Positions 1 through 64,000 of a stretch of 64,000 bases of DNA are shown here, piece after piece. Under the pieces are notes generated by a model. It was not told the origin of the DNA. It saw only the letters and a program-made list of their open reading frames with translations, and did not search any database. Each line of letters starts with the position of its first letter. Within the stretch, counting starts at the first letter, position 1. Both the position numbers and the translations under genes were made by a program. The stretch comes from Leadbetterella byssophila DSM 17132 (GTDB taxonomy: Bacteria > Bacteroidota > Bacteroidia > Cytophagales > Spirosomataceae). The stretch covers positions 372,001-436,000 of the forward strand of contig NC_014655.1 of NCBI RefSeq assembly GCF_000166395.1, in the 5' to 3' direction.

Positions 1-3000
1 GAGGGTTTATCTCAGTTTACCGTCCATGATTTTTACCAGGACGAATATGGACAAATGTGGATAGCCACTAGCGATGGCCTAAACAGGTACGACGGGAAAA
101 AGATGCAGTCTTTCCGACCGGCAGTTGGCGATACTACGGGATTGTTAGGGAGTAATATCCTGGCGGTGACCGGAAATGCTCAGGGTAAGATTTACTTGAT
201 ATGTCTTTCGGGACTTTTAGCCTACGATCTTAAAACACAAAAATTTGAAATCTTGGCTAAAAAGGGAGTTAATACTTTGGCGTATGCTCCAGGAAAAGTG
301 TGGATAGGAAGTGAGAATGTGTTGAAATATTATGACGAAACCAGCAGGACATTTATAGATTATAAAACCTTTCCTAAAGGTGTTCTAATAAAAACCATTT
401 TAAAGGGTGAGGACGGAGCCTTATTTATAGGTACTAATGAAGGTCTGTATGAAATGGATCAAAATGGAAAGGTGAGGGAAATGCTGAGGGAGGTGTTTAC
501 CATGTGTCTTTTTGAAGGTCGGGACAAATCCCTTTGGGTGGGTACTTTAGAAAATGGATTATACCGCATTAATAATCGCAATGAAATAACCCATTTTAAG
601 CATTCTGAACAAGATCCTCAGAGTGTTTCTGATGATTTTATTCGCGCCATTTGTCAAGATGACCTAGGGGGGTATTGGATAGGGACTTTTAAAGGTTTGG
701 ACTATTTCGATCCGGAAACCCGAACCTTTCGAAACTTCAAGCATTCTCCGGTAGAAAGTCATTCCTTAAGTGACATGTCTGTATGGTGCATTAAGAAAGA
801 TAGTCAGGGTTCCTTATGGATAGGTACTTATTTTGGAGGAGTAAATATCTTCAATCCTGAATATTCTTTCTCTCGATTTTACCGTCCAACTGGCCAGCAG
901 ACCGGTCCAAATAGTGCCATATTAGGTAGAGTTACGGAAGACTCGAAGGGTAATTTATGGATCTGTTCGGACTACGGAGGCTTAAATTATTTTGATATAG
1001 GAAAAAATACATTCAAGTATTTCAAGAGTGCGCCGGGTTCATTGTCTTCAAATATTTTAAAGGATTTGTATCTGGATAAGGAGGTGCTTTGGATAGGCTC
1101 ACACTTAGGCGGGCTAGATAAAATGGATCTTAAGAGTGGTAAGATTACCCGGATAGGTCTTAATACCGGGAATAGGTCCATTGATAAGTATGTACGCAGG
1201 ATCACTCCTTATGGGAAATTATTGTTGCTAGGTACGCATGATGGTATTCAAGTATTTGATCCAAATGATAATTCCATTCGGCCGCTCTTGCCTGCCCAGT
1301 CTACTTATGGTAAGGGGCAGGTTTGGGATATGATGATAGATAGAAGAGGGGTGCTTTGGTTTTCGATTCGTGGCCTAGTAGGGAAGTACGATTTAAAAAA
1401 GGGGGAGTTATTGCCGGTAAAGGACAATCTGCAATTTCATAATGCTGTATTTTTTGAGGATTCTCGTGGGCAAGTGTGGATGGGTGGTGCAGGGAAGGGA
1501 CTTTTTTGTATCAAAGGTGAAGAGGTGATCAGTTATCATACGGGAAATTCCGGTTTAGCTGATAATTATATTTTGGACATAGAGGAATCTAATGCGGGTT
1601 ATATTTTAATCAGTACGAACAAGGGTTTAAGTAGATTTAATATTACAAACCAGGTTTTCTATAATTACAATAATCATCAGTTTTTCCCATTTGAAGCCTT
1701 AAATGAAAAGAGTATATATGTAAAGAAATCAGGAGAGATTATTCTCAGTAGTCTTTCAGGATTGATGATGATTTCTGAAAAGGATTTGCTGTACCATCCA
1801 AAGCCGCACGAGATTTTATTCACCAATCTTAGTTTAAACAATCAAGATGTGCGTCCTGGAGAGGGGATATTATCCTCTGCTTTGACCTCCTTGAATAGAA
1901 TAGATGTCAGTGAAAAATATTCTAGTTTAAAGATAGATTTTGCGGTGACAAACTATATCAAGATGTTGCAACCTAAGGTGGAATATATGCTGGAAGGTTT
2001 TGACGATAAATGGTTGTCTGTTCCGCCTGATTATTCTTTGAATTTTACGAATCTTAGCTCCGGCACATACACGCTTAAACTAAGAAGCCTGTATGGAGGT
2101 AAAGAGATGGCGAGTTCAGCTCTGGAGATCCACATTCAACCTAGATTTTACAAAACCTGGTATGCATATCTTTTTTACCTGTGCGTGATAGGTGGTATTT
2201 TATTTTTGCTATATAGTCAGGTAAGGCTTAAGGACTCTTTGAAGAATGCTGATATTCAAGCCAAACATTTGGAGGAAGTGAATCAGTCTAAGCTTCGATT
2301 CTTTATGAATGTATCACATGAGATTCGAACACCGGTTACCTTGATAATGGCTCAATTAGACATGTTGCTTAATAGTTCTACGCCTTTATCACCTTCAGTG
2401 CTGAATCGATTACAGAACATCAAGAAAAATGCTGCAAACTTAAAAAAGTTAATTACGGAGCTTTTGGATTTCAAAAAGCAAGAAGAGGGTCTAGTGAAGT
2501 TGAAATGTAGAGAGGAAGACCTTGTGAAATATCTTCACACCGTGTTTGTTTCCTTTCAGGACTATGCTAACTCCTTGAACATACATCTTGCTTTTTATAG
2601 TTCAGAGGAGCAAATCATGGCTAATTTTGATGTAATGCAAATGGAAAAAGTGATGTATAATCTCTTCTCCAATGCAATGAAATTCACTCCTCCTGGAGGT
2701 GAGGTACGTCTCCAAGTGGGGATTCAAGGAAGTCAGGCAGAGATCATTTTAAGTGATACAGGTATTGGGATCAGTGAATCAAGCATCAGTCAGATATTTG
2801 ATCGATTCTATCAAGCGGAAGACATTGCTGTGCAGCCTCTAGATCCAGGTACGGGGATAGGACTTTCCTTAGTAAAGGATATAGTGGAACAACATCAGGG
2901 CTCGATTTCTGTGAGCAGTAGATTAGGAAAGGGGACGAGGTTCAGGATTTTGTTGCCACTTAGGGAGAAAAAGGTAACAGTTCCAGCCAGAGAAATGGGG

Positions 3001-3771
3001 GCATCTAAGCAGAAGAAGTTGCATAAATTGTTTATTGCTGAAGATAACTCTGATCTACAGGGGGTGCTTTCTGATCTTTTTTCTCCGATGTATGACGTGC
3101 TTACAGAAGGTGACGGTAAGGCAGTGTTTGAGCGAGTGAAGGCGGGAAAACCTGCACTAGTTTTGCTCGATGTTATGCTTCCGAATGTTTCAGGATTTGA
3201 AATATGCAAACGTATTAAATCGGATCTAAGCACAAAGGAAATCCCGGTGGTATTACTAACGGCTGCTGCTTCTGGGGATAAGAAGATAGAAGGGTTGCAG
3301 ATGGGCGCCGACGATTACGTGACTAAGCCTTTTGATGCCAGAGAATTAGTGATAAGATGCAATTCATTGATCAATAATAGGCAGGAACTAAAGGCCGGTT
3401 TAAATAAGGAAAAGGTTTATGGCAGTAATGAGCTGCACGAGCTTTTTATCAAGGAAGCTACGGAGGTGGTGACGAGAAACATTGATAATGCTGATTTTAG
3501 TGTAGGTCAATTTGCGGAGCAATTGAATGTGAGCAGGAGTTCACTGTTTAGCAAGATGAAAGAAATAACCGGTCAGACTCCGAATGATTTTATTCAAGAG
3601 GTCCGCTTAAAGAAAGGTTTAGAATTATTAAATAAAGATGATTCCGTTAATCAGATCGCATTTGCCGTAGGCTTCAATGATCCTTCTTATTTTATCAAGC
3701 AGTTTAGAAAGTATTACGGTGTCACTCCCGGGCAATATAAAGCCGGAAAGCGAAAGATTAAACCTGCATGA
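1..3771 (+). CDS. Hybrid two-component system regulator (HTCS), 5' end outside window
   Basis: The reading frame is open from base 1, so the N-terminus (signal peptide and first propeller blade) is missing; the first internal ATG is at 55 and residues below are counted from it. About 13 short blades of the WIGT..GL..FD type (about 1-585) match the double seven-bladed two-component-regulator propeller. A Y_Y_Y domain (about 595-690), one membrane helix (about 703-725), a HisKA domain with the phospho-acceptor His in NVSHEIRTP (H755), an HATPase domain, a receiver domain with Asp in LLDVMLPN (D1039) and a C-terminal AraC-type helix-turn-helix follow. By family knowledge such proteins bind a glycan-derived ligand in the periplasm and activate a neighbouring SusC/SusD locus. 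The locus starting at 4859 is the obvious target, although the repressor gene at 3844-4605 lies between. Family assignment is secure; the ligand is unknown. Confidence 0.95.
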   Translation, partial: EGLSQFTVHDFYQDEYGQMWIATSDGLNRYDGKKMQSFRPAVGDTTGLLGSNILAVTGNAQGKIYLICLSGLLAYDLKTQKFEILAKKGVNTLAYAPGKVWIGSENVLKYYDETSRTFIDYKTFPKGVLIKTILKGEDGALFIGTNEGLYEMDQNGKVREMLREVFTMCLFEGRDKSLWVGTLENGLYRINNRNEITHFKHSEQDPQSVSDDFIRAICQDDLGGYWIGTFKGLDYFDPETRTFRNFKHSPVESHSLSDMSVWCIKKDSQGSLWIGTYFGGVNIFNPEYSFSRFYRPTGQQTGPNSAILGRVTEDSKGNLWICSDYGGLNYFDIGKNTFKYFKSAPGSLSSNILKDLYLDKEVLWIGSHLGGLDKMDLKSGKITRIGLNTGNRSIDKYVRRITPYGKLLLLGTHDGIQVFDPNDNSIRPLLPAQSTYGKGQVWDMMIDRRGVLWFSIRGLVGKYDLKKGELLPVKDNLQFHNAVFFEDSRGQVWMGGAGKGLFCIKGEEVISYHTGNSGLADNYILDIEESNAGYILISTNKGLSRFNITNQVFYNYNNHQFFPFEALNEKSIYVKKSGEIILSSLSGLMMISEKDLLYHPKPHEILFTNLSLNNQDVRPGEGILSSALTSLNRIDVSEKYSSLKIDFAVTNYIKMLQPKVEYMLEGFDDKWLSVPPDYSLNFTNLSSGTYTLKLRSLYGGKEMASSALEIHIQPRFYKTWYAYLFYLCVIGGILFLLYSQVRLKDSLKNADIQAKHLEEVNQSKLRFFMNVSHEIRTPVTLIMAQLDMLLNSSTPLSPSVLNRLQNIKKNAANLKKLITELLDFKKQEEGLVKLKCREEDLVKYLHTVFVSFQDYANSLNIHLAFYSSEEQIMANFDVMQMEKVMYNLFSNAMKFTPPGGEVRLQVGIQGSQAEIILSDTGIGISESSISQIFDRFYQAEDIAVQPLDPGTGIGLSLVKDIVEQHQGSISVSSRLGKGTRFRILLPLREKKVTVPAREMGASKQKKLHKLFIAEDNSDLQGVLSDLFSPMYDVLTEGDGKAVFERVKAGKPALVLLDVMLPNVSGFEICKRIKSDLSTKEIPVVLLTAAASGDKKIEGLQMGADDYVTKPFDARELVIRCNSLINNRQELKAGLNKEKVYGSNELHELFIKEATEVVTRNIDNADFSVGQFAEQLNVSRSSLFSKMKEITGQTPNDFIQEVRLKKGLELLNKDDSVNQIAFAVGFNDPSYFIKQFRKYYGVTPGQYKAGKRKIKPA

Positions 3772-3808
3772 GAAGGCTTAGGTGTTTCGGTTGCCATTTT
3801 ACGGATAA

Positions 3809-3837
3809 ACTGCGAAGTGTAATTTTGACTTCGCAGT
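3809..3837. terminator. Stem-loop between convergent genes, possible bidirectional terminator
   Basis: A perfect 10-bp inverted repeat (ACTGCGAAGT, 9-base AT-rich spacer, ACTTCGCAGT) lies in the 72-bp gap between the convergent HTCS and DeoR genes. There is no long T-run on either side, so the terminator role is inferred from position and stem strength. Confidence 0.5.
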
Positions 3838-3843
3838 GAAGGT

Positions 3844-4605
3844 TCAGGCGATGATCACTTGAACTCCGGCTTCTTCTAAAGCTTTTATAGATTCTTTTGG
3901 TGCCAGAGAATCCGTAATGACAAAGTTTACCGTTTCAATATCGCAGATTTTTGCAATTCCTCTCCGACCAAATTTGGTGTGATCTGCTAGGATAGCTACT
4001 TGTTGAGCAGTTTTGATCATCTCCTGGTTCAAACCTGCTTCGGTTAGATTTGAAATGGTGAACCCGAAATCCAGATCAATGCCGTCAACTCCTAAGAATA
4101 GTATTCCACAGGAGATTTGAGCTAGCATAAATTCAGCAAAGTTTCCGGCTACTGAAGATGAATTCGGGCGGATCAGTCCACCCAGTTGTAAAACCTCCAC
4201 ATTCGGAGTATTGGCAAGCTCCATTCCTACCTTTAAGGCAGGAGTGATGACTGTAACTCTATGGCTAGGCTTAAGTTGGCGGGCAAATTCAAACACCGTT
4301 GTTCCCGAGCCTATCATTAGAGAATCATTATTTCCTATGATCCTTAAAGCCGCTTTTCCAATGTTCTGTTTTTCTACACTATTGAAATGTTGTTTCTCGT
4401 GAATAGGTCGCTCTATAGCATAGGGGTTTTGGAGTGAAGCCCCACCATGCGTACGGTAGAGCAATTTTTTCTCTTCAAGGATTTTCAAATCCTTTCGTAA
4501 TGTTACACCTGAGACTTCTAGTTGCTCTGATAAGTCTTGGATGTGGATTTTACCTTTGTTATGGAGTTCTTCAAGTATGAACTGGTGTCTTTCTGTGATA
4601 GTCAT
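3844..4605 (-). CDS. DeoR/GlpR-family transcriptional repressor
   Basis: This 253-residue protein has the usual DeoR-family length. An N-terminal winged helix-turn-helix (about 1-57, with LSEQLEVSGVTLRKDL as recognition region and the RTHGGA hinge) precedes a DeoRC sugar-phosphate sensor domain (about 75-253) with the typical GSGTTVFEFA and LGVDGID stretches. Known members repress sugar or polyol operons and are released by phosphorylated intermediates. It is transcribed divergently from the SusC gene at 4859 and the 253-bp gap between them is AT-rich, so it probably controls that operon. A phosphorylated product of the FGGY kinases encoded downstream is a plausible inducer (inference). The family call is firm; the ligand is not known. 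Confidence 0.92.
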   Translation of the reverse strand: MTITERHQFILEELHNKGKIHIQDLSEQLEVSGVTLRKDLKILEEKKLLYRTHGGASLQNPYAIERPIHEKQHFNSVEKQNIGKAALRIIGNNDSLMIGSGTTVFEFARQLKPSHRVTVITPALKVGMELANTPNVEVLQLGGLIRPNSSSVAGNFAEFMLAQISCGILFLGVDGIDLDFGFTISNLTEAGLNQEMIKTAQQVAILADHTKFGRRGIAKICDIETVNFVITDSLAPKESIKALEEAGVQVIIA

Positions 4606-4685
4606 TTAATTATAGTGAAATGATTTGTAAGCAATATTACAATAAATTATTAAAAATAAAAGCTCATTTTATGAAAATTTTGTTA

Positions 4686-4697
4686 CGAATACTTTCG
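4686..4697. promoter_or_regulatory. Candidate operator, small inverted repeat CGAA-TACT-TTCG
   Basis: A 12-bp dyad in the divergent deoR-susC region, followed closely by the palindrome TGTTAACA at 4701-4708. Its place between a repressor gene and its likely target suggests an operator, but the dyad is short and could be chance. Confidence 0.25.
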
Positions 4698-4755
4698 ATA
4701 TGTTAACAAATAATTAAAAAAGATTCAAAAAAGTTTCTTTTTGTTTTGTTTTGTC

Positions 4756-4763
4756 TAGGTTTG
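4756..4763 (+). promoter_or_regulatory. Candidate Bacteroidota -7 promoter element for the susC operon
   Basis: TAGGTTTG fits the Bacteroidota -7 consensus TAnnTTTG and lies about 95 bp before the susC start. No TTTG sits at the ideal distance upstream (nearby TTTG copies at 4740-4743 and 4745-4748 are too close), which suits a weak, activator-dependent promoter. A long leader would follow. Confidence 0.45.
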
Positions 4764-4858
4764 TGCTTTCATTTGTGGAGAAAATGATGTTTCTTATTGA
4801 AATATAACCATTCTCCACACGCTATTAGAACTATTTAATAACCTTAATTCTAATTTTT

Positions 4859-7800
4859 ATGATGAAAGCTCTCTACGCTCCCAAGGTATTTCAGTACTGG
4901 AAGGCTGGGCTATTAATTATTTCACTTTTATTCTGTCATGGCGTTGGGCTAGCACAGAACAGAATAAGCGGGGTGGTCTTAGACGATGCAAAACAGCCCA
5001 TCATTGGCGCCAATGTACTTGAGAAGGGTACATTGAATGCTGCTTCAACTGACCTGGAAGGTAAGTTCACTATTACGGTGGCTCCAGGTGCAACCTTAAC
5101 CATTAGCTTCATCGGTTACTTGAGCAAAGAAGTAACTGTAGGAAACCAAACTTCCTTCACCATAACGCTTGAGGAAGACAGCCAATCTTTAGAAGAAGTA
5201 GTTGTAGTAGGTTATGGTACACAAAAGAAAGTCAATCTGACCGGTGCAGTATCCGCCATTGGTGGGGAGCAATTGGAAAGAAGACCTATCGTGTCTACTT
5301 CAAATGCGCTGCAAGGGGTAGCCCCAGGGGTGACTGTGACTTCGCAAACGGGTGCTCCCGGTGCTGACGAAGGCCAAATCAGGATTCGTGGTATCAACTC
5401 ATTTGGAGGATCCGACAGTAATCCATTGGTATTGATTGATGGTGTTCCGGGTTTAATTAATCAGGTAGACATCAACTTGATCGAATCCATTTCTGTACTT
5501 AAAGATGCTGCTTCTGCAGCTATTTATGGATCCAGAGCGGCAAACGGTGTGATTCTGATTACTACTAAACGCGCGAATAAAGGTAAGACAGAAATGAACT
5601 ATAGAGGATATACCGGATGGCAAAGTGCCACCAATATCCCTAAAGTAACAGACGGTCTCACCTACATGAGAGTGTTTAACGAAGCTAATATGAATGACAA
5701 CGGTTACGTCCTTTATGATGATGCTGCCATTCGCGACTTCGAACAAAAGTATAAGGCAAATCCGGATAATTTCGACTGGCAAAAGGCCATTCTAGACGGA
5801 TCTGGTTTTACTCAAAATCACTTCGTGTCTTTGTCGGCTAATTCTGATAAGATCCGCGTTATGCCTTCATTCAGTTATATCAGTCAGGATGGTATTATCA
5901 AGAATACCGGTTTTGAAAGATATATTCTTAGAAACAATATGGACGTGCAAGTGAATAGAAAATTGTCTCTAAAACTTGACTTGTCCTATACGAAAGGAGA
6001 TAGAAAGCAAATTGCAAACGAAGGAACTGTTTGGAACTATCTTGGTAGAATGCCTACTAATATTCCTATCAGAAGAAATGGACTTTGGTCAGAAGGTTGG
6101 GTAAATATCAACCCTGTAGCGAACATAGAAGAAGGAGGAAATCGTAAGGTAACCAATATAGAATTCCAAGGAAATATTAGTGCTACCTATAAGCCTGTGT
6201 CATGGTTGAGTTTTACGGGTCTAGTTTCGCCCCGTTACAGAACTACTAATTCGCACAACTTTATCAAATCCATCATGACCTATAATGATGACGGTAGTGA
6301 GGCCGGCGCATCAAATACCTTTACTGAATTGACAGAGACGGCGTACCGTTACACTTTTGGTAACTATCAATTCCTAACCTCTGCTTACAAAACGTACGGT
6401 AAACATAACTTCAACCTACTTTTAGGTGCTTCAAGAGAAACGTATGACGAGAAGTACTTGATGGGGTATAGAAGAGATTTTACTTATGATACTTATGAGG
6501 TATTGGCAGCCGGTGCAAATAACGAAACCAGAGATAATAATGGTACGCATGCACAATGGCTTCTTGTTTCAACATTCGGTAGATTAAACTATGATTTTGA
6601 TAGCAAATATCTATTTGAAGCTAACCTGAGATACGACGGTACCTCTCGTTTTATAGCGGCTAACCGTTGGGCAGCCTTCCCTTCTTTCTCTGCAGGATGG
6701 AGAATCACGGAAGAGGAATTTATGTCTGGTCTAAGAAATTCTATTAACCAATTAAAGTTACGTGTATCATGGGGTAAATTGGGTAACCAGAACATTGGTA
6801 GTTCCTACTATCCTTTTGCTGATGCTTTGGCTATTGGATCGATTTCTATGGCAGAAAAGATTTATCAGTTGGTTACCCAAAACACCATGTCTAACCCCGA
6901 TTTGAAATGGGAGGAAACCACCATGAAAGGTATTGGGGTTGATGCTACGATCTTTAATCATTTCAATATCACAGCGGACTACTACGATAAAGTGACTGAC
7001 GGTATCCTTTTGACGCTTTATACTTCCCAGTTGACCGGATTAAATGCACCATACCAAAACGCAGCGAAGGTGAGTAACAAAGGATGGGAATTAGGTATCA
7101 ACTACGACGATACTTTCGGTGATTTCAAATTAGGTCTAGGATTCAATATCTCTGATGTGAAAAACAAAATCATAGATATGAAAGGACAAACTTCGGGAAC
7201 CTTATTGCGTCAACAAGAAGGCTATCCAGTCAATTCAATCTTTGGTTTGATTGCTGATGGATTGTACCAAAGTCAAGAGGAGATCAATGCAGGTCCTACA
7301 CAGTTTGGTACTTTAAAACCTGGAGATATCCGCTACAGAGATATAGCAGGTGCATTTGATGCTAATGGGAATCCCATTCCAGATGGAAAGATAACGGATG
7401 ATGATAAAGTAGTCATAGGTTCCACCCTCCCAAGATATACTTACGGAATGAATCTTGACTTAGGGTGGAAAGGATTCTCTGCTAACGTCTTCTTCCAAGG
7501 CGTGGGTAAAGCAGATGGTTACTTAAACTCTCATTATGTAATTCCTACAGTTAACTCTTCTGCAGTGAAGACCTGGCAGTTGGATTACTGGACTCCGGAG
7601 AATACAGACGCGTCTTTGCCTAGATTGTCTACTACCTCTGCTAATAATACGCAGAACTCTAGCTTCTGGATGAAAGATGCTTCATACCTGAGACTTAAGA
7701 ATGTTCAATTAGGTTATACCTTACCAAAATCATGGACTCAAAAGTTGAATCTTAACAGTGCCATGATTTATGTAAACGGACAGAATGTGTTTACTAAAAC

Positions 7801-7930
7801 TAAATTCTGGAAGGGCTACGATCCTGAAATTGCTTACGATGCGGGAGCATCTGATGGCGTTTCTCTAGGCGGTGGTAATTATTATCCACAAGTAAAAGTA
7901 TACTCAGTAGGTCTAGACATTAAATTCTAA
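4859..7930 (+). CDS. SusC/RagA-family TonB-dependent outer-membrane transporter (first locus)
   Basis: This 1023-residue protein has a signal peptide (about 1-32, cleaved after LA), a carboxypeptidase-D regulatory-like beta-sandwich (about 33-115), a TonB-box-like EEVVVVGYGT segment, a plug domain (about 120-235, with IRIRG, LIDGVPG and LKDAASAAIYGSRAANGVI) and a 22-strand-type barrel ending in an aromatic residue (DIKF). No STN domain is present, so it does not look like an anti-sigma-linked transducer; regulation by the HTCS or DeoR protein fits better. With the SusD protein starting 7 bp later it should form the outer-membrane import complex for the first locus. ATG 4862 is an alternative start one codon later. 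The substrate cannot be read from sequence. Confidence 0.95.
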   Translation: MMKALYAPKVFQYWKAGLLIISLLFCHGVGLAQNRISGVVLDDAKQPIIGANVLEKGTLNAASTDLEGKFTITVAPGATLTISFIGYLSKEVTVGNQTSFTITLEEDSQSLEEVVVVGYGTQKKVNLTGAVSAIGGEQLERRPIVSTSNALQGVAPGVTVTSQTGAPGADEGQIRIRGINSFGGSDSNPLVLIDGVPGLINQVDINLIESISVLKDAASAAIYGSRAANGVILITTKRANKGKTEMNYRGYTGWQSATNIPKVTDGLTYMRVFNEANMNDNGYVLYDDAAIRDFEQKYKANPDNFDWQKAILDGSGFTQNHFVSLSANSDKIRVMPSFSYISQDGIIKNTGFERYILRNNMDVQVNRKLSLKLDLSYTKGDRKQIANEGTVWNYLGRMPTNIPIRRNGLWSEGWVNINPVANIEEGGNRKVTNIEFQGNISATYKPVSWLSFTGLVSPRYRTTNSHNFIKSIMTYNDDGSEAGASNTFTELTETAYRYTFGNYQFLTSAYKTYGKHNFNLLLGASRETYDEKYLMGYRRDFTYDTYEVLAAGANNETRDNNGTHAQWLLVSTFGRLNYDFDSKYLFEANLRYDGTSRFIAANRWAAFPSFSAGWRITEEEFMSGLRNSINQLKLRVSWGKLGNQNIGSSYYPFADALAIGSISMAEKIYQLVTQNTMSNPDLKWEETTMKGIGVDATIFNHFNITADYYDKVTDGILLTLYTSQLTGLNAPYQNAAKVSNKGWELGINYDDTFGDFKLGLGFNISDVKNKIIDMKGQTSGTLLRQQEGYPVNSIFGLIADGLYQSQEEINAGPTQFGTLKPGDIRYRDIAGAFDANGNPIPDGKITDDDKVVIGSTLPRYTYGMNLDLGWKGFSANVFFQGVGKADGYLNSHYVIPTVNSSAVKTWQLDYWTPENTDASLPRLSTTSANNTQNSSFWMKDASYLRLKNVQLGYTLPKSWTQKLNLNSAMIYVNGQNVFTKTKFWKGYDPEIAYDAGASDGVSLGGGNYYPQVKVYSVGLDIKF

Positions 7931-7936
7931 TCGAAC

Positions 7937-9682
7937 ATGAAAAAAGTACTTATATCAATATCGCTTTTATTTCTTTTAAATTCCTGTGAACTGGATAGGT
8001 TTCCATTAAATGGTCCTACAACAGGAACCTTCCCGGCTACTGCTCAAGAGGCAGAGATGGGCTTATTAGGTGCGTATAAAGGTTTAACCCTACTTTCAGC
8101 AGCAGACACTCCATGGCTCCATGTGATGGATAATATCACGGATATTGGGTATGCTCGCCCGGGTGTAAACTACACTTCGCCTATAACAAGCTCCCTTACT
8201 ACCACGAATGCCTTAGCCATTAAGCCTTGGGAGATACACTACAAGACTATAGCAAGATGCCATTCCGTATTAGATAATCTGGAGTCTATCAAGGATAAGA
8301 TGCAAGAGTCCACTTATTACATGATAGATGCTGAGCTAAGGGTTATTCGTGCTTATGCATATTCTCAATTGATCGAACTTTATGGGGATGTGCCACTGGT
8401 GAAAAATGGTCTTAAATTAGGTGAAACAGATGTCCCTAGAACATCTAAGAAAGAAATTCAGCAATGGATCATAGACGAGATGACTGCTGTTGCTGATAAG
8501 CTACCTGCGGCTCAAACTTCCTATGGTAACGTACGTGTAGGTGCAGTTGCTGCATATATGTTGAAAGCTCGTGTAGCTCTGTACGCTCAACAGTACACAG
8601 TAGCAGCAGATGCCGCCGCTAAAGCTCTGGCTTTGTCGGAAGGTATCTATGAATTGACTCCATTTAACAGCACCAAGCAGTTTGTAGGTAAGGATCATAG
8701 TGCAGGGGAACCAGAAAGTTCTAATATCTTCGGATATGAGGGATACAAATCCAGTAAAGAATGGATTTGGGTGATGGAGTATAATAAATCCATCAGTGGG
8801 AATACCCATAATCAGGGTTATTACATGGGTTCACGTCTAGGAAAAGGTGTTTGTTACTGGGGACCAACCCAAAACCTGATCGACTCTTTCCAAGCCATTG
8901 ACGGCTTACCTATTGATCAATCACCTCTTTATGATGCGGCAAATCCTTTTGCTAATAGAGACCCGAGATTAGACTTATATTGTGTAAGACCTCATTCTAG
9001 ATTATTGGGAATCCAGTTTGAACCTCATTCAAGTTTTGCGCGGGTGAATAACTACTGGCCGGTGATTAACGGAACGAGTGCTACACCAACGCAAGTAAGT
9101 AATACAGATGCTACAAATGCCTACCGTTCCTTCAGTGGATATTTGTGGAGGAAGCACCAAGATGTGTCTGATTACAATAACAATTCCGTTTCCGGTAATT
9201 CAGATTTAAATTGTGGTATTTTCCGTTTTGCAGAGTTATTGCTCCTATATGCTGAAGCAAAAATCGAAAGCAATAGCATTGATGCAAGTGTTTACGAGGC
9301 CATCAATAAAGTGAGAAGAAGAGCAGGTATGCCAGAGATAAAAAATGGCTTAAGCCAGGCTCAGTTGCGTACAGCATTACGCTACGAAAGAAAGGTGGAG
9401 TTAGCGAATGATGGATTGAGATGGTACGATATCCGTAGATGGGGCATAGCCCAAGAGGTGATGAATGGGGTATTATACTTGAACAGAGCTGCAACTCCAT
9501 GGACGAAGAGCGTATTGGTTCGTATTGATGAGAATTATTCTCCAATTTATAATACTACTGAGGCGAATAAATACTTCAATACACAAGACGTGATTTATAA
9601 GATCGGGAAAGATGAATATTGGCCAATTCCTTTCGCAGAGTTGAATGCTAATAAGAATCTGACTCAAAATCCTGGATATTAA
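7937..9682 (+). CDS. SusD/RagB-family substrate-binding lipoprotein (first locus)
   Basis: The 581-residue protein starts with a lipoprotein signal (lipobox LNSC, Cys17) and shows the SusD layout: an N-terminal TPR-rich SusD-like part (about 20-230, with RAYAYSQLIELYGDVPLV) and a C-terminal RagB/SusD domain ending in the family-typical YWPIPFAELNANKNLTQNPGY region. It begins 6 bp after susC and is certainly co-transcribed. It caps the SusC barrel at the cell surface and binds substrate. The gene is followed by a strong stem-loop at 9691-9714. Confidence 0.95.
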   Translation: MKKVLISISLLFLLNSCELDRFPLNGPTTGTFPATAQEAEMGLLGAYKGLTLLSAADTPWLHVMDNITDIGYARPGVNYTSPITSSLTTTNALAIKPWEIHYKTIARCHSVLDNLESIKDKMQESTYYMIDAELRVIRAYAYSQLIELYGDVPLVKNGLKLGETDVPRTSKKEIQQWIIDEMTAVADKLPAAQTSYGNVRVGAVAAYMLKARVALYAQQYTVAADAAAKALALSEGIYELTPFNSTKQFVGKDHSAGEPESSNIFGYEGYKSSKEWIWVMEYNKSISGNTHNQGYYMGSRLGKGVCYWGPTQNLIDSFQAIDGLPIDQSPLYDAANPFANRDPRLDLYCVRPHSRLLGIQFEPHSSFARVNNYWPVINGTSATPTQVSNTDATNAYRSFSGYLWRKHQDVSDYNNNSVSGNSDLNCGIFRFAELLLLYAEAKIESNSIDASVYEAINKVRRRAGMPEIKNGLSQAQLRTALRYERKVELANDGLRWYDIRRWGIAQEVMNGVLYLNRAATPWTKSVLVRIDENYSPIYNTTEANKYFNTQDVIYKIGKDEYWPIPFAELNANKNLTQNPGY

Positions 9683-9690
9683 TTTTCAGA

Positions 9691-9714
9691 GGGGATACAG
9701 GAGACTGTGTCCCC
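9691..9714 (+). other. Intercistronic stem-loop after susD (10-bp stem, GAGA loop)
   Basis: A 10-bp stem (GGGGATACAG paired with CTGTGTCCCC, one G-U) closed by a GNRA-type GAGA tetraloop, 9 bp after the susD stop. No T-run follows, so it is more likely an mRNA-stabilising or processing element than a full terminator. The second susD (29762-31327) also has a stem-loop in the same position. Confidence 0.6.
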
Positions 9715-9731
9715 ATTTCCAAGTTTGAACT

Positions 9732-10832
9732 ATGAAAAGACTACTCACCCTTACCCTATTTTTATTTCATACTGTGCTGGTATTTGGTCAATACCAAAAG
9801 CCACAGTTGGAAGACCAAAAATCATGGTCTATGATTGTCATTCCTGATATTCAGAATTATGTCAAATGGACACGAAATCAGCCTGTCCTTGATTTAATGA
9901 TGGCCTGGATAGAGGAGAATCTAGATAGTTTAAATGTGAAAATGGTGATGTGTGCCGGAGACCTTGTAGAACTGGATGATATTTTGGTTCCAGGTATAGA
10001 TGGCAATACACCAGCCCCTCGACAATGGGCTACTCCAGCTCAGGCTTTTAAGCGTTTGGATGGAAAAGTTCCTTACATAGCTGCATCCGGAAATCATGAT
10101 TATTCCATCAATGCCAAAGGAGAAAGGACCACTAATTACCCTACTTATTTTCCTATAGATAAAAACCCACTTAACTTCAAATATTTGGTACAAAACACCA
10201 GAAACGTACAAGGTATTCATACTCTAGAAAATGCGGTCTTGGAAATGAAAGGCCTCAATGGTAAAGATTACCTTTTCATGACCCTAGAATATGCTCCTAG
10301 AGATACGGTGATCAATTGGGCTAAGCGTGTGTCTAGTTTGGAGCAATACAAGAATCATAGAATTATCTTGATGACTCATGCCTATTTAAATACCAAAAAT
10401 GAAAGAACTACAGGAGAAAACAGATGGTTTATGTACGAGCCTTATTATGTGAACAGTGTAGTTGAAAAGTCAGCCAGAATTCCTTTGCCTCAGTCAAATA
10501 ATGGTGAGCAGATCTGGGAAAAGTTGATATACCCAAGCTCAAATTTCGCTATGGTGCTTTGCGGCCACATCAGTGGAGAGGGATACAGAATGGATAAAAA
10601 CATTGCAGGAAAACCTGTACATCAAATGTTATTTGATGCTCAAGATTATGGCGGCGGTCACCGGAACGGGAACGGTGGTGATGGCTGGTTAAGAATTTTG
10701 GAATTTAAACCCGACAATAAAACGGTAAAAGTAAAAACCTTTTCACCCCTATTTGCTATTTCGCCTTCGACGCAGCATCTGGCTTGGAAAAGAGATGCTA
10801 AGAATGAATTTGTATTGAATTATGAAGATTGA
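9732..10832 (+). CDS. Exported calcineurin-like metallophosphoesterase
   Basis: The 366-residue protein has a signal peptide (about 1-19, VFG|Q) and the five metallophosphoesterase blocks: VIPDIQ (D39), CAGDLVE (D77), ASGNHDY (N121, H122), MTHAY and LCGHISG. These residues ligate a di-metal centre that hydrolyses phosphomonoesters or diesters in the periplasm or at the surface. It lies directly after susCD, and its last 11 bases overlap the following MFS gene, so it belongs to the same transcript. Together with the EEP-fold enzyme (13421) and glycerophosphodiesterase (19937) it points to a phosphate-ester substrate. The family is clear, the exact substrate is not. Confidence 0.88.
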   Translation: MKRLLTLTLFLFHTVLVFGQYQKPQLEDQKSWSMIVIPDIQNYVKWTRNQPVLDLMMAWIEENLDSLNVKMVMCAGDLVELDDILVPGIDGNTPAPRQWATPAQAFKRLDGKVPYIAASGNHDYSINAKGERTTNYPTYFPIDKNPLNFKYLVQNTRNVQGIHTLENAVLEMKGLNGKDYLFMTLEYAPRDTVINWAKRVSSLEQYKNHRIILMTHAYLNTKNERTTGENRWFMYEPYYVNSVVEKSARIPLPQSNNGEQIWEKLIYPSSNFAMVLCGHISGEGYRMDKNIAGKPVHQMLFDAQDYGGGHRNGNGGDGWLRILEFKPDNKTVKVKTFSPLFAISPSTQHLAWKRDAKNEFVLNYED

Positions 10833-12045
10833 ACCTCAAAAGAGACGCTGGCTGATCATCGCCGTTATTTTCCTGGCGATTGTATTTAATTATGTTGATA
10901 GACAATTAGTGTCCATTCTTAAACCCATGTTAAAAGGGGAGTTTGGTTTGGACGATGCAGGTTATGCGTTGATTGTCAATGTTTTTACGGTTTGTTATGC
11001 TGTGATGTATCCGGTAACCGGATGGTTAGTAGACAGATTCGGAGAGAAGATGGTGATGTTTTACGGGGTGATCATCTGGTCTCTGGCTTGTATAGGTGGT
11101 GGATTAGCTTCAACTGTAAAGCAATTTAGTTTCTTCAGAGGTTTATTAGGTGTGGCAGAGCCTACGAACTTTCCCGCTCAGTTAAAGGTAGTGACAGTTT
11201 GGTTTCCGGGTAAATTAAGGGCTACGGCTAACAGCTTTTGTGTAGCTGGGAGCAGTATTGGGGCAATTATTGCTCCGCCTTTGATTGCATGGTTAGCTTT
11301 AACCTACAACTGGAAGGTAGCTTTTATAGCTATGGGTGCCGTAGGTATCTTGATTGCTATACTGTGGAAAATCGTATATGTGTCTCCACCTGCTTCTGTT
11401 TCTGAAAGCGAAGGTATTAAAGATGATGGAATAAAGTTTTCCTGGCCTCAACTGTGGAAGACTCGCAGTTTATGGGGGGTGATATTGATCCGCTTTGTAA
11501 GTGATCCGGTTTGGTACTTCTGTTTGTTCTGGTTGCCCGGATACCTTCAAGAGTCTTCCGGTCTTACTTTAGCACAGATAGGTATGTTCGGTTGGATACC
11601 ATTTTTGGTAGCTGACTTAGGAGCCATTGGAACTTCTTCATGGTCAGATAAAATGGTGAGGGGAGGTAAGGAACCATTGAAAGCAAGGATGATCATGTTA
11701 AGCACCGTGGCTGCATTAGGACCTCTGTGTGCTTTCACACCGTTTGCTACATCTCCATGGGTCACACTATTACTGTTTAGTTTAGTAGCAGTGGCTTGTT
11801 TAAGTTGGCTATTCTCCATCAGTGTTGTAATAGCGGAGGCTTTTCCTGTGGGTAACGTAGCTTCTGTACTTGGTATCGCGGGAGGATTTGGAGCTGTTGG
11901 TGCAGTGGTGTTTAACTATTTTGTAGGTCAATTGATGGGCTCCATAGGCTCAGAAAAGATATTTTTAACTATGGCGGTGATGCATCCTTTAGCGGTGCTG
12001 CTACTTTGGACTATGATTAGAAAAGAAAAACCAAATGTTGAATAA
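10822..12045 (+). CDS. MFS transporter, anion:cation symporter (hexuronate/organic-acid) type
   Basis: A 407-residue inner-membrane protein with 12 predicted helices in two halves around a central hydrophilic loop (about 190-215). The NYVDRQ motif in helix 1 and the GWLVDRFGEK loop after helix 2 are typical of the ACS branch (ExuT, GudP, sialate and phosphonate relatives). It overlaps the phosphoesterase by 11 bp upstream and touches the FAD oxidoreductase at 12045 (TAATG). Context suggests import of a sugar acid or another anionic product released by the exported enzymes; this is inference. Confidence 0.88.
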   Translation: MKIEPQKRRWLIIAVIFLAIVFNYVDRQLVSILKPMLKGEFGLDDAGYALIVNVFTVCYAVMYPVTGWLVDRFGEKMVMFYGVIIWSLACIGGGLASTVKQFSFFRGLLGVAEPTNFPAQLKVVTVWFPGKLRATANSFCVAGSSIGAIIAPPLIAWLALTYNWKVAFIAMGAVGILIAILWKIVYVSPPASVSESEGIKDDGIKFSWPQLWKTRSLWGVILIRFVSDPVWYFCLFWLPGYLQESSGLTLAQIGMFGWIPFLVADLGAIGTSSWSDKMVRGGKEPLKARMIMLSTVAALGPLCAFTPFATSPWVTLLLFSLVAVACLSWLFSISVVIAEAFPVGNVASVLGIAGGFGAVGAVVFNYFVGQLMGSIGSEKIFLTMAVMHPLAVLLLWTMIRKEKPNVE

Positions 12046-13424
12046 TGAAAACGATACAAGAGCCGGCAAGGGAAATCAAAGTTAGAAAGGAAGTTGATGT
12101 TTTGGTAGTAGGGGGTGGTCCTTCTGGGATTACAGCAGCTCTAGCCGCAGCAGAAGACGGACTGAAGGTGTTGTTAGTGGAGAGCAGAAGCTTCGTAGGA
12201 GGTAATATGACCATAGGTTTACCTATTTTAGGTTTTTTAGGTCAAAAAGGTAATCAAATCATCAAGGGCATTCCTCAAAAGTTCATCGACAGATTAAAAG
12301 CTGTGGATGCTGCGAGTGAACACAGGCCTTGTCCTCTTCATATGAGCTTAACTTTAGTGGAACCTGAAGCTGTGAAGACGGTGGCATTGGAAATGCTCAT
12401 GGAAGCGGGCGTAGAAGTGATGTTCTATAGCTTCTTCTCTGAGGCCATTGTGGAAGGGGATGAATTGAAAGGAATTATCATAGAAAGTAAATCAGGCAGG
12501 GAAGCGATACTTGCGAAAACGGTGATCGACTGTAGCGGTGATGCAGACGTAGCCTATAGAGCAGGTGTTCCTACTGAATACGGAAATGCAGAAGGTGGGG
12601 TTCAGCCTCCAACTCTTATGTTCTGTTTAGGTGGAGTAGATACTGAAAAGTTAAGATTAAGTATTGCTGAAGAGCCAAGGACATATCTGACTGACTTTAT
12701 ACCGGCGGAATATTTTGGTCAAAATAATCAGTTCATTGTGGTCGGCTTGAGATCCTTGATTCAGAAGGCTGCGGAAGATGGTTTAAAGTTGCCGGTGGAA
12801 AGAACCATTATCATCACAGGTTTAAGAAAAGGAGAGGCCTGGATCAATATGACACGTATTAATGGTGTGAATGGTACTGATCCGGAAAGTTTAACCTATG
12901 GAGAAACGGAGGGAAGAAAACAAATGGCAGATATTCAGAAGTATTTAATTGAGTATGTGCCTGGTTTCGAGAACGCTTACTTCGTTAAGACTGCCCCTTT
13001 TGTAGGGATCAGAGAGACTCGCAGAATTGGCGGGAAATATACCATGACTCAAGAGGATGTTTTGTCGTGTAAGCATTTCGAAGATGCTATAGCCGTGGCG
13101 AGTTATCCTTTAGATATTCACCATCCACAAGGTGGGGGATGTACGCTGGTTTGGTGTGGAGACTGTTATGATATACCATTCCGTTCCTTGGTCCCTCAAA
13201 ACATCAAGAACCTCTTAGTGGCGGGAAGGAGTATCTCCTGTACTCACGAGGCCATGTCAGCAATTCGCGTAATGGCACCCTGTATGGCTATGGGCGAAGC
13301 TGCAGGTAGAGCGGCAAAACAAGCCGTAAGAAAAGGCATTTCAGTAGATCAAATTTCAGTAAAAGAATTGCAGGACGAACTTTTGGAAAAAGGTGCTTAC
13401 CTGCGTGAATACGTTGAAGCATGA
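12045..13424 (+). CDS. FAD-dependent oxidoreductase (FAD_oxidored / PF12831 type)
   Basis: The 459-residue protein begins with a dinucleotide-binding Rossmann motif (VVGGGPSGITAALAAA, about 20-36, ending in the acidic ES after the second strand) and ends with the conserved segment NLLVAGRSISCTHEA..RVMAPCMAMGEAAG seen in this family. No signal peptide or membrane helix is visible, so it is probably cytoplasmic. Members of this family are frequent in carbohydrate loci and are thought to oxidise or rearrange sugar-derived substrates. It shares an ATGA junction with the next gene, so the two are translationally coupled. A polyol or sugar oxidation step is the best guess from context. Confidence 0.85.
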   Translation: MKTIQEPAREIKVRKEVDVLVVGGGPSGITAALAAAEDGLKVLLVESRSFVGGNMTIGLPILGFLGQKGNQIIKGIPQKFIDRLKAVDAASEHRPCPLHMSLTLVEPEAVKTVALEMLMEAGVEVMFYSFFSEAIVEGDELKGIIIESKSGREAILAKTVIDCSGDADVAYRAGVPTEYGNAEGGVQPPTLMFCLGGVDTEKLRLSIAEEPRTYLTDFIPAEYFGQNNQFIVVGLRSLIQKAAEDGLKLPVERTIIITGLRKGEAWINMTRINGVNGTDPESLTYGETEGRKQMADIQKYLIEYVPGFENAYFVKTAPFVGIRETRRIGGKYTMTQEDVLSCKHFEDAIAVASYPLDIHHPQGGGCTLVWCGDCYDIPFRSLVPQNIKNLLVAGRSISCTHEAMSAIRVMAPCMAMGEAAGRAAKQAVRKGISVDQISVKELQDELLEKGAYLREYVEA

Positions 13425-14302
13425 AAAGAAGGAACTTCATACAATTAAGTGTAGGTGCACTTCCTTTATTAAGTTTTAAGTTTCCGGTAAGTGCAGGTCA
13501 TAGAATTATGACCTGTAACATCCGCGTAGCCCTTGATGAGGACGAAGAAAAAGGTGTAGGCTGGTCAAGCAGAAAGAAAATCTGCCTGGACATTATCAGC
13601 AAGTACAAACCTGACATTATCTGCTTACAGGAAGTACTAAAAGGACAGGCTGCTGATTTTAAGAAGCATTTTTCCGGTTACCAATTGCTCGGATTTGATG
13701 GTCCTGAGATGGATGCAAATCCAGTAGGATACCACGGGATCGCTAAAAACCCTATCCTGTACTCTACGAAAAAATACGAATTGATTTCAGCCGGAACTTA
13801 TTGGCTGTCTGAAACCCCTCTAGTGGCGGGAAGTAAATCATGGGATACGGCAAGGGCAAGGCATGCCAACTGGATCCGACTTAAAGACAAGAGTACTGGT
13901 AAAGAGTTTAGAGTTATAAACTTGCATTTAGACCATGTCTCAAATGATGCTAAGTTTCACCAACTAAAGATGGTGATAGAAGAGGCCGGACAGTATTTGC
14001 CTGCATTCCCCCAAATCTTATGTGGAGATTTCAATTCCCGTTTCCAAAGTAAGGTATTCAGCACTCCTAGAAATGCCGGATGGAAGGAGGGTATGGAAAT
14101 ACTCTACGGTGAAAAGGAAATGGGCTTTACCGGACATGCTTTCAAGGGACTACAATATGAAAAAGGTCCTAGTGGCGGTAGAATAGATTTTATATGGTAC
14201 AAAGGTGATATAGAAGTTAAACGAGCGGAGATTTTGAGGGACGAGGTGAAGGGAGTTTATCCCAGTGACCACTTCTTTGTCCTAAATGATTTTCAATTAT
14301 GA
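13421..14302 (+). CDS. Exported endonuclease/exonuclease/phosphatase (EEP) family hydrolase
   Basis: The 293-residue protein carries the EEP signature: TCNIRV (metal-site Asn), CLQEV (catalytic Glu), NLHLDHVS (His), CGDFNSR (Asp/Asn) and the terminal PSDHFF (Asp-His pair). The N-terminus has an RR-containing, hydrophobic leader (MKRRNFIQLSVGALPLLSF) that looks like a signal peptide, possibly Tat-type. The fold cleaves phosphodiester or phosphomonoester bonds in nucleic acids, inositol phosphates or sphingolipids. It overlaps both neighbours by 4 bp. It is one of three exported phosphoesterases in this operon. Confidence 0.88.
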   Translation: MKRRNFIQLSVGALPLLSFKFPVSAGHRIMTCNIRVALDEDEEKGVGWSSRKKICLDIISKYKPDIICLQEVLKGQAADFKKHFSGYQLLGFDGPEMDANPVGYHGIAKNPILYSTKKYELISAGTYWLSETPLVAGSKSWDTARARHANWIRLKDKSTGKEFRVINLHLDHVSNDAKFHQLKMVIEEAGQYLPAFPQILCGDFNSRFQSKVFSTPRNAGWKEGMEILYGEKEMGFTGHAFKGLQYEKGPSGGRIDFIWYKGDIEVKRAEILRDEVKGVYPSDHFFVLNDFQL

Positions 14303-15501
14303 TGCAGCGCATTGGCTTACCGAAGCCTCTGGCTTGGGGATATTTGGGGATCCTGATCTTTATGATGGGAGACGGTATGGAGCAGGGATGGTTAAGTCCT
14401 TATCTGATAGATAGGGGTTTAGCTATGGAGCATAGTGCTACCTTATTTAGCTTGTATGGCGTTACCATAGCCATATCCTCATGGTTTTCAGGTGTATTGA
14501 CGGAGAGTTTGAATCCTAGAAAAACCATGTGGTTAGGGCTCCTTCTATACTTGCTTGGTACGGTACTATTCATAGGGATTGGATTAAAAGATTTAGATCT
14601 AGGAGTTTTGTACCTCACCTATGCCTTGCGAGGTTTTGGATATCCTTTGTTTGCATATTCCTTTCTAGTTTGGATTTCATATGTGGTACCTCAGAATGCT
14701 TTAGGTAGAGCTGTGGGTTGGTTCTGGTTCGTATTTACAGGAGGTTTAAATGTATTAGGAGCATTTTATTCTTCCTGGGCAATTGAGCATCTGGGCCATA
14801 TTCCGGCTTTGTGGAGTGCGGTAGCTTGGGTATTAGTAGGGGCCATCTTTGCTTTGGTTCTGAATAAAGCTACCTTCCCAAAGCTAGAGACTCAAGGTAA
14901 GCTGGATAACCTTCTAAGAGGATTAACCATCATTAAATCTGAACCTAAGGTAGCCTTAGGTGGTATTGTAAGGATAATCAATACTGCTGCACAATTTGCT
15001 TTCCCGGTATTTCTCCCCGTTTATATGGCAGAACAAGGAATTGATACCAAGCATTGGCTATACATTTGGGGAACCATTTTCAGTAGCAATATCATCTTCA
15101 ACCTCATCTTTGGGTTTGTGGGGGATAGGTTAGGGTGGCGACAAACCATCATGTGGTTTGGTGGAGTAGGGTGTGGACTGACCACATTACTCTTCTATTA
15201 CAGCCCTCAGTGGTTTGAGGGAAATTATAGTCTTGTTTTGGCTTGCGGGGTACTTTGGGGAGCCTGTTTGGCAGGATACGTGCCATTATCTGCCCTAGTT
15301 CCATCCTTGGTAGAGAAGGAAAAAGGAGCAGCCATGTCCATTTTGAATCTAGGAGCCGGTTTAGCCGTTTTTGCTGGTCCGGCCATAGTCTGGGCCACTT
15401 TCGGTGCTGTAGGTGCTGAGGGAGTGGTGTGGATCTTAGCCGGCCTATATTTTGTCAGTGCCGTACTGACTCATCAAATTAAATTAAGTGCGAAGAATTA
15501 A
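14299..15501 (+). CDS. MFS transporter of the polyol permease (RbtT/DalT/CsbX-like) family
   Basis: A 400-residue protein with about 12 membrane helices. The N-terminal stretch GDGMEQGWLSPYLIDRG followed by a SLYGVT segment resembles the ribitol/D-arabinitol permease branch. That branch imports pentitols such as ribitol, which fits the two FGGY kinases encoded just downstream. Start ATG overlaps the previous stop; a second ATG follows immediately. This is a different MFS branch from the carrier at 10822, so the operon imports at least two product types. Family call good, substrate inferred. Confidence 0.83.
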   Translation: MMQRIGLPKPLAWGYLGILIFMMGDGMEQGWLSPYLIDRGLAMEHSATLFSLYGVTIAISSWFSGVLTESLNPRKTMWLGLLLYLLGTVLFIGIGLKDLDLGVLYLTYALRGFGYPLFAYSFLVWISYVVPQNALGRAVGWFWFVFTGGLNVLGAFYSSWAIEHLGHIPALWSAVAWVLVGAIFALVLNKATFPKLETQGKLDNLLRGLTIIKSEPKVALGGIVRIINTAAQFAFPVFLPVYMAEQGIDTKHWLYIWGTIFSSNIIFNLIFGFVGDRLGWRQTIMWFGGVGCGLTTLLFYYSPQWFEGNYSLVLACGVLWGACLAGYVPLSALVPSLVEKEKGAAMSILNLGAGLAVFAGPAIVWATFGAVGAEGVVWILAGLYFVSAVLTHQIKLSAKN

Positions 15502-15503
15502 GA

Positions 15504-16514
15504 ATGTGTAAGATGAAAGTATTAGTGACCTCGCCCTACAATGAGGGCGGTTTAAAAGAATTGAACCAACATGTCGGCGAAACCGTGTATCGTCCTTGGA
15601 AAGATAATGGAAGAGCCTTCAATGAAGATGAATTGATCCAACTTCTAAAAGAAAGCGAAGCAGATGCATTGATCACTGAACATGATCACGTAACAGAAAA
15701 GGTCATTCAATCTTTCCCTGATCTTAAATTTATAGGAGTATGTAGAGGAACTCCTTCGAATGTCAGCATTAAAGAAGCTAGTGCACACAGGATTCCAGTG
15801 TTCTATACTCCTGCTAGGAATGCACAGGCTGTAGCTGAATTATTTGTAGCTAATGTCATCACATTCTTAAGGGATACCCTATTCGCCAATGAGTGGCTAA
15901 AAGCCGGAAAATGGGATGAAGGTGCCCATACCTCGTATTTGATTTTTAAAGGTAATGAATTGGCAGGTAAGAAGGTCGGTTTTGTGGGTTTTGGAGCTAT
16001 AGGTCAACTGATTGCCAGCATGATTGCGTCTTATCCTTGTGAGATTTCTTACTATGACCCCTATGTAAAGGCTGAAGATTTTCCTTTGTACCAAAAACAA
16101 AGTGTGGAGGAAGTTTTTGCTAATAATGATATTGTCTCTGTACACCTTCCCGTTACAGAGGAAACCAAGGGCCTTATTTCAAGAGAACTATTCTCTGTGA
16201 TGAAGCCGGATGCCTTATTTGTGAATACCGCCAGAGCCGTGGTGGTGGACAGGAACGCCCTTTTGGAGGTCATAGAACAGAAGAAAATCAAAGGTGCCAT
16301 TCTTGATGTATTTGATCACGAACCACCGGATGAATTAGATTATCGTTTGATTAGAGCTAAGAATGTACTGGCTACACCTCATATCGCAGGTGCTACACAT
16401 GAAGTGGAAGATCACCACGTGCGCATAATGAATGAGACTTTAGTGAATTGGTTGAGCAAAGGTATCATCAACGAAAGAAGAATAGCTAACCGCCAAATCT
16501 TAGTCAACGCATGA
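15504..16514 (+). CDS. D-isomer-specific 2-hydroxyacid dehydrogenase
   Basis: The 336-residue cytoplasmic protein has the family's two Rossmann-like domains. The NAD-binding GFVGFGAIGQ motif lies near residue 155, and the catalytic triad is visible as Arg in NTARAVVVD, Glu in DHEPP and His in TPHIAGAT. It should interconvert a 2-hydroxyacid and 2-keto acid with NAD(P). It starts 2 bp after the polyol carrier and overlaps the next kinase by 4 bp. ATG 15513 (MKVLVTSP) is an equally good start. In this operon it could act on a sugar-acid intermediate made by the FAD enzyme (inference). Confidence 0.9.
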   Translation: MCKMKVLVTSPYNEGGLKELNQHVGETVYRPWKDNGRAFNEDELIQLLKESEADALITEHDHVTEKVIQSFPDLKFIGVCRGTPSNVSIKEASAHRIPVFYTPARNAQAVAELFVANVITFLRDTLFANEWLKAGKWDEGAHTSYLIFKGNELAGKKVGFVGFGAIGQLIASMIASYPCEISYYDPYVKAEDFPLYQKQSVEEVFANNDIVSVHLPVTEETKGLISRELFSVMKPDALFVNTARAVVVDRNALLEVIEQKKIKGAILDVFDHEPPDELDYRLIRAKNVLATPHIAGATHEVEDHHVRIMNETLVNWLSKGIINERRIANRQILVNA

Positions 16515-17938
16515 AAACCGCTTATTTAGTTTTAGATATTGGAACAGGAAATGTCCGTGCCGCCTTAGTAACTCCTGAAGGTGAAATTCTAAATGTAGCC
16601 AGGGCAGATATCAAATATTACAGAGACGAATTATTTCCGGATGCCATTTACTTCAAGCCTTCTGAGTTAATCGAAGAGCTGAAGGAACTAACTCAGGCAG
16701 TTCTGAGCCCGGATGTGGAGGTAAAAGCAGTGACTAGTACCTCTCAACGTGAGGGTATTGTTTTGGTCAATAAGGAAGGTAAAGCCACGTGGGGCTTGCC
16801 TAATATAGACCATCGTGGGAGAGAATGGGAAAATTCCTTCGGTGATAAAACGGAAGTTTATTTGACGAGCGGTAGATATCCTACTTCCCTTTTCTCTGTC
16901 TACAAATGCATAGGCATGCGGGAAAGAAGAGGAGAGGAATGGAAGAATACACAATTCTTCTTAAGCATTAGCGACTGGGCACTTTGGGAACTTAGCGGTA
17001 AGGCCGTGTACGAGGATTCTCAAGCCTCAGAGACTCTTTTGTATGATGTTGCAGAAGGTAATTGGTCGTCCACTATGCTTCAGAAGTTTGGCATAGCTAA
17101 AGAAGTACTGCCTGAACTAGTTAAGTCAGGGAGTGTGTTAGGTGAAATCTTGCCCACTATTGCTCAAGAATGGAATTTACCTTCCACAGCTGTATGTGTA
17201 GTAGGTGGTGGAGATACCCAAATGGCCATCAAGAGTACGGTGCCAAGTAATGGTGACGTGATTTTAGTGTCAGGTACTACCACTCCGGTAGTAAAATTGG
17301 AAGACCATTACCTTACAGATGATGAACAAAGAACGTGGACCAGTAGAGATATTGAGGCCGGAAGATTTGTTTTTGAAGCTAATGCAGGAGTTACCGGGCT
17401 AAATCTTCAAAGATTAAAAGAAGTGTTCTATCCAAATGAGTCCTACGAGGTGATGCAAAGGGAACTGGAAGAAACTGACCCAGGATATTGTTTTGCTAGC
17501 TTAGGTTCATTAGTGGCTTATGAAAAAGCACCCATCACCACTGGGGGCTTTGTATTCCCCGTTCCGGTTAGTCATGAACTGAAAAGAAGTCATTTTGTAT
17601 GGGCAATCTTAGTAGATATAGCCTTTTCGATCGTTGAAAACTATAAAGTCTTGGCGGCTTGTTCTAGCCATACTTCCGGTTATTTATGGGCCTGCGGAGG
17701 AGGCTTGCAGAGTGAGGTTCTGCGCCAACTAATAGCTGATATCAGCGGTCTTGAAGTAAGAATTAGAAAAGGATATCAACAAGCTACTGTGATAGGTTCT
17801 GCGCTATTGTGTAATGAAGCTTTAGGAATCAATGTTGGGGGTAGCGAAGGGTCTTATGAGGTGGCAAAGCCGATGAAAGACCGCACTGCCCTTTATGAGA
17901 AATGGTTAGAGGTAAGAAATTCTTTTCGTAAAGCATGA
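16511..17938 (+). CDS. FGGY-family carbohydrate kinase, LsrK-like
   Basis: The 475-residue protein has the FGGY N-terminal domain with the phosphate-binding LDIGTGNVRA loop (residues 8-17), a substrate-side SQREGI motif and a C-terminal ATPase half with GGGDTQMA, SGTTTP and CGGGLQSE. The SxREGIVL block and overall spacing resemble autoinducer-2 kinase LsrK more than xylulokinase or glycerol kinase. No other lsr gene is present, so the resemblance more likely reflects a small polyol or pentose-like substrate than quorum signalling. ATGA overlaps join it to the dehydrogenase and the next kinase. Confidence 0.85.
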   Translation: MKTAYLVLDIGTGNVRAALVTPEGEILNVARADIKYYRDELFPDAIYFKPSELIEELKELTQAVLSPDVEVKAVTSTSQREGIVLVNKEGKATWGLPNIDHRGREWENSFGDKTEVYLTSGRYPTSLFSVYKCIGMRERRGEEWKNTQFFLSISDWALWELSGKAVYEDSQASETLLYDVAEGNWSSTMLQKFGIAKEVLPELVKSGSVLGEILPTIAQEWNLPSTAVCVVGGGDTQMAIKSTVPSNGDVILVSGTTTPVVKLEDHYLTDDEQRTWTSRDIEAGRFVFEANAGVTGLNLQRLKEVFYPNESYEVMQRELEETDPGYCFASLGSLVAYEKAPITTGGFVFPVPVSHELKRSHFVWAILVDIAFSIVENYKVLAACSSHTSGYLWACGGGLQSEVLRQLIADISGLEVRIRKGYQQATVIGSALLCNEALGINVGGSEGSYEVAKPMKDRTALYEKWLEVRNSFRKA

Positions 17939-19359
17939 AGCAATTTTTAGGTATTGATATTGGAACTCAGGGAGTTCGAGTGGTGGTGTTAAATCAAGAG
18001 GGGAATACCTTAGCTGCAGGAGACCAGGCATTTCAGTTTTCCGGAGATTTAAGGATAGAACAAGATCCTCTGCATTGGTGGGAGATTTTAGACCAACTAT
18101 TGATTCAGGTTCTAAATGCATTAGGAGATAAATCTAAAATACATGCAATAGGGGTTACATCTACTTCGGGAACCATCATTCCCATTGACTGGAAAGGGAA
18201 TCCTTTACACTCTGCCATCATGTATAGTGATCAACGTTCGGCGGAACAAGGATACAGATGTCAAGCTTTAGCCAAAGAAAGAGAAACGGTAGGATATACA
18301 GCTTTCAACTCATCCAGTGGCCTGCCTAAGATGATATGGTTTCTGGAAAACTTTCCGGAAAAGAGACATGACCTGTATAAGTTTATTCATGCCTCAGATT
18401 TCATTACCGGCACGTTAAGTGGGAACTTTGGGGTGACGGATTATACTAACGTATTGAAGTCGGGTTACAATCTCCATGAGGAGGTTTGGCCTTCCTATAT
18501 CATGGACTTAGGCGTTCATTTGGCTTGGTTACAAGATGTGGTACCTTCGGGATATCCTATAGGGAAGATCTTGCCCGCCTGGGCTGAAAGATATGGCCTT
18601 TCTCCGGAAAGTTTGGTAACGGCGGGGATGACGGACGGTTGCGTTTCTCAAGTGGCTTCCGGAGCTGTGGCTCCCGGAGAATGGAACACTACCATAGGTA
18701 CCACATTGGTGATTAAAGGAGTGTCTACTGAGGAGATTAAGGATCTGAGCGGTGCCATTTATAATCATAGACATCCCCAAGGATATTGGATGCCAGGAGG
18801 GGCCAGTAATACCGGTGCCGATTGGGTGAGCCATTACTTCGGAGGACAAAACCTGAAAGAGCTAGGAGAGAAGGCGGAAGCCTTAGTTCCTACCGGCGAT
18901 GTAGCTTGGCCGCTATTACAGCATGGGGAAAGGTTTCCTTTCTTTTCTCCTCAGGCTCGGGGATTCATGCCGGAAGGTAAAGAGGATGCTTACGTGTTTG
19001 CTTGTGGAATGGAAGGGGTAGCCTACATAGAAAAAATGGCCTACGATCGTATTGAAGAATTATCAGGTCAAAAGGTCAATAAAGTCTTTTCAGCAGGAGG
19101 AGGAAGTAACTCAGATCTTTGGATGAAAATAAGGAGTACCGTACTTCAGGTGCCAATCCAAAAGATGGCCAATACAACTGGTGCAGCTGGTGCGGCCATA
19201 TTAGCAGCTTCGGGTACCTTCTATGAAGATCTTCCTACGGCTGCAAGAAAAATGATTAAAGTGGAGAAGGTGATAGAGCCGGAAACACGGTGGATTGAAA
19301 AGTACCAAGAAGGCTACAAGCGTTTCTTGGGAGAATTAAAGAGCAGGAATATATGTTGA
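17935..19359 (+). CDS. FGGY-family carbohydrate kinase (pentulose/polyol kinase-like)
   Basis: This is a second, only distantly related 474-residue FGGY kinase. It shows IDIGTQGVRV at the N-terminus, the TSTSGT substrate loop, an Asp-containing YSDQRS motif, TAGMTDGCVSQ and GTTLV in the middle and FSAGGGSNS at the start of the ATPase C-half. Such kinases phosphorylate D-ribulose, L-ribulose, xylulose or related keto-sugars. Two tandem, divergent FGGY kinases imply two successive or alternative sugar or polyol substrates. It overlaps the previous kinase by 4 bp and the histidine phosphatase by 7 bp. Confidence 0.87.
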   Translation: MKQFLGIDIGTQGVRVVVLNQEGNTLAAGDQAFQFSGDLRIEQDPLHWWEILDQLLIQVLNALGDKSKIHAIGVTSTSGTIIPIDWKGNPLHSAIMYSDQRSAEQGYRCQALAKERETVGYTAFNSSSGLPKMIWFLENFPEKRHDLYKFIHASDFITGTLSGNFGVTDYTNVLKSGYNLHEEVWPSYIMDLGVHLAWLQDVVPSGYPIGKILPAWAERYGLSPESLVTAGMTDGCVSQVASGAVAPGEWNTTIGTTLVIKGVSTEEIKDLSGAIYNHRHPQGYWMPGGASNTGADWVSHYFGGQNLKELGEKAEALVPTGDVAWPLLQHGERFPFFSPQARGFMPEGKEDAYVFACGMEGVAYIEKMAYDRIEELSGQKVNKVFSAGGGSNSDLWMKIRSTVLQVPIQKMANTTGAAGAAILAASGTFYEDLPTAARKMIKVEKVIEPETRWIEKYQEGYKRFLGELKSRNIC

Positions 19360-19940
19360 AAATCTATTTGTTGAGACATGGTCAAACCGACTATAACGCT
19401 CAAGGTAATAAATATTGCGGTAGGACGGATATCCCTTTGAATGCAAAGGGATTGGAACAGGCGGAGGCTGTTCGTAAGCAGTTAGAAGGGATTCCATTTG
19501 ATGGAGTGTATAGTTCTCCTCTGCAAAGAGCCGTTCACACGGCGCGGATTGCTAGCGGACAGGATCCTATTACAGATGAAAGATTGATAGAATTAGATTT
19601 TGGTCAATGGGAAGGGAAAACTCGTGAGGAGTTTGTGAAAGAGGATCCTGACGCATGGGATTTATGGGAAAAAGCCCCTGAGCAAAATAAAGCGGGTAGG
19701 ACAGGTGAAAGTGGAGAGGAAGTAGTATGGAGAATGGAGAGCTTTTTCAAAAGTTTGACGAACGGTACCTATATGGTGGTAGCGCATAATGGAGTGAATC
19801 GATTATTTTTAGCGCGTCAATTGGGTATGCCCTTGAAAAACTATCGCAAGTTAGTGCAGGAGAATTCAAGGATCACTTTGATTATCTATGATCCTCAAAA
19901 AGGGTGGACACTGGAAATGTTAAATGCTAATATAAAATGA
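19353..19940 (+). CDS. Histidine phosphatase (phosphoglycerate-mutase-like, GpmB/CobC type)
   Basis: The 195-residue protein has the RHG motif LLRHGQTDYN (phospho-His), SSPLQRAVHTA, ELDFGQWEG (catalytic Glu region) and the second active-site His in VAHNGVNR, all near the expected positions. It has no signal peptide and should be a cytoplasmic phosphatase for a small phosphorylated metabolite. It is sandwiched between a sugar kinase (7-bp overlap) and the glycerophosphodiesterase (4-bp overlap). A role in dephosphorylating a sugar or polyol phosphate is likely; cobalamin or glycolysis roles are not supported by the context. Confidence 0.88.
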   Translation: MLKIYLLRHGQTDYNAQGNKYCGRTDIPLNAKGLEQAEAVRKQLEGIPFDGVYSSPLQRAVHTARIASGQDPITDERLIELDFGQWEGKTREEFVKEDPDAWDLWEKAPEQNKAGRTGESGEEVVWRMESFFKSLTNGTYMVVAHNGVNRLFLARQLGMPLKNYRKLVQENSRITLIIYDPQKGWTLEMLNANIK

Positions 19941-20800
19941 GAAAGATATTTTTACTGGGTTTGTTACTTTGGTGTTCCAATACGTATGCCCAAAAGCATA
20001 AGCTTCATTTTCGCACGTTTGATGATATTAAGAAATACTTTAGTTACGAACCCGGTAAAAAGATCATTAGTGGACACCGAGGTACCCATATTGCTAAGTA
20101 TCCCGAAAATTCTATAGAGGGCTTCCAACATGTTCTCAATCATACTCCTGCCTTCTTTGAGATAGACCCTAGATTAACCAAAGACAGCGTGATTGTTTTA
20201 ATGCATGATGCTACCTTAGACAGGACCACAACGGGTTCAGGAAAGGTGTCTGATTTTACATGGGCGGAGCTTCAAAAGCTATATTTGAAAGACGGTGAAG
20301 GCAACGTGACCAAATACAAAATCCCTACCTTAGAGCAAGCCATGGATTGGGCAAAAGGGAAAACGGTACTGAATTTAGACAAAAAGGATGTGCCTTTAGA
20401 AAGAATAGCAGCTTTGATCAAAAGGAAAAAGGCTGAACGTTATATGATGGTGACGGTGCATACGGCAGAACAAGCTTTGTTTTATCACCAGCAGGTTCCG
20501 GAGTTAATGATGTCTGCTTTTGTAAAGACGGAGGAGGCCCTGAAATCCTATGAAAATGCGGGTGTTCCCTGGAATAAGATGATAGCCTATATAGGTTCTG
20601 ATATGAAGCCGGATAATCAAAAGATGTATGAATTACTGCATGCCAGAGGCGTGAGTTGTATGATATCCGCTGCTCCCAAATACGATAAGCTCAAAACTCT
20701 TGAAGAAAGGGCAGAGGCTTACCGTGCTATATTCTCTGAGGGGGCTGATGTACTAGAATCTGATCTTCCCATAGAGGTAAGCAGAGCTATTAGGAAATAG
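19937..20800 (+). CDS. Exported glycerophosphodiester phosphodiesterase family protein
   Basis: The 287-residue protein has a signal peptide (about 1-18, TYA|Q) and the GDPD TIM-barrel signature: GHRG and PENSIEGF, then EIDPRL, VLMHDATLDRTT and the KIPTLEQAM block. The HRG His/Arg, the Glu and Asp in EID and the His in MHD are the known catalytic and metal ligands. Family members release glycerol-3-phosphate from glycerophosphodiesters, and some degrade teichoic acid. Periplasmic location, in an operon with polyol carrier and kinases, is the strongest clue that a phosphodiester-linked polyol is a substrate. Confidence 0.9.
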   Translation: MRKIFLLGLLLWCSNTYAQKHKLHFRTFDDIKKYFSYEPGKKIISGHRGTHIAKYPENSIEGFQHVLNHTPAFFEIDPRLTKDSVIVLMHDATLDRTTTGSGKVSDFTWAELQKLYLKDGEGNVTKYKIPTLEQAMDWAKGKTVLNLDKKDVPLERIAALIKRKKAERYMMVTVHTAEQALFYHQQVPELMMSAFVKTEEALKSYENAGVPWNKMIAYIGSDMKPDNQKMYELLHARGVSCMISAAPKYDKLKTLEERAEAYRAIFSEGADVLESDLPIEVSRAIRK

Positions 20801-20836
20801 ATTCCTATCATTGAGAAATTAACTAACTTTAATAGA

Positions 20837-21781
20837 ATGAAAAAAATAACTTTAAGTCTGGCCGGAGTATTTCTGGTTATAGGCTCCTCTTTTGCCCAGC
20901 TCCTTGAAAGATTAAGTCACATTCCTGCGAAGGCTAACGTGGTAATTGATACGGACGCTTTCAATGAGGTGGATGATCAATTTGCCTTGGTTTATGCCAT
21001 ACTCGCTCAAGAAAAACTTAATATTCAGGCCATTTATTCAGCCCCTTTTATTAATAAACGGGCGAAAAGCGTGGAAGATGGTATGGAAAAGAGTTATCAA
21101 GAGATTCAGAAGATTCTGGAATTGATGAAGGTAAAGTTTCCGGTGTACAAAGGCTCCACCGACTTTTTGAAAGACAAGAAAACCCCTGTGAAAAGTGCGG
21201 CAGCTGAGGATTTGGTGGACCGGGCCATGAAGGCGAAGGAACCCCTTTATGTATTGGCACTTGGAGCTCCCACTAATGTAGCTTCAGCCTTAATCATGAA
21301 ACCCGAGATCAAAGATAAGATCGTGCTAATCTGGTTAGGAGGGAAAGCCCCGCATTTTAATACCGCCAGGGAGTACAACCTATTGCAAGACATGCACTCC
21401 TCTCAGATCTTGTTTGACAGTGGAGTCCCAATGATCCAGATTCCTACAGAGCCGGTAACTTCCCATTTGGTGACTACAGTAGCCGAATTACAGGCCAATA
21501 TAGGCGGTGCCAATAAGATTTCAGATTATTTGATTGAAATAGTAAAGGGTTATAGCCCGGATCATTTTGCCTGGTCAAAGGTGATATGGGATATAGCTGT
21601 GATCGCTGCTCTAGTGGAGCCTTCCGCGCTGTCCTACGAGATGAGATCCACGCCCATACTTACTGATCAGATGACCTATAGCTATGATGGAAGTAGGCAG
21701 ATCTACAAGGTGGCCACATTTATCAACAGGAATAAGGTCTTTAAGGACATGTTTACCCGGTTTAAGGCATTCAAGGATTGA
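20837..21781 (+). CDS. Exported nucleoside hydrolase (inosine-uridine preferring family)
   Basis: The 314-residue protein has a signal peptide (about 1-20, SSFA|Q) and the calcium-binding N-terminal motif IDTDAFNEVDDQFAL, close to the family DTDxxxDxDD pattern, plus ALGAPTNVASAL in the middle and a W-x-IAVIAAL motif near the C-terminus. The family cleaves the N-glycosidic bond of ribonucleosides to base and ribose; most are cytoplasmic, so export here is notable. It is the last gene before a strong terminator at 21781-21807. The 36-bp gap upstream shows no obvious promoter. Confidence 0.9.
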   Translation: MKKITLSLAGVFLVIGSSFAQLLERLSHIPAKANVVIDTDAFNEVDDQFALVYAILAQEKLNIQAIYSAPFINKRAKSVEDGMEKSYQEIQKILELMKVKFPVYKGSTDFLKDKKTPVKSAAAEDLVDRAMKAKEPLYVLALGAPTNVASALIMKPEIKDKIVLIWLGGKAPHFNTAREYNLLQDMHSSQILFDSGVPMIQIPTEPVTSHLVTTVAELQANIGGANKISDYLIEIVKGYSPDHFAWSKVIWDIAVIAALVEPSALSYEMRSTPILTDQMTYSYDGSRQIYKVATFINRNKVFKDMFTRFKAFKD

Positions 21782-21807
21782 GCACGCTGAATAGCGTGCT
21801 TTTTTTG
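21781..21807 (+). terminator. Rho-independent terminator of the first operon
   Basis: AGCACGCT, loop GAAT, AGCGTGCT and seven T residues, directly on the stop codon of the nucleoside hydrolase. The perfect 8-bp GC-rich stem with T-run marks the end of the 17-kb operon that begins at 4859. Confidence 0.9.
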
Positions 21808-21846
21808 TTTAATATTTTTCGGTCTAAATAGGGGATTCGTGGTTAA

Positions 21847-21876
21847 ACAATGGACACTTCCCTATAGGTCCATTGT
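21847..21876. repeat. Inverted repeat in convergent intergenic region
   Basis: A perfect 9-bp dyad (ACAATGGAC ... GTCCATTGT) with a 12-base spacer, in the 216-bp gap between two convergent genes. There is no clear T-run, so it may be a weak terminator for the reverse-strand gene or a remnant. Nothing else recognisable was seen between 21808 and 21997. Confidence 0.45.
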
Positions 21877-21997
21877 AACATTTCCTATTCTAATCTGGCG
21901 GGATGGCCATGGTCTGTATTGCTGAGATGGTAAATACTTGCTTTGATCCCAGTTGTTAGAATTAGAAGATTGTTTACGGTAAATTAATTTCAGGCTT

Positions 21998-23488
21998 TTA
22001 ACTTTTACTTCGGGTTTTCAAAACTTCTCTTAAATCCACTCTGCGGATATCTGCTTCCAGCCAGGCAGTAAAATCAAAGGTTTTTAGCAACTGTCTTTCA
22101 TAAACATCACCTCTGATCTCAATCAATAAAGGTTGATATTTCTTCCAAAGTTTTTCCCTATCCTTGCTCAGCATGATTTTCTTTTCTGACACAAGGTAGG
22201 AGATCATCAGTTTTTCTACTCTATAGGCCTTATCTGCCTTAGCTAATTCCCTTTTAATGGATCTTCCTTCAAAATGAACCACGTCAGTATTTCCTAACTT
22301 TTCATGGATGATCAAATGAAGTAATCTCATGGTTCTATAGGTAGGCAAAATGTAAAGGTCATTTCCACGTATAATCTCACTCAACAGGGTCTTTTGAGCT
22401 TTTTTATAATTCTTGAAGCCCAGATATAAAAGGGATAAATACAGTGAAATCTCTGCTCTAGTGGAAAGGTTCAAGGCCGTGAAGTCCTCATACTGGGAGG
22501 CTATCTTGCTTGCTGATTCAAAATCTCCAGTATCTAGGAAAGGGATTAAAGTGTAAATAAAGGTCAGGGCCTCTACCTGATTTTGGAGAGCTTCCGTTTT
22601 GGATGCTATACTCCTTAGTCGCTCAATAAAATAGGGGATATCTTCATAGATCTTCATGCCTCGAAGGTTGTCTAAGATCCCTTCTAATACATTTACATAG
22701 TAGAAGGGTTGACTAGCCCAAAACAAAGGATTCTTTTCAAATAAGGCATTTAATTCCCTAAATGAGTGCAGTGCCGATTTATAATCCCCCGTTCCGATCA
22801 GATAGTTCGATTGAAAAAGCAAGTGGTTCTTCTTGATCTCAAAATTGTCTTTGTGGTTAGAGTTAATGCTCATTTCGCTGATCACCAAGTCGTTTAGTGA
22901 TTCTTTCTGCTTCTGAGAACGAATACTGCCCTTGTAAAGCAGGCGATGACGCAAAAGTTCATACAAAGACGAATGCTCATTTACCTTCCTGATCTCCTTC
23001 AAAGTTTCATTGATCTGGAAATGTTTGTTCAGTAATTCTCTTTCCGTGAGTTGGGGGAAATTAAGAAATAGAAGAAATTCCATCTCTAGTCGGGAAGCAT
23101 ACAGGTGAGCAATAGGATTTTGATGGTGTTTAGCTTTCTTCTTGGCCAATGCCAACATGCTTAAAGCCTCTTCATATAAGGACTTTTCAAAGAGTACCCG
23201 GGCCTTTAATATTTGGTTAAACAAGAGATAGTGGCTGTCTTGCTCTTCTCGCATATGCAGCAGAAGGTCTTGTAAAACCCTGTACAAATAACTTACGGAA
23301 GCACTGAAGGATGAGCCTACCTCATCTTTGAATTTCTTCTTGATCTCTTCAGAACTCGCTGTCCCACTGTTTTCGATGATGTCGTAGAGGCGGGTATAGT
23401 CGGCCGTTTTTCTGCCCGACTTAAACTTTTTCTTCTCAGCAGGACTCAGGTTATGGATCAATAGGATTAAGGCGTCTGATTGTAACAT
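21998..23488 (-). CDS. Conserved-looking helical-repeat protein of unknown function
   Basis: I do not recognise a named domain in this 496-residue protein. It has no signal peptide or membrane helix, is rich in Lys, Glu, Leu and Ser, and appears almost entirely alpha-helical with TPR-like alternation (for example KSLYEEALSMLALAKKKAK and KSALHSFRELNALFE), so a TPR or solenoid scaffold is likely. The first 100 residues (LSPAEKKKFK ... LYRVLQDLLLHM) resemble a small helical domain. It is a single gene on the opposite strand between the two catabolic runs, so it interrupts the cluster and need not share its function. Start ATG 23488 is the natural one. Confidence 0.75.
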   Translation of the reverse strand: MLQSDALILLIHNLSPAEKKKFKSGRKTADYTRLYDIIENSGTASSEEIKKKFKDEVGSSFSASVSYLYRVLQDLLLHMREEQDSHYLLFNQILKARVLFEKSLYEEALSMLALAKKKAKHHQNPIAHLYASRLEMEFLLFLNFPQLTERELLNKHFQINETLKEIRKVNEHSSLYELLRHRLLYKGSIRSQKQKESLNDLVISEMSINSNHKDNFEIKKNHLLFQSNYLIGTGDYKSALHSFRELNALFEKNPLFWASQPFYYVNVLEGILDNLRGMKIYEDIPYFIERLRSIASKTEALQNQVEALTFIYTLIPFLDTGDFESASKIASQYEDFTALNLSTRAEISLYLSLLYLGFKNYKKAQKTLLSEIIRGNDLYILPTYRTMRLLHLIIHEKLGNTDVVHFEGRSIKRELAKADKAYRVEKLMISYLVSEKKIMLSKDREKLWKKYQPLLIEIRGDVYERQLLKTFDFTAWLEADIRRVDLREVLKTRSKS

Positions 23489-23773
23489 AGGGTTGATTAA
23501 TACTTGTCTCTACACCCTAGCATTACGTCTACTTTCGGAAGTATTGTCCGAAAAAAGCTCAATTATAGGGTGCTGAAACTATTCTTTGGAAAGTAATATA
23601 AAAATATTGAAAAATGCAAGAATATATAATATAAAATATTGAAAATAAGATAAATAGAGAAAATATAGTCATTTTGAAGACATTCAATCTGTATTTTTTT
23701 GGTTTTTTTGCTTTACTATTGGCTTTTATGTTTACTGAAAAATTTAATAGTAAATATCAAAATATTGCAAAAC
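23489..23773. other. AT-rich divergent intergenic region
   Basis: This 285-bp stretch separates the reverse-strand helical protein from the ribokinase gene. It is strongly AT-rich, with runs of AATAT and T, and must hold promoters for both directions. I found no exact TAnnTTTG element or hairpin; TATTTTTTTGG near 23692 is the closest match for the forward gene. An in-frame TTG at 23699 would extend ribokinase into this non-coding-looking sequence. Confidence 0.5.
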
Positions 23774-24679
23774 GTGAGTAAGTCGAAAATAGTGGTGGTA
23801 GGCAGTTCGAATACGGATATGGTGATTAAAGCCAGTCGACTGCCGGTACCCGGAGAAACCGTGATAGGTGGTGAATTTATGATGAATCCGGGTGGGAAAG
23901 GTGCGAATCAGGCCGTTGCCGTGGCAAGAATGGGCGGTCAGGTCACTTTTATTACCAAAACAGGTAATGACCTTTTCGGTAGACAATCTATGGAATTATA
24001 CAATTCGGAAAATATTAACACAGACTATGTGTTTTCGGATGAAGATCATCCTTCGGGTGTGGCATTGATTTCTGTTGATGTTTACGGTGAAAACTGTATT
24101 CTCGTAGCTCCTGGTGCGAACGCTGCCTTAACCACAGCGGATATAGAAAAAGCCCGCAAAGAAATTGAAGAAGCAGAGATCCTTTTGATGCAGTTGGAAA
24201 TCCCAATGGAAACGGTAGAATATGCGGCTAAAATAGCGGCAGAAAAGGGAGTAAAAGTAGCTCTCAATCCTGCTCCTGCTCAAACCCTCTCTAATGAATT
24301 ATTAAAATGCTTGTACATCATCACTCCAAATAAGAACGAAGCTGAGATTCTTTCCGGGATTAAAGTGAGGGATTGGGACTCTGCCCAAAAATCGGCAGAT
24401 AGAATCAGCGAGAAGGGTGTGGATATAGTAGTAGTTACTCTAGGGGGATTGGGCGCTTTGATTAAAGAGGGTTCTTCCTATTACAGAGTAGAAGCAGAGA
24501 AGGTTGAAGCCATGGATACCACCGCAGCCGGAGATACTTTCTGTGGCACATTGTGCGTGGGTCTAAGTGAGGGTATGAGCATAGAGGAGGCCGTAAGAAT
24601 GGCTTGCAAGGCTTCAGCTATCACCGTTACCCGCATGGGAGCTCAAGCATCTCTACCTTATAGACACGAATTAACCTAA
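23774..24679 (+). CDS. rbsK: Ribokinase (PfkB family), GTG start
   Basis: The start at GTG 23774 gives 301 residues, the normal ribokinase length; upstream in-frame sequence is AT-rich and does not look like protein. The PfkB signatures are present: GSSNTDMV at the N-terminus, NPGGKGANQAVAVARMGG (sugar-binding lid) and the C-terminal TTAAGDTFCG with the catalytic Asp. It phosphorylates D-ribose to ribose-5-phosphate in the cytoplasm. The next gene, a nucleoside hydrolase, starts 7 bp later, and a GRP-type sugar carrier follows, so the trio reads as nucleoside cleavage, ribose uptake and phosphorylation. Confidence 0.92.
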   Translation: MSKSKIVVVGSSNTDMVIKASRLPVPGETVIGGEFMMNPGGKGANQAVAVARMGGQVTFITKTGNDLFGRQSMELYNSENINTDYVFSDEDHPSGVALISVDVYGENCILVAPGANAALTTADIEKARKEIEEAEILLMQLEIPMETVEYAAKIAAEKGVKVALNPAPAQTLSNELLKCLYIITPNKNEAEILSGIKVRDWDSAQKSADRISEKGVDIVVVTLGGLGALIKEGSSYYRVEAEKVEAMDTTAAGDTFCGTLCVGLSEGMSIEEAVRMACKASAITVTRMGAQASLPYRHELT

Positions 24680-24686
24680 GCTAATT

Positions 24687-25703
24687 ATGAAAAAATCTAT
24701 TCTCCTTATCGCTTCACTTTTCTTCGCTGCTTGCGAAAAGCCTTCAGAACCGGAGGTTCCCGTCATCATTTTTGAGACAGATATGGGAAATGACGTAGAT
24801 GATGCTCTGGCTTTGGATATGATATATAAATATCTGGACAAGGAAAAGGTGAAAGTATTAGCCATCTCTTCTAATAAGCAGAGTCCTTATTCTACAGAAT
24901 ACATACATTTGATGAACCACTGGTACGGATATCCGGATATTCCTATTGCTAAAGTGATAAATGGAATAGATTCTGAAAACGATGCCCGTAAATATGCTGA
25001 ATTTGTAAGTTTACAAAAGGACAGTACGGGTGCACCTTTGTTCCAAAGACCTGATTTTGACTATGATCAGGTGCCTGAGGCCGTGAGCTTGTATAGGGGG
25101 ATCTTGGCTAAACAGCCGGACCATTCTGTTACATTGGTTTCCGTAGGATTTTCTACTAACATTTATAGGCTCTTAAATTCTCTTCCGGATGAATATTCTC
25201 CCTTGTCAGGTAAAGAATTGATTGCAAAGAAAGTAAAACTTCTTTCCATGATGGCCGGAAGTTTTGGAGAGAAGAAAATTCCGGAATATAATGTAGTAAA
25301 GGACATTCCTGCAGCGCAAAATATCACAAAGGAATGGCCTACGCCTATTGTTTTCACTCCTTTTGAGGCGGGCATTGCTGTAACCTATCCCGCTACGAGC
25401 ATTGAGAATGATTTTACTTGGGCACCGTATCATCCGGTAGTGGAGGCCTACAAGCATTACTTGGATATGCCGTACGACAGGCCTACTTGGGACTTAATAG
25501 CTCTTCTCTACGTAGTAGAAAATTCTCCGGAGTATTTTACCCTTTCAGAAGCAGGGGCTATTACTGTTGATGACAAAGGATACACCAGCTTTACCGCGTC
25601 TAAAGATGGTAAGCATCGCTATCTTACGGTTGACAGTGTTCAAGCCCTAAAAACGCGTCAGCATTTTGTTGAACTAATCACCGCAAAACCTAACCTTAAA
25701 TAA
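24687..25703 (+). CDS. Lipoprotein nucleoside hydrolase
   Basis: The 338-residue protein carries a lipoprotein signal (lipobox FAAC, Cys16) and the calcium motif FETDMGNDVDDALALDMI, a good match to the nucleoside hydrolase consensus DxDxGNDxDDA. VSVGFSTNIYRLL and the C-terminal RPTWDLIALLYV match later family blocks. It should release ribose from nucleosides outside the cytoplasmic membrane. It lies between ribokinase and a sugar carrier. It differs clearly from the other exported nucleoside hydrolase at 20837, so the two probably have different base or sugar preferences. Confidence 0.9.
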   Translation: MKKSILLIASLFFAACEKPSEPEVPVIIFETDMGNDVDDALALDMIYKYLDKEKVKVLAISSNKQSPYSTEYIHLMNHWYGYPDIPIAKVINGIDSENDARKYAEFVSLQKDSTGAPLFQRPDFDYDQVPEAVSLYRGILAKQPDHSVTLVSVGFSTNIYRLLNSLPDEYSPLSGKELIAKKVKLLSMMAGSFGEKKIPEYNVVKDIPAAQNITKEWPTPIVFTPFEAGIAVTYPATSIENDFTWAPYHPVVEAYKHYLDMPYDRPTWDLIALLYVVENSPEYFTLSEAGAITVDDKGYTSFTASKDGKHRYLTVDSVQALKTRQHFVELITAKPNLK

Positions 25704-25704
25704 T

Positions 25705-26709
25705 ATGTTTATTGTAGATAACTATGCCTTAGCCGTAGTCTTCTGTGTTATCACCATGATCTGCTGGGGCAGTTGGGGGAATACGCAGAAACTTGCCGGG
25801 AAATCCTGGCGTTATGAGCTTTTTTACTGGGATTATGTGATAGGGATCCTACTATTTTCCTTGATTTCAGCCTTTACTTTAGGAAGTATGGGTGAGCAAG
25901 GGAGAAGTTTCCTGCCTGATTTAGCTCAGGCTGATGCAGCTAATTTACGCTCTGCGTTTATTGGAGGTATTGTCTTTAATGCTGCCAATATCCTTTTGTC
26001 GGCTGCTATATCTATAGCAGGCCTATCGGTAGCTTTTCCTGTGGGAATCGGGCTAGCTTTAGTTTTGGGAGTACTTATTAATTACTTCGGATCAGCTAAA
26101 GGTGATCCGGTTCTACTGTTTTCTGGAGTGGCATTGGTTACCGTCGCCATCATTTTGAACGCCATAGCTTATGGTAAGCAAGCTAAGGAATCAAAGAAGG
26201 TGTCCTCTCTAGGATTGATTCTTTCTTTAGTGGCCGGCCTTCTCATGTCTTTCTTCTACCGTTTTGTGGCTGCAGCCATGGATTTGGAAGATTTTGTAAA
26301 TCCTGCAGTGGGAAAGATGACCCCTTATACGGCCATGTTCATCTTCGCTTTGGGAATCTTTGTTAGTAATTTCTTATTCAATACTCTGATTATGAAGAAG
26401 CCTTTTGTAGGAGAGCCAGTGGATTATAAAGCCTATTTCAAAGGAGGTTTTAACATCCATTTGGTGGGAATACTAGGCGGCTTAATCTGGGGTTTAGGGA
26501 ATGCCTTTAACCTGATTGCAGCAGGAAAAGCAGGTGCTGCGGTCTCCTATGGTCTTGGTCAGGGTGCTACACTTGTGTCTGCCCTTTGGGGAGTATTTAT
26601 TTGGAAAGAATTTAAGAACGCGCCGAAAGAGGCGAACAAGTATTTGTATCTCATGTTCATCCTGTTTTTGATAGGTATAGCACTTATCATACAAGCAGGC
26701 TCAAATTAG
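25705..26709 (+). CDS. GRP-family sugar permease (probable ribose carrier)
   Basis: A 334-residue membrane protein with ten predicted helices in the DMT/GRP arrangement (RbsU/GlcU-like). The WGSWGN motif in helix 1 and the internal repetition (GLSVAFPVGIGLALVLG and AGAAVSYGLGQGATLVSALWGVF) are typical. It starts one base after the nucleoside hydrolase stop. Between ribokinase, nucleoside hydrolase and SusC it most likely imports the free ribose made by the exported hydrolases. GRP members also carry glucose, so the substrate is inferred from context. Confidence 0.83.
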   Translation: MFIVDNYALAVVFCVITMICWGSWGNTQKLAGKSWRYELFYWDYVIGILLFSLISAFTLGSMGEQGRSFLPDLAQADAANLRSAFIGGIVFNAANILLSAAISIAGLSVAFPVGIGLALVLGVLINYFGSAKGDPVLLFSGVALVTVAIILNAIAYGKQAKESKKVSSLGLILSLVAGLLMSFFYRFVAAAMDLEDFVNPAVGKMTPYTAMFIFALGIFVSNFLFNTLIMKKPFVGEPVDYKAYFKGGFNIHLVGILGGLIWGLGNAFNLIAAGKAGAAVSYGLGQGATLVSALWGVFIWKEFKNAPKEANKYLYLMFILFLIGIALIIQAGSN

Positions 26710-26732
26710 AATTAACCTAACATATTAATTAT

Positions 26733-29700
26733 ATGAATTTTTCTATGTTTTTCACCAAAAGAAAGGCATGGCAGAGACCCCTTTATTCTCTGCTTTGTAT
26801 GATGTGCTGCTGTAGTCTCGCTTTCGGACAAATCAGCGGTAGAGTGACGGATGAGGCCGGAGAGGCGGTCATCGGTGCCAGCGTAAGGGAAAAAGGTACT
26901 TCAAATGCTGCAGCTACAGATGTTGACGGGAAGTTTAGCCTTAATGTAAAGACAGGTGCTATCCTTGAAGTTAGCTTTATAGGATATGAGAAAGCAGAGG
27001 TGAAAGTAGACGGTAGAAGTTTCTACGAAATCATACTTTCCCAAGATCAGACCGCATTAGAAGAACTCGTGGTCATAGGGTACGGTACGGTAAAAAAGAA
27101 GGATTTAACAGGAGCAGTTTCAGTCATCAATACACAGGCATTAAGAGATAGAAATTCAAAGGACATCGTTAGCTCTTTGCAGGGTTTAGCATCCGGTGTA
27201 ACCGTTACCTCCAGTGGTCTTCCCGGTCAGCAAGCCAGTGTACGTATTCGTGGTCTAGGAAGTTTGACAAATAATAACCCGCTTTTCATCGTAGACGGTA
27301 TGATAGGTGGAGAAGCTCACCTTAACCCTGCAGATGTAGAATCTATTCAAGTATTGAAAGATGCCTCTGCCGCAGCTATCTATGGTTCTAGAGCGGCAAA
27401 CGGTGTGATCATCATCACCACTAAGAAAGGTCAGGAAGGACCTATGAAGGTGCAGTTTGATGCTAACTTATCCATCACAGATCTTCCAAGATATGATTTG
27501 ATGGATGCAGCGACCTGGAAGAAGTATGATGATATGGCGTATGATGAAGCCATTCGTTCAGGAGTAGCCGGCGTGGTACGTCGTCAAAATCACTTTGACG
27601 GTAATACCGACTGGCAAGATGAGATGCTAAGCACAGGCGTTTTACAGAACTACAACCTGGCCTTTTCGGGGGGCTCAAAGTCAGGTAAGTACTTTGTAGC
27701 TTTCAACCGTATGGAAGATAAAGGTGCTCTATACTCCACTGGATATGATCGCTACGGATTCCGTGTGAACACTAGCGGACAAAAAGGCATTTTCTCTTAC
27801 GGTGAAAACATTTCATTCACGCGTACGAATAGAAAGAACCTCAACGGAAACCCATGGGCTAACTTCATAGGTATTTCACCAACTATTCCTGTACGTGACG
27901 AAAATAATCCTGGGGGCTATGGTTACGGTAATCCGGACAGAGCGAATAACTATGGACTGAACATGGTAGCCATGCAGGACCTTCGTCCACAAGATAATCC
28001 TGAAAATATCCTGAAGTCTAACGTTTTTGGACAGGTTGTACTTTTTAAGGATTTGACCGCAAAAACTAACTTAGCCTATACTTGGTATCATGGAGTTACA
28101 AATACGCTTCGTAAGACAGGAAACTGGACTATGGGACAGGGTTCTGATGCAGCTTATTTGGGTTATGAGAGCTACAGAAGTGATGATTTTCTAGTAGAAC
28201 AGACTTTTAACTATAAGAAGCAAGTAGGTAAGCATGATATAGATGCCGTAGCCGGTGCCACGTATAATACTTTCAAAGGATTTACCAACTGGATCACGAA
28301 GTTGAATCCATTGATGGTAGGGGATGATTATATAACATCCTTAGATGCTGCTACGGGTAACACCTCTGCGGGAGGGAGCTATCAGCAAGCCAGAATCATG
28401 TCTTATTTAGGAAGGATTAATTATTCCTACGATGACAAATATCTGTTCCAATTTACTTTGAGAAGAGACGGGACATCACGCCTACCAGAAAGTACACGTT
28501 GGGGTAATTTCGCTTCTTATTCCGGAGCATGGAGGATCAGTAAAGAATCCTTCTTCCAGGTGCCTTTCATCAGTGATTTGAAGATTCGTGCCAGCCATGG
28601 TACCTTAGGAAACAGTAGCATAGGATACTGGGATTACCAGGCCGTGATTAACACTGCGCCTAGGGCGGTTTTCGGTTCTCCTGAAATCAGGGTTTTAGGG
28701 ATGACACAATCCCGTCTAACTAACACTGATTTAGTGTGGGAAAGAAAAACCACTACAAACGTGGGATTTGACGCAGCCTTCTTAAACAATAAGCTAACCC
28801 TTAGTGCGGAATATTTTGATGCAAAAAGTAAAGATTTATTGGTGTATTTGCCTATCCTGATGTCTTCAGGTAATGAGGGTGGAAACCCCGCCGTAAATGC
28901 CGGATCATTATCTAATAAAGGTGTGGAGATAGATTTAGGATGGAGAGATCAATTAACTCCTGACTTCCAATATTCCGCTAGCCTTAATCTAACCAAAGTG
29001 AAAAACAAGGTCCTGGATTTAGGTTATGGACGAGTGGAGTATTTTGAATCTCTATCTAAAGCGGAAATTGGACAGCCTTTAGGTGCATTTTATCTCTATA
29101 AGATGTTAGGCATCTTCCAAAATGAAGCAGAGATCCAAAATTACAAGAATGCAGCAGGTAAGGTTATTCAGCCGAATGCTAGACCGGGAGATATCAAATA
29201 TGATGATTACAATGGTGACGGCATTATTTCCTCTGAAGACAGACAGTTGGTAGGAAATCCTTGGCCAAAGTTTGAATTAGGATTGAATTTAGGAGCCTCT
29301 TATAAGAGCTTTGATTTGAGCATCAACGGTTACGGTCGTTTTGGACAGGATGTTTGGAACGGAGCCGCTGCAGCTGCTGGAGATTTTGCCAATAACCAAA
29401 ATAACTTTAACGGCATAGTGCCTTGGACGGCGGAGAATCCTGTGAATGACAGACCTAGAATTGTATTCGGAGACTCGAGAAACAGTAGAGGAGACCAAGA
29501 CAGATGGTTAGAAAAAGGTTCCTTCTTCCGCGTGAGTCAGATTGCTTTAGGTTATAGCCTTCCTCAAAAATGGGTAGGTACCTTGGGTCTTGACCAAGTT
29601 AGAGCAGGGGTAACACTTCAGAACATGTTGACCTTTACCAAGTATTCCGGTCTAGATCCTGAATTCAGAGACTCAGGCATCTTTACCATTGGTGCGGACC

Positions 29701-29756
29701 ATATGTCCTTCCCTAATCCACGATCGGTAATGTTTTCACTATCCTTATCTTTTTAA
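26733..29756 (+). CDS. SusC/RagA-family TonB-dependent transporter (second locus)
   Basis: The 1007-residue protein has a Cys-rich signal peptide (about 1-32, AFG|Q), a carboxypeptidase-D regulatory-like domain (33-110), the VVIGYGTVKKKDLTGAV TonB-box region, a plug domain with IRIRG, FIVDGMIGG and LKDASAAAIYGSRAANGVI, and a barrel ending in the aromatic SLSLSF. It follows the sugar carrier after 23 bp, so it is probably co-transcribed. It shares family architecture with the first SusC but differs throughout the barrel, indicating a different ligand. It pairs with the SusD protein 6 bp downstream. Confidence 0.95.
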   Translation: MNFSMFFTKRKAWQRPLYSLLCMMCCCSLAFGQISGRVTDEAGEAVIGASVREKGTSNAAATDVDGKFSLNVKTGAILEVSFIGYEKAEVKVDGRSFYEIILSQDQTALEELVVIGYGTVKKKDLTGAVSVINTQALRDRNSKDIVSSLQGLASGVTVTSSGLPGQQASVRIRGLGSLTNNNPLFIVDGMIGGEAHLNPADVESIQVLKDASAAAIYGSRAANGVIIITTKKGQEGPMKVQFDANLSITDLPRYDLMDAATWKKYDDMAYDEAIRSGVAGVVRRQNHFDGNTDWQDEMLSTGVLQNYNLAFSGGSKSGKYFVAFNRMEDKGALYSTGYDRYGFRVNTSGQKGIFSYGENISFTRTNRKNLNGNPWANFIGISPTIPVRDENNPGGYGYGNPDRANNYGLNMVAMQDLRPQDNPENILKSNVFGQVVLFKDLTAKTNLAYTWYHGVTNTLRKTGNWTMGQGSDAAYLGYESYRSDDFLVEQTFNYKKQVGKHDIDAVAGATYNTFKGFTNWITKLNPLMVGDDYITSLDAATGNTSAGGSYQQARIMSYLGRINYSYDDKYLFQFTLRRDGTSRLPESTRWGNFASYSGAWRISKESFFQVPFISDLKIRASHGTLGNSSIGYWDYQAVINTAPRAVFGSPEIRVLGMTQSRLTNTDLVWERKTTTNVGFDAAFLNNKLTLSAEYFDAKSKDLLVYLPILMSSGNEGGNPAVNAGSLSNKGVEIDLGWRDQLTPDFQYSASLNLTKVKNKVLDLGYGRVEYFESLSKAEIGQPLGAFYLYKMLGIFQNEAEIQNYKNAAGKVIQPNARPGDIKYDDYNGDGIISSEDRQLVGNPWPKFELGLNLGASYKSFDLSINGYGRFGQDVWNGAAAAAGDFANNQNNFNGIVPWTAENPVNDRPRIVFGDSRNSRGDQDRWLEKGSFFRVSQIALGYSLPQKWVGTLGLDQVRAGVTLQNMLTFTKYSGLDPEFRDSGIFTIGADHMSFPNPRSVMFSLSLSF

Positions 29757-29761
29757 TTGAC

Positions 29762-31327
29762 ATGAAAAAATATATTATAGGTTTGACGAGCTTGTTGTCA
29801 GTAGGATTAAGTTCTTGCGATGACAGTAAGTTAGATTTGGTCAACGAGAATACCATCTCCACCGGAAATTTCTGGAAAACGGAGAAAGATGCAGAGGCCG
29901 GCGTAATAGCCGTTTACGGTATGTTTTACCGTCAAGGAACCTGGACTAGAAATATCTATACTCAGATGCATGGACTTGCAGATGAGGGGGTGAGTTTAGC
30001 GGGATGGACTGAGCTAAATGAATATGCTAAGTTTATCTATACGAACTACAACTTCTCTGAAGTGAATACCAAGATTTGGAGAGAACACTATACCGCTATC
30101 TTTAGAGCTAACCAGGTTTTAGATAAGATTAATGATATTCCTTTCCAGAGTGAGCAGAGAAAGCAAGACCTGATAGGACAGGTGAAGTTTTTAAGGTCTT
30201 TCTATTATTTCTATATGACTACGTTATGGGAAAATCTGCCCTTTGTACTGAAGACTTCTTCTGCATCTGATATGCCTGAACAAAAGACTCCTAAAGAGAT
30301 CTTTGACCAGCTAGAAGTGGATTTAAAAGAGGCCATTGAAAAACTTCCTGCCACTAGAAATAATACAGAGTACGGTCGCCCTACAAAAGGTGCTGCTTAT
30401 GGCTTATTAGCCAAAGTACTTATGCAGAATGGAAAATATGCGGATGCCATCAAATGCTTTGAATGGTTAGTGGACGGAGAAGGTAAGTCGTACTACGACT
30501 TGACTGCGGACTACTCGGATAACTTTAATAACAAGACCGAGAATAATAAGGAGTCATTGTTTGAGATCCAATTCTCCTTAATGAACTATGTAGGTTTTGA
30601 CCAAACGGATAATTATTTGGATCCAAATGCTCAGCTGGGAACCCAAATCGAGATGAACCAAGCACCTGCTGGCATAGGTTGGAACAACATTGAAGCCAGA
30701 AGATGGTTAGTGGATTACTACAAGCGTGAAAAGACAGTGGATGGTAAGAATGACATACGCTTATTCCACACCGTGTGGTATGATGATGCGGGTAAGGACT
30801 TCCCGGAAAGGGCTGATACCCTGATATATGGTAATCGATGGAGAAACGATTGGGGACAAAGAGTCTTCATCAAAAAATATAGTACTACAGCGAACCCGCT
30901 GTTCTATTGGAACGATAACAACTTCCGCTCTTTAAGATACGCGGACATGCTCTTGCTTTACGCAGAAGCACTAAATGAGGTGAATGGTCCTAATGCTAAG
31001 GCGGTAGAGCTTGTGAATAGAGTTAGAAGTAGAGTACAACTTCCAAATCTTCAGAATAGTACGTACTACAATTATGCCAATATCATGTCCAGTAAAGAAG
31101 CGTTTAAGTCGCACCTAAAAATAGAAAGAGGTCTGGAGTTGAGTTTGGAGTGTGTTAGATGGATAGACTTGAAACGCTGGGGCTTAGAGGATCAGAAAAC
31201 CATTGACGAATTGAAATCCAGAGATGCTGATTTCAACAATTTCATCATAGGTAAGTCAGCTCGTATGCCTATCCCTCAAAGCGAGGTAGATAACAACGTA
31301 AATCTTAAGCAAAACCCTAACTATTAA
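29762..31327 (+). CDS. SusD/RagB-family substrate-binding lipoprotein (second locus)
   Basis: The 521-residue protein has a lipobox (LSSC, Cys19), the NFWKTEKDAEAGV start typical of SusD homologues, the FLRSFYYFYMTTLWENLPFV helix region and a C-terminal RagB domain ending in ARMPIPQSEVDNN..LKQNPNY. It is the surface lipoprotein partner of the upstream SusC. It is followed by a stem-loop with T-run at 31337-31370, which could lower expression of the three-gene module behind it. Confidence 0.95.
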   Translation: MKKYIIGLTSLLSVGLSSCDDSKLDLVNENTISTGNFWKTEKDAEAGVIAVYGMFYRQGTWTRNIYTQMHGLADEGVSLAGWTELNEYAKFIYTNYNFSEVNTKIWREHYTAIFRANQVLDKINDIPFQSEQRKQDLIGQVKFLRSFYYFYMTTLWENLPFVLKTSSASDMPEQKTPKEIFDQLEVDLKEAIEKLPATRNNTEYGRPTKGAAYGLLAKVLMQNGKYADAIKCFEWLVDGEGKSYYDLTADYSDNFNNKTENNKESLFEIQFSLMNYVGFDQTDNYLDPNAQLGTQIEMNQAPAGIGWNNIEARRWLVDYYKREKTVDGKNDIRLFHTVWYDDAGKDFPERADTLIYGNRWRNDWGQRVFIKKYSTTANPLFYWNDNNFRSLRYADMLLLYAEALNEVNGPNAKAVELVNRVRSRVQLPNLQNSTYYNYANIMSSKEAFKSHLKIERGLELSLECVRWIDLKRWGLEDQKTIDELKSRDADFNNFIIGKSARMPIPQSEVDNNVNLKQNPNY

Positions 31328-31336
31328 TAGCAGTGC

Positions 31337-31370
31337 TAGGGAGGTATAAGTGCCTCCCTACCTGTTTTTT
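31337..31370 (+). terminator. Stem-loop with T-run after second susD (attenuator or terminator)
   Basis: TAGGGAGG, 8-base loop, CCTCCCTA is a perfect 8-bp stem, followed after four bases by six T. It occupies the gap before the ATG at 31375, which supports that start over the in-frame GTG at 31333. Partial read-through into the next genes is likely because the downstream genes have no other visible promoter. Confidence 0.7.
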
Positions 31371-31374
31371 AGCT

Positions 31375-32385
31375 ATGAGAAAGATATTATTCCTACTTTT
31401 TATGAGTCAGGTTATGGCTTTCGCTCAAAAAACCGTAAGCCCTGAAATAAACTATGAATTCAGCGGAGGTGCTGGCTATTATAATTATGCTCCCAGTGTC
31501 ATCCAGGACGAATACGGTATACGGTATGCATTCGTTTGCCAGAATCTGGAACCTTTTAAGATTGTAGATTATATCTACCTCTATAAAGGTATTCCTACTT
31601 CAAAAGGATACGTATGGCAACCGGGTACTCGTATTATGGATCCCTCCAGTTCCGGTTGGGACATCAATCACGTATGTGATCCGGATGTTAGGCAGTTTAA
31701 AACCAAATACAATGGAGAGACTTATAATTATATCATGACGTACTTAGGTACAGATCAGTGGGATAATTTTCACAATCAAATAGGACTGGCTCTTTCAAAA
31801 AACATAGAGGGACCGTGGATTAAATTTGACAGAAATCCTATCATCGGATCTGCCAGTAAGACCACTTGGGGTGTAGGTCAGAGTACCAGTATTGTACTAA
31901 ATGATTCAACTATAAGGATTTTCTATTCTAATTCTGCCGGCGGCTTTACCTACAGAGACGGTATTCTGTCTGATCTCAATAATATCAGGTGGAGCGAAGA
32001 GAAGTATATAAAAAATATGCCTGGGAATAATTACCCCGCCTTTTCTAAGAAAAACGTTTACATGGTTTCCGAAAGAAGGGAGAATATGGACAAGTTAATT
32101 CCTACTTGGGTGGGGAACGTGGCGCAACTATCTTATTTGCCTTTGTCTGAAGATTTAAGTACAGACGGGTCAAAATGGATTAAGATAGGAGCAGTAACTC
32201 CTCAGGGTTCAGGTTTTCCTAGGAACCATAATCCCGGGATTCTGACGGACCCCAAAGGATATATGTTGAATGACGACGAATTGATCATGTATTTTACACC
32301 TGCCATGACAGGGGAAAACTGGCTTTGGTCCTATGACCTGTATTCGGCAAAATTTGATCTAAAAAAGTATTTTGCTCATGAATAA
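31375..32385 (+). CDS. Exported beta-propeller protein, candidate glycoside hydrolase
   Basis: ATG 31375 gives 336 residues with a good signal peptide (about 1-17, AFA|Q). The body is rich in beta-strand and Trp/Tyr, with blade-like spacing resembling five-bladed GH43/GH117-type propellers: an NYAPSVIQDEYG opening, VCDPDVRQF, a NQIGLALSKNIEGPW blade, TTWGVGQSTS and FPRNHNPGIL. I cannot name a family. It is paralogous to the lipoprotein at 33514, with which it shares the CDP, WGVGQ and RNHN blocks; these conserved polar residues are the likely active site. It overlaps the next gene by 8 bp. Confidence 0.72.
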   Translation: MRKILFLLFMSQVMAFAQKTVSPEINYEFSGGAGYYNYAPSVIQDEYGIRYAFVCQNLEPFKIVDYIYLYKGIPTSKGYVWQPGTRIMDPSSSGWDINHVCDPDVRQFKTKYNGETYNYIMTYLGTDQWDNFHNQIGLALSKNIEGPWIKFDRNPIIGSASKTTWGVGQSTSIVLNDSTIRIFYSNSAGGFTYRDGILSDLNNIRWSEEKYIKNMPGNNYPAFSKKNVYMVSERRENMDKLIPTWVGNVAQLSYLPLSEDLSTDGSKWIKIGAVTPQGSGFPRNHNPGILTDPKGYMLNDDELIMYFTPAMTGENWLWSYDLYSAKFDLKKYFAHE

Positions 32386-33517
32386 AACCTTCTTTCTGTT
32401 CTTTTTGCTAGCCTTCACATCTGTGCTAGGGAAAGACGTGATTGTCATTACGGATTGCTATCATCCCTACCAAGATCCAGGTGATAACCTGGATTTACTG
32501 CATAGTTACGGCTTGAAAGATATCCGTACCAAAGGAATTATCTTAGATATAACTGACGCATTTCGGAAAGATACCGCAGATCATCCTACCCTTTGGAAAG
32601 ATCCTAGAGGTCCTAGGGAAGCGGGAATCATTCCTCTATTACAATTGGAATATATCTTTGGAAAGAAGATTCCCTATGCTATTGGCCCGATTTCCATGAT
32701 GCAGCATGAACGAGACGAAATGAGGTCGCTACGGGCATTTGAGGAGGAAGGTATTCTGCTTTTTCTTCAGTTGCTCAGAGATGCTCAAGAACCTATTGAA
32801 GTGCTTTCTTTTGGAAGTGCAAGGGTGCTGGCAGTGGCATTTAACAGAGAACCTGAATTATTGAAGGCTAAAATAAAGATGATCCATCTAAGTGCTGGTA
32901 CAGCAAGTCAGAATCATGAATTAGGCAAGGACGTGGGCGCGAACATGATACCAGGTGGAGAATGGAATGTGGCCTTAGATGTGCATGCCTTTAACCGAAT
33001 TTTGAAATCTGATTTACCCTTGATTTTATACCCTTGCGCAGGTAAGGATGGGGGTTTTGTAAAAGATGTGCACAATACTTACTTCACATTAAAGAGTCTT
33101 GATTTCCTAAAGGAACTTAGAGCACCTATTCAGAACTTTATTCATTATGCCTTTACTACTTCTACACGAAAAGATTTTTTGAGAGCTATGGATGAAGAGG
33201 GAGCCTATAGTAGAGGAGAGGAAACTCCCTTTAAGAGTTTTCATTTCTGGGAAACACCCATCTGGATTATGGTTAGAGAACTGGTCATAGTGGTAGATGG
33301 TAACCATTCTTATTCCCTGAAGAAATCAGCCTCCAAGGGGGAAAGAGTAGTTTCAAATCAAATCCTTCCCATTAGATTCACAGAAATCCGAGAAGATGGT
33401 AGATTTCAATTTGAAAAGGTTAAAACATCTAGGCAGTTTATATTCTACAGGGAAGACCTGGAAGAAAGTGAAAGAGCACTGAATGCAATAGTTCCACAAG
33501 TTTTAAAAGAGATATGA
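32378..33517 (+). CDS. Exported nucleoside-hydrolase-like protein with altered metal motif
   Basis: ATG 32378 gives 379 residues with a signal peptide (about 1-18). The N-terminal strand DVIVITDCYHPYQDPGDNLD recalls the nucleoside hydrolase calcium loop but is longer, with HPYQ inserted before DPGDN. Later blocks (GIILDITDAF, VLSFGSARVLAVAFNREPELL, IHLSAGT) follow the nucleoside hydrolase fold order. It may be a distant N-ribohydrolase relative with a new substrate; I would not assign ordinary nucleoside hydrolase activity. It is translationally coupled to both flanking propeller genes (8-bp and 4-bp overlaps), so the three products probably work on the same molecule. Confidence 0.68.
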   Translation: MNKTFFLFFLLAFTSVLGKDVIVITDCYHPYQDPGDNLDLLHSYGLKDIRTKGIILDITDAFRKDTADHPTLWKDPRGPREAGIIPLLQLEYIFGKKIPYAIGPISMMQHERDEMRSLRAFEEEGILLFLQLLRDAQEPIEVLSFGSARVLAVAFNREPELLKAKIKMIHLSAGTASQNHELGKDVGANMIPGGEWNVALDVHAFNRILKSDLPLILYPCAGKDGGFVKDVHNTYFTLKSLDFLKELRAPIQNFIHYAFTTSTRKDFLRAMDEEGAYSRGEETPFKSFHFWETPIWIMVRELVIVVDGNHSYSLKKSASKGERVVSNQILPIRFTEIREDGRFQFEKVKTSRQFIFYREDLEESERALNAIVPQVLKEI

Positions 33518-34641
33518 TAAAGTATTGTTGGGTTCTCGTTTTCTTATGCGCTTGTTCGAAAAGTGCGCCGGTTCCAGACCTTCCTGAACCTCCTCCCGTG
33601 CCTACTTATCAATGGGTAGGTCAAGAAAGGGTTTTTGGGTTTTATAATCAATATAGGTATTCCTATTGTCCCAGCGTTGTGAAAGATGGAAGCGGTTTTA
33701 CCCATATGTTTTTCTGTGGCAATCCGGAACAAACCATTATGGTAGATAATATCTACCATGTAAAGTGGCAGGAAGGTCAAGCCTTGACAGAAGCGAAAAG
33801 TGTACTGCAGCCTGGTGTTCTAGGCTCATGGGATGATCACCATACTTGTGACCCTAGTGTCGTTCAAGGCGATTTTTCAATGGGGGGAGAAAGATATACC
33901 TACGCCATGTTCTATCTGACAAATCCTTATTCCGCCTACTATAATGAAGTGGGCGTGGCCTTTTCCAATAGCTTGGATGGGGATTCCTGGGTTAAGTATC
34001 CAAAGCAAATTGTTAGCAAACCCTGGACCTATGAAGGAGATGAATTACTGCCTAATGGGGGGAAATCCTGGGGAGTAGGACAGCCGTCTGCATTCACATT
34101 GGATAAGAAGGGCAAAGTTATTCTTACTTATACGGTGGGGGATATCCAAGGTACACGCATAGAGTGGGCTGAGTTGGATCTAAGTGATATGGATAAGTTC
34201 CAGAAGAGAAATGGAAATAGAATGGTGCAAAATGGCCTAGTAAACATAGGATATACCGGTCAAGATTATACCTGCAACTCTGATTTTGCGGTTGACATAG
34301 AAAAGAATAAAATAGTTATGGTGCGACCCGTTCAGCCCCATCCGTCCACTTATCCTGCATTTTTGAATGAAAGTCTAGAGGTGAACTATATGGACTTATC
34401 AGATTTTATGGCCGGGAGTGGAAAATGGGAAGTTATGCTAAGGATCTCTCCCTACATGACAGGCTTTGCTAGAAATCATAATGCAGGTTTAGAGAGAAAT
34501 GGTTTCGGAGAAATCAGTAAGTGGGAAGAGCCTACCGTCTACTTTACGGTTAGTAAAGCTGCTCCAGAAGTTAGCGCGGGCACCACTACCCATGCGGAAT
34601 GGACTTACCATATTTATAGAGGAAAGATAGTCAAACAATAG
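33514..34641 (+). CDS. Beta-propeller lipoprotein, paralogue of the 31375 protein
   Basis: The 375-residue protein has a lipobox (LCAC, Cys14), a short Pro-rich linker (about 18-32) and a propeller-like body with the same landmarks as the 31375 product: YCPSVVKDGSG, HTCDPSVVQ, NEVGVAFSNSLDG, KSWGVGQPSA and FARNHNAGL. The linker suggests it is displayed away from the membrane, probably on the cell surface beside SusD. It is likely a glycoside hydrolase or carbohydrate-binding lectin of an undescribed clan, but this is inference from fold-like pattern and context. It is the last gene of the second run. Confidence 0.7.
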   Translation: MIKYCWVLVFLCACSKSAPVPDLPEPPPVPTYQWVGQERVFGFYNQYRYSYCPSVVKDGSGFTHMFFCGNPEQTIMVDNIYHVKWQEGQALTEAKSVLQPGVLGSWDDHHTCDPSVVQGDFSMGGERYTYAMFYLTNPYSAYYNEVGVAFSNSLDGDSWVKYPKQIVSKPWTYEGDELLPNGGKSWGVGQPSAFTLDKKGKVILTYTVGDIQGTRIEWAELDLSDMDKFQKRNGNRMVQNGLVNIGYTGQDYTCNSDFAVDIEKNKIVMVRPVQPHPSTYPAFLNESLEVNYMDLSDFMAGSGKWEVMLRISPYMTGFARNHNAGLERNGFGEISKWEEPTVYFTVSKAAPEVSAGTTTHAEWTYHIYRGKIVKQ

Positions 34642-34673
34642 TTTCTTATCTTCGCCTATTAAAACATTAGCAT

Positions 34674-35348
34674 ATGCCCATTGCTGCGGTCATCTTTGAT
34701 ATGGATGGAGTCTTAGTAGATTCTGAAAAATACTGGTCGGAAGCAGAAGAAGTGGTGTTTGGGGAATTAGGAGTAGACGTTAAGCCTGAATACAGAAAGA
34801 TCACCCAAATCCTCACCGCCCCTGAAGTCATACATTTTTGGTACGAAAAATCACCCTGGACAGGAGTGAGTTTTGACGAAGTGGAACAAAGGGTCATCCG
34901 ATATGTTCAATCCTGTATAGTGAGAGATGATTGTGAAACACCCGGTGCTGCTGCTTTTATTCGAAAGCTTAAAACGGAGGGATATCTCTTAGGTTTGGGT
35001 ACAAATTCCCCCCTTCCCTTAGCCAAAATAGTTCTTCAGAAATTGGAAGTTGAGGATTGTTTTAGTGCCGTAGTAACGGCAGATCAAGTAAGTAAAGGGA
35101 AGCCAGATCCGGAAATCTATCAATTGGTAGCTGATCGCCTTCAAATAAATCCCTCTGAGTGCTTGGTCATAGAAGACTCTTTTTACGGAATGGAGGCAGC
35201 AAAAGCGGCAGGCATGCAGGTGGCTGCCTACCTACCGCAACAAAGTCCATCATCCGTTCAGGTAGATTACTTTTTAAGAAGTTTTGATCCACCTCAATTT
35301 TTTGTAAGCTCCGTCCCAGAAAAGATATTCCAACTCACAGCCTTGTAG
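34674..35348 (+). CDS. HAD hydrolase, beta-phosphoglucomutase/hexitol-phosphatase (HxpB/YniC) type
   Basis: The 224-residue protein shows HAD motif I FDMDGVLVDSE, motif II GTNSPL, the motif III Lys in SKGKPDP and motif IV VIEDSFYGMEAAKAAG. Cap-domain features such as EVIHFWYEKSPW resemble E. coli YniC (HxpB), a hexitol and sugar-phosphate phosphatase. It is cytoplasmic. It starts 32 bp after the propeller operon and may be its last member. Its last 75 bp overlap the 3' end of the convergent tenA gene, an unusually long tail-to-tail overlap. Confidence 0.88.
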   Translation: MPIAAVIFDMDGVLVDSEKYWSEAEEVVFGELGVDVKPEYRKITQILTAPEVIHFWYEKSPWTGVSFDEVEQRVIRYVQSCIVRDDCETPGAAAFIRKLKTEGYLLGLGTNSPLPLAKIVLQKLEVEDCFSAVVTADQVSKGKPDPEIYQLVADRLQINPSECLVIEDSFYGMEAAKAAGMQVAAYLPQQSPSSVQVDYFLRSFDPPQFFVSSVPEKIFQLTAL

Positions 35349-35900
35349 ATATATTTCCTTCATGGATCCATTTAAATGGGCGTATTGATTGGTAATTCTG
35401 ATGGCCTCCTGTACGCTTAAGGAGAATTCTTCTCCCCCGTATAATTGTATCCACGAAGCGTATGGATGCCCTTCTAGATCCGTATGCTTTAATATGTAAT
35501 TTCCCACCTTTTCATAAACCACAAAACAGGGTAGTACCGCTGCCAGAGCGTTTTCTAATTGACTCAAGTGATGCTGCAGGAATAGTAAATAGTGATGGCA
35601 AGCAGGTTGAGCTTGAATTTCTTTATGGGTGATATAATTGCTATGTAGAGACTGTTCTGCGGCTATGGCATTCTCAGAGAATTTAGCATAGGAAAAAGTA
35701 TCTTTTTCATTCGGTAAATTTTCCGCTATCTTTTGAAGTACTTTAGCAAAACCTTTCAAGTACACCGCATCTTGCTCCATGTAATATTGGAAAATATCTT
35801 TATCCAAAGTCCCGGATTGTAAGTCCTGAATAAAGGGATGATTATATATTTTTTCTAGAATAGCTGCTGAGGATTTATCAGCTTCTTCAAACCAGTTCAT
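35274..35900 (-). CDS. tenA: TenA family aminopyrimidine aminohydrolase / thiaminase II
   Basis: The 208-residue helical protein has the family's substrate-pocket Asp in EQDAVYL (D44), the catalytic Cys in LPCFVVYEKVG (C125) and the C-terminal Glu region (LEYLFWDGAY). TenA hydrolyses base-degraded thiamine products to hydroxymethylpyrimidine (HMP), feeding ThiD. It is the last gene of the thi operon, overlapping thiD by 14 bp. Its 3' end runs into the HAD gene on the other strand. Confidence 0.93.
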   Translation of the reverse strand: MNWFEEADKSSAAILEKIYNHPFIQDLQSGTLDKDIFQYYMEQDAVYLKGFAKVLQKIAENLPNEKDTFSYAKFSENAIAAEQSLHSNYITHKEIQAQPACHHYLLFLQHHLSQLENALAAVLPCFVVYEKVGNYILKHTDLEGHPYASWIQLYGGEEFSLSVQEAIRITNQYAHLNGSMKEIYLQGCELEYLFWDGAYKKLRWIKTS

Positions 35901-36714
35901 AGATTTTCATTTTTTGAGGATTAAAGAGATGATTTAATGGTCCATGACCTTTTCCTGTGCTTATATCTTTTCCATTAAGTATGGCTTGATGTACATAGTC
36001 TTGGGCCTTTTTTGTGGCATTTTCTATAGTTTCACCAAAAGCGAGATAAGTTGCCAAGGCTGATGATAAGCTGCATCCTGAGCCATGTGTATTCCTTGTT
36101 TCAATCTTTGGGAAGTCATAGGCCACGTACTGATTTGGCCTTAAATAAAGGTAGCTGGTCAATGTTTCGGTATCCAAATGACCACCTTTCATGAGCAAAG
36201 CAAAGGAGTATTGATTTAGGATGTAGCTTGCAGCGGAATGCATTTCTTCTCTGGTCTTTACAGATTTTTGTGCCAAAATGGCGGCCTCATCCATATTAGG
36301 AGTAAGCACAGTAGCAAAGGGTAAGATATGCTCCTTGATGCTTTCAATGGTTTCTTCCTCAATCAGATGATCCCCACTACTGGCTACCATAACAGGATCA
36401 AAGACCACAGGAACTTTTGGGTTATTTTTCAACCAGTCTCCGATCACCCTTGCTAATGCAGGTGTATGCACCATGCCTATTTTAATGGCCATGGGTGGGA
36501 TATCTTCAGAGATACAGTCAAGTTGATTTGCCACCACCTCCTCCGGTATAGGGTGAATCGACTTTACGCCTGTGGTGTTTTGGACGGGTAGAGCAGTTAA
36601 TACCGTAGTGGCATAAGCTCCTAGGGCTGATATGGTTTTAATATCAGCCTGAATTCCGGCTCCTCCACTTCCATCAAAACCAGCTATGCTAAGGACAGAA
36701 TAGTATTTCTTCAT
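35887..36714 (-). CDS. thiD: Hydroxymethylpyrimidine/phosphomethylpyrimidine kinase
   Basis: The 275-residue protein has the ThiD hallmarks: SIAGFDGSGGAGIQADIKT at the N-terminus, ALPVQNTTGV, FDPVMVASSGDHL and the C-terminal anion hole ETRNTHGSGCSLSSALA. It phosphorylates HMP twice to HMP pyrophosphate for ThiE. It overlaps thiE by 4 bp upstream and tenA by 14 bp downstream in the riboswitch-controlled operon. Confidence 0.95.
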   Translation of the reverse strand: MKKYYSVLSIAGFDGSGGAGIQADIKTISALGAYATTVLTALPVQNTTGVKSIHPIPEEVVANQLDCISEDIPPMAIKIGMVHTPALARVIGDWLKNNPKVPVVFDPVMVASSGDHLIEEETIESIKEHILPFATVLTPNMDEAAILAQKSVKTREEMHSAASYILNQYSFALLMKGGHLDTETLTSYLYLRPNQYVAYDFPKIETRNTHGSGCSLSSALATYLAFGETIENATKKAQDYVHQAILNGKDISTGKGHGPLNHLFNPQKMKIYELV

Positions 36715-37316
36715 GGGTTAAAGAAAGATTTAAGTTGGTAAGCGGCCCCTTTGGGATCTTTTGCTTGACAAATGGCAGATACTACGGCCAGACTATCCGC
36801 TCCGGCTTCTAATATCTTTCTTGCATTTTTTATGTTTACACCACCAATGGCTACTAAGGGGAGTTTAGATAATGATTTGATCTTTTTAATCCCCTCAATT
36901 CCCCATTCTGTTACTGTATCTTCTTTAGTAGGAGTAGAAAAGACAGGGCTTGCTGCTATGTAGTCCACGGCATGGATTTCAGGACTAGTTAATTGGTCTA
37001 AGTATTCTATGGACCAACCCATCATTCCTTTCCATTTTTTTCTGACTTGTACTGGGGGCATATCGTTTAGTCCCACATGCACTCCCTCTGCGCCTACTTC
37101 TAATGCCACATTTAGGTTATCATTGATGACCAATGGTATCTTGTGCAATTGAGTGATTTTATGTAAGGCTTGTGCTCGGTATAGGAACTCTTCCTCCTGG
37201 AGTTTCTTTTCTCTTAGTTGGATGATGTCTACACCACCCAAAATGGCTTCCTTCGCCACTTCTAGGAAATCCCGAGAGCCACAAGCATCTTGGGAAATTA
37301 CCAGGTATAACTGCAT
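36711..37316 (-). CDS. thiE: Thiamine-phosphate synthase
   Basis: The 201-residue TIM barrel has GGVDIIQLREK, LVINDNLNVALEVGAEGVHVG and the phosphate-binding VAIGGVN motifs of ThiE. It condenses HMP-PP and thiazole phosphate into thiamine phosphate. It sits between thiM (19-bp overlap) and thiD (4-bp overlap). Confidence 0.95.
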   Translation of the reverse strand: MQLYLVISQDACGSRDFLEVAKEAILGGVDIIQLREKKLQEEEFLYRAQALHKITQLHKIPLVINDNLNVALEVGAEGVHVGLNDMPPVQVRKKWKGMMGWSIEYLDQLTSPEIHAVDYIAASPVFSTPTKEDTVTEWGIEGIKKIKSLSKLPLVAIGGVNIKNARKILEAGADSLAVVSAICQAKDPKGAAYQLKSFFNP

Positions 37317-38089
37317 ATCTTAAGTCTATTTTCAAAGGTGGATTGATCTATAGAATAGAGATGATCTAAAAGCTGAACCTGCAAAGAGCCAGGTCCTAAT
37401 CCTTTGGCCAGCTCTCCAGATATTCCAAAGTAGGCTACAACTGAGGCGATGGCTTCCGGGTCTGCACCTGAAGCGCCGAGTACGGCTCCTAGTACAGCGC
37501 TTAGGCTACATCCCAAGCCTGTAACCTTTGTCATCATGGGATCTCCGTTTTGGATCTCAAAGATTTGACCTTTAGAAATGAGGTAATCTGTGGCGCCGGA
37601 TATACACACGATGGTACCGAGATTTTTATGCAGTTCCTTCCCACTTTCTACAGCATCTGAACTGTTCATGCTGCTGTCTACCCCCTTGCTTTTTATTCCT
37701 GTGGCAGAAGAAACGGCTACTACTTCTGATGCATTTCCCCGAATCACAGTAGGATGGTATTCCAATAATTTTTGGATGGTGGAATTTCTTAAGTGGGACA
37801 CACCCGCACCTACCGGATCCAGGATCCAAGGCTTTCCCAGTTCATGCGCTGTCTTTGCCGCAAGTAACATTCCTTCTATGAAAGTAGGGTCTAAGGTGCC
37901 AATGTTGATCACCAAGGCATTGGAGATCTTTACCATCTCCGGTACTTCTTCTTTAGCATGGGCCATGATGGGAGATGCGCCAATAGCCAAAAGTGCATTG
38001 GCAGAGTTATTCATGACCACGAAATTAGTGATGTTGTGCACCAAGGGTGCCGTGTTTCTGAGATGTTCGATGTGTTTCCAGAGCTTCAT
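37298..38089 (-). CDS. thiM: Hydroxyethylthiazole kinase
   Basis: The 263-residue protein matches ThiM: PLVHNITNFVVMNNSANALLA at the N-terminus, ASPIMAHA, WILDPVGAGVS and the C-terminal VTGLGCSLSAVLGA catalytic loop. It phosphorylates salvaged hydroxyethylthiazole. It is the first gene after the TPP riboswitch, 53 bp downstream of it. De novo genes (thiC, thiG, thiH, thiS) are not in this window, so this is a salvage unit. Confidence 0.95.
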   Translation of the reverse strand: MKLWKHIEHLRNTAPLVHNITNFVVMNNSANALLAIGASPIMAHAKEEVPEMVKISNALVINIGTLDPTFIEGMLLAAKTAHELGKPWILDPVGAGVSHLRNSTIQKLLEYHPTVIRGNASEVVAVSSATGIKSKGVDSSMNSSDAVESGKELHKNLGTIVCISGATDYLISKGQIFEIQNGDPMMTKVTGLGCSLSAVLGAVLGASGADPEAIASVVAYFGISGELAKGLGPGSLQVQLLDHLYSIDQSTFENRLKICSYTW

Positions 38090-38142
38090 AAGTAAATATA
38101 GTTTATGGGCTCAGGAATATTCCAAAAGTATATTTTGGATAT

Positions 38143-38218
38143 GCTTTTCCCTACGTCGGTGTTAACCGAATCAGGTTCAAAGGGACTCTCTCAATTCTTT
38201 ACAGAATACCCCTAAAGC
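38143..38218 (-). promoter_or_regulatory. TPP riboswitch (THI element)
   Basis: On the reverse strand the element opens with GCTTTAGGGGT and closes with ACGTAGGGAAAAGC, whose ends pair as helix P1 (GCTTT with AAAGC). Inside are the conserved TTGAGAGAGTCCC, CCCTTTGAACCTGA and CGGTTAACACCG arm. These are the invariant TPP-sensing sequences. It should repress thiM-thiE-thiD-tenA when thiamine pyrophosphate is abundant, probably at translation, as no terminator hairpin with T-run is visible before thiM. Confidence 0.95.
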
Positions 38219-38223
38219 CAAGA

Positions 38224-38253
38224 CAAAGATAGACCCATAGTTTTAAGATCAAA
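38224..38253 (-). promoter_or_regulatory. Bacteroidota-type promoter of the thi operon
   Basis: Reverse-strand TTTG (38250-38253), an 18-base spacer and TATCTTTG (38224-38231) fit the TTTG / TAnnTTTG promoter. Transcription would start within a few bases of the riboswitch P1 helix, which supports the call. Confidence 0.75.
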
Positions 38254-38264
38254 ACTTTAAGCAC

Positions 38265-38295
38265 AAAAAAGGGGCACGATATTTCATCGTACCCC
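38265..38295 (-). terminator. Rho-independent terminator of the giant SprB-repeat gene
   Basis: Reverse strand: GGGGTACGAT, loop GAAAT, ATCGTGCCCC and six T, a 10-bp stem with one U-G pair, 23 bp after the stop of the 38318-48679 gene. It insulates the thi promoter that begins only 12 bp further on. Confidence 0.9.
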
Positions 38296-38317
38296 TCCCA
38301 TTTGGTTTAGTAAACTA

Positions 38318-41300
38318 TTAGAAGTCTTCCTTTACTAGTCGGAGCGTTCTGCTCAAATTCTCATCCTGGTACCTGATAATGTAGGTGCCAGGTAATAAGT
38401 TTTTCAGTTCAAAGGTATGCGTAAATATGAAGGCATTCACTTTTACTTCTGCTCGAACTTTACCATTCATGTCAAGTAAACGTAATGTTCCTTTTCCATT
38501 AGGATTCTCCACCTTTACTTGCACATAATTAGAAGCCGGGTTAGGGGAGATCTGCAAATGAATTTGAGGTTCAACGCTGATCTGCACTTCTTCTCTTGCT
38601 TTAGCATCTTCCTTCTTTACTAGGGTCTGCGCTGGATTTTCATCTTTGCAAAGTAATCCTCCTCCTGACCATGTGGTATTACTACCTGCCTTTACGGTAT
38701 GAGCGGCAAAGAATCCTTCCATTTTAGAAGCTTTTGTTTTCAAGACAGAAGCCGTATGAACATATGCTTTCACCAATGCATCTTGTTTGACACTGATGCC
38801 TCTTCCGGCATATAGTTTGGCATTTAGGCCTGTTGGGTTAAATTTAGAATTCTTGCCCAGACTAGCTCTATTTCTTACGATCAACCTTCCTTCTTGAGTG
38901 AAGTCGATAGTAGCATTCTTGTTCATCTTTACTTTCCTAACATAGATGTCTCCACTTAATTTTAGATCTGCGTCTTTCTTCAGGATCAATTTTCCGTATT
39001 TTCCTGGAGCCAAAGTTTCAGATCCTTTGATGGTTTTACGTCCTTTTTTCTTGTCAGGATTAGCTACAAATTTTTGAGGCTGAGGAGCTGATCCTTTTAT
39101 AAAGGAAGAGTTTCTAGAAGCCTCATCAAAGTCAGATTCTTTAGCTTTAGCAAATGTTCCTTCTTCATACAGTAGAGTATTACGTAGAATAACCTTGCCT
39201 GAAATAGAACCTACTCCTCCGGATAGTACTGCATTGTCCTTCATGGTGATATTGTTTTCCGCAATAATACCGAAGGTACAAGGACAAATGGCATCCGGAT
39301 CCGTAACCCAAACTTCCGCCGTAGCCGTAGCTACATTTCCATTCACATCTGTTACGGTCAATAGGACGGTACGGGTACCCAGCTGTTCACAAGTGAAGGT
39401 AGATTGAGACACTTGCATGCTTGCAATTCCACAAGCATCGAATGATCCATCGTTCACCATTTCCGCTGTAAGATTTCCGGTGCCTGATGAACTTAATTCT
39501 AGAGTTACGGTACGGGTTTTAACGGTTGGAGCCACATTGTCTATTACCGTTATATGTACAACTTCAGTAGTTTCATTTCCGGATGCATCAACTAATGTAT
39601 AGTTAATGACATGTGTTCCAATCTCTCCACAGTGGAATTCGGTTTTGCTCAATAATCGGGTCTTGATGCCGCAGTTGTCTGTACTTCCTCCGTCTATCAT
39701 CTCAGGGGTAAGCAGGGCTTTTCCGTTAGCATCCAGATATACCGTTGCGGTTTTGCTTACCAATGTAGGCGCCATCGTGTCACGAACGATGACCCTCAAT
39801 GTGTCATTTGTAGAGTTGCCATTAGCATCGGTTGCCTTCACCCACAAGGTTTGAGTTCCCAGATCTTCACAAGTGAAAGTAGTCTTATCAGCGCTTAAGG
39901 TAACGGTGCTACAATTGTCTAGCAAACGAATATCTGAAAGCTTCGCTTGTCCTTTTTGATCCAAGTAAACCGTCACTTCTTTTCCTGCAATGACAGGCGC
40001 TAAGGTGTCACGTATGATAACTTCAATCTGTTCGGAATGCTTGTTGCTATAAACATCCACTAATGTTACGTTGACCTTATTACTACCCAAGTCTTGGCAG
40101 GTGAAGCTATTTCTATCGAATTGAACTTCCCAAACGGCACAGTTGTCTCTGGATATGCCCTTGATCATACTTTCCGTTAGCTCAGCCATACCTTGAGCGT
40201 CTAGAGACAGTGTAATAGACTTTTGAGTAAACTCTGGTTTAATACGATCTACTATAGTCACGGTGGCTACTTCTGTAGCTTTGTTGCCGGATGCGTCTGT
40301 CACTATTAGGATAACTTGGTTATCGCCAAGGTGAGAACAATCGAATTCCGACCTACTCAGACTGAAATTCAAACTGCTACAGGCATCATAAGAACCGTTG
40401 TCGATATCAGCAGGAGAGATAGAGGCTCTTCCGTACGCATTAAGTTCTACTGAGATATTCTTGGTTCTGACTACGGGAGCGGTATGATCTACTACTTCTA
40501 CTCGGGTAGCACATGAGCCAGAAGTTCCGTAAATATCTTGGACGGTGAAGTTCACGTAGTAAGTACCTACCTTCAGGTCAGGCTGAATATCGAAGCTGCG
40601 ATTGAACCAATCTCCGTTAGCGTCATAAGAACCGGCATCTATATCTTCAGGACGAAGGGTAGCGTAGCAGTTGTCTTTGGCTACTAGCACCACCACTTCT
40701 TTACATACGGCTACCGGAGGTACATTACAGATGATCTGAGTGATGGTCTGATCCGCAGTAGATGTACAACCTTGTGCAGAGGTTAAAGTGACTGTATAAG
40801 TATCGGCTGTATTCACGGTTATGCTCTGGGTGGTAGCTCCATTGCTCCACAGGTATGCAGCAGCAGGAGTGGCCGTTAACACAGTAGTTTCGTTTTCGCA
40901 AAGCTGGGTAGGGCCGTTCACGGTGATGGAGGCCGCTATAGGAGTAGGTTCAGTGATGACTACGCTAGTAGAGCTGCTACAACCTCCTGCATCTGTTACT
41001 AAAACACTGTAGGTTCCAGATAGAAGTCCGGAGACAGAACTTGCGGTAGCATTATTAGACCAGAGATAGGTATACGGTGCTGTACCTCCTGTTGCCACAA
41101 CTGCAGCTGTTCCCGAGTTGCCGCCACAAGTAAGTGCCGGAGTAACGCTGGAGCTAAGAGTTAGGGTCTGAGGCTGAGTGATGCTTACAGAAGCAGTGGT
41201 GAAGATTCCATTTGCATCTGTTACCGTTACGGTATAGGTTCCTGCCGCTAAACCGCTGGCAGTAGCACTCGTTCCACCTGTAGGTGACCAAGAGTAAGTA

Positions 41301-44300
41301 TAAGGAGCCGTTCCTCCGCTTGCTAATATCGTAGCACTACCGTTAGTTGCTCCGTTGCAAGACACATTAGTTTGTGCGCTGATGGAAGCTTGTAGGGCAG
41401 AGGACGGTTGGGTAATGGTGAAACTTTGCGAGGTGGTACATCCGTTCGCGTCTGTGACGGTTACGGTGTAAGTTCCTGCGGCTAGGTTACTAGCTGTAGC
41501 TGTAGTACTGTTAGATCCGCTCCAAGAGTAAGTATAAGGCGCGGTTCCTCCATTTACAATAACTGTAGCAGAACCTGTAGAGGCGCCATAGGCGTAAACA
41601 TGGGTTATGGTACCTGAACTAGCCACTAGTGGTGCAGGTTGAGTGATGGTAACGGATACGGTACGAGTCACCTGATTTGCATCTGTTACCGTTACGGTAT
41701 AGGTTCCTGCTGCTAAACCTGTAGCACTAGCATTTGTGCTATTATCGTGCGACCAGGAATAGGTATAAGGGGCGGTACCACCGGTAGCGGTAATGGTAGC
41801 AGAACCGTTGCTTCCGGCATTACATGTTACATTGTTTTGAGCAGCAATGCTGGCTACAAACGGAGCTGAAGGCTGATTGATAGTGAAAGAGTAATCAAAT
41901 ACACAGCCGTTTGCATCAGTGATAGTGACGTTATAATTACCTGCAGGCAGATTATTGGCTATCAAATCTGAATAATTTGTTAGTGGCCAGGTTGATGTAT
42001 ATGGAAATGTGCCTCCTACAATCCATGAATTAATAGCGCCTGTGGCTTGACCATATTCCGTGACGTGAGTTATGGTTTCATGGAGCGGGAATATCTCCCC
42101 AGGTTCAATAATGTCGGCGTAAGTGTTTGTTGTTACTCCGTTTGCATCTGTGACCGTGATGGTATATTGCCCTCCGCTCAAGCCAGTTGCAGTGTTGTTA
42201 CTGCTTACATTAGGATACCATGAATAAGTGTAAGGGGCGGTTCCACCACTAGCTTGAATAGTAATGGAGCCGTTGTTATCGCCCGAACAAGTAATATCTG
42301 TTTTAGAAGTGACGGTTGCTCTCAATTCTTCATCGGGTTCAGTTATAGTAAAAGTATGAGAAGCAGTACATCCGTTTGCATCTGTTACTGTTGCCGTATG
42401 ATTACCTGCCGGCAAGAAATTGGCTGTAGGTACAGTAACATAAGAATTACCTGACCAAGAATAGGTGTACGGAGCTGTACCTCCTGATACTTCGACCGTG
42501 GCGGATCCGGTACTATAGTACTTTTGAATGACATGCTGAATAGCACCCTGACTAGCTATTAGTGCACTAGGTTGATTAATTACTATAGAAGTAGTGGTAA
42601 AGATTCCATTCGCGTCTGTTATGGTTACGGTATAGGTTCCTGCCGCTAAACCGCTGGCAGTAGCACTCGTTCCACCTGTAGGTGACCAAGAGTAAGTATA
42701 AGGAGCCGTTCCTCCGCTTGCTAATATCGTAGCACTTCCGTTAGTTGCTCCGTTGCAGGACACGTTAGTTTGTGCACTGATGGAAGCTTGTAGGGCAGAG
42801 GACGGTTGGGTAATGGTGAAACTTTGCGAGGTGGTACATCCGTTCGCGTCAGTTACTGTTACGGTATAGGTTCCTGCGGCTAGGTTACTAGCTGTAGCTG
42901 TAGTACTGTTAGATCCGCTCCAAGAGTAAGTATAAGGCGCGGTTCCTCCATTTACCATTACTGTAGCAGAACCTGTAGAGGCGCCGAAGGCGTAAACATG
43001 GGTTATGGTACCTGAACTAGCCACTAGTGCTGTTGGCTGAGTAATGGTTGCCGAGGTAGTGGTGCTGATTCCATTTGCATCTGTTACTGTTACGGTATAG
43101 GTTCCTGCCGCTAAACCGCTGGCAGTAGCACTCGTTCCACCTGTAGGTGACCAGGAGTAAGTATAAGGAGCCGTACCTCCTGTAGCGGTAACTGTAGCAG
43201 ATCCGTTCGTTCCTCCGTTGCAAGACACGTTAGTTTGTGCGCTGATGAAGGCCTCTAAGGCAGAGGACGGTTGGGTAATGGTGAAACTTTGCGAGGTGGT
43301 ACATCCGTTCGCGTCTGTGACGGTTACGGTGTAAGTTCCTGCGGCTAGGTTACTAGCTGTAGCTGTAGTACTGTTAGTTCCGCTCCAAGTGTAAGTATAA
43401 GGCGCGGTTCCTCCATTTACCATTACTGTAGCAGAACCGGTAGAGGCGCCGAAGGCGTAAACATGGGTTATGGTGCCTGAACTAGCCACTAGTGCTGTTG
43501 GCTGAGTAATGGTCACTTGAGCACTGGTGCTGATTCCATTTGCATCTGTTACCGTTACGGTATAGGTTCCTGCGGATAATCCAGATGCAGTAGCACTTGT
43601 TCCACCTGTAGGTGACCAGGAGTAAGTATAAGGAGCCGTACCTCCTGTAGCGGTAACTGTAGCAGATCCGTTCGTTCCTCCGTTGCAAGACACGTTAGTT
43701 TGTGCGCTGATGGAGGCCTCTAAGGCAGAGGCCGGTTGGGTGATGGTGAAACTTTGCGAGGTGGTACATCCGTTCGCGTCTGTGACGGTTACGGTGTAAG
43801 TTCCTGCGGCTAGGTTACTAGCTGTAGCTGTAGTACTGTTAGATCCGCTCCAAGAGTAAGTATAAGGCGCGGTTCCTCCATTTACCATTACTGTAGCAGA
43901 ACCTGTAGAGGCGCCGAAGGCGTAAACATGGGTTATGGTACCTGAACTAGCCACTAGTGCTGTTGGCTGAGTAATGGTTGCCGAGGTAGTGGTGAAGATT
44001 CCATTTGCATCTGTTACCGTTACGGTATAGGTTCCTGCCGCTAAACCGCTGGCAGTAGCACTCGTTCCACCTGTAGGTGACCAAGAGTAAGTATAAGGAG
44101 CCGTTCCTCCGCTTGCTAATATCGTAGCACTTCCGTTAGTTGCTCCGTTGCAGGACACGTTAGTTTGAGCGCTGATGGAAGCTTCTAAGGCAGAGGACGG
44201 TTGGGTAATGGTGAAACTTTGGGTTGCGGTACATCCGTTCGCGTCTGTGACGGTTACGGCATAGGTTCCTGCGGCTAGGTTACTAGCTGTAGCTGTAGTG

Positions 44301-47300
44301 CTAGCTGATCCGCTCCAAGAGTAAGTATAAGGCGCGGTTCCTCCATTTACCATTACTGTAGCAGAACCTGTAGAGGCGCCGAAGGCGTAAACATGGGTTA
44401 TAGCACCCTGGCTAGCTACTAATGCGGTGGGCTGAGTGATGGTCACTTGAGCACTGGTGCTGATTCCATTTGCATCTGTTACCGTTACGGTATAGGTTCC
44501 TGCGGATAATCCAGATGCAGTAGCATTTGTTCCACCTGTAGGTGACCAGGAGTAAGTATAAGGAGCCGTACCTCCTGTAGCGGTAACTGTAGCAGATCCG
44601 TTAGTTGCTCCGTTGCAAGACACATTAGTTTGTGCGCTGATGGAAGCTTCTAAGGCAGAGGACGGTTGGGTAATGGTGAAACTTTGCGAGGTGGTACATC
44701 CGTTCGCGTCTGTGACGGTTACGGCATAGGTTCCTGCGGCTAGGTTACTAGCTGTAGCTGTAGTGCTACTAGATCCAGTCCAAGAATAGGTATATGGCGG
44801 GATACCTCCACTTGCCACAACAGTGGCAGAGCCTGTTGCTGCGCCGTAGGCGTAAACATGTGTTATGCTACCTGAGTTAGCAACTAGCGTTGTTGGCTGA
44901 TAAATAAAAACGTTTACGGTACGACTGACTTGATTCGCATCTGTTATCGTTACGATGTACATTCCTGCAGATAATCCGTTGGCAGTAGCACCCGTTCCAC
45001 CAGTTGGTGACCAAGAATAAGTATAAGGGGCTGTTCCGCCACTGGCTGTTACCGTAGCGCTACCGTTAGACCCACCGTTACAGGACACATTAGTTTGAGC
45101 GCTGACGGAGGCTTGTAAGGGAGCGGCCGGCTGCGTGATGGTGAAACTTTGAGTGACTTCACATCCGTAGGCATCTGTAACGGTTACGGTATATGTTCCT
45201 GCTGCAAGTCCGCTTGCGGTAGCGGCATTTCCTCCGGTAGGTGCCCAATTATAGGTGTAAGGTAATACTCCGCCCGTGGCTGAGACCATTGCCTGCCCGT
45301 TTGCTGCACCGTATTCGGTTACGTTAACCTGTCCTGCAGCTGTGGCAGTTAATTGAGTAGCCGGTTGAGTGATCAAAAAGGTATGGGTAGCTTTGCAACC
45401 ATTGATGTCAGTTACCGTTACTTTATGAGCGGTTGCTGATAAGCCAGTAGCCGTAGCAGTTGTAGCGCCTGAAGGCGTCCAAGCGTAGGAATAAGACCCC
45501 GACCCGCCTGTTGCATTTACAATTGCAAAGCCGTTTGAGCCTCCATTGCATGATACATTTCCCATCATAACGGGATTAGCTACTAAGGCAGGAGGCTGGG
45601 TGAAGGTTAATATTCGGGTAGCTTGGCAGCCATTATCGTCAGTTACCGTAACATAGTGAGAACCTGCTGAAAGACCAACCACTGAAGCTGATGTAGCGCC
45701 TGTTGGCGACCAAGAGTAGGAATAAGAACCCGTCCCGCCCGTGGCATTTACCATCGCAGAACCGTTTGATTCTCCGTAGCATGTAATATTGTTTTGAAAG
45801 TTTGTATTAACTTGGAGGAGAGGAGGCTGAGTTATGGTAAAGCTTTTGGTAGTTTCACATCCAATGGCGTCAGTTATAGTTACCGTATATGTTCCTGCGG
45901 ATAATCCGGTAGCTGTAGCTGCCGTGCCTCCCGTAGGAGCCCAAGAGTAGGTATATGGCGCTGAACCTCCGGTGACGTTAACCGTCGCTGTACCGTTAGC
46001 CCCACCATTGCAGGAAACATCAGTTTGGGACGGTGTAACATTTAAGGTGTTCGGCTGAGTTATGATAAAGCTCTGGGTCTTTTCACAACCATTGGCATCA
46101 GTTATTGTCACAGTGTAAGTGCCTGCGGATAATCCGTTAGCTGTAGCTGCCGTGCCTCCCGTAGGAGCCCAAGAGTAGGTATATGGCGCTGAACCTCCGG
46201 TGACAATTACAGTTGCGGTGCCATTCGTTTCACCAAAGCATGATACATTCGTTTGTGACGCGGTAACATTTAGTGCACTTGGCTGCATTATTACAACGTT
46301 TTTGGTAACTTGACAGCCATTGGCGTCACTTATAAATAACGTGTAACTGCCAGCAGCTAAGCCTGTAGCGGTAGCTGTCGTTCCTCCATAGGGATACCAA
46401 TAGTAGGTATATGGTGCTGTACCACCAGTAACATTAGCAGTAGCGGTGCCGTCCGATTCACCATTGCAGGAAACATCAGTTTTAGATATTGTAGCATTTA
46501 AGACACTAGGCTGATTTATGGTAAAGCTTCGGGTAGCTTGACAGGCATTTGCGTCTGTTATCGTTACGGTGTATGTGCCCACAGCTAAACCGGTAGCTGT
46601 AGCTGCCGTGCCTCCCGTAGGAGCCCAAGAGTAGGTATATGGCGCTGAACCTCCGGTGACGTTAACCGTCGCTGTACCGTTAGCCCCACCATTGCAGGAA
46701 ACATTAGTTTGGGACGCTGTAACATTTAAGGTGTTCGGCTGAGTTATGATAAAGCTCTGGGTCTTTTCACAACCATTGGCATCAGTTATTGTCACAGTGT
46801 AAGTGCCTGCGGATAATCCGTTAGCTGTAGCTGCCGTGCCTCCCGTAGGAGCCCAAGAGTAGGTATAGGGTCCTGAACCTCCTGTGACGTTAACCGTCGC
46901 TGTACCGTTAGTCGCACCATTGCAGGAAACATTAGTTTGGGACGCTGTAACATTTAAGGTGTTCGGCTGAGTTATGGTAAAGCTTTTGGTCGTTTCACAT
47001 CCAATGGCGTCAGTTATAGTTACCGTATATGTTCCTGCGGATAATCCGGTAGCAGTAGCTGCCGTGCCTCCCGTAGGAGCCCAAGAGTAGGTATATGGCG
47101 CTGAACCTCCGGTGACGTTAACCGTCGCTGTACCATTAGCCGCACCACTGCAGTAAACATTAGTTTGGGACGCTGTAACATTTAAGGTGTTCGGCTGAGT
47201 TATGATAAAGCTCTGGGTCTTTTCACAACCATTGGCATCAGTTATCGTTACGGTGTATGTGCCCACAGCTAAACCGGTAGCAGTAGCTGCTGTGCCTCCC

Positions 47301-48679
47301 GCGGGAGACCAAGAGTAGGTATAGGGTCCTGAACCTCCGGTGACGTTAACCGTCGCTGTACCGTTAGTCGCACCATTGCAGGAAACATTAGTTTGGGACG
47401 CTGTAACATTTAAGGTGTTCGGCTGAGTTATGATAAAACTCTGGGTCTTTTCACAACCATTGGCATCAGTTATCGTTACGGTGTAAGTGCCCACAGCTAA
47501 ACCGGTAGCGCTAGATGCCGTTCCACCAGAAGGAGCCCAAGAGTAGGTATATGGCGCTGAACCTCCGGTGACGTTAACCGTCGCTGTACCGTTAGTCGCA
47601 CCATTGCAGGAAACATTAGTTTGGGACGCTGTAACATTTAAGGTGTTCGGCTGAGTTATGATAAAGCTCTGGGTCTTTTCACAACCATTGGCATCAGTTA
47701 TTGTCACAGTGTAAGTGCCTGCGGATAATCCGGTAGCTGTAGCTGCCGTGCCTCCCGTAGGAGCCCAAGAGTAGGTATAGGGTCCTGAACCTCCGGTGAC
47801 GTTAACCGTCGCTGTACCGTTAGTCGCACCATTGCAGGAAACATTAGTTTGGGACGGTGTAACATTTAAGGTGTTCGGCTGAGTTATGCTAAAACTTTGG
47901 CTGCCGTAGCATCCGTTGTCATCAGTTACTGTTACGGTATAAGTGCCAGCTGCTAAATTTGAAGCAGTAGAAGCTGTCCCACCGGAAGGTGACCATGAAT
48001 ATGAATAAGGTGCTTTTCCTCCTGCGGCCAACACAGATATGGAACCAGTAGTTGCTCCATGACAGGCAACATTTGTTAGGGATTGTGCTGATACAGAAAT
48101 ATTACTGCATTTCACCCAATTCATGGCATCTAAAGCGATATATTCAATACTTCCGGAAGTAGTGATGATAAATTCATCTATGAAAATGTCAGATAAATTG
48201 TATCCTGATATATTGGAGAAGTCAAAATAGATATATCCATTATTGGTAATCGGATTACGTGCAAAAGAGCCTTCTCTCGAATTTGAATATTTTCTATTTC
48301 CATTCCTGTACCCCTCTATATTTAAACTGCCTAACACATTTAAGTCATAATCAACTGTTGACAAATAAAGGTATATACCTCTTAAGCCAAAGGTACTTCC
48401 ATCTGCTGAAGAAATTTTAAATGATATCGTTTCGTTAGGCGTATAAGTTCCGTAGTTATCAATAAACTGATTATCTGAATTATATCCATTCCATCCAGCT
48501 CCTGTTTCAGAGTTGATTCTAAAAATGGAAGAGGACAGACTGGTGATGTTAAAAGTTTTACCATTATCCGTGAATGTGGTAGATCCTATAGATTCTGTTT
48601 CAAATGTCTCAACAGATTGAGCTTTTACTAGAATAACAGTAAATAGATTGAAAAGTAAGAGTAATAAATTTTTTTTCAT
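38318..48679 (-). CDS. Giant SprB-repeat surface/secreted protein with T9SS sorting domain
   Basis: This 3453-residue protein has a signal peptide (1-20, VKA|Q) and a unique beta-rich N-terminal domain (about 21-190). I count 31 SprB-type repeats of about 76 residues (about 193-2575), each with the pattern CNG.TNG.ATV...GG..PYTYSW...GLAAGTYTVTVTDANGC..T.SF.ITQP. An Ig/PKD-like domain (about 2576-2650), six HYR-like domains of about 80 residues (2651-3125), a hydroxyl-rich strand region and a C-terminal type A T9SS sorting domain (about 3373-3453, ISPNPASN ... LLPGTYIIRY) follow. Known SprB proteins are mobile surface adhesins of gliding Bacteroidota; here adhesion, biofilm or matrix roles are all possible. 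It is single-gene, with its own terminator. Near-identical repeats make copy number prone to change. Confidence 0.93.
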   Translation of the reverse strand: MKKNLLLLLFNLFTVILVKAQSVETFETESIGSTTFTDNGKTFNITSLSSSIFRINSETGAGWNGYNSDNQFIDNYGTYTPNETISFKISSADGSTFGLRGIYLYLSTVDYDLNVLGSLNIEGYRNGNRKYSNSREGSFARNPITNNGYIYFDFSNISGYNLSDIFIDEFIITTSGSIEYIALDAMNWVKCSNISVSAQSLTNVACHGATTGSISVLAAGGKAPYSYSWSPSGGTASTASNLAAGTYTVTVTDDNGCYGSQSFSITQPNTLNVTPSQTNVSCNGATNGTATVNVTGGSGPYTYSWAPTGGTAATATGLSAGTYTVTITDANGCEKTQSFIITQPNTLNVTASQTNVSCNGATNGTATVNVTGGSAPYTYSWAPSGGTASSATGLAVGTYTVTITDANGCEKTQSFIITQPNTLNVTASQTNVSCNGATNGTATVNVTGGSGPYTYSWSPAGGTAATATGLAVGTYTVTITDANGCEKTQSFIITQPNTLNVTASQTNVYCSGAANGTATVNVTGGSAPYTYSWAPTGGTAATATGLSAGTYTVTITDAIGCETTKSFTITQPNTLNVTASQTNVSCNGATNGTATVNVTGGSGPYTYSWAPTGGTAATANGLSAGTYTVTITDANGCEKTQSFIITQPNTLNVTASQTNVSCNGGANGTATVNVTGGSAPYTYSWAPTGGTAATATGLAVGTYTVTITDANACQATRSFTINQPSVLNATISKTDVSCNGESDGTATANVTGGTAPYTYYWYPYGGTTATATGLAAGSYTLFISDANGCQVTKNVVIMQPSALNVTASQTNVSCFGETNGTATVIVTGGSAPYTYSWAPTGGTAATANGLSAGTYTVTITDANGCEKTQSFIITQPNTLNVTPSQTDVSCNGGANGTATVNVTGGSAPYTYSWAPTGGTAATATGLSAGTYTVTITDAIGCETTKSFTITQPPLLQVNTNFQNNITCYGESNGSAMVNATGGTGSYSYSWSPTGATSASVVGLSAGSHYVTVTDDNGCQATRILTFTQPPALVANPVMMGNVSCNGGSNGFAIVNATGGSGSYSYAWTPSGATTATATGLSATAHKVTVTDINGCKATHTFLITQPATQLTATAAGQVNVTEYGAANGQAMVSATGGVLPYTYNWAPTGGNAATASGLAAGTYTVTVTDAYGCEVTQSFTITQPAAPLQASVSAQTNVSCNGGSNGSATVTASGGTAPYTYSWSPTGGTGATANGLSAGMYIVTITDANQVSRTVNVFIYQPTTLVANSGSITHVYAYGAATGSATVVASGGIPPYTYSWTGSSSTTATASNLAAGTYAVTVTDANGCTTSQSFTITQPSSALEASISAQTNVSCNGATNGSATVTATGGTAPYTYSWSPTGGTNATASGLSAGTYTVTVTDANGISTSAQVTITQPTALVASQGAITHVYAFGASTGSATVMVNGGTAPYTYSWSGSASTTATASNLAAGTYAVTVTDANGCTATQSFTITQPSSALEASISAQTNVSCNGATNGSATILASGGTAPYTYSWSPTGGTSATASGLAAGTYTVTVTDANGIFTTTSATITQPTALVASSGTITHVYAFGASTGSATVMVNGGTAPYTYSWSGSNSTTATASNLAAGTYTVTVTDANGCTTSQSFTITQPASALEASISAQTNVSCNGGTNGSATVTATGGTAPYTYSWSPTGGTSATASGLSAGTYTVTVTDANGISTSAQVTITQPTALVASSGTITHVYAFGASTGSATVMVNGGTAPYTYTWSGTNSTTATASNLAAGTYTVTVTDANGCTTSQSFTITQPSSALEAFISAQTNVSCNGGTNGSATVTATGGTAPYTYSWSPTGGTSATASGLAAGTYTVTVTDANGISTTTSATITQPTALVASSGTITHVYAFGASTGSATVMVNGGTAPYTYSWSGSNSTTATASNLAAGTYTVTVTDANGCTTSQSFTITQPSSALQASISAQTNVSCNGATNGSATILASGGTAPYTYSWSPTGGTSATASGLAAGTYTVTITDANGIFTTTSIVINQPSALIASQGAIQHVIQKYYSTGSATVEVSGGTAPYTYSWSGNSYVTVPTANFLPAGNHTATVTDANGCTASHTFTITEPDEELRATVTSKTDITCSGDNNGSITIQASGGTAPYTYSWYPNVSSNNTATGLSGGQYTITVTDANGVTTNTYADIIEPGEIFPLHETITHVTEYGQATGAINSWIVGGTFPYTSTWPLTNYSDLIANNLPAGNYNVTITDANGCVFDYSFTINQPSAPFVASIAAQNNVTCNAGSNGSATITATGGTAPYTYSWSHDNSTNASATGLAAGTYTVTVTDANQVTRTVSVTITQPAPLVASSGTITHVYAYGASTGSATVIVNGGTAPYTYSWSGSNSTTATASNLAAGTYTVTVTDANGCTTSQSFTITQPSSALQASISAQTNVSCNGATNGSATILASGGTAPYTYSWSPTGGTSATASGLAAGTYTVTVTDANGIFTTASVSITQPQTLTLSSSVTPALTCGGNSGTAAVVATGGTAPYTYLWSNNATASSVSGLLSGTYSVLVTDAGGCSSSTSVVITEPTPIAASITVNGPTQLCENETTVLTATPAAAYLWSNGATTQSITVNTADTYTVTLTSAQGCTSTADQTITQIICNVPPVAVCKEVVVLVAKDNCYATLRPEDIDAGSYDANGDWFNRSFDIQPDLKVGTYYVNFTVQDIYGTSGSCATRVEVVDHTAPVVRTKNISVELNAYGRASISPADIDNGSYDACSSLNFSLSRSEFDCSHLGDNQVILIVTDASGNKATEVATVTIVDRIKPEFTQKSITLSLDAQGMAELTESMIKGISRDNCAVWEVQFDRNSFTCQDLGSNKVNVTLVDVYSNKHSEQIEVIIRDTLAPVIAGKEVTVYLDQKGQAKLSDIRLLDNCSTVTLSADKTTFTCEDLGTQTLWVKATDANGNSTNDTLRVIVRDTMAPTLVSKTATVYLDANGKALLTPEMIDGGSTDNCGIKTRLLSKTEFHCGEIGTHVINYTLVDASGNETTEVVHITVIDNVAPTVKTRTVTLELSSSGTGNLTAEMVNDGSFDACGIASMQVSQSTFTCEQLGTRTVLLTVTDVNGNVATATAEVWVTDPDAICPCTFGIIAENNITMKDNAVLSGGVGSISGKVILRNTLLYEEGTFAKAKESDFDEASRNSSFIKGSAPQPQKFVANPDKKKGRKTIKGSETLAPGKYGKLILKKDADLKLSGDIYVRKVKMNKNATIDFTQEGRLIVRNRASLGKNSKFNPTGLNAKLYAGRGISVKQDALVKAYVHTASVLKTKASKMEGFFAAHTVKAGSNTTWSGGGLLCKDENPAQTLVKKEDAKAREEVQISVEPQIHLQISPNPASNYVQVKVENPNGKGTLRLLDMNGKVRAEVKVNAFIFTHTFELKNLLPGTYIIRYQDENLSRTLRLVKEDF
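41200..45120 (-). repeat. Higher-order 465-bp tandem repeats (two alternating SprB types)
   Basis: Within the giant gene two repeat types alternate: A (ISAQTNVSCNG) and B (ITHVYAFGASTGSAT). The DNA word GTAGAGGCGCCGAAGG recurs at 42975, 43440, 43905 and 44370, exactly 465 bp (155 codons) apart. Diverged copies lie at 44835 (again 465 bp) and 41577 (three units away, +3 bp). The A-B dimer, not the single repeat, is therefore the unit that was amplified here. Confidence 0.88.
45960..47890 (-). repeat. 228-bp tandem SprB repeats
   Basis: In the 5' half of the giant gene the word GAACCTCCGGTGACG recurs at 46647, 47103, 47331, 47559 and 47787, multiples of exactly 228 bp (76 codons). Copies are almost identical in places, a sign of recent duplication or gene conversion. 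More diverged copies interrupt the array near 46250-46500. Confidence 0.88.
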
Positions 48680-49205
48680 TAGTAATGGTAATACTATGGT
48701 AGGAATAATAGATGGTAGGTATAATGGTAATTAGAAGCTATAGGCTTTAATACCTAAAGAATTAGGTATAATTTACTTAGGTCATGGCTTATAGTTATAG
48801 GTAAGTAATCTTTTGCTCTTAAAAGTCTGCAATATGTCGATAAAATCTCATTATTAGTGGATAGCGTAATTTGTATTTTTTTAATGTTTCGACAATACCG
48901 TATTTTTTGAAGATGTAAATATTTTATATCCAATACATTTGTTATGTAGGTACCTTGCGGTTAAGTACCTTAATTCGTACCTATATAAAATTTGTATTTT
49001 AAGGAAAAGCAGTTAAATGATAATTCGCTATTTATTAATTGGATTTAGAGAAAGGATTAAATGGAGGGGTAAAATGGCATTAAAACAAATACCATATTAT
49101 ATCTATAATAGTACTTTAAAATAGCTTTAAAAGACTACAAGTCAGGAGGGTATTTTTTAAGTAGTTGTTAGTGTTCAAGAACCATGACGCAGGCTGCATT
49201 ACGCC
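48680..49205. other. AT-rich intergenic region upstream of the giant gene
   Basis: This 526-bp stretch must contain the promoter of the giant reverse-strand gene, but I found no exact TAnnTTTG on that strand. It holds short ATGGTAGG-type direct repeats near 48695-48725 and a 7-bp inverted repeat TACCTAA-AGAA-TTAGGTA at 48751-48768, close enough to the start to be a regulator site. A frame continuing from the adjacent pseudogene runs to 49116 but looks non-coding beyond 49206. Confidence 0.5.
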
Positions 49206-50745
49206 CTTGTTCCATTTTGTTAGAAATATACGTATTGTTCTGTTCACGCTTCCCTCTTGGTATCTTATAATATAGGTACCCGGAACTAGTTTGGTTAAGT
49301 CGAAAGTATATTTAAAATGAATGGCATTTACTTTTACTTCTGCTTGTACTTTACCATTCATGTCAAGTAAACGTAATGTTCCTTTACTCTTAAGATTCTC
49401 CACCTTTACTTGCACATAGTTAGAAGCCGGGTTAGGGGAGATCTGCAAATGAATTTGAGGTTTAACGCTCATCTGTACTTCTTCTCTTGCTTTAGCATCT
49501 TCCTTCTTTACCAAGGTCTGAGTAGGATTTTCATCTTTGCAAAGTAATCCTCCTCCTGACCATATGGTATATACCGTATGAGCGGCAAAGAACCCTTCCT
49601 TTTTAGAAGCTTTTGTCTTCAAGACAGAAGCCCTATGAACATACGCTTTCACCAATGCATCTTGTTAGCCACTGATGTCTCTTCCGGCTTATAGTTTAGC
49701 GTTTACTCCCCTTAGATTACATTGAGATTTCTTACCAAGCTTCTTTTGTTATTATTCACCCAGGTTGAGTGATATCAAGCTTTACTTATTTTTTTAGTCT
49801 CAGCTTCCGCACATAAACGTCTGCACTAAGTTTGACATCCGCTATTTCCTTAAGAAACAATCTGCCATATTTTTCTGCTTCCAAGGACTGCATATTTGAT
49901 AGGGGATTATTGCCCTTCTTTTGTCCGGATTCGAAACAAAGACATCAGGTTTTGGTCCATTACCTTTTATGTAAGGTAAACTTTTAGATGCTTCATCATT
50001 GTCAGAATCTAGAGATTTGGAAAATGTAACGGCTTCATTAGTATTTTCAAGGGTTATTTTCCTAGATATGGAGCCTTTACCAACTGCTAACACCGCATTG
50101 TCTGTTAATATTATTTCCTTCTACGCAATTATTCTAGAACAGCATGTACAGAGCGCTTCTGTGATCCTGATCTCTGCTGGCAATAAAGATTAATCGCCGT
50201 TTTTTTACTTGTTGGGAAAATAATAGGTTGTGTTCCTAGTTCTTCACAGTTAAATGCGCTTATAGACAATGTCATTTTCTCCATTCCGCGCGCATTATAT
50301 GATCCGGCATCAATATCTTTTGCACTAGGAGTGGCATAGCAATTTTCTTTGGCTACAATTACAACTATTGCTTTACTGGAGGAAAATTATAGATGGTGTC
50401 TGATTCGCCGTTGATGTATAACCTTTTGCAGAGGTCTATGTAAATATATGTAGTAGCTGCAATAATGGTTATACTTTGGGTGTTAGCTCCATGGTTCCAC
50501 AGATAAGCAACCGCAGGAGTGGCTGCTAACACAGTAGCTTCGTTTTTCCAAAGCTGAGTAGGTCCGTTTATGGTGGTCGCAATAGGGGTAGGAGCAGTGA
50601 TCACTACGTTAGTAGAGCTGCTGCATCCTCCCGCATCTGTGACCAGAACATGGTAAGTTCCTGCTAGAAGTCCGTAGACAGAACTCTTGTAGTATTATTT
50701 GCCCATAGATAGTCATTCGGTGCTGTACATCCCGAAACTACATCC
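49206..50745 (-). pseudogene. Decayed duplicate of the C-terminal region of the giant SprB-repeat gene
   Basis: Reverse-strand fragments in three frames match, in order, the end of the intact neighbour. 50365-50745 matches the last SprB repeat and the Ig-like domain (GPTQL, PAVAYLWNHGA.TQSIT). About 50250-50350 matches the first HYR-like domain. 49842-50093 matches the region after the HYR domains (GKGSISRKITLENT, DNDEASKS, KGNGPKPDVFVSNPDKR). 49206-49655 matches the sorting-domain end (ISPNPASNYVQVKVEN, TLRLLDMNGKVQAEVKVNA). Stops and frameshifts separate the pieces, and most HYR domains are missing. It has no start of its own. Parts of the last 350 bp are still nearly identical to 38420-38790. 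Confidence 0.88.
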
Positions 50746-50767
50746 GTAAATGAATATGGGATTTATT

Positions 50768-50793
50768 AAAAAAAGTCGGGCTTACGCTCCGAC
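50768..50793 (-). terminator. Terminator overlapping the stop of the cold-shock gene
   Basis: Reverse strand: GTCGG ... CCGAC stem with a second GC/GC pair around a GTAA loop, followed by seven T. It includes the TAA of the gene ending at 50782 and closes the rhlE operon. Confidence 0.8.
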
Positions 50794-51222
50794 TTTCTCC
50801 ACATTTATTGCTTTTAGTCCCCGATCAGATCGTTCCGTCTCAAAAGTAACTTTATCACCTTCTCTAAGTTCAACTTTCAGATCATTCGTATGGACGAAGA
50901 TTCTTTCCTTGGTTCTTTCTTCTGTAATAAAGCCATAACCTTTATCACTAAAATAGGCCACTACTCCTTTCTTACGTGGATCTTCACCCTCAATAGGTGC
51001 AGCACCAAGTAATATATCTTCCAGAGCGATTTCCTTCTTAGGCTTACCAGGGTTAGGAGGGGTATTGGTGATGTTTCCGTTCTCATCCACATATGCCATC
51101 ATGTCTTCTAAGCTCTTGCCTTTTTTATTGTTGAACTTGCGGTCCTCCATTTTTTCGGCCTTGTTCGCTCTTTTCTTTGCTTTTTTATCTCTGTTTTCTT
51201 TTTTTGAATAAGTTTCTGCCAT
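50782..51222 (-). CDS. Cold-shock-domain protein with long basic N-terminal extension
   Basis: The 146-residue protein ends in a cold-shock domain (about 82-144) with RNP1 KGYGFITEE and RNP2 RIFVHTND, the single-stranded nucleic-acid contacts. The first 40 residues are strongly charged (KKENRDKKAKKRANKAEK), then an acidic linker. Ordinary Csp proteins are about 65-70 residues, so this is an extended form. Its ATG overlaps the rhlE stop (TAATG), so helicase and RNA chaperone are translationally coupled, suggesting a joint role in unfolding RNA, for example at low temperature. Confidence 0.9.
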   Translation of the reverse strand: MAETYSKKENRDKKAKKRANKAEKMEDRKFNNKKGKSLEDMMAYVDENGNITNTPPNPGKPKKEIALEDILLGAAPIEGEDPRKKGVVAYFSDKGYGFITEERTKERIFVHTNDLKVELREGDKVTFETERSDRGLKAINVEKVGA

Positions 51223-52343
51223 TATGCTGTAATTGGGGACAAGACTTCTATCCTTATCCCGGTTAATTTTTGGATATTTTTAAAATCATTAAGTTCTTCT
51301 TGATCGCAGAATGAGACGGCTACTCCTTCTGCACCTGCTCTACCGGTTCTCCCAATTCTATGTACGTAGGTTTCGGGAACATTAGGTAGTTCATAATTGA
51401 TGACATAAGGCAGTTCTTCAATATCAATTCCCCTAGCAGCAATGTCTGTGGCAATTAGGACGTTCAGTCGGCTGGATTTAAAGTCTTCCAATGCTCTCTG
51501 TCTTGCGTTCTGCGATTTATTCCCATGGATAGCTGCGGCAGGTATGCCTACTTTTCCTAGTTGTTTTACCAGTTTGTCCGCCCCGTGCTTCGTACGGGTA
51601 AATATCAAGGTTCTGTCCGTACTTTGGTCCTTCAATATATTTATTAATAAAGGCGTCTTTTCTTTCTTATCTACAAAGTAAACCCCCTGTTTTACGGTCT
51701 CTGCTGTGGAAGAAACGGGAGTCACCTCTACATACGCGGGATTGGTCAATATACTTGCTGCAAATTTTCTTATGCTTTGGGGCATGGTTGCGGAAAAGAA
51801 CAAGGTTTGCCTTTCTGTAGGAATTTTGGTCAATATCTTTTTAACATCATGAACAAAACCCATGTCCAGCATTCTGTCGGCCTCATCTAGGACCAATGTG
51901 TCTAAACCGTTCAGCCTTACGAATCCTTGCGACATAAGATCCAATAGTCTTCCCGGAGTGGCAATGAGGATTTCTACACCTTGCTTTAGTTGGTTAACCT
52001 GCTTGTTTTGATTAACACCCCCAAAGATCACAGCATGGCTGATTTTGATATGTTTGCTATAAGCCTTGAAATTATCACCAATCTGTATGGCTAATTCTCT
52101 GGTAGGAGTTAGTATCAAAACCCTGATTTGTCTTTTGTTCTTTGGGTTTTGTAGGATTCTTTCCAATATAGGAATGGCAAAAGCCGCTGTCTTTCCTGTG
52201 CCCGTTTGAGCACAACCTAATAGGTCTTGACCTTGCAAAACTTTAGGGATGGCTTGCTCCTGAATGGGAGTAAGCGAAGTATAACCATACTCCTGCAAAG
52301 CTTGCGCCAGCGGAGCTGATAAATTCAAATTTTCGAAGTTCAT
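51222..52343 (-). CDS. rhlE: DEAD-box RNA helicase, RhlE-like
   Basis: The 373-residue protein has all core motifs: the Q motif (LTPIQEQAIP), AQTGTGKTAAF (motif I), PTRELAIQ, TPGRLLD, VLDEADRMLD, FFSATMP, and in the second RecA domain ATDIAARGID and HRIGRTGRAG. It lacks the basic C-terminal tail of E. coli RhlE; the basic extension of the coupled cold-shock protein may supply equivalent RNA binding. ATP-dependent RNA unwinding in ribosome assembly or RNA decay is the usual role. It is first in a two-gene operon and divergent from the lipase gene. Confidence 0.92.
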   Translation of the reverse strand: MNFENLNLSAPLAQALQEYGYTSLTPIQEQAIPKVLQGQDLLGCAQTGTGKTAAFAIPILERILQNPKNKRQIRVLILTPTRELAIQIGDNFKAYSKHIKISHAVIFGGVNQNKQVNQLKQGVEILIATPGRLLDLMSQGFVRLNGLDTLVLDEADRMLDMGFVHDVKKILTKIPTERQTLFFSATMPQSIRKFAASILTNPAYVEVTPVSSTAETVKQGVYFVDKKEKTPLLINILKDQSTDRTLIFTRTKHGADKLVKQLGKVGIPAAAIHGNKSQNARQRALEDFKSSRLNVLIATDIAARGIDIEELPYVINYELPNVPETYVHRIGRTGRAGAEGVAVSFCDQEELNDFKNIQKLTGIRIEVLSPITA

Positions 52344-52485
52344 AAATTGCGCAAACGCAAGGCCTGCAATAATCGGGAGTTAATGAGGGAGGAATGTGTA
52401 TACTAGATTATAACAAAAAGTCTGAGTAGAATAATTCCATTGGATGAATAATTATCAGTAAATTGGCTTTCCAACTTTTTAAACC

Positions 52486-53556
52486 ATGCGTTTCATTGCC
52501 CTTTTATTGATTGCTACCAGTAGCTTTGCACAAAATTTAACTCCGGGTTTCAATTCTCAAGAATACAGAGAACTCATGCATATTTTTGCGGAAACCTCTT
52601 TAGATAGTTCTGGAAAATACCCTCCTTATCCCGGATGGACCCGATTGATTCGTTCCCAAGAAGTAGGTTTAGATAATCTCTGGGAATTATGGTCACATAC
52701 TTCAGGTAAGCACTTGATCTGTGTTAGAGGTACCACAATGAAGGGGGAGAGTTGGCTGGAAAACTTCTATGCCGCTATGGTTCCGGCTCAAGGAACCTTA
52801 AAACTTAATTCAAGTACTGAGTTTAATTACGATTTGGCTCAGAATGAGCGGGCTGCAGTGCATGTGGGTTGGTTATTAGGCATGTCTTATATGGCTTTGG
52901 ATTTGGATCCAAAAATAGACTCTCTAATGCAAGCCGGGGTTAAAGATCTGCTTGTCATGGGGCATAGTCAAGGTGGAGCTATTTCCTATCTCCTAACCAG
53001 CTATTTGAAAAGAAAGCAGGCAAAAGGTTTGTTGCCTACTGATTTGGTGATAAAAACCTATTGTAGCGCAGCGCCTAAACCGGGCAATCTTTTTTATGCT
53101 TACGAATACGAGTCTAGTACTGCCGGAGGCTGGTCTTTTAATGTGGTAAATCCAGCCGACTGGGTACCGGAAACTCCTATTTCCATTCAGACTTTGAATG
53201 ATTTTACGCCTGTGAATCCCTTTATTCATGCTAAGTCAGCAATTAAGAAGATGAAGTTTCCACAGAATCTGGTACTAAAAAGGGTGTATAAAAAATTAGA
53301 CAAACCTACCAGAAAAGCGCAGAAGAACTACGAGAGATATCTGGGAAAGATGGCTTCGAATTTGATTAGAAAATCCCAACCGGAATATCTTCCGCCTGCA
53401 TATTTTACCAGCAACCATTATGTTAGGACCGGACAAATGATCGTCTTATATCCAGATGAGAAGTACTATGAACTTTATCCGGCAGATCCGAATAAGCCGT
53501 TTGGGCATCATGGACTTGGGCAGTATTTGTATTTGTTGGATCAATTGGCAAAGTAA
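52486..53556 (+). CDS. Exported class-3-lipase-like alpha/beta hydrolase
   Basis: The 356-residue protein has a signal peptide (1-15, SFA|Q) and the nucleophile elbow MGHSQGGAISYLL of class 3 lipases, preceded by a VRGTTM strand (oxyanion region) and followed by NVVNPADWVPETP, which should contain the catalytic Asp; a late His (HHGLGQYLY) completes a triad candidate. It probably hydrolyses lipid esters outside the cytoplasm. It is divergent from rhlE across 142 bp without a recognisable consensus promoter. The small gene at 53589 follows 32 bp later and may be co-transcribed. Confidence 0.87.
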   Translation: MRFIALLLIATSSFAQNLTPGFNSQEYRELMHIFAETSLDSSGKYPPYPGWTRLIRSQEVGLDNLWELWSHTSGKHLICVRGTTMKGESWLENFYAAMVPAQGTLKLNSSTEFNYDLAQNERAAVHVGWLLGMSYMALDLDPKIDSLMQAGVKDLLVMGHSQGGAISYLLTSYLKRKQAKGLLPTDLVIKTYCSAAPKPGNLFYAYEYESSTAGGWSFNVVNPADWVPETPISIQTLNDFTPVNPFIHAKSAIKKMKFPQNLVLKRVYKKLDKPTRKAQKNYERYLGKMASNLIRKSQPEYLPPAYFTSNHYVRTGQMIVLYPDEKYYELYPADPNKPFGHHGLGQYLYLLDQLAK

Positions 53557-53588
53557 AACTTTATCGCCTGAATGGATGTTAAAGGAAT

Positions 53589-53969
53589 ATGAAGAAGTTG
53601 GTAGGTGCAGCAATAGTAGTCTTAGGACTTATCTTTTATAATTTTTTCAAATTGCCTAATCGCGCTGATTTGCCGGGTAAGTTTGAAGAGAAGGCTTTTG
53701 TAAGAAATGAGAATAATTTAGGTACAGTCTTACTGTATTATGCCTTTACTGTGGGTGATACTTTAAATGCAGATTATCAAGCTTTAGGGAAAACTCTCCC
53801 TTTTAATAAGACAAATGGTATCACTACTGCATTCTTTTTTCACGGTGAAGCTCCTGATAATTTGAGTCTTGAACCGCCACATTTTGACACCACCAGGTAT
53901 GAAGTCCTGAAAACCTTGACCATAGATAAGGTGGGGAATAGGGTACTTACTGATGGGTTAAGCCTATAA
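53589..53969 (+). CDS. Small membrane-anchored protein of unknown function
   Basis: The 126-residue product has one N-terminal hydrophobic helix (about 4-20) and a soluble remainder with VGDTLNADYQALGKTLPF and TAFFFHGEAPDNL segments. I recognise no family. AAAGGA three bases before the ATG is a good ribosome site. It follows the lipase gene on the same strand, and its 3' end overlaps the convergent barrel gene by 23 bp. The hydrophobic helix may be a signal peptide or anchor. Confidence 0.65.
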   Translation: MKKLVGAAIVVLGLIFYNFFKLPNRADLPGKFEEKAFVRNENNLGTVLLYYAFTVGDTLNADYQALGKTLPFNKTNGITTAFFFHGEAPDNLSLEPPHFDTTRYEVLKTLTIDKVGNRVLTDGLSL

Positions 53970-55020
53970 TCAAGGCTACTCCTCCTGATTGAAGGGGTAT
54001 ATTTCCATATCCTATACCTGTAATTGGTATTTGATAGAATGGACGTATGCCCCAATTCTTTTTAGAGTAGGTCACCGCTAGGTCAATCACCCCAAAATAG
54101 TGCTGATTTTCCCCTTTGATCACATACTCTTTATCTGGGGAATGCTCGTACTGCATGGTGTATTTTTCTTTGAGCATGAAATAGCTGGAAGCGCCGGCGT
54201 TTAGTTGGAAGCTTTGGTCTTTTTTGTTCCAAAGGGTGTAATTTATACCCACAGGTACACTTAAAACTTCACAGATAGCTTTCACATCTGTAGGATCATA
54301 GTAACCCTTACTTGAGGTGGAGTAAAAGCTATAGGGGGACTTATAGTTCTTGCGGGAATAAAAGGCTCCGGCAGATACACTCCAACGTTTCGTCAGAGGG
54401 TAGGTGTAGGCCAGGCCTACATTTGCACTAAGAGAATTTTGTCCGGCTCCTCGCACACTTGTTAAATCCGGTCCGGCTATGAGTCCCAAATGGCCCCAGT
54501 TGGTCCGTTTTTTGGGTAGATCATTCACCTCTATAAAGGTTGATTCGGTGAAGTTCAAGAGTTCAGGGAAATTTGGATGGATATAGACTGGAAATGGGAA
54601 GGATTTAGGTTCAAGGGGCTTCAATGCTAGTTGGGTAGCAGGTACAGAGATGTCTTTAGGACCTTCCCATGTAACGGATCTTTCTATGATTTTGCGTTCT
54701 GGCTTTCGGTCTATTTTGGCTGCAGATTTAGAAATAACTTTATTGAGATCAAGTTCTTTTGGTCCTATAGTTGGGGCCTGATTTCCTTCCTTTTCTTCGG
54801 TTTTATTCGTTACGAATTCCTCCTTTTTAGAGGTAGTTTGATGGGGTATTCTTAACCAAAGGAATGCACCTATCAAGATTATGGCTGCAGCCCAGGGCAA
54901 AAGGATAAGTTTATTTCTCTTTTTGGGCAGGCGGGGTTCCAGGAGCTCCCAGTCCTCCTCGCGGAAGGCATAGTGTGCCTCTCCTAAGGTCTTCTTAAAA
55001 AGCTCATCTAATTCCTTCAT
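53947..55020 (-). CDS. Anti-sigma-like inner-membrane segment fused to outer-membrane beta-barrel domain
   Basis: The 357-residue protein begins with a 36-residue cytoplasmic stretch (ELDELFKKTLGEAHYAFREEDWELLE), typical of proteins that bind ECF sigma factors in Bacteroidota, then one membrane helix (about 38-56), a low-complexity periplasmic linker (about 60-165) and a C-terminal PorT-type beta-barrel domain (about 175-357, with GLAYTYPLTKRWSVSAGAFYSRK). It overlaps the sigma factor gene by 17 bp. The layout suggests an anti-sigma factor that reaches through the periplasm to an outer-membrane sensor in one chain. The sensed signal is unknown. Confidence 0.8.
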   Translation of the reverse strand: MKELDELFKKTLGEAHYAFREEDWELLEPRLPKKRNKLILLPWAAAIILIGAFLWLRIPHQTTSKKEEFVTNKTEEKEGNQAPTIGPKELDLNKVISKSAAKIDRKPERKIIERSVTWEGPKDISVPATQLALKPLEPKSFPFPVYIHPNFPELLNFTESTFIEVNDLPKKRTNWGHLGLIAGPDLTSVRGAGQNSLSANVGLAYTYPLTKRWSVSAGAFYSRKNYKSPYSFYSTSSKGYYDPTDVKAICEVLSVPVGINYTLWNKKDQSFQLNAGASSYFMLKEKYTMQYEHSPDKEYVIKGENQHYFGVIDLAVTYSKKNWGIRPFYQIPITGIGYGNIPLQSGGVALIIGLTHQ

Positions 55021-55549
55021 AATCGTCTAATTTTGGACTAGTTTTTTCAACCAATTTGCTTCTGGCTTTTGACAAATTGGATTTGGATGTTCCTACGCTA
55101 ATCTGCAGCATTTCTGCAATCTCTTCATGCGAATAACCTTCTACCACATGCAGTAAAAATACGGTTCTATAGGCGGGACTTAATGATTCTATCATTTTCA
55201 TCAAATCCTCATATTGGAGGTTTTCCAAATTCCAATGCACCTCCTCCTGTTCCACACTACTTAATTCTACGGTTTGAAAGCGAAGGGAAGATCTGTAGAA
55301 ATCAATGGCCGTATTTGTCATTATCCTTTTGAGCCATGCTACAAAAGGGTATTTAGGGTCATAGGAGTCTAATTTGGTGAAGACCTTATAAAAGCCATCA
55401 TTCATCACCATTACAGCATCATCTCTGTTCTGAGTAAAGCGCAAGCAGACGCCCATAGCAGCCGAATAAAAGAGTTTATATAGCTCCTTTTGACTCCTCC
55501 TGTCATTTTTTTTGCACCCCTCGAGGATCTGCTGTAAATCTATCTCCAC
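55004..55549 (-). CDS. ECF-type RNA polymerase sigma-70 factor
   Basis: The 181-residue protein has sigma region 2 (about 20-90, YKLFYSAAMGVCLRFTQNRDD and FVAWLKRIMTNTAIDFYR) and region 4 with a helix-turn-helix (about 120-175, LSPAYRTVFLLHVVEGYSHEEIAEMLQIS). It recruits RNA polymerase to a small regulon, probably held in check by the overlapping downstream anti-sigma/barrel protein. Its own promoter must lie in the 55550-55700 region. Confidence 0.93.
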   Translation of the reverse strand: MEIDLQQILEGCKKNDRRSQKELYKLFYSAAMGVCLRFTQNRDDAVMVMNDGFYKVFTKLDSYDPKYPFVAWLKRIMTNTAIDFYRSSLRFQTVELSSVEQEEVHWNLENLQYEDLMKMIESLSPAYRTVFLLHVVEGYSHEEIAEMLQISVGTSKSNLSKARSKLVEKTSPKLDDYEGIR

Positions 55550-56085
55550 AAAGGCTTAAATTCTAGTGTGTTATGTATGTGTACACTATGAGATACGAAA
55601 TAAAACTTCAAAAGGTTGCCTTAGAAATATTTATTTTTTTTAAGCAACCTTACCATGGTTCCTTTTCGTATCTACTTCTAAAAGAATACTCTAGGAAATA
55701 ACATACCCTGCTTTTTTTGATTGTTGGCTTTGACCTTGCTGCAGAGTTACAGTTTGATTTAAGCTTCAGAAATGAGAAGACACAAGGTTAGAAGATGAAG
55801 AAATGACTATTTATATGCTGCTGCAACAAATGTTGATTCAAATGGTGAAGGTACTGGTCTTAGATTTTCTGCGGCATGTCAAATCACACAGGAACAGCCA
55901 TTAATGCATGATTAGTTGAGGAGATTCTTGGTGTAGGCAGCAGTAACCCCTCTGAATCCAAAGAATGGTTCTCATTTTTTGGACAAGAATGAGGAGATAA
56001 TAAAAGGATACATATTCGATTTCGGCCCGTAGGCTCTATTAAAAGGGAAACAATTCGGTAAAGTTAAAATAAATCAAAAATACCT
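55550..56085. other. Long divergent intergenic region
   Basis: A 536-bp gap between the sigma factor gene and the cytochrome operon. The sigma-proximal part contains an imperfect dyad around TAGTGTG ... GTACACTA (about 55563-55588) and AT-rich runs; no exact TAnnTTTG was seen for either direction. The part from about 55790 to 56005 has a broken protein-like frame described separately. Confidence 0.5.
55797..56004 (+). pseudogene. Possible short coding remnant, unidentified
   Basis: One forward frame reads DYLYAAATNVDSNGEG then TGLRFSAACQITQEQPL before a stop at about 55916, and resumes as EEILGVGSSNPSESKEWF. The composition looks like real protein, but there is no start with a proper frame, and stops interrupt it. 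I cannot name the source family. It may be the decayed tail of a gene once between the sigma factor and cytochrome genes. Confidence 0.28.
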
Positions 56086-56451
56086 ATGAAAAGGAAATTG
56101 TTGATCGTCGGGATTGCCGTCATGGTTCTGGCTTGTTCGAGCGACAAAGCGGAGGAAGTTCCTCCCGTAACGAATCCGCCTTCAGGTGGTAATAACGTGA
56201 CGGCGGAAAATGTGAGCTATAAGAACTTTGCAGGAACTTTCTTTGCCAATAAATGCAACGCTTGCCATGCAAATGGAGGTGCCGGAAGCTCGCACTGGGT
56301 TTTCTCCGGTTATGCGTCAGTGCAGAATAATGCGGAGAAGATTCGAAATGCCGTTTTAGTCAATAGAATAATGCCTCAAGGCGGATCACTCACTGAGCAA
56401 GAGCGGACTTTGTTAGATGCATGGTTTAAACGAAATCTTCCTGAAGAATGA
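56086..56451 (+). CDS. Small c-type cytochrome lipoprotein
   Basis: The 121-residue protein has a lipobox (LACS, Cys17), a Pro/Gly-rich linker (about 25-48) and one cytochrome c domain with the heme-attachment motif CNACH and a distal Met in NRIMPQGG, then the terminal helix LTEQERTLLDAWF typical of class I cytochromes. It should carry electrons at a membrane surface facing the periplasm. ATGA overlap with the YceI gene shows tight coupling. Confidence 0.88.
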   Translation: MKRKLLIVGIAVMVLACSSDKAEEVPPVTNPPSGGNNVTAENVSYKNFAGTFFANKCNACHANGGAGSSHWVFSGYASVQNNAEKIRNAVLVNRIMPQGGSLTEQERTLLDAWFKRNLPEE

Positions 56452-56987
56452 TGAAATGTGGTTTGATGCTGGGTGTGTTATGGGTGGTCTGTCTCCCGCT
56501 TTGGGGGCAGACCCTAACGTGTAAAAGCGCAGAGGTGTCTTTCTTTAGTTCAGCACCTATGGAAGACATTGAGGCTAAATCATTGACGGCTGTGGCAGCG
56601 CTGAATGCCAGTACTGGTGATGTAGTGTTCAAAGTGAAGAATACCTCTTTTCAGTTTGCTAAGAAATTGATGCGCGAACATTTCAATGAGAATTACATGG
56701 AAAGTGAAAAGTTTCCCATTTCTGAGTTCAGAGGGAAGTTAGCTGACGCTTCTATTCTGCAGAAGCCGGGGAAATATACCGTTCCGGTTACAGGCTCACT
56801 TCAAGTCCACGGAGTGACTAAGGTATACGAAGTAAAGGTAGACTTAACTGTGGAAGAAGGAGCTATCCAAAGCCATGCAAGCTTTCCCGTGAAGGTTGCA
56901 GACCACAATATCAAGATACCCGCTTTATTAGGGAAAAATATAGCAGAAACAGTAAAAATTACCATTAAAGCACGTTTTACACCATGA
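56448..56987 (+). CDS. YceI-family periplasmic protein
   Basis: The 179-residue protein has a signal peptide (about 1-20, LWG|Q) and the YceI lipocalin-like barrel: AEVSFFSSAPMEDIEA, an F.F...LM..HFNENYMES.KFPISEF core and KVADHNIKIP near the C-terminus. Family members bind isoprenoid or other amphiphilic ligands in the periplasm. It is coupled to the cytochrome upstream and the DUF5777 barrel downstream by 4-bp overlaps. Confidence 0.92.
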   Translation: MMKCGLMLGVLWVVCLPLWGQTLTCKSAEVSFFSSAPMEDIEAKSLTAVAALNASTGDVVFKVKNTSFQFAKKLMREHFNENYMESEKFPISEFRGKLADASILQKPGKYTVPVTGSLQVHGVTKVYEVKVDLTVEEGAIQSHASFPVKVADHNIKIPALLGKNIAETVKITIKARFTP

Positions 56988-57886
56988 GATATTTCTTTTT
57001 TTTCATAGTCATATGTTTGGGGGCACAGGCTCAGGAGATAGGATTTGATGAAGATAGAAAGGAAAAGGTTAGTGCCACTTTTAAATCAGGTTACCTAATA
57101 AATCTCAAAACCACAGAGACCATACATAAAAAAGAGTTGGATTTTAGGGTGGATCACCGATTTGGAGATATAGCAGGCAAGGCGGGTGGAGCCAAAACGT
57201 TTTTCGGATTGGATCAGTCTACGGACATACGGATAGGATTTGATTATGGTCTGACGGATAACCTTACAATAGGCATAGCTCGTGCCAAAGGTGCAGGTAC
57301 AGCTATCCAACTCCTCGAAGCTAGTGTTAAGTACAAGTTTCTGGAACAAGGTTTGAATCAAGGTTCTCCTATTAGTGCAGCTTTTTTTGGTTCTGCGGTC
57401 AGCAGTGGTATGGATCCTTCTGATGATCCGTATTCCCCGGTGGCATTTCAGAAAGGGATACATAGGCTTCAGTATGTCTCACAATTGATTTTGGCACGAA
57501 AGTTTAGTTCTTCGTTTTCTTTGGAAGTCCTGCCCACCTATGTTCATAGGAATTTTACTGCATTCGGTGATCAGAATGGATTTTTTAGTTTGGGTGTAGG
57601 AGGAAGATTAAAGATGACAAAGAGGATGGCGCTCGTAGCGGATTACCAATTGCCTTTCCGAGATACTGAATATCTGGAGAAGGTTTGGGGAAATAAGTAC
57701 TACAATGCTTTGGGGCTAGGTTTGGAGTTGGAAACCGGAGGTCACGTTTTTCATCTGAATTTCACGAATGCTACTGCTATTCAGGAGTCGCAAATTATCA
57801 CGGAAACCACCCGATCCTGGGGGAAGGGTGAGTTTAGGTGGGGCTTCAGTATTGCCAGGAGGTTTTCTTTTGATAAGAGTAAATAG
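56984..57886 (+). CDS. DUF5777-family outer-membrane beta-barrel protein
   Basis: The 300-residue protein has a signal peptide (about 1-16, AQA|Q), the DUF5777 landmark FRVDHRFGDI, FFGLDQSTDIRIGFDYGLTDNLTIG and alternating amphipathic strands to the C-terminus. It is probably an outer-membrane barrel of unknown function. In this operon it joins a cytochrome and YceI, a recurring set in Bacteroidota that may handle a redox-active lipid or quinone-like ligand (inference). A terminator follows 22 bp later. Confidence 0.85.
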   Translation: MRYFFFFIVICLGAQAQEIGFDEDRKEKVSATFKSGYLINLKTTETIHKKELDFRVDHRFGDIAGKAGGAKTFFGLDQSTDIRIGFDYGLTDNLTIGIARAKGAGTAIQLLEASVKYKFLEQGLNQGSPISAAFFGSAVSSGMDPSDDPYSPVAFQKGIHRLQYVSQLILARKFSSSFSLEVLPTYVHRNFTAFGDQNGFFSLGVGGRLKMTKRMALVADYQLPFRDTEYLEKVWGNKYYNALGLGLELETGGHVFHLNFTNATAIQESQIITETTRSWGKGEFRWGFSIARRFSFDKSK

Positions 57887-57907
57887 GCTAACCTACTCAT
57901 GTTGTAG

Positions 57908-57935
57908 ATGCTTCCATATGGGAGCATTTTTTTTT
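57908..57935 (+). terminator. Rho-independent terminator between DUF5777 gene and ebo operon
   Basis: ATGCTTCC, loop ATAT, GGGAGCAT (one G-T pair) and eight T. It separates the cytochrome operon from eboA and argues against eboA starting at or before 57951. Confidence 0.87.
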
Positions 57936-58028
57936 ATTCTACTGAGTGAAATGACATATCCTATTAATTGGAGAATTGTTTCAAAAAGGCATGAGCAAGT
58001 CTTTGGAAATACATATATTTACTGCGAG

Positions 58029-58739
58029 ATGAAAGAGACGGATTTTTTTCGGTGCATAGCAGTACATGCATCCGAGTCTGAACTAAGTTATGTAGAAAAG
58101 GCGGTATCGCCAGTACGATTATTTGTGGCTGCGCATAGAGGTATTTCGAGAAAGCTTATCTCTATGGAAGAAATATTGGGTTTTCCTTGTCAATGGACTT
58201 TAGATAGATTAGTTAGAGTGTATGCTTTAACTCAGATGTCAGAAATGGAAATGGAGTCCTTGTGGGATACAGCGGAAATAAATGAGTCTGTAGCTCTCTA
58301 TTCCTCTCTCATGTATCTAAAATCTCCTGAAAAATGGGTTTACAGAGGAACGGAGGCTGTAAGATCTAATATCGGAGATGTATTTGATGCCATTGCCTTT
58401 GAAAATTTATATCCCTCTAAACATTTTTCGGAAGCCCAGTGGAACCAGTTGGTTTTGAAATGCATCTTCAACGATAAGGGTATTCATAGAATTTTAGGCT
58501 TGAATGAGAGAAAGAATATGCTTTTGGCAAGTTCTATATCGGATTTTGCTCATGAGCGCTGGGCGGCAGGTCGGCAAGTGCCGGCACAAGTGTGGCGTTT
58601 GGTAGATGGATTCGAGTATGAAGGAAAGATGGAGGACCTCAGGGAATTGAAGAAATCCGGTAGGGTGGAAGATCAGATTGCTTTGGCCATATTGGAGAAT
58701 GATGAAAAATATACTTGGTCAGATTTAGAAAAGGAATAA
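58029..58739 (+). CDS. eboA: EboA domain protein, first gene of ebo operon
   Basis: ATG 58029 gives 236 residues, in line with EboA proteins as I know them; ATG 57951 (262 residues) lies only 16 bp after the upstream terminator and is less likely. Diagnostic blocks are VEKAVSP, WTLDRLVRVYAL, RGTEAVRSNIGDVFDAIAFENLYPS, WNQLVLKCIFN and HERWAAGR. EboA is a cytoplasmic-looking helical protein of unknown biochemical role, needed with the rest of the cluster for moving certain specialised metabolites. It is followed by eboB after 4 bp. Confidence 0.88.
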   Translation: MKETDFFRCIAVHASESELSYVEKAVSPVRLFVAAHRGISRKLISMEEILGFPCQWTLDRLVRVYALTQMSEMEMESLWDTAEINESVALYSSLMYLKSPEKWVYRGTEAVRSNIGDVFDAIAFENLYPSKHFSEAQWNQLVLKCIFNDKGIHRILGLNERKNMLLASSISDFAHERWAAGRQVPAQVWRLVDGFEYEGKMEDLRELKKSGRVEDQIALAILENDEKYTWSDLEKE

Positions 58740-58743
58740 TTAC

Positions 58744-59742
58744 ATGTGTCAAAAAGAAGGTAATTTTCCCTCTCATTTTGAGGGAACAGAAGAGGAAAGG
58801 ATGATCGCGGGGAAATTAGATGCAGACTTCCGCGACTATATAAAAGATATGAGGTTTTTTGATCCTCATATCCACATGACTTCACGTACTACGGATGATT
58901 ATCAAGCCTTGGCTGAAGCGGGAGTTCGAGCCATCATAGAACCAGCTTTCTGGCTGGGACAGCCTAGAACAGGAGTATCCACGTTTAAGGATTATTACAA
59001 CAGTTTGATAGGGTGGGAGCGTTTTCGTTCTTCTCAATTTGGTATTAAACATTACTGTACCATAGGTCTCAATTCCAGAGAAGCGAATAATGAGGCTTTG
59101 GCAGAGCAGGTGATGGAGATTTTACCCCTATACATTTACAAGGAAGGTGTAGTTGGAGTGGGTGAGATAGGTTTTGATGACCAAACGGAGGCGGAAGAAA
59201 GATATTATCGTTTGCAACTAGAATTGGCAAAAGAGGCTGCTCTACCGGTTCAGGTTCATACACCCCATCGAGATAAGAAGAAAGGAACGGAGCGGAGTAT
59301 GGCTATAGCCTTAGAGCATGGACTAGATCCAGGTATGGTGATCATAGATCATAACAATGAAGAGACGGTTAAAAGTGTTCTGGATCAAGGTTTTTGGGCT
59401 GCGTTCACCATTTATCCATTCACTAAAATGGGGAATGAAAGGATGGTGGAAATCGTGAAGAAGTACGGATCAGAGAGAATAATGGTGAATTCTGCGGCAG
59501 ATTGGGGTATTTCAGATCCCTTAGCTGTTCCTAAAACGGCAGCTTTGATGAAAATCAAGGGAATCCAAGAGGATGATATTATTAAGGTTACTTATCAAAA
59601 TGCCATTGACGCTTTTGCACAAAGTGGGCAAATTCTAGTGTCAGAATTTGAAGATGGGATGAAGATTGATCAGAGTTTAAAATTTAATGGAAATACCATT
59701 TTAAGAGGCGGACAATCGCCGGATAATATCCTTATACGCTAA
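58744..59742 (+). CDS. eboB: TatD-family metal-dependent hydrolase EboB
   Basis: The 332-residue TIM-barrel protein has the metal ligands of amidohydrolase/TatD enzymes: DPHIHM, Glu in GEIGFDD, HTPH, DHNNE and Asp in NSAADWG. The SRTTDDYQALAEAGVRA and PAFWLGQPRT blocks are characteristic of the ebo version. The first 35 residues before MRFFDPHIH are unusual; ATG 58849 would remove them and give the common N-terminus. Its substrate is unknown. Its stop shares a base with the eboC start. Confidence 0.9.
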   Translation: MCQKEGNFPSHFEGTEEERMIAGKLDADFRDYIKDMRFFDPHIHMTSRTTDDYQALAEAGVRAIIEPAFWLGQPRTGVSTFKDYYNSLIGWERFRSSQFGIKHYCTIGLNSREANNEALAEQVMEILPLYIYKEGVVGVGEIGFDDQTEAEERYYRLQLELAKEAALPVQVHTPHRDKKKGTERSMAIALEHGLDPGMVIIDHNNEETVKSVLDQGFWAAFTIYPFTKMGNERMVEIVKKYGSERIMVNSAADWGISDPLAVPKTAALMKIKGIQEDDIIKVTYQNAIDAFAQSGQILVSEFEDGMKIDQSLKFNGNTILRGGQSPDNILIR

Positions 59743-60602
59743 TGGTAAGAACTTATTTGCAGTTGATTCGGCCCGCTAATGTAGTGACTGCTTTCAGTGA
59801 TGTCTTAGCAGGAGCAGCTATTGTAGGTGCCTTGATGGAGCCCTCTATGCTTTGGCTTTGCTTGTCAACCGCCTGTTTATATGCGGGGGGAATTGTTTTC
59901 AATGATTTTTTTGATGCTGAACTAGATGCAATAGAAAGGCCAGAAAGGGCCATTCCTAGCGGGAAGGTTTCTTTGAAAGCCGCTTTTGTTTTGGGTAGTT
60001 TACTTTTTATCATAGGGGTGATTTCTGCCTACCAAGTATCGCTGCTTAGTGGCCATTTAGCTGTTTGCATCGTGATCTTATGTCTTTTGTACGATAAATT
60101 CAGTAAGCATAATGGCTTAATAGGTCCTTTGAATATGGGATTATGTAGAGGCTTTAATTTTATTCTAGGTATGAGCGTTTGGCCCGAAGGTCTTAGTGAA
60201 TATTATTATTTAGCCATTTTTCCCGTGGTTTACATAGCTGCCATTACCATGGTAAGTAGAGGTGAGGTACATGGAAGTAGTAGAGGTGTATTAATCTTAG
60301 CCAGTATTTTGTATCTTATTGTGGGCGCAAGCCAACTTTCTTTTGCTTTTATTCAAGATACCTGGTTTATGGCTTTTCCGCTGGTAAGTATTCATTCGTA
60401 TTTGATATTTAAACCTCTGGTATTGGCCTATCAAGATCCCATAGGTCCGAATATAGGGAAAGCGGTGAAGGCAGGGGTTCTGTCACTGATTGTCATGAAT
60501 GCAGCATGGATAGGAGCTAGCGGACAAATTTATATGGCAATTCTTGTGTTACTTCTCTTGCCCTTATCCCTCTTTTTATCCAAGTATTTTGCAGTGACGT
60601 AA
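59742..60602 (+). CDS. eboC: UbiA-like prenyltransferase EboC
   Basis: The 286-residue membrane protein has about eight helices and both UbiA aspartate motifs: NDFFDAELDAIERPERAIPSG and the second-half DKFSKHNGLIGPLNMGLCRG. These bind the prenyl diphosphate through Mg ions. EboC proteins are thought to prenylate an unidentified acceptor. It shares single-base junctions with eboB (59742) and eboD (60602), so the operon is translationally coupled. Confidence 0.92.
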   Translation: MVRTYLQLIRPANVVTAFSDVLAGAAIVGALMEPSMLWLCLSTACLYAGGIVFNDFFDAELDAIERPERAIPSGKVSLKAAFVLGSLLFIIGVISAYQVSLLSGHLAVCIVILCLLYDKFSKHNGLIGPLNMGLCRGFNFILGMSVWPEGLSEYYYLAIFPVVYIAAITMVSRGEVHGSSRGVLILASILYLIVGASQLSFAFIQDTWFMAFPLVSIHSYLIFKPLVLAYQDPIGPNIGKAVKAGVLSLIVMNAAWIGASGQIYMAILVLLLLPLSLFLSKYFAVT

Positions 60603-61708
60603 TGAAAGTTATAAATCAATCTTTTCAAGTTAGCTATGAATACCCTGTAGTCTTCACTCGAAATCTTTTTGGGACATCCACTTTACGTGAATTTCTGGAA
60701 AATTACGGGGAAAAAGCCTATAGAAAGAAGGTATTATTTGTGGTGGATGAGGGGGTGTTTAATGCGCATCCTCATATAAGTTTTAAGGAATATTGGCCTG
60801 GAGCAGGATTACTTGTGGTGCCGGGTGGTGAGAGAGTGAAGAACCATTCTGACTCATTAGAGAAAGTTCTAGCTGCTATTAATGAATATGGGATTGATCG
60901 GCATTCTTTTGTTTTAGCAGTAGGAGGTGGAGCGGTCTTAGATATGGTAGGTTATGCTGCTGCTATTGCCCATAGAGGGGTGAAGTTGGTTCGAATTCCT
61001 ACCACGGTACTTTCGCAAAACGACTCGGCGGTGGGGGTTAAGAACAGTATCAATTACTTTGGTAAGAAGAATTTTCTTGGAACATTTGTTCCACCGGTGG
61101 CGGTATTTAATGATTTTGATTTTCTAAGGACCTTATCTCCAAGAGATCAGATTTCGGGTATAGCGGAAGCCGTTAAGGTTGCTTTGATTAAAGATTTGGA
61201 CTTCTTTGAATGGTTAGAAAAAAATGCAAAAAATCTCAGGGAAGGGGTGGAGTCTATCATGGAGGAGCAAATCATCCGAAGCGCTGAACATCATTTGGCA
61301 CATATTCGAAGCGGAGATCCATTTGAACTTGGTTCAGCTCGACCTTTAGATTTTGGCCATTGGGCTGCGCACAAATTGGAATATTTAACTGGATTTGAAG
61401 TAAGGCACGGGGAGGCGGTGGCTATTGGAATTGCTTTGGATGTTTGCTATTCTCAACTTATGGGATTCATAAAGGAGGAGGATAGGGACAGGGTATTACA
61501 GGTATTGCAGAGCATAGGGTTCTCGCTCTATCATCCTGTTTTGGATAATAAAAACCATTTATGGGAAGGTTTAAATGAGTTTAGAGAACACTTAGGTGGT
61601 ATGCTGACTATAACTCTTTTAGAAAAATTAGGTAAAGGTATCGAGGTACATGAAGTGGATTTTAACAAAGTAATATTGGCACTAGATCATCTAGCCACAA
61701 TAAAGTGA
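60602..61708 (+). CDS. eboD: 3-dehydroquinate-synthase-like sugar-phosphate cyclase EboD
   Basis: The 368-residue protein has the NAD-binding AVGGGAVLDMVGYAAA motif, RIPTTVLSQNDSAVGVKNSINYF, and the zinc-ligand positions: Glu in GIAEAVK, His in DFGHWAAHKLE and His in RHGEAVAIG. These belong to the dehydroquinate synthase fold, which also includes other sugar-phosphate cyclases. The context is a complete ebo order, so it is not the housekeeping aroB. Its product, a cyclised sugar, may be what EboC prenylates (inference). Confidence 0.9.
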   Translation: MKVINQSFQVSYEYPVVFTRNLFGTSTLREFLENYGEKAYRKKVLFVVDEGVFNAHPHISFKEYWPGAGLLVVPGGERVKNHSDSLEKVLAAINEYGIDRHSFVLAVGGGAVLDMVGYAAAIAHRGVKLVRIPTTVLSQNDSAVGVKNSINYFGKKNFLGTFVPPVAVFNDFDFLRTLSPRDQISGIAEAVKVALIKDLDFFEWLEKNAKNLREGVESIMEEQIIRSAEHHLAHIRSGDPFELGSARPLDFGHWAAHKLEYLTGFEVRHGEAVAIGIALDVCYSQLMGFIKEEDRDRVLQVLQSIGFSLYHPVLDNKNHLWEGLNEFREHLGGMLTITLLEKLGKGIEVHEVDFNKVILALDHLATIK

Positions 61709-62859
61709 TGAAACATATAGGATATTGTACAAATATACATCCGGGTGTAAGTTGGGAAGAACATTTTTCCATACTTCGTTCAAGTATTCCTGTGATTAAA
61801 AAGGCAGTATCTCCGGATATGCCTTTTGGTCTTGGTTTAAGATTATCCCACGCAGCCAGTTTGACCCTTGATATTGATGCATTCTCAGCATGGTTAAAAG
61901 CGGAAGGGTGTTATGTTTTTACCATGAATGGTTTTCCATATGGTGAATTCCATGGAGCCGTAGTAAAGGATCAAGTACATGCGCCGGACTGGACCACTAA
62001 GGAAAGGAGAGATTATACCATTCGGTTGTTTGAAATTCTAGCTAAACTTTTACCCGATTTTCTTGATAAAGGGGGAGTATCTACTTCACCCTTGTCCTAT
62101 AGGTATTGGTGGAAGGACGAGGTAGCCCTGAAACAAGCAGTAGAACTTTCTACTCAGCATATTTTAGATGTAGTGGAGGCCTTGGTTAAAATCAAAGAAG
62201 AGACCGGGAAAAGTCTTCATCTTGATATTGAGCCAGAGCCTGATGGTGTACTAGAAAACAGTGAAGAATTCATAGATTGGTACATGAATACTCTTATTCC
62301 TAGTGCCTGCAAGAGGTGGGCAGGGGGAGAAGCGCTAGTGAAAGAACACGTGCAATTGTGCTTTGATATTTGCCATTTTGCTGTGGAATTTGAGGAGCCG
62401 GAAGCGGCGGTGAGAAGATTAGGAGAATTAGGTATTAAAACAGGTAAGATACAGGTTAGTTCAGCGCTAAAGGTAGATTTAAAAACGCGGGCCGAAGAGA
62501 AACTCGCGGTATTAAAGCGTTTTGATGAGCCGGTTTATTTGCATCAGGTGGTAGCCAAAAGGCTCGACGGTAGTTTTGAGTCCTTCCGTGATTTAGGGGA
62601 GGCCTTTGAAGCTTATGAAAATTACAAATTCGAGGAGTGGCGTATACATTATCATGTGCCTCTGTTTGCAGATGAGTATTCTGAGCTTCAATCAACCCAA
62701 GGAGAAATAATCAAAACCTTCCAAGTCCTGAAAGATACTAATTTTACAGATCAGCTCGAGATTGAAACTTATACCTGGGGAGTTCTTCCTCCAGCATTGC
62801 AGGTTCCTTTGAATGATTCCATAATTAGAGAAATAGCATGGGTAAAAAGACAGTTGTAA
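61705..62859 (+). CDS. eboE: Xylose-isomerase-like TIM barrel protein EboE
   Basis: The 384-residue protein opens with IGYCTNIHPGVSWEEHF, a typical EboE start, and has the TIM-barrel metal-ligand positions Glu in HLDIEPEPDG, Asp/His in CFDICHFAVEFE and a late Glu in IETYTW. It is probably a cytoplasmic isomerase or epimerase acting on the ebo intermediate. It overlaps eboD by 4 bp and eboF by 22 bp. Confidence 0.92.
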   Translation: MMKHIGYCTNIHPGVSWEEHFSILRSSIPVIKKAVSPDMPFGLGLRLSHAASLTLDIDAFSAWLKAEGCYVFTMNGFPYGEFHGAVVKDQVHAPDWTTKERRDYTIRLFEILAKLLPDFLDKGGVSTSPLSYRYWWKDEVALKQAVELSTQHILDVVEALVKIKEETGKSLHLDIEPEPDGVLENSEEFIDWYMNTLIPSACKRWAGGEALVKEHVQLCFDICHFAVEFEEPEAAVRRLGELGIKTGKIQVSSALKVDLKTRAEEKLAVLKRFDEPVYLHQVVAKRLDGSFESFRDLGEAFEAYENYKFEEWRIHYHVPLFADEYSELQSTQGEIIKTFQVLKDTNFTDQLEIETYTWGVLPPALQVPLNDSIIREIAWVKRQL

Positions 62860-64000
62860 TTGATATTGTAGGATTGAGCAAAAGTGTGATAGGAGAGCAC
62901 ACACCTTTTATCAAGACTTTCATGGAAAAAAACTGTCATGCCACGGTAGAACCCGTGTTCCCAGCAGTAACCACTACGGCTCAATCTGTATATTTAACCG
63001 GAAAGCTACCGAGAGAACACGGGATTGTAGGGAACGGATGGTTTGACAGGAAGGAGAATGAGGTGAAGTTTTGGAAGCAATCTAACGGACTGGTAGAAGC
63101 GGAGAAAATCTGGGAAAGAGCCAAGTTAATTGATCCAGATTTTACATGCTCCGTCATGTTTTGGTGGTACAATATGTATTTGAGTGCCGATTATTCTGTT
63201 ACCCCTAGGCCGCAGTATCATTCAGATGGTTTGAAATTGCCGGATTGTTATTCTTTTCCACCAGAACTGAGAGATGAGTTGCAGGATAGGATAGGAACAT
63301 TTCCCCTGTTTCATTTTTGGGGGCCAAATGCTGATATTAGATCTTCCAGATGGATAGCAGATGCCTCTTTGTATGTGGATCAAAAATTTGATCCCACGCT
63401 TACTTTAATCTATTTACCACACTTAGATTATGGTTTGCAGAAGTTCGGTCCGGACTTAGCTAAGATTTCTAAGGAGCTTAGAGAAGTGGATCAGTTGGTA
63501 GAAGAGCTGGTAAATTATTATCAAAAGAAAGGTGCTCATATCGTTTTACTATCTGAGTACGGAATTAATCCGGTATCCAGACCTATACATATCAACAGAA
63601 TTCTGAGAACTGAGGGGTATATCAAGGTTCGCCTTGAGAGCGGCAGGGAACTATTGGATGCAGGAGCATCAGATGCATTTTCAGTGTCTGATCATCAGGT
63701 GGCACATATTTATATCAAAGATCAAAGGAAAAAGGAGGAGCTAAGGGGACTTTTTGAAAAGATAGATGGGGTGGCGCAAGTCTTGGATTCTAAGGAAAAG
63801 GAGGAAATGGGTCTTGATCATGAGCGTGCAGGAGATTTGGTGTTGATGGCGGATACAGATGCATGGTTTACATACTATTACTGGTTAGAGGACGGTAAAG
63901 CTCCGGATTTTGCTAGGTCTGTAGAAATTCATAAAAAGCCGGGTTATGATCCTGCTGAGATGTTTTTGGATCCGCACCAACCTTTGGTAAAATTAAAGGC
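62838..64000 (+). CDS. eboF: Alkaline-phosphatase-superfamily protein EboF, 3' end outside window
   Basis: The frame is open from ATG 62838 to the window end (387 codons). It starts MGKKTVVIDIVGLS, with a metal-ligand Asp, followed by the type I phosphodiesterase / nucleotide pyrophosphatase nucleophile region FPAVTTTAQSVYLTG (Thr), REHGIVGNGW, YLPHLDYGLQ and, near the end, a SDHQVAHIY metal site and DPAEMFLDPHQ. No signal peptide is seen, so it should act in the cytoplasm. It overlaps eboE by 22 bp and completes the eboA-F order. Confidence 0.92.
   Translation, partial: MGKKTVVIDIVGLSKSVIGEHTPFIKTFMEKNCHATVEPVFPAVTTTAQSVYLTGKLPREHGIVGNGWFDRKENEVKFWKQSNGLVEAEKIWERAKLIDPDFTCSVMFWWYNMYLSADYSVTPRPQYHSDGLKLPDCYSFPPELRDELQDRIGTFPLFHFWGPNADIRSSRWIADASLYVDQKFDPTLTLIYLPHLDYGLQKFGPDLAKISKELREVDQLVEELVNYYQKKGAHIVLLSEYGINPVSRPIHINRILRTEGYIKVRLESGRELLDAGASDAFSVSDHQVAHIYIKDQRKKEELRGLFEKIDGVAQVLDSKEKEEMGLDHERAGDLVLMADTDAWFTYYYWLEDGKAPDFARSVEIHKKPGYDPAEMFLDPHQPLVKLK

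Follow-up and report, generated by a model that had tools for sequence, protein, structure and literature searches.

In the ribitol and D-arabitol operons of Klebsiella, a transporter of the RbtT/DalT kind is accompanied by a dehydrogenase and a pentulose kinase. The ribose-utilisation (rus) locus of Bacteroides thetaiotaomicron, reportedly the subject of a 2020 paper by Glowacki and colleagues, contains two ribokinases. In Sinorhizobium meliloti, EryA is presumably a kinase of the FGGY type. According to the portions available to us of the sources cited next, the B. thetaiotaomicron locus spans BT2802-2809 and serves ribose scavenging (PMC12596196, PMC12548429), and the erythritol, adonitol and L-arabitol loci of S. 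meliloti comprise eryA, lalA and rbtABC, with EryA also taking adonitol and L-arabitol (PMC3599248).

The region described here, positions 3844-34641 of the window (the whole stretch of 64,000 nucleotides from Leadbetterella byssophila that was analysed), consists of two separable nutrient-scavenging units placed side by side, each of which is found without the other. Unit B (20837-34641) is a rus locus of the known kind, which would serve ribose and nucleosides, and unit A (3844-20800) is a catabolic cassette distinct from rus, with a DeoR regulator of its own. Compared at the level of protein families, unit B shares with the B. thetaiotaomicron locus the BT2802-family regulator, ribokinase, nucleoside hydrolase, RusT-like carrier and SusC/SusD, but differs in having one ribokinase, three proteins of the nucleoside-hydrolase (NH) fold, and the paralogs X350 and X375. 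Unit A resembles the ribitol and D-arabitol operons in its RbtT-family transporter and D-ribulokinase-like kinase, but has no recognised polyol dehydrogenase, and carries a D-2-hydroxyacid-dehydrogenase-family enzyme (2HADH), an FAD oxidoreductase (FADox), a second FGGY kinase, exported phosphodiesterases and SusC/SusD. Compared by gene kind, it has an FGGY-type polyol kinase in common with the S. meliloti loci, whereas import there is via ABC transporters and the available part of the source does not mention phosphodiesterases (PMC3599248); the ABC/dehydrogenase/kinase logic of those loci is like that of a Neorhizobium operon considered below. As in SusC/SusD polysaccharide utilization loci, unit A combines a SusC/SusD pair, exported hydrolases, inner-membrane import and a local regulator, but with phosphoesterases instead of glycoside hydrolases or lyases. 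Lastly, the kinase FGGY1 has a REGIV loop in common with the autoinducer-2 kinase that is its nearest PDB match (chain 5ya0), recalling the lsr system; however, it scored far under the cut-off of the LsrK equivalog (139.1 bits against 528), and unit A has no lsr transporter and no LsrF/LsrG-family protein.

Unit B as a separate locus of the rus type

Unit B was recognised as a separate rus locus because its regulator (RusR type, 21998-23488, minus strand) scored above the cut-off of the BT2802 family (NF058569, 565.5 bits against 550), and because a second genome of the same genus (G005) has a syntenic rus locus without unit A, FGGY1 and FADox finding no match there at E 1e-100. The remaining features of the unit are all on the plus strand. 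The ribokinase RusK (23699-24679; TIGR02152, 369 bits, cut-off 300), the predicted lipoprotein NH2 (24687-25703; Pfam IU_nuc_hydro), a RusT-type carrier (25705-26709; Pfam Ureide_permease and Sugar_transport), and the Pfam-recognised SusC2 (26733-29756) and SusD2 (29762-31327) are adjacent, and are followed by X350 (31333-32385), a predicted secreted protein, NH3 (32372-33517), and X375 (33514-34641), a predicted lipoprotein. Synteny with G005 is full, at 58-81% identity (SusC2 76%, SusD2 78%, NH3 58%, X375 64%; X350 is likewise conserved). Since the TIGR02152 match opens at residue 31, the true start of RusK is probably near 23774. X350 and X375, for which no Pfam or NCBIfam match was found, are paralogs, 31% identical. 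NH3, which is 43% identical to its counterpart in the rus locus of another genome (G009), scored 29.9 bits against PF01156, below the gathering score of 34.2, and its name is therefore a fold-level one; of the three nucleoside-hydrolase-fold proteins announced in a preliminary description of this DNA, the two others matched IU_nuc_hydro.

The predicted exported NH1 (20837-21781, plus strand; IU_nuc_hydro) lies at the border of the two units, 36 bp downstream of the last gene of unit A and upstream of a terminator-like hairpin with a T tract (21780-21801, plus strand; consensus scan, 9-bp stem), a class of site of which the region has 4, against 2.8 in shuffles. Because of the short gap and the hairpin behind it, NH1 may be co-transcribed with unit A. 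By orthology, nonetheless, it is assigned to unit B, since a search of 58 other genomes at E 1e-30 gave a single match, 72% identical, which closes the rus locus of G009. None of the 80 unit-A loci treated below has a relative of it at 35% identity or above.

Gene content of unit A

The open reading frames lie where the preliminary description placed them, and the families it named were recovered in profile searches (Pfam, NCBIfam), namely DeoR, two SusC/SusD pairs, metallophosphoesterase, EEP, GDPD, three NH-fold proteins, ACS-like MFS, RbtT-family MFS, PF12831 FAD oxidoreductase, D-2-hydroxyacid dehydrogenase, two FGGY kinases, ribokinase, and a ureide-permease/RhaT-type carrier. Export and lipoprotein status of all proteins was read by eye from the N-termini.

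Except for the DeoR-family regulator (3844-4605, minus strand; Pfam DeoRC and HTH_DeoR), unit A is encoded on the plus strand. It begins with SusC1 (4859-7930; Pfam), a TonB-dependent receptor, and SusD1 (7937-9682; Pfam SusD_RagB), a predicted lipoprotein. Next come MPE (9732-10832; Pfam Metallophos, 35.3 bits), a predicted exported metallophosphoesterase with no PDB sequence relative at E 0.001; MFSa (10822-12045), which is like galactonate/anion:cation symporters of the MFS (TIGR00893, 208.6 bits, below the cut-off of 395); the cytoplasmic FADox (12045-13424; PF12831, 423.6 bits); and a predicted exported EEP-family phosphoesterase (13421-14302; Pfam Exo_endo_phos), Tat-like at the N-terminus by eye, whose PDB relatives include 4c1r, named mannosyl-6-phosphatase. 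The following transporter, RbtT (14299-15501), belongs to the RbtT/DalT/CsbX polyol family (TIGR00897, 551.1 bits, cut-off 375), and it precedes 2HADH (15504-16514; Pfam), the autoinducer-2-kinase-like FGGY1 (16511-17938) and the D-ribulokinase-like FGGY2 (17935-19359). A branch 1 histidine phosphatase, HisPhos (19353-19940; Pfam His_Phos_1), had been overlooked previously; it scored 142.7 bits against the alpha-ribazole phosphatase model, whose cut-off is 162.9. The unit is closed by GDPD (19937-20800; Pfam, 85 bits), a predicted exported glycerophosphodiesterase-family enzyme, the nearest PDB chain being 3mz2 (E 1e-96). By eye it has HRG, EN, ExD and HD, which we take to be the catalytic motif of GDPD enzymes, and its activity is predicted.

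Between MPE and GDPD, all nine junctions are either overlaps or gaps of 2 bp, so that by anatomy this run is one transcription unit. An operon had earlier been drawn from 4859 to 21781; its MPE to GDPD part is indeed tight, while NH1 at its end is a rus gene by orthology, though possibly co-transcribed. No glycoside hydrolase or polysaccharide lyase family of Pfam was found at E 0.001 among the proteins of the region, in agreement with the original statement that no classical enzyme of this kind is recognisable.

Conservation of unit A in other genomes

One scan with FGGY1 as bait retrieved 80 named loci, 79 of them in Bacteroidota records; the locus count of FGGY1 itself is circular, since the loci were retrieved with it. 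The unit-A core was taken as the DeoR regulator, the RbtT-family transporter, 2HADH, the two FGGY kinases, HisPhos, and the predicted exported GDPD. FGGY2, HisPhos and 2HADH occurred in all 80 loci (2HADH once as a contig-end fragment), RbtT in 76 (again with one contig-end fragment), GDPD in 68, and an ortholog of the DeoR regulator in 64. The order 2HADH, FGGY1, FGGY2, HisPhos was collinear in 75 loci, and all six core genes in 63; the loci come from several families of Bacteroidota. RbtT and GDPD are both absent from L044, L095, L097 and G475, and extra exported phosphodiesterases adjoin the core in single loci (L098 has a type I phosphodiesterase and L076 another GDPD).

MFSa, FADox and EEP behaved as an all-or-none set, with 24 of the 80 loci having the three and 56 having none (tblastn-confirmed), and a relative of MPE was found in 12 loci. 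A relative of SusC1 or SusD1 was present in 13 of the 24 loci with the set as opposed to none of the 56 without it (tblastn-confirmed). Taken singly, SusC1 relatives at 60% identity or more were found in 12 of the 24, many being cut by the locus end, and SusD1 relatives in 9; neither occurred among the 56. On the FGGY1 tree the set required 10 changes, compared with 22.3 in shuffles, and 8 of these were forced by well-supported branches; thus, the association recurs.

Considering the collinearity of the core genes, the frequent presence of GDPD, the all-or-none set, and the restriction of SusC/SusD to loci with that set, the pairing of phosphodiesterases with polyol/pentose metabolism in unit A, which the preliminary description had put forward, is real and conserved. 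Its broader proposal of one conserved supercluster with one substrate is not supported: only one of the 80 named loci has rus-type genes 10 kb or less from the unit-A core, and the rus half is a known ribose locus that is found separately. Conservation of the gene set in relatives, the check that the description itself had proposed, therefore fails for units A and B combined but holds for unit A alone. For NAD, ADP-ribose or nucleotides as a common substrate, support stops at gene neighbourhood.

Clues to the substrate of unit A

Among PDB sequences, FGGY2 was closest to SePSK (5htn, 188 bits) and AtXK-1 (184 bits), the xylulose kinase 2itm scoring 99 bits, and it keeps the aligned D8, T11, S72, K163 and D221. 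In the available part of the source, SePSK is reported to act on D-ribulose, which of five substrates compared gave the strongest stimulation of its ATPase activity, whereas the response of AtXK-1 to D-ribulose was only weak (PMC4880283). FGGY2 stayed below the cut-off in every NCBIfam kinase model that it matched (TIGR01315, 64 against 409 bits; XylB, 197 against 380 bits), and neither kinase of unit A reached the glycerol-kinase cut-off.

By Pfam, no polyol or pentitol dehydrogenase of known type (SDR, MDR, iron ADH) was found in unit A. The usual substrates of 2HADH enzymes are 2-hydroxy acids, which hints at an acid sugar rather than a pentitol. Relatives of FADox at 70-74% identity were found on five alphaproteobacterial plasmids (Neorhizobium, Microvirga). 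In Neorhizobium EC2-8 the FADox ortholog has as neighbours LacI, sugar ABC permeases, UgpC, an SDR and an FGGY kinase; Neorhizobium SOG26 has the same gene order, and its kinase passes the FGGY pentulose-kinase model (704 bits, cut-off 409). On the Microvirga plasmid, what follows FADox is a transposase instead of an SDR or kinase.

Proposed function of unit A and its alternatives

Our best reading, which we hold tentatively, is that unit A frees a polyol, most likely a pentitol, from phosphodiesters outside the cytoplasm and catabolises it via pentulose 5-phosphate, unit B being a separate rus locus. Several observations speak against it: the lack of a polyol dehydrogenase of known type, the usual substrates of 2HADH enzymes, the likeness of FGGY1 to autoinducer-2 kinase, the sub-cut-off scores of FGGY2 and the weak D-ribulose response of the nearly as close AtXK-1, the transposase behind FADox in Microvirga, the GH106-like and rhamnose-type genes of some loci (see below), and the four loci lacking both RbtT and GDPD. 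While the gene content, the conserved order, the all-or-none set and the occurrence of each unit alone were observed, the substrate class, the reaction order and all catalytic activities in what follows are inferred. SusC1 and SusD1 would capture a phosphodiester-containing molecule, and extracytoplasmic hydrolysis by MPE, EEP and GDPD would release from it a polyol, most likely a pentitol such as ribitol or arabitol, which would enter through RbtT; a second product, probably anionic, would be carried by MFSa. FADox and/or 2HADH, together with FGGY1, would convert the polyol, FGGY2 would make the pentulose 5-phosphate that joins the pentose-phosphate pathway, and HisPhos may dephosphorylate a by-product. 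In unit B, the nucleoside hydrolases would release ribose for import by RusT and phosphorylation by the ribokinase.

An alternative substrate would be a sugar acid, or a branched sugar, from a glycan that contains rhamnose; 2HADH would act on a 2-keto or 2-hydroxy acid, and the FGGY kinases would take the resulting products. We regard this as unlikely, although it would suit the presence of 2HADH in every locus, the likeness of MFSa to galactonate transporters, the GH106-like proteins in 13 of the 80 loci (14 ORFs; one confirmed GH106), and locus G361, where DeoR to HisPhos is kept but FADox, MFSa and GDPD are missing, amid proteins judged by eye to be glycoside-hydrolase-like. Genes in L082 and L109 resemble rhamnose catabolism; of two L082 proteins profiled, the kinase was FGGY, and Pfam gave no match for the supposed isomerase. 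On account of these genes and the GH106-like proteins, the core may serve in the use of a rhamnose glycan in some carriers. However, 67 loci have no GH106-like member within the stretch covered, GDPD occurs in 68, RbtT belongs to a curated polyol-transporter family, and neither an acid-sugar dehydratase nor a KDG-type aldolase was found in the core (Pfam/NCBIfam).

A bolder form of the pentitol reading is rather doubtful. Here unit A would be a dedicated SusC/SusD-assisted system for pentitol-phosphate material (teichoic-acid-like or ribitol-phosphate capsular), the exported GDPD, EEP and MPE would depolymerise the phosphodiester chain, and a new pentitol route, with a dehydrogenase of the 2HADH family and a pair of FGGY kinases, would replace the classical SDR step; next to rus, this would permit complete use of ribosyl-ribitol-phosphate polymers.

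It is quite unlikely that unit A chiefly serves to obtain phosphorus and polyol head groups from products of phospholipid breakdown (glycerophosphodiesters such as glycerophosphoglycerol or glycerophosphoinositol). GDPD is indeed the commonest exported partner of the core, and in L076 the core is accompanied by a second GDPD and by a TonB-receptor-like protein (by eye), but unit A has two carbon kinases and a DeoR-type regulator and no phosphate-starvation regulator, the kinases fall short of the glycerol-kinase cut-off, and inositol-catabolic families are absent from it.

It is very unlikely that units A and B form a single integrated system for a polymer or cofactor in which both ribose and ribitol are linked through phosphodiesters (ribosyl-ribitol-phosphate polymer, flavin nucleotide, CDP-ribitol), with NH-fold enzymes cutting the ribosyl part and phosphodiesterases the remainder. 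Two cases speak for it. In Sphingobacterium chuzhouense (L107), RusK, RusT, NH2 and an EEP-like protein (by eye) directly follow GDPD in the same orientation. In G009, unit A and rus are on two contigs, each 5 kb or less from a contig start, and in the window's orientation these starts would face each other, so that the two may be neighbours there as well; yet the contig starts have no common k-mer of 18 or more. Against integration stand the single locus with rus-type genes beside the core, the absence of RusR, NH1, NH3, X350 and X375 relatives from all 80 loci, the full rus locus of G005, and ribose use in Bacteroides, which the available part of the source explains by rus alone (PMC12596196).

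Salvage of S-adenosylmethionine by-products (5-deoxyribose, methylthioribose, DPD-like compounds) is highly improbable, for although FGGY1 is LsrK-like, relatives of 2HADH (43%) and FGGY1 (35%) adjoin fuculose-phosphate aldolase, MtnK and MtnA in Enterococcus raffinosus, and a 2HADH relative (34%) and an FGGY kinase adjoin an MtnB-family protein on a Klebsiella plasmid, MtnK, MtnA, MtnB and aldolase are all missing from the core in the window, and the phosphodiesterases and SusC/SusD would have no obvious role.

Biological meaning

A literature search, covering titles and abstract openings, returned no description of this cassette or its substrate. The cassette is of small size and could be tested in carrier species that can be cultured, among them Chitinophaga pinensis (L055), Dyadobacter fermentans (L081) and Pseudoflavitalea rhizosphaerae (L040). 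If unit A does handle phosphodiester-linked polyols, as in our preferred reading, it would add a nutrient class (residues of teichoic acids, phospholipids or capsules) that is rarely credited to SusC/SusD systems, and would also point to unusual dehydrogenase chemistry in polyol catabolism.

Layout and conservation of the two units

The source replicon of the window is a 4.06-Mb genome in a single contig, and ORF and family searches of the window bore out the gene coordinates and families of the preliminary description, to which one more gene, a histidine phosphatase (HisPhos), was added. Throughout unit A (3844-20800), the gaps from SusC1 to the glycerophosphodiesterase-family gene (GDPD) were 49 bp or less, and from the metallophosphoesterase gene (MPE) onward nine junctions were each 2 bp or overlapping. 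GDPD and NH1 (20837-21781) were separated by 36 bp, and a terminator-like hairpin was found directly 3' of NH1; such sites were barely enriched in the region, numbering 4 against 2.8 in shuffles.

Conservation was examined in the best 80 of 114 FGGY1 relatives from an FGGY1-alignment scan, the 34 weaker ones being left out; 79 of these loci were from Bacteroidota records and one was from a 'Williamsia' MAG. By tblastn, FGGY1, FGGY2, HisPhos and 2HADH were each found in all 80, RbtT in 76, GDPD in 68, DeoR in 64, MFSa, FADox and the exported phosphoesterase EEP in 24 each, MPE in 12, SusC1 in 12 (more than half its length in only 5, being often truncated by the locus end), and SusD1 in 9. The FGGY1 count is circular, since FGGY1 was the bait, a problem of which the other counts are free. 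Fragments at contig ends were counted in L050 and L078, and the ORF-based counts, for which per-gene identity cut-offs of 35-60% were picked after a first view of the loci, were lower (FGGY1, 79; HisPhos, 79; 2HADH, 78; RbtT, 75) because the ORF caller hid genes. As ORFs, 2HADH, FGGY1, FGGY2 and HisPhos were collinear in 75 of the 80 loci, 71 when RbtT was included and 63 when GDPD was also included, with median gaps of -4 to 33 bp between core genes and a single outlier of 8.4 kb. In genome G009, the stretch from DeoR to GDPD was fully syntenic with the window at 60-87% identity, with one additional EEP and no NH1. Unit A is a conserved cassette in its own right.

RusK, RusT and NH2 were found beside the core in one locus only (L107), and NH1, NH3, RusR, X350 and X375 in none. 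The single conserved supercluster that had been proposed for 3844-34641 is thus rejected, its rus-type genes keeping this neighbourhood in 1 of 80 loci; the content of that proposal was right but its scope too wide. NH1 is likewise rejected as a member of unit A, its ortholog being the last gene of the rus locus in G009. Nucleotides or NAD as a common substrate were rejected, as no gene outside rus supports them. The association of phosphodiesterases with polyol/pentose metabolism under SusC/D held up under testing, and is conserved well past the window.

The core kinase was found in 30 of 222 genomes of the family, in 2 of 10 in the genus of the window, and in 3 of 296 genomes of a phylum-wide draw, window included, while FADox was found in 3 of the 222; the distribution is therefore patchy. 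At ortholog level, EEP was found among 99 genomes in the window and G009 (71%) only, the remaining matches being at 36% or less. The FGGY1 of the window falls on the FGGY1 tree among sequences that we infer to be of Chitinophagaceae. Unit A, lacking GDPD, is present on the 'Williamsia' MAG contig (L086) at 58-81% identity; this contig is probably mis-binned, and the same tree puts it within Chitinophagaceae.

Unit B and its neighborhood

Unit B (21998-34641, with NH1) is a predicted rus locus. Its divergent regulator passes the NF058569 model, 'BT2802 family ribose utilization protein' (565.5 bits; cut-off, 550), and its kinase clears the ribokinase model. When 99 genomes were searched for the BT2802 family, 21 had a match at E 0.001 and three (the window's, G005 and G009) were above the cut-off; no match was found in 14 control genomes. 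In G005, of the same genus, RusR, RusK, NH2, RusT, SusC2, SusD2, X350, NH3 and X375 are collinear with the window at 58-81% identity, and searches for FGGY1 and FADox at E 1e-100 matched neither. G009 has RusR, RusK, NH2 and RusT at 71-88% identity, with different SusC/D. B. thetaiotaomicron has a ribose-responsive Rus PUL, BT2803-2809, according to passages of PMC12596196 and PMC12548429. The predicted structure of X350 was too poor for use (mean pLDDT 40.6). Directly after rus lies a HAD phosphatase (34674-35348, +) near the hexitol phosphatase HxpB (172.7 bits against a cut-off of 191); a search of the 40 kb surrounding rus in G005 did not match it.

In G009, the two units map to different contigs, C6 and C36, neither unit being more than 5 kb from the start of its contig; were these contigs neighbors, the orientations would reproduce the order of the window. 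Because of this fit, the A-B neighborhood may be ancestral within the genus; the two contig starts had no common k-mer of 18 or more. By eye, these ends (L031:1-3905 and L146:1-4977) carry a UvrD-like helicase, an HTH regulator, a SymE-like toxin and a HigB-like/antitoxin pair, possibly a mobile or defence insert between units A and B.

Elsewhere in the window, a TPP riboswitch (38131-38223, -) precedes a thiamine operon (35274-38089, -) of hydroxyethylthiazole kinase, thiamine-phosphate synthase, HMP-P kinase and TenA, and a 3453-residue SprB-repeat protein (38318-48679, -) has bacterial Ig-like domains and a Por secretion tail.

A nested MFSa/FADox/EEP set

MFSa, FADox and EEP were all-or-none, being complete in 24 loci and wholly missing in 56. 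In 13 of the 24 loci with the set and 0 of the 56 without it, a relative of SusC1 or SusD1 (60% or higher) was present; for MPE the counts were 8 and 4, respectively. The core occurs, for example, in Chitinophaga pinensis and Dyadobacter fermentans, and together with SusC/D and the FADox set in Pseudoflavitalea rhizosphaerae. On the FGGY1 tree (82 rows; L052 was left out, its gene hidden by the ORF caller), the set required 10 gains or losses against a shuffled mean of 22.3, none of 500 shuffles being as low, and well-supported branches forced at least 8 changes. The block was repeatedly gained or lost next to the same core, which is good evidence for a working unit. RbtT is truncated by the contig end in L050 and L078 and is absent from three other named loci (L044, L095, L097) and from G475. 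These last four all keep the FADox set, for which reason MFSa may substitute for the missing RbtT; all four lack GDPD as well.

Relatives of the cytoplasmic FADox at 70-74% identity were found on five Neorhizobium and Microvirga plasmids. The annotated order in Neorhizobium EC2-8 is LacI, two sugar ABC permeases, FADox (in two pieces), UgpC, SDR and FGGY kinase, with binding-protein-like ORFs preceding FADox by eye; by eye, the unannotated SOG26 is arranged alike, and the kinase there clears the pentulose-kinase model (704 bits). On the Microvirga plasmid, a transposase stands in place of SDR and kinase after the ABC genes and FADox. The neighborhoods on the two Neorhizobium plasmids thus tie FADox to predicted polyol/pentulose metabolism in another phylum.

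Possible regulation upstream of DeoR

Of 63 regions upstream of DeoR, 26 contained the decamer TTAAACAAAA, as did 0 of 43 control regions, a comparison confounded by the higher G+C of the controls (40% vs 30%); about 0.4 in 63 is expected in mononucleotide shuffles. Upstream of DeoR in the window, TTTTGTTT, the inner part of the decamer, is present in two copies, and TTAAACAAAA is by eye absent. AAACAAAA or TTTTGTTT was present in 37 of 63 regions (4606-4858 of the window and 62 others) and in 4 of 43 controls, with A+T content again confounding. The decamer and these repeats are candidates for a DeoR operator.

A hybrid two-component regulator (55-3771, +) adjoins DeoR. Since only a similar C-terminal portion (62% over 193 amino acids) was found beside DeoR in G009, this regulator may formerly have co-controlled unit A.

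Substrate of the core

RbtT falls inside the ribitol/arabitol transporter family by the curated cut-off. FGGY1 is closest to autoinducer-2 kinase, with which it shares the REGIV loop, and scores below the LsrK family cut-off. Among PDB entries, the relatives of EEP include one named mannosyl-6-phosphatase, and the closest chain to GDPD is 3mz2 (1e-96); MPE had no relative in the PDB sequence search, and the matches to FADox were all short, at the N-terminus within the dinucleotide-binding region; the predicted structure of FADox was too poor for use (mean pLDDT 54.9). The closest PDB relatives of FGGY2 are SePSK (188 bits) and AtXK-1 (184 bits), their codes taken from PMC4880283, with the xylulose kinase 2itm at 99. 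Passages of that paper report D-ribulose as the strongest of five substrates in stimulating the SePSK ATPase, AtXK-1 being stimulated only slightly. In the alignment, FGGY2 retains SePSK residues D8, T11, S72, K163 and D221, and has Gly for Ser222. In an Enterococcus raffinosus operon, relatives of 2HADH (43%) and FGGY1 (35%) accompany a sugar-phosphate aldolase, an iron ADH, MtnK and MtnA; this again points to pentose chemistry, but phosphodiesterases are missing from the operon.

Some evidence does not fit a polyol reading of the core. A classical pentitol dehydrogenase is absent from unit A, and 2HADH enzymes normally act on 2-hydroxy acids. GH106-like proteins were found in 13 of the 80 loci (14 ORFs), that of L061 being verified as GH106 (613 bits). 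By eye, genes adjoining the core in L082 and L109 resemble rhamnose catabolism; in L082 the kinase is FGGY, and the supposed isomerase had no match in a Pfam search. GDPD is missing beside the core in G361 and three Niabella loci (L117-L119), which have at its position a protein of unclassified family, alike by eye; that of L119 had no match in a Pfam search. Because such GH106-like and rhamnose-like neighbors and GDPD-less loci occur, the core may serve more than one substrate.
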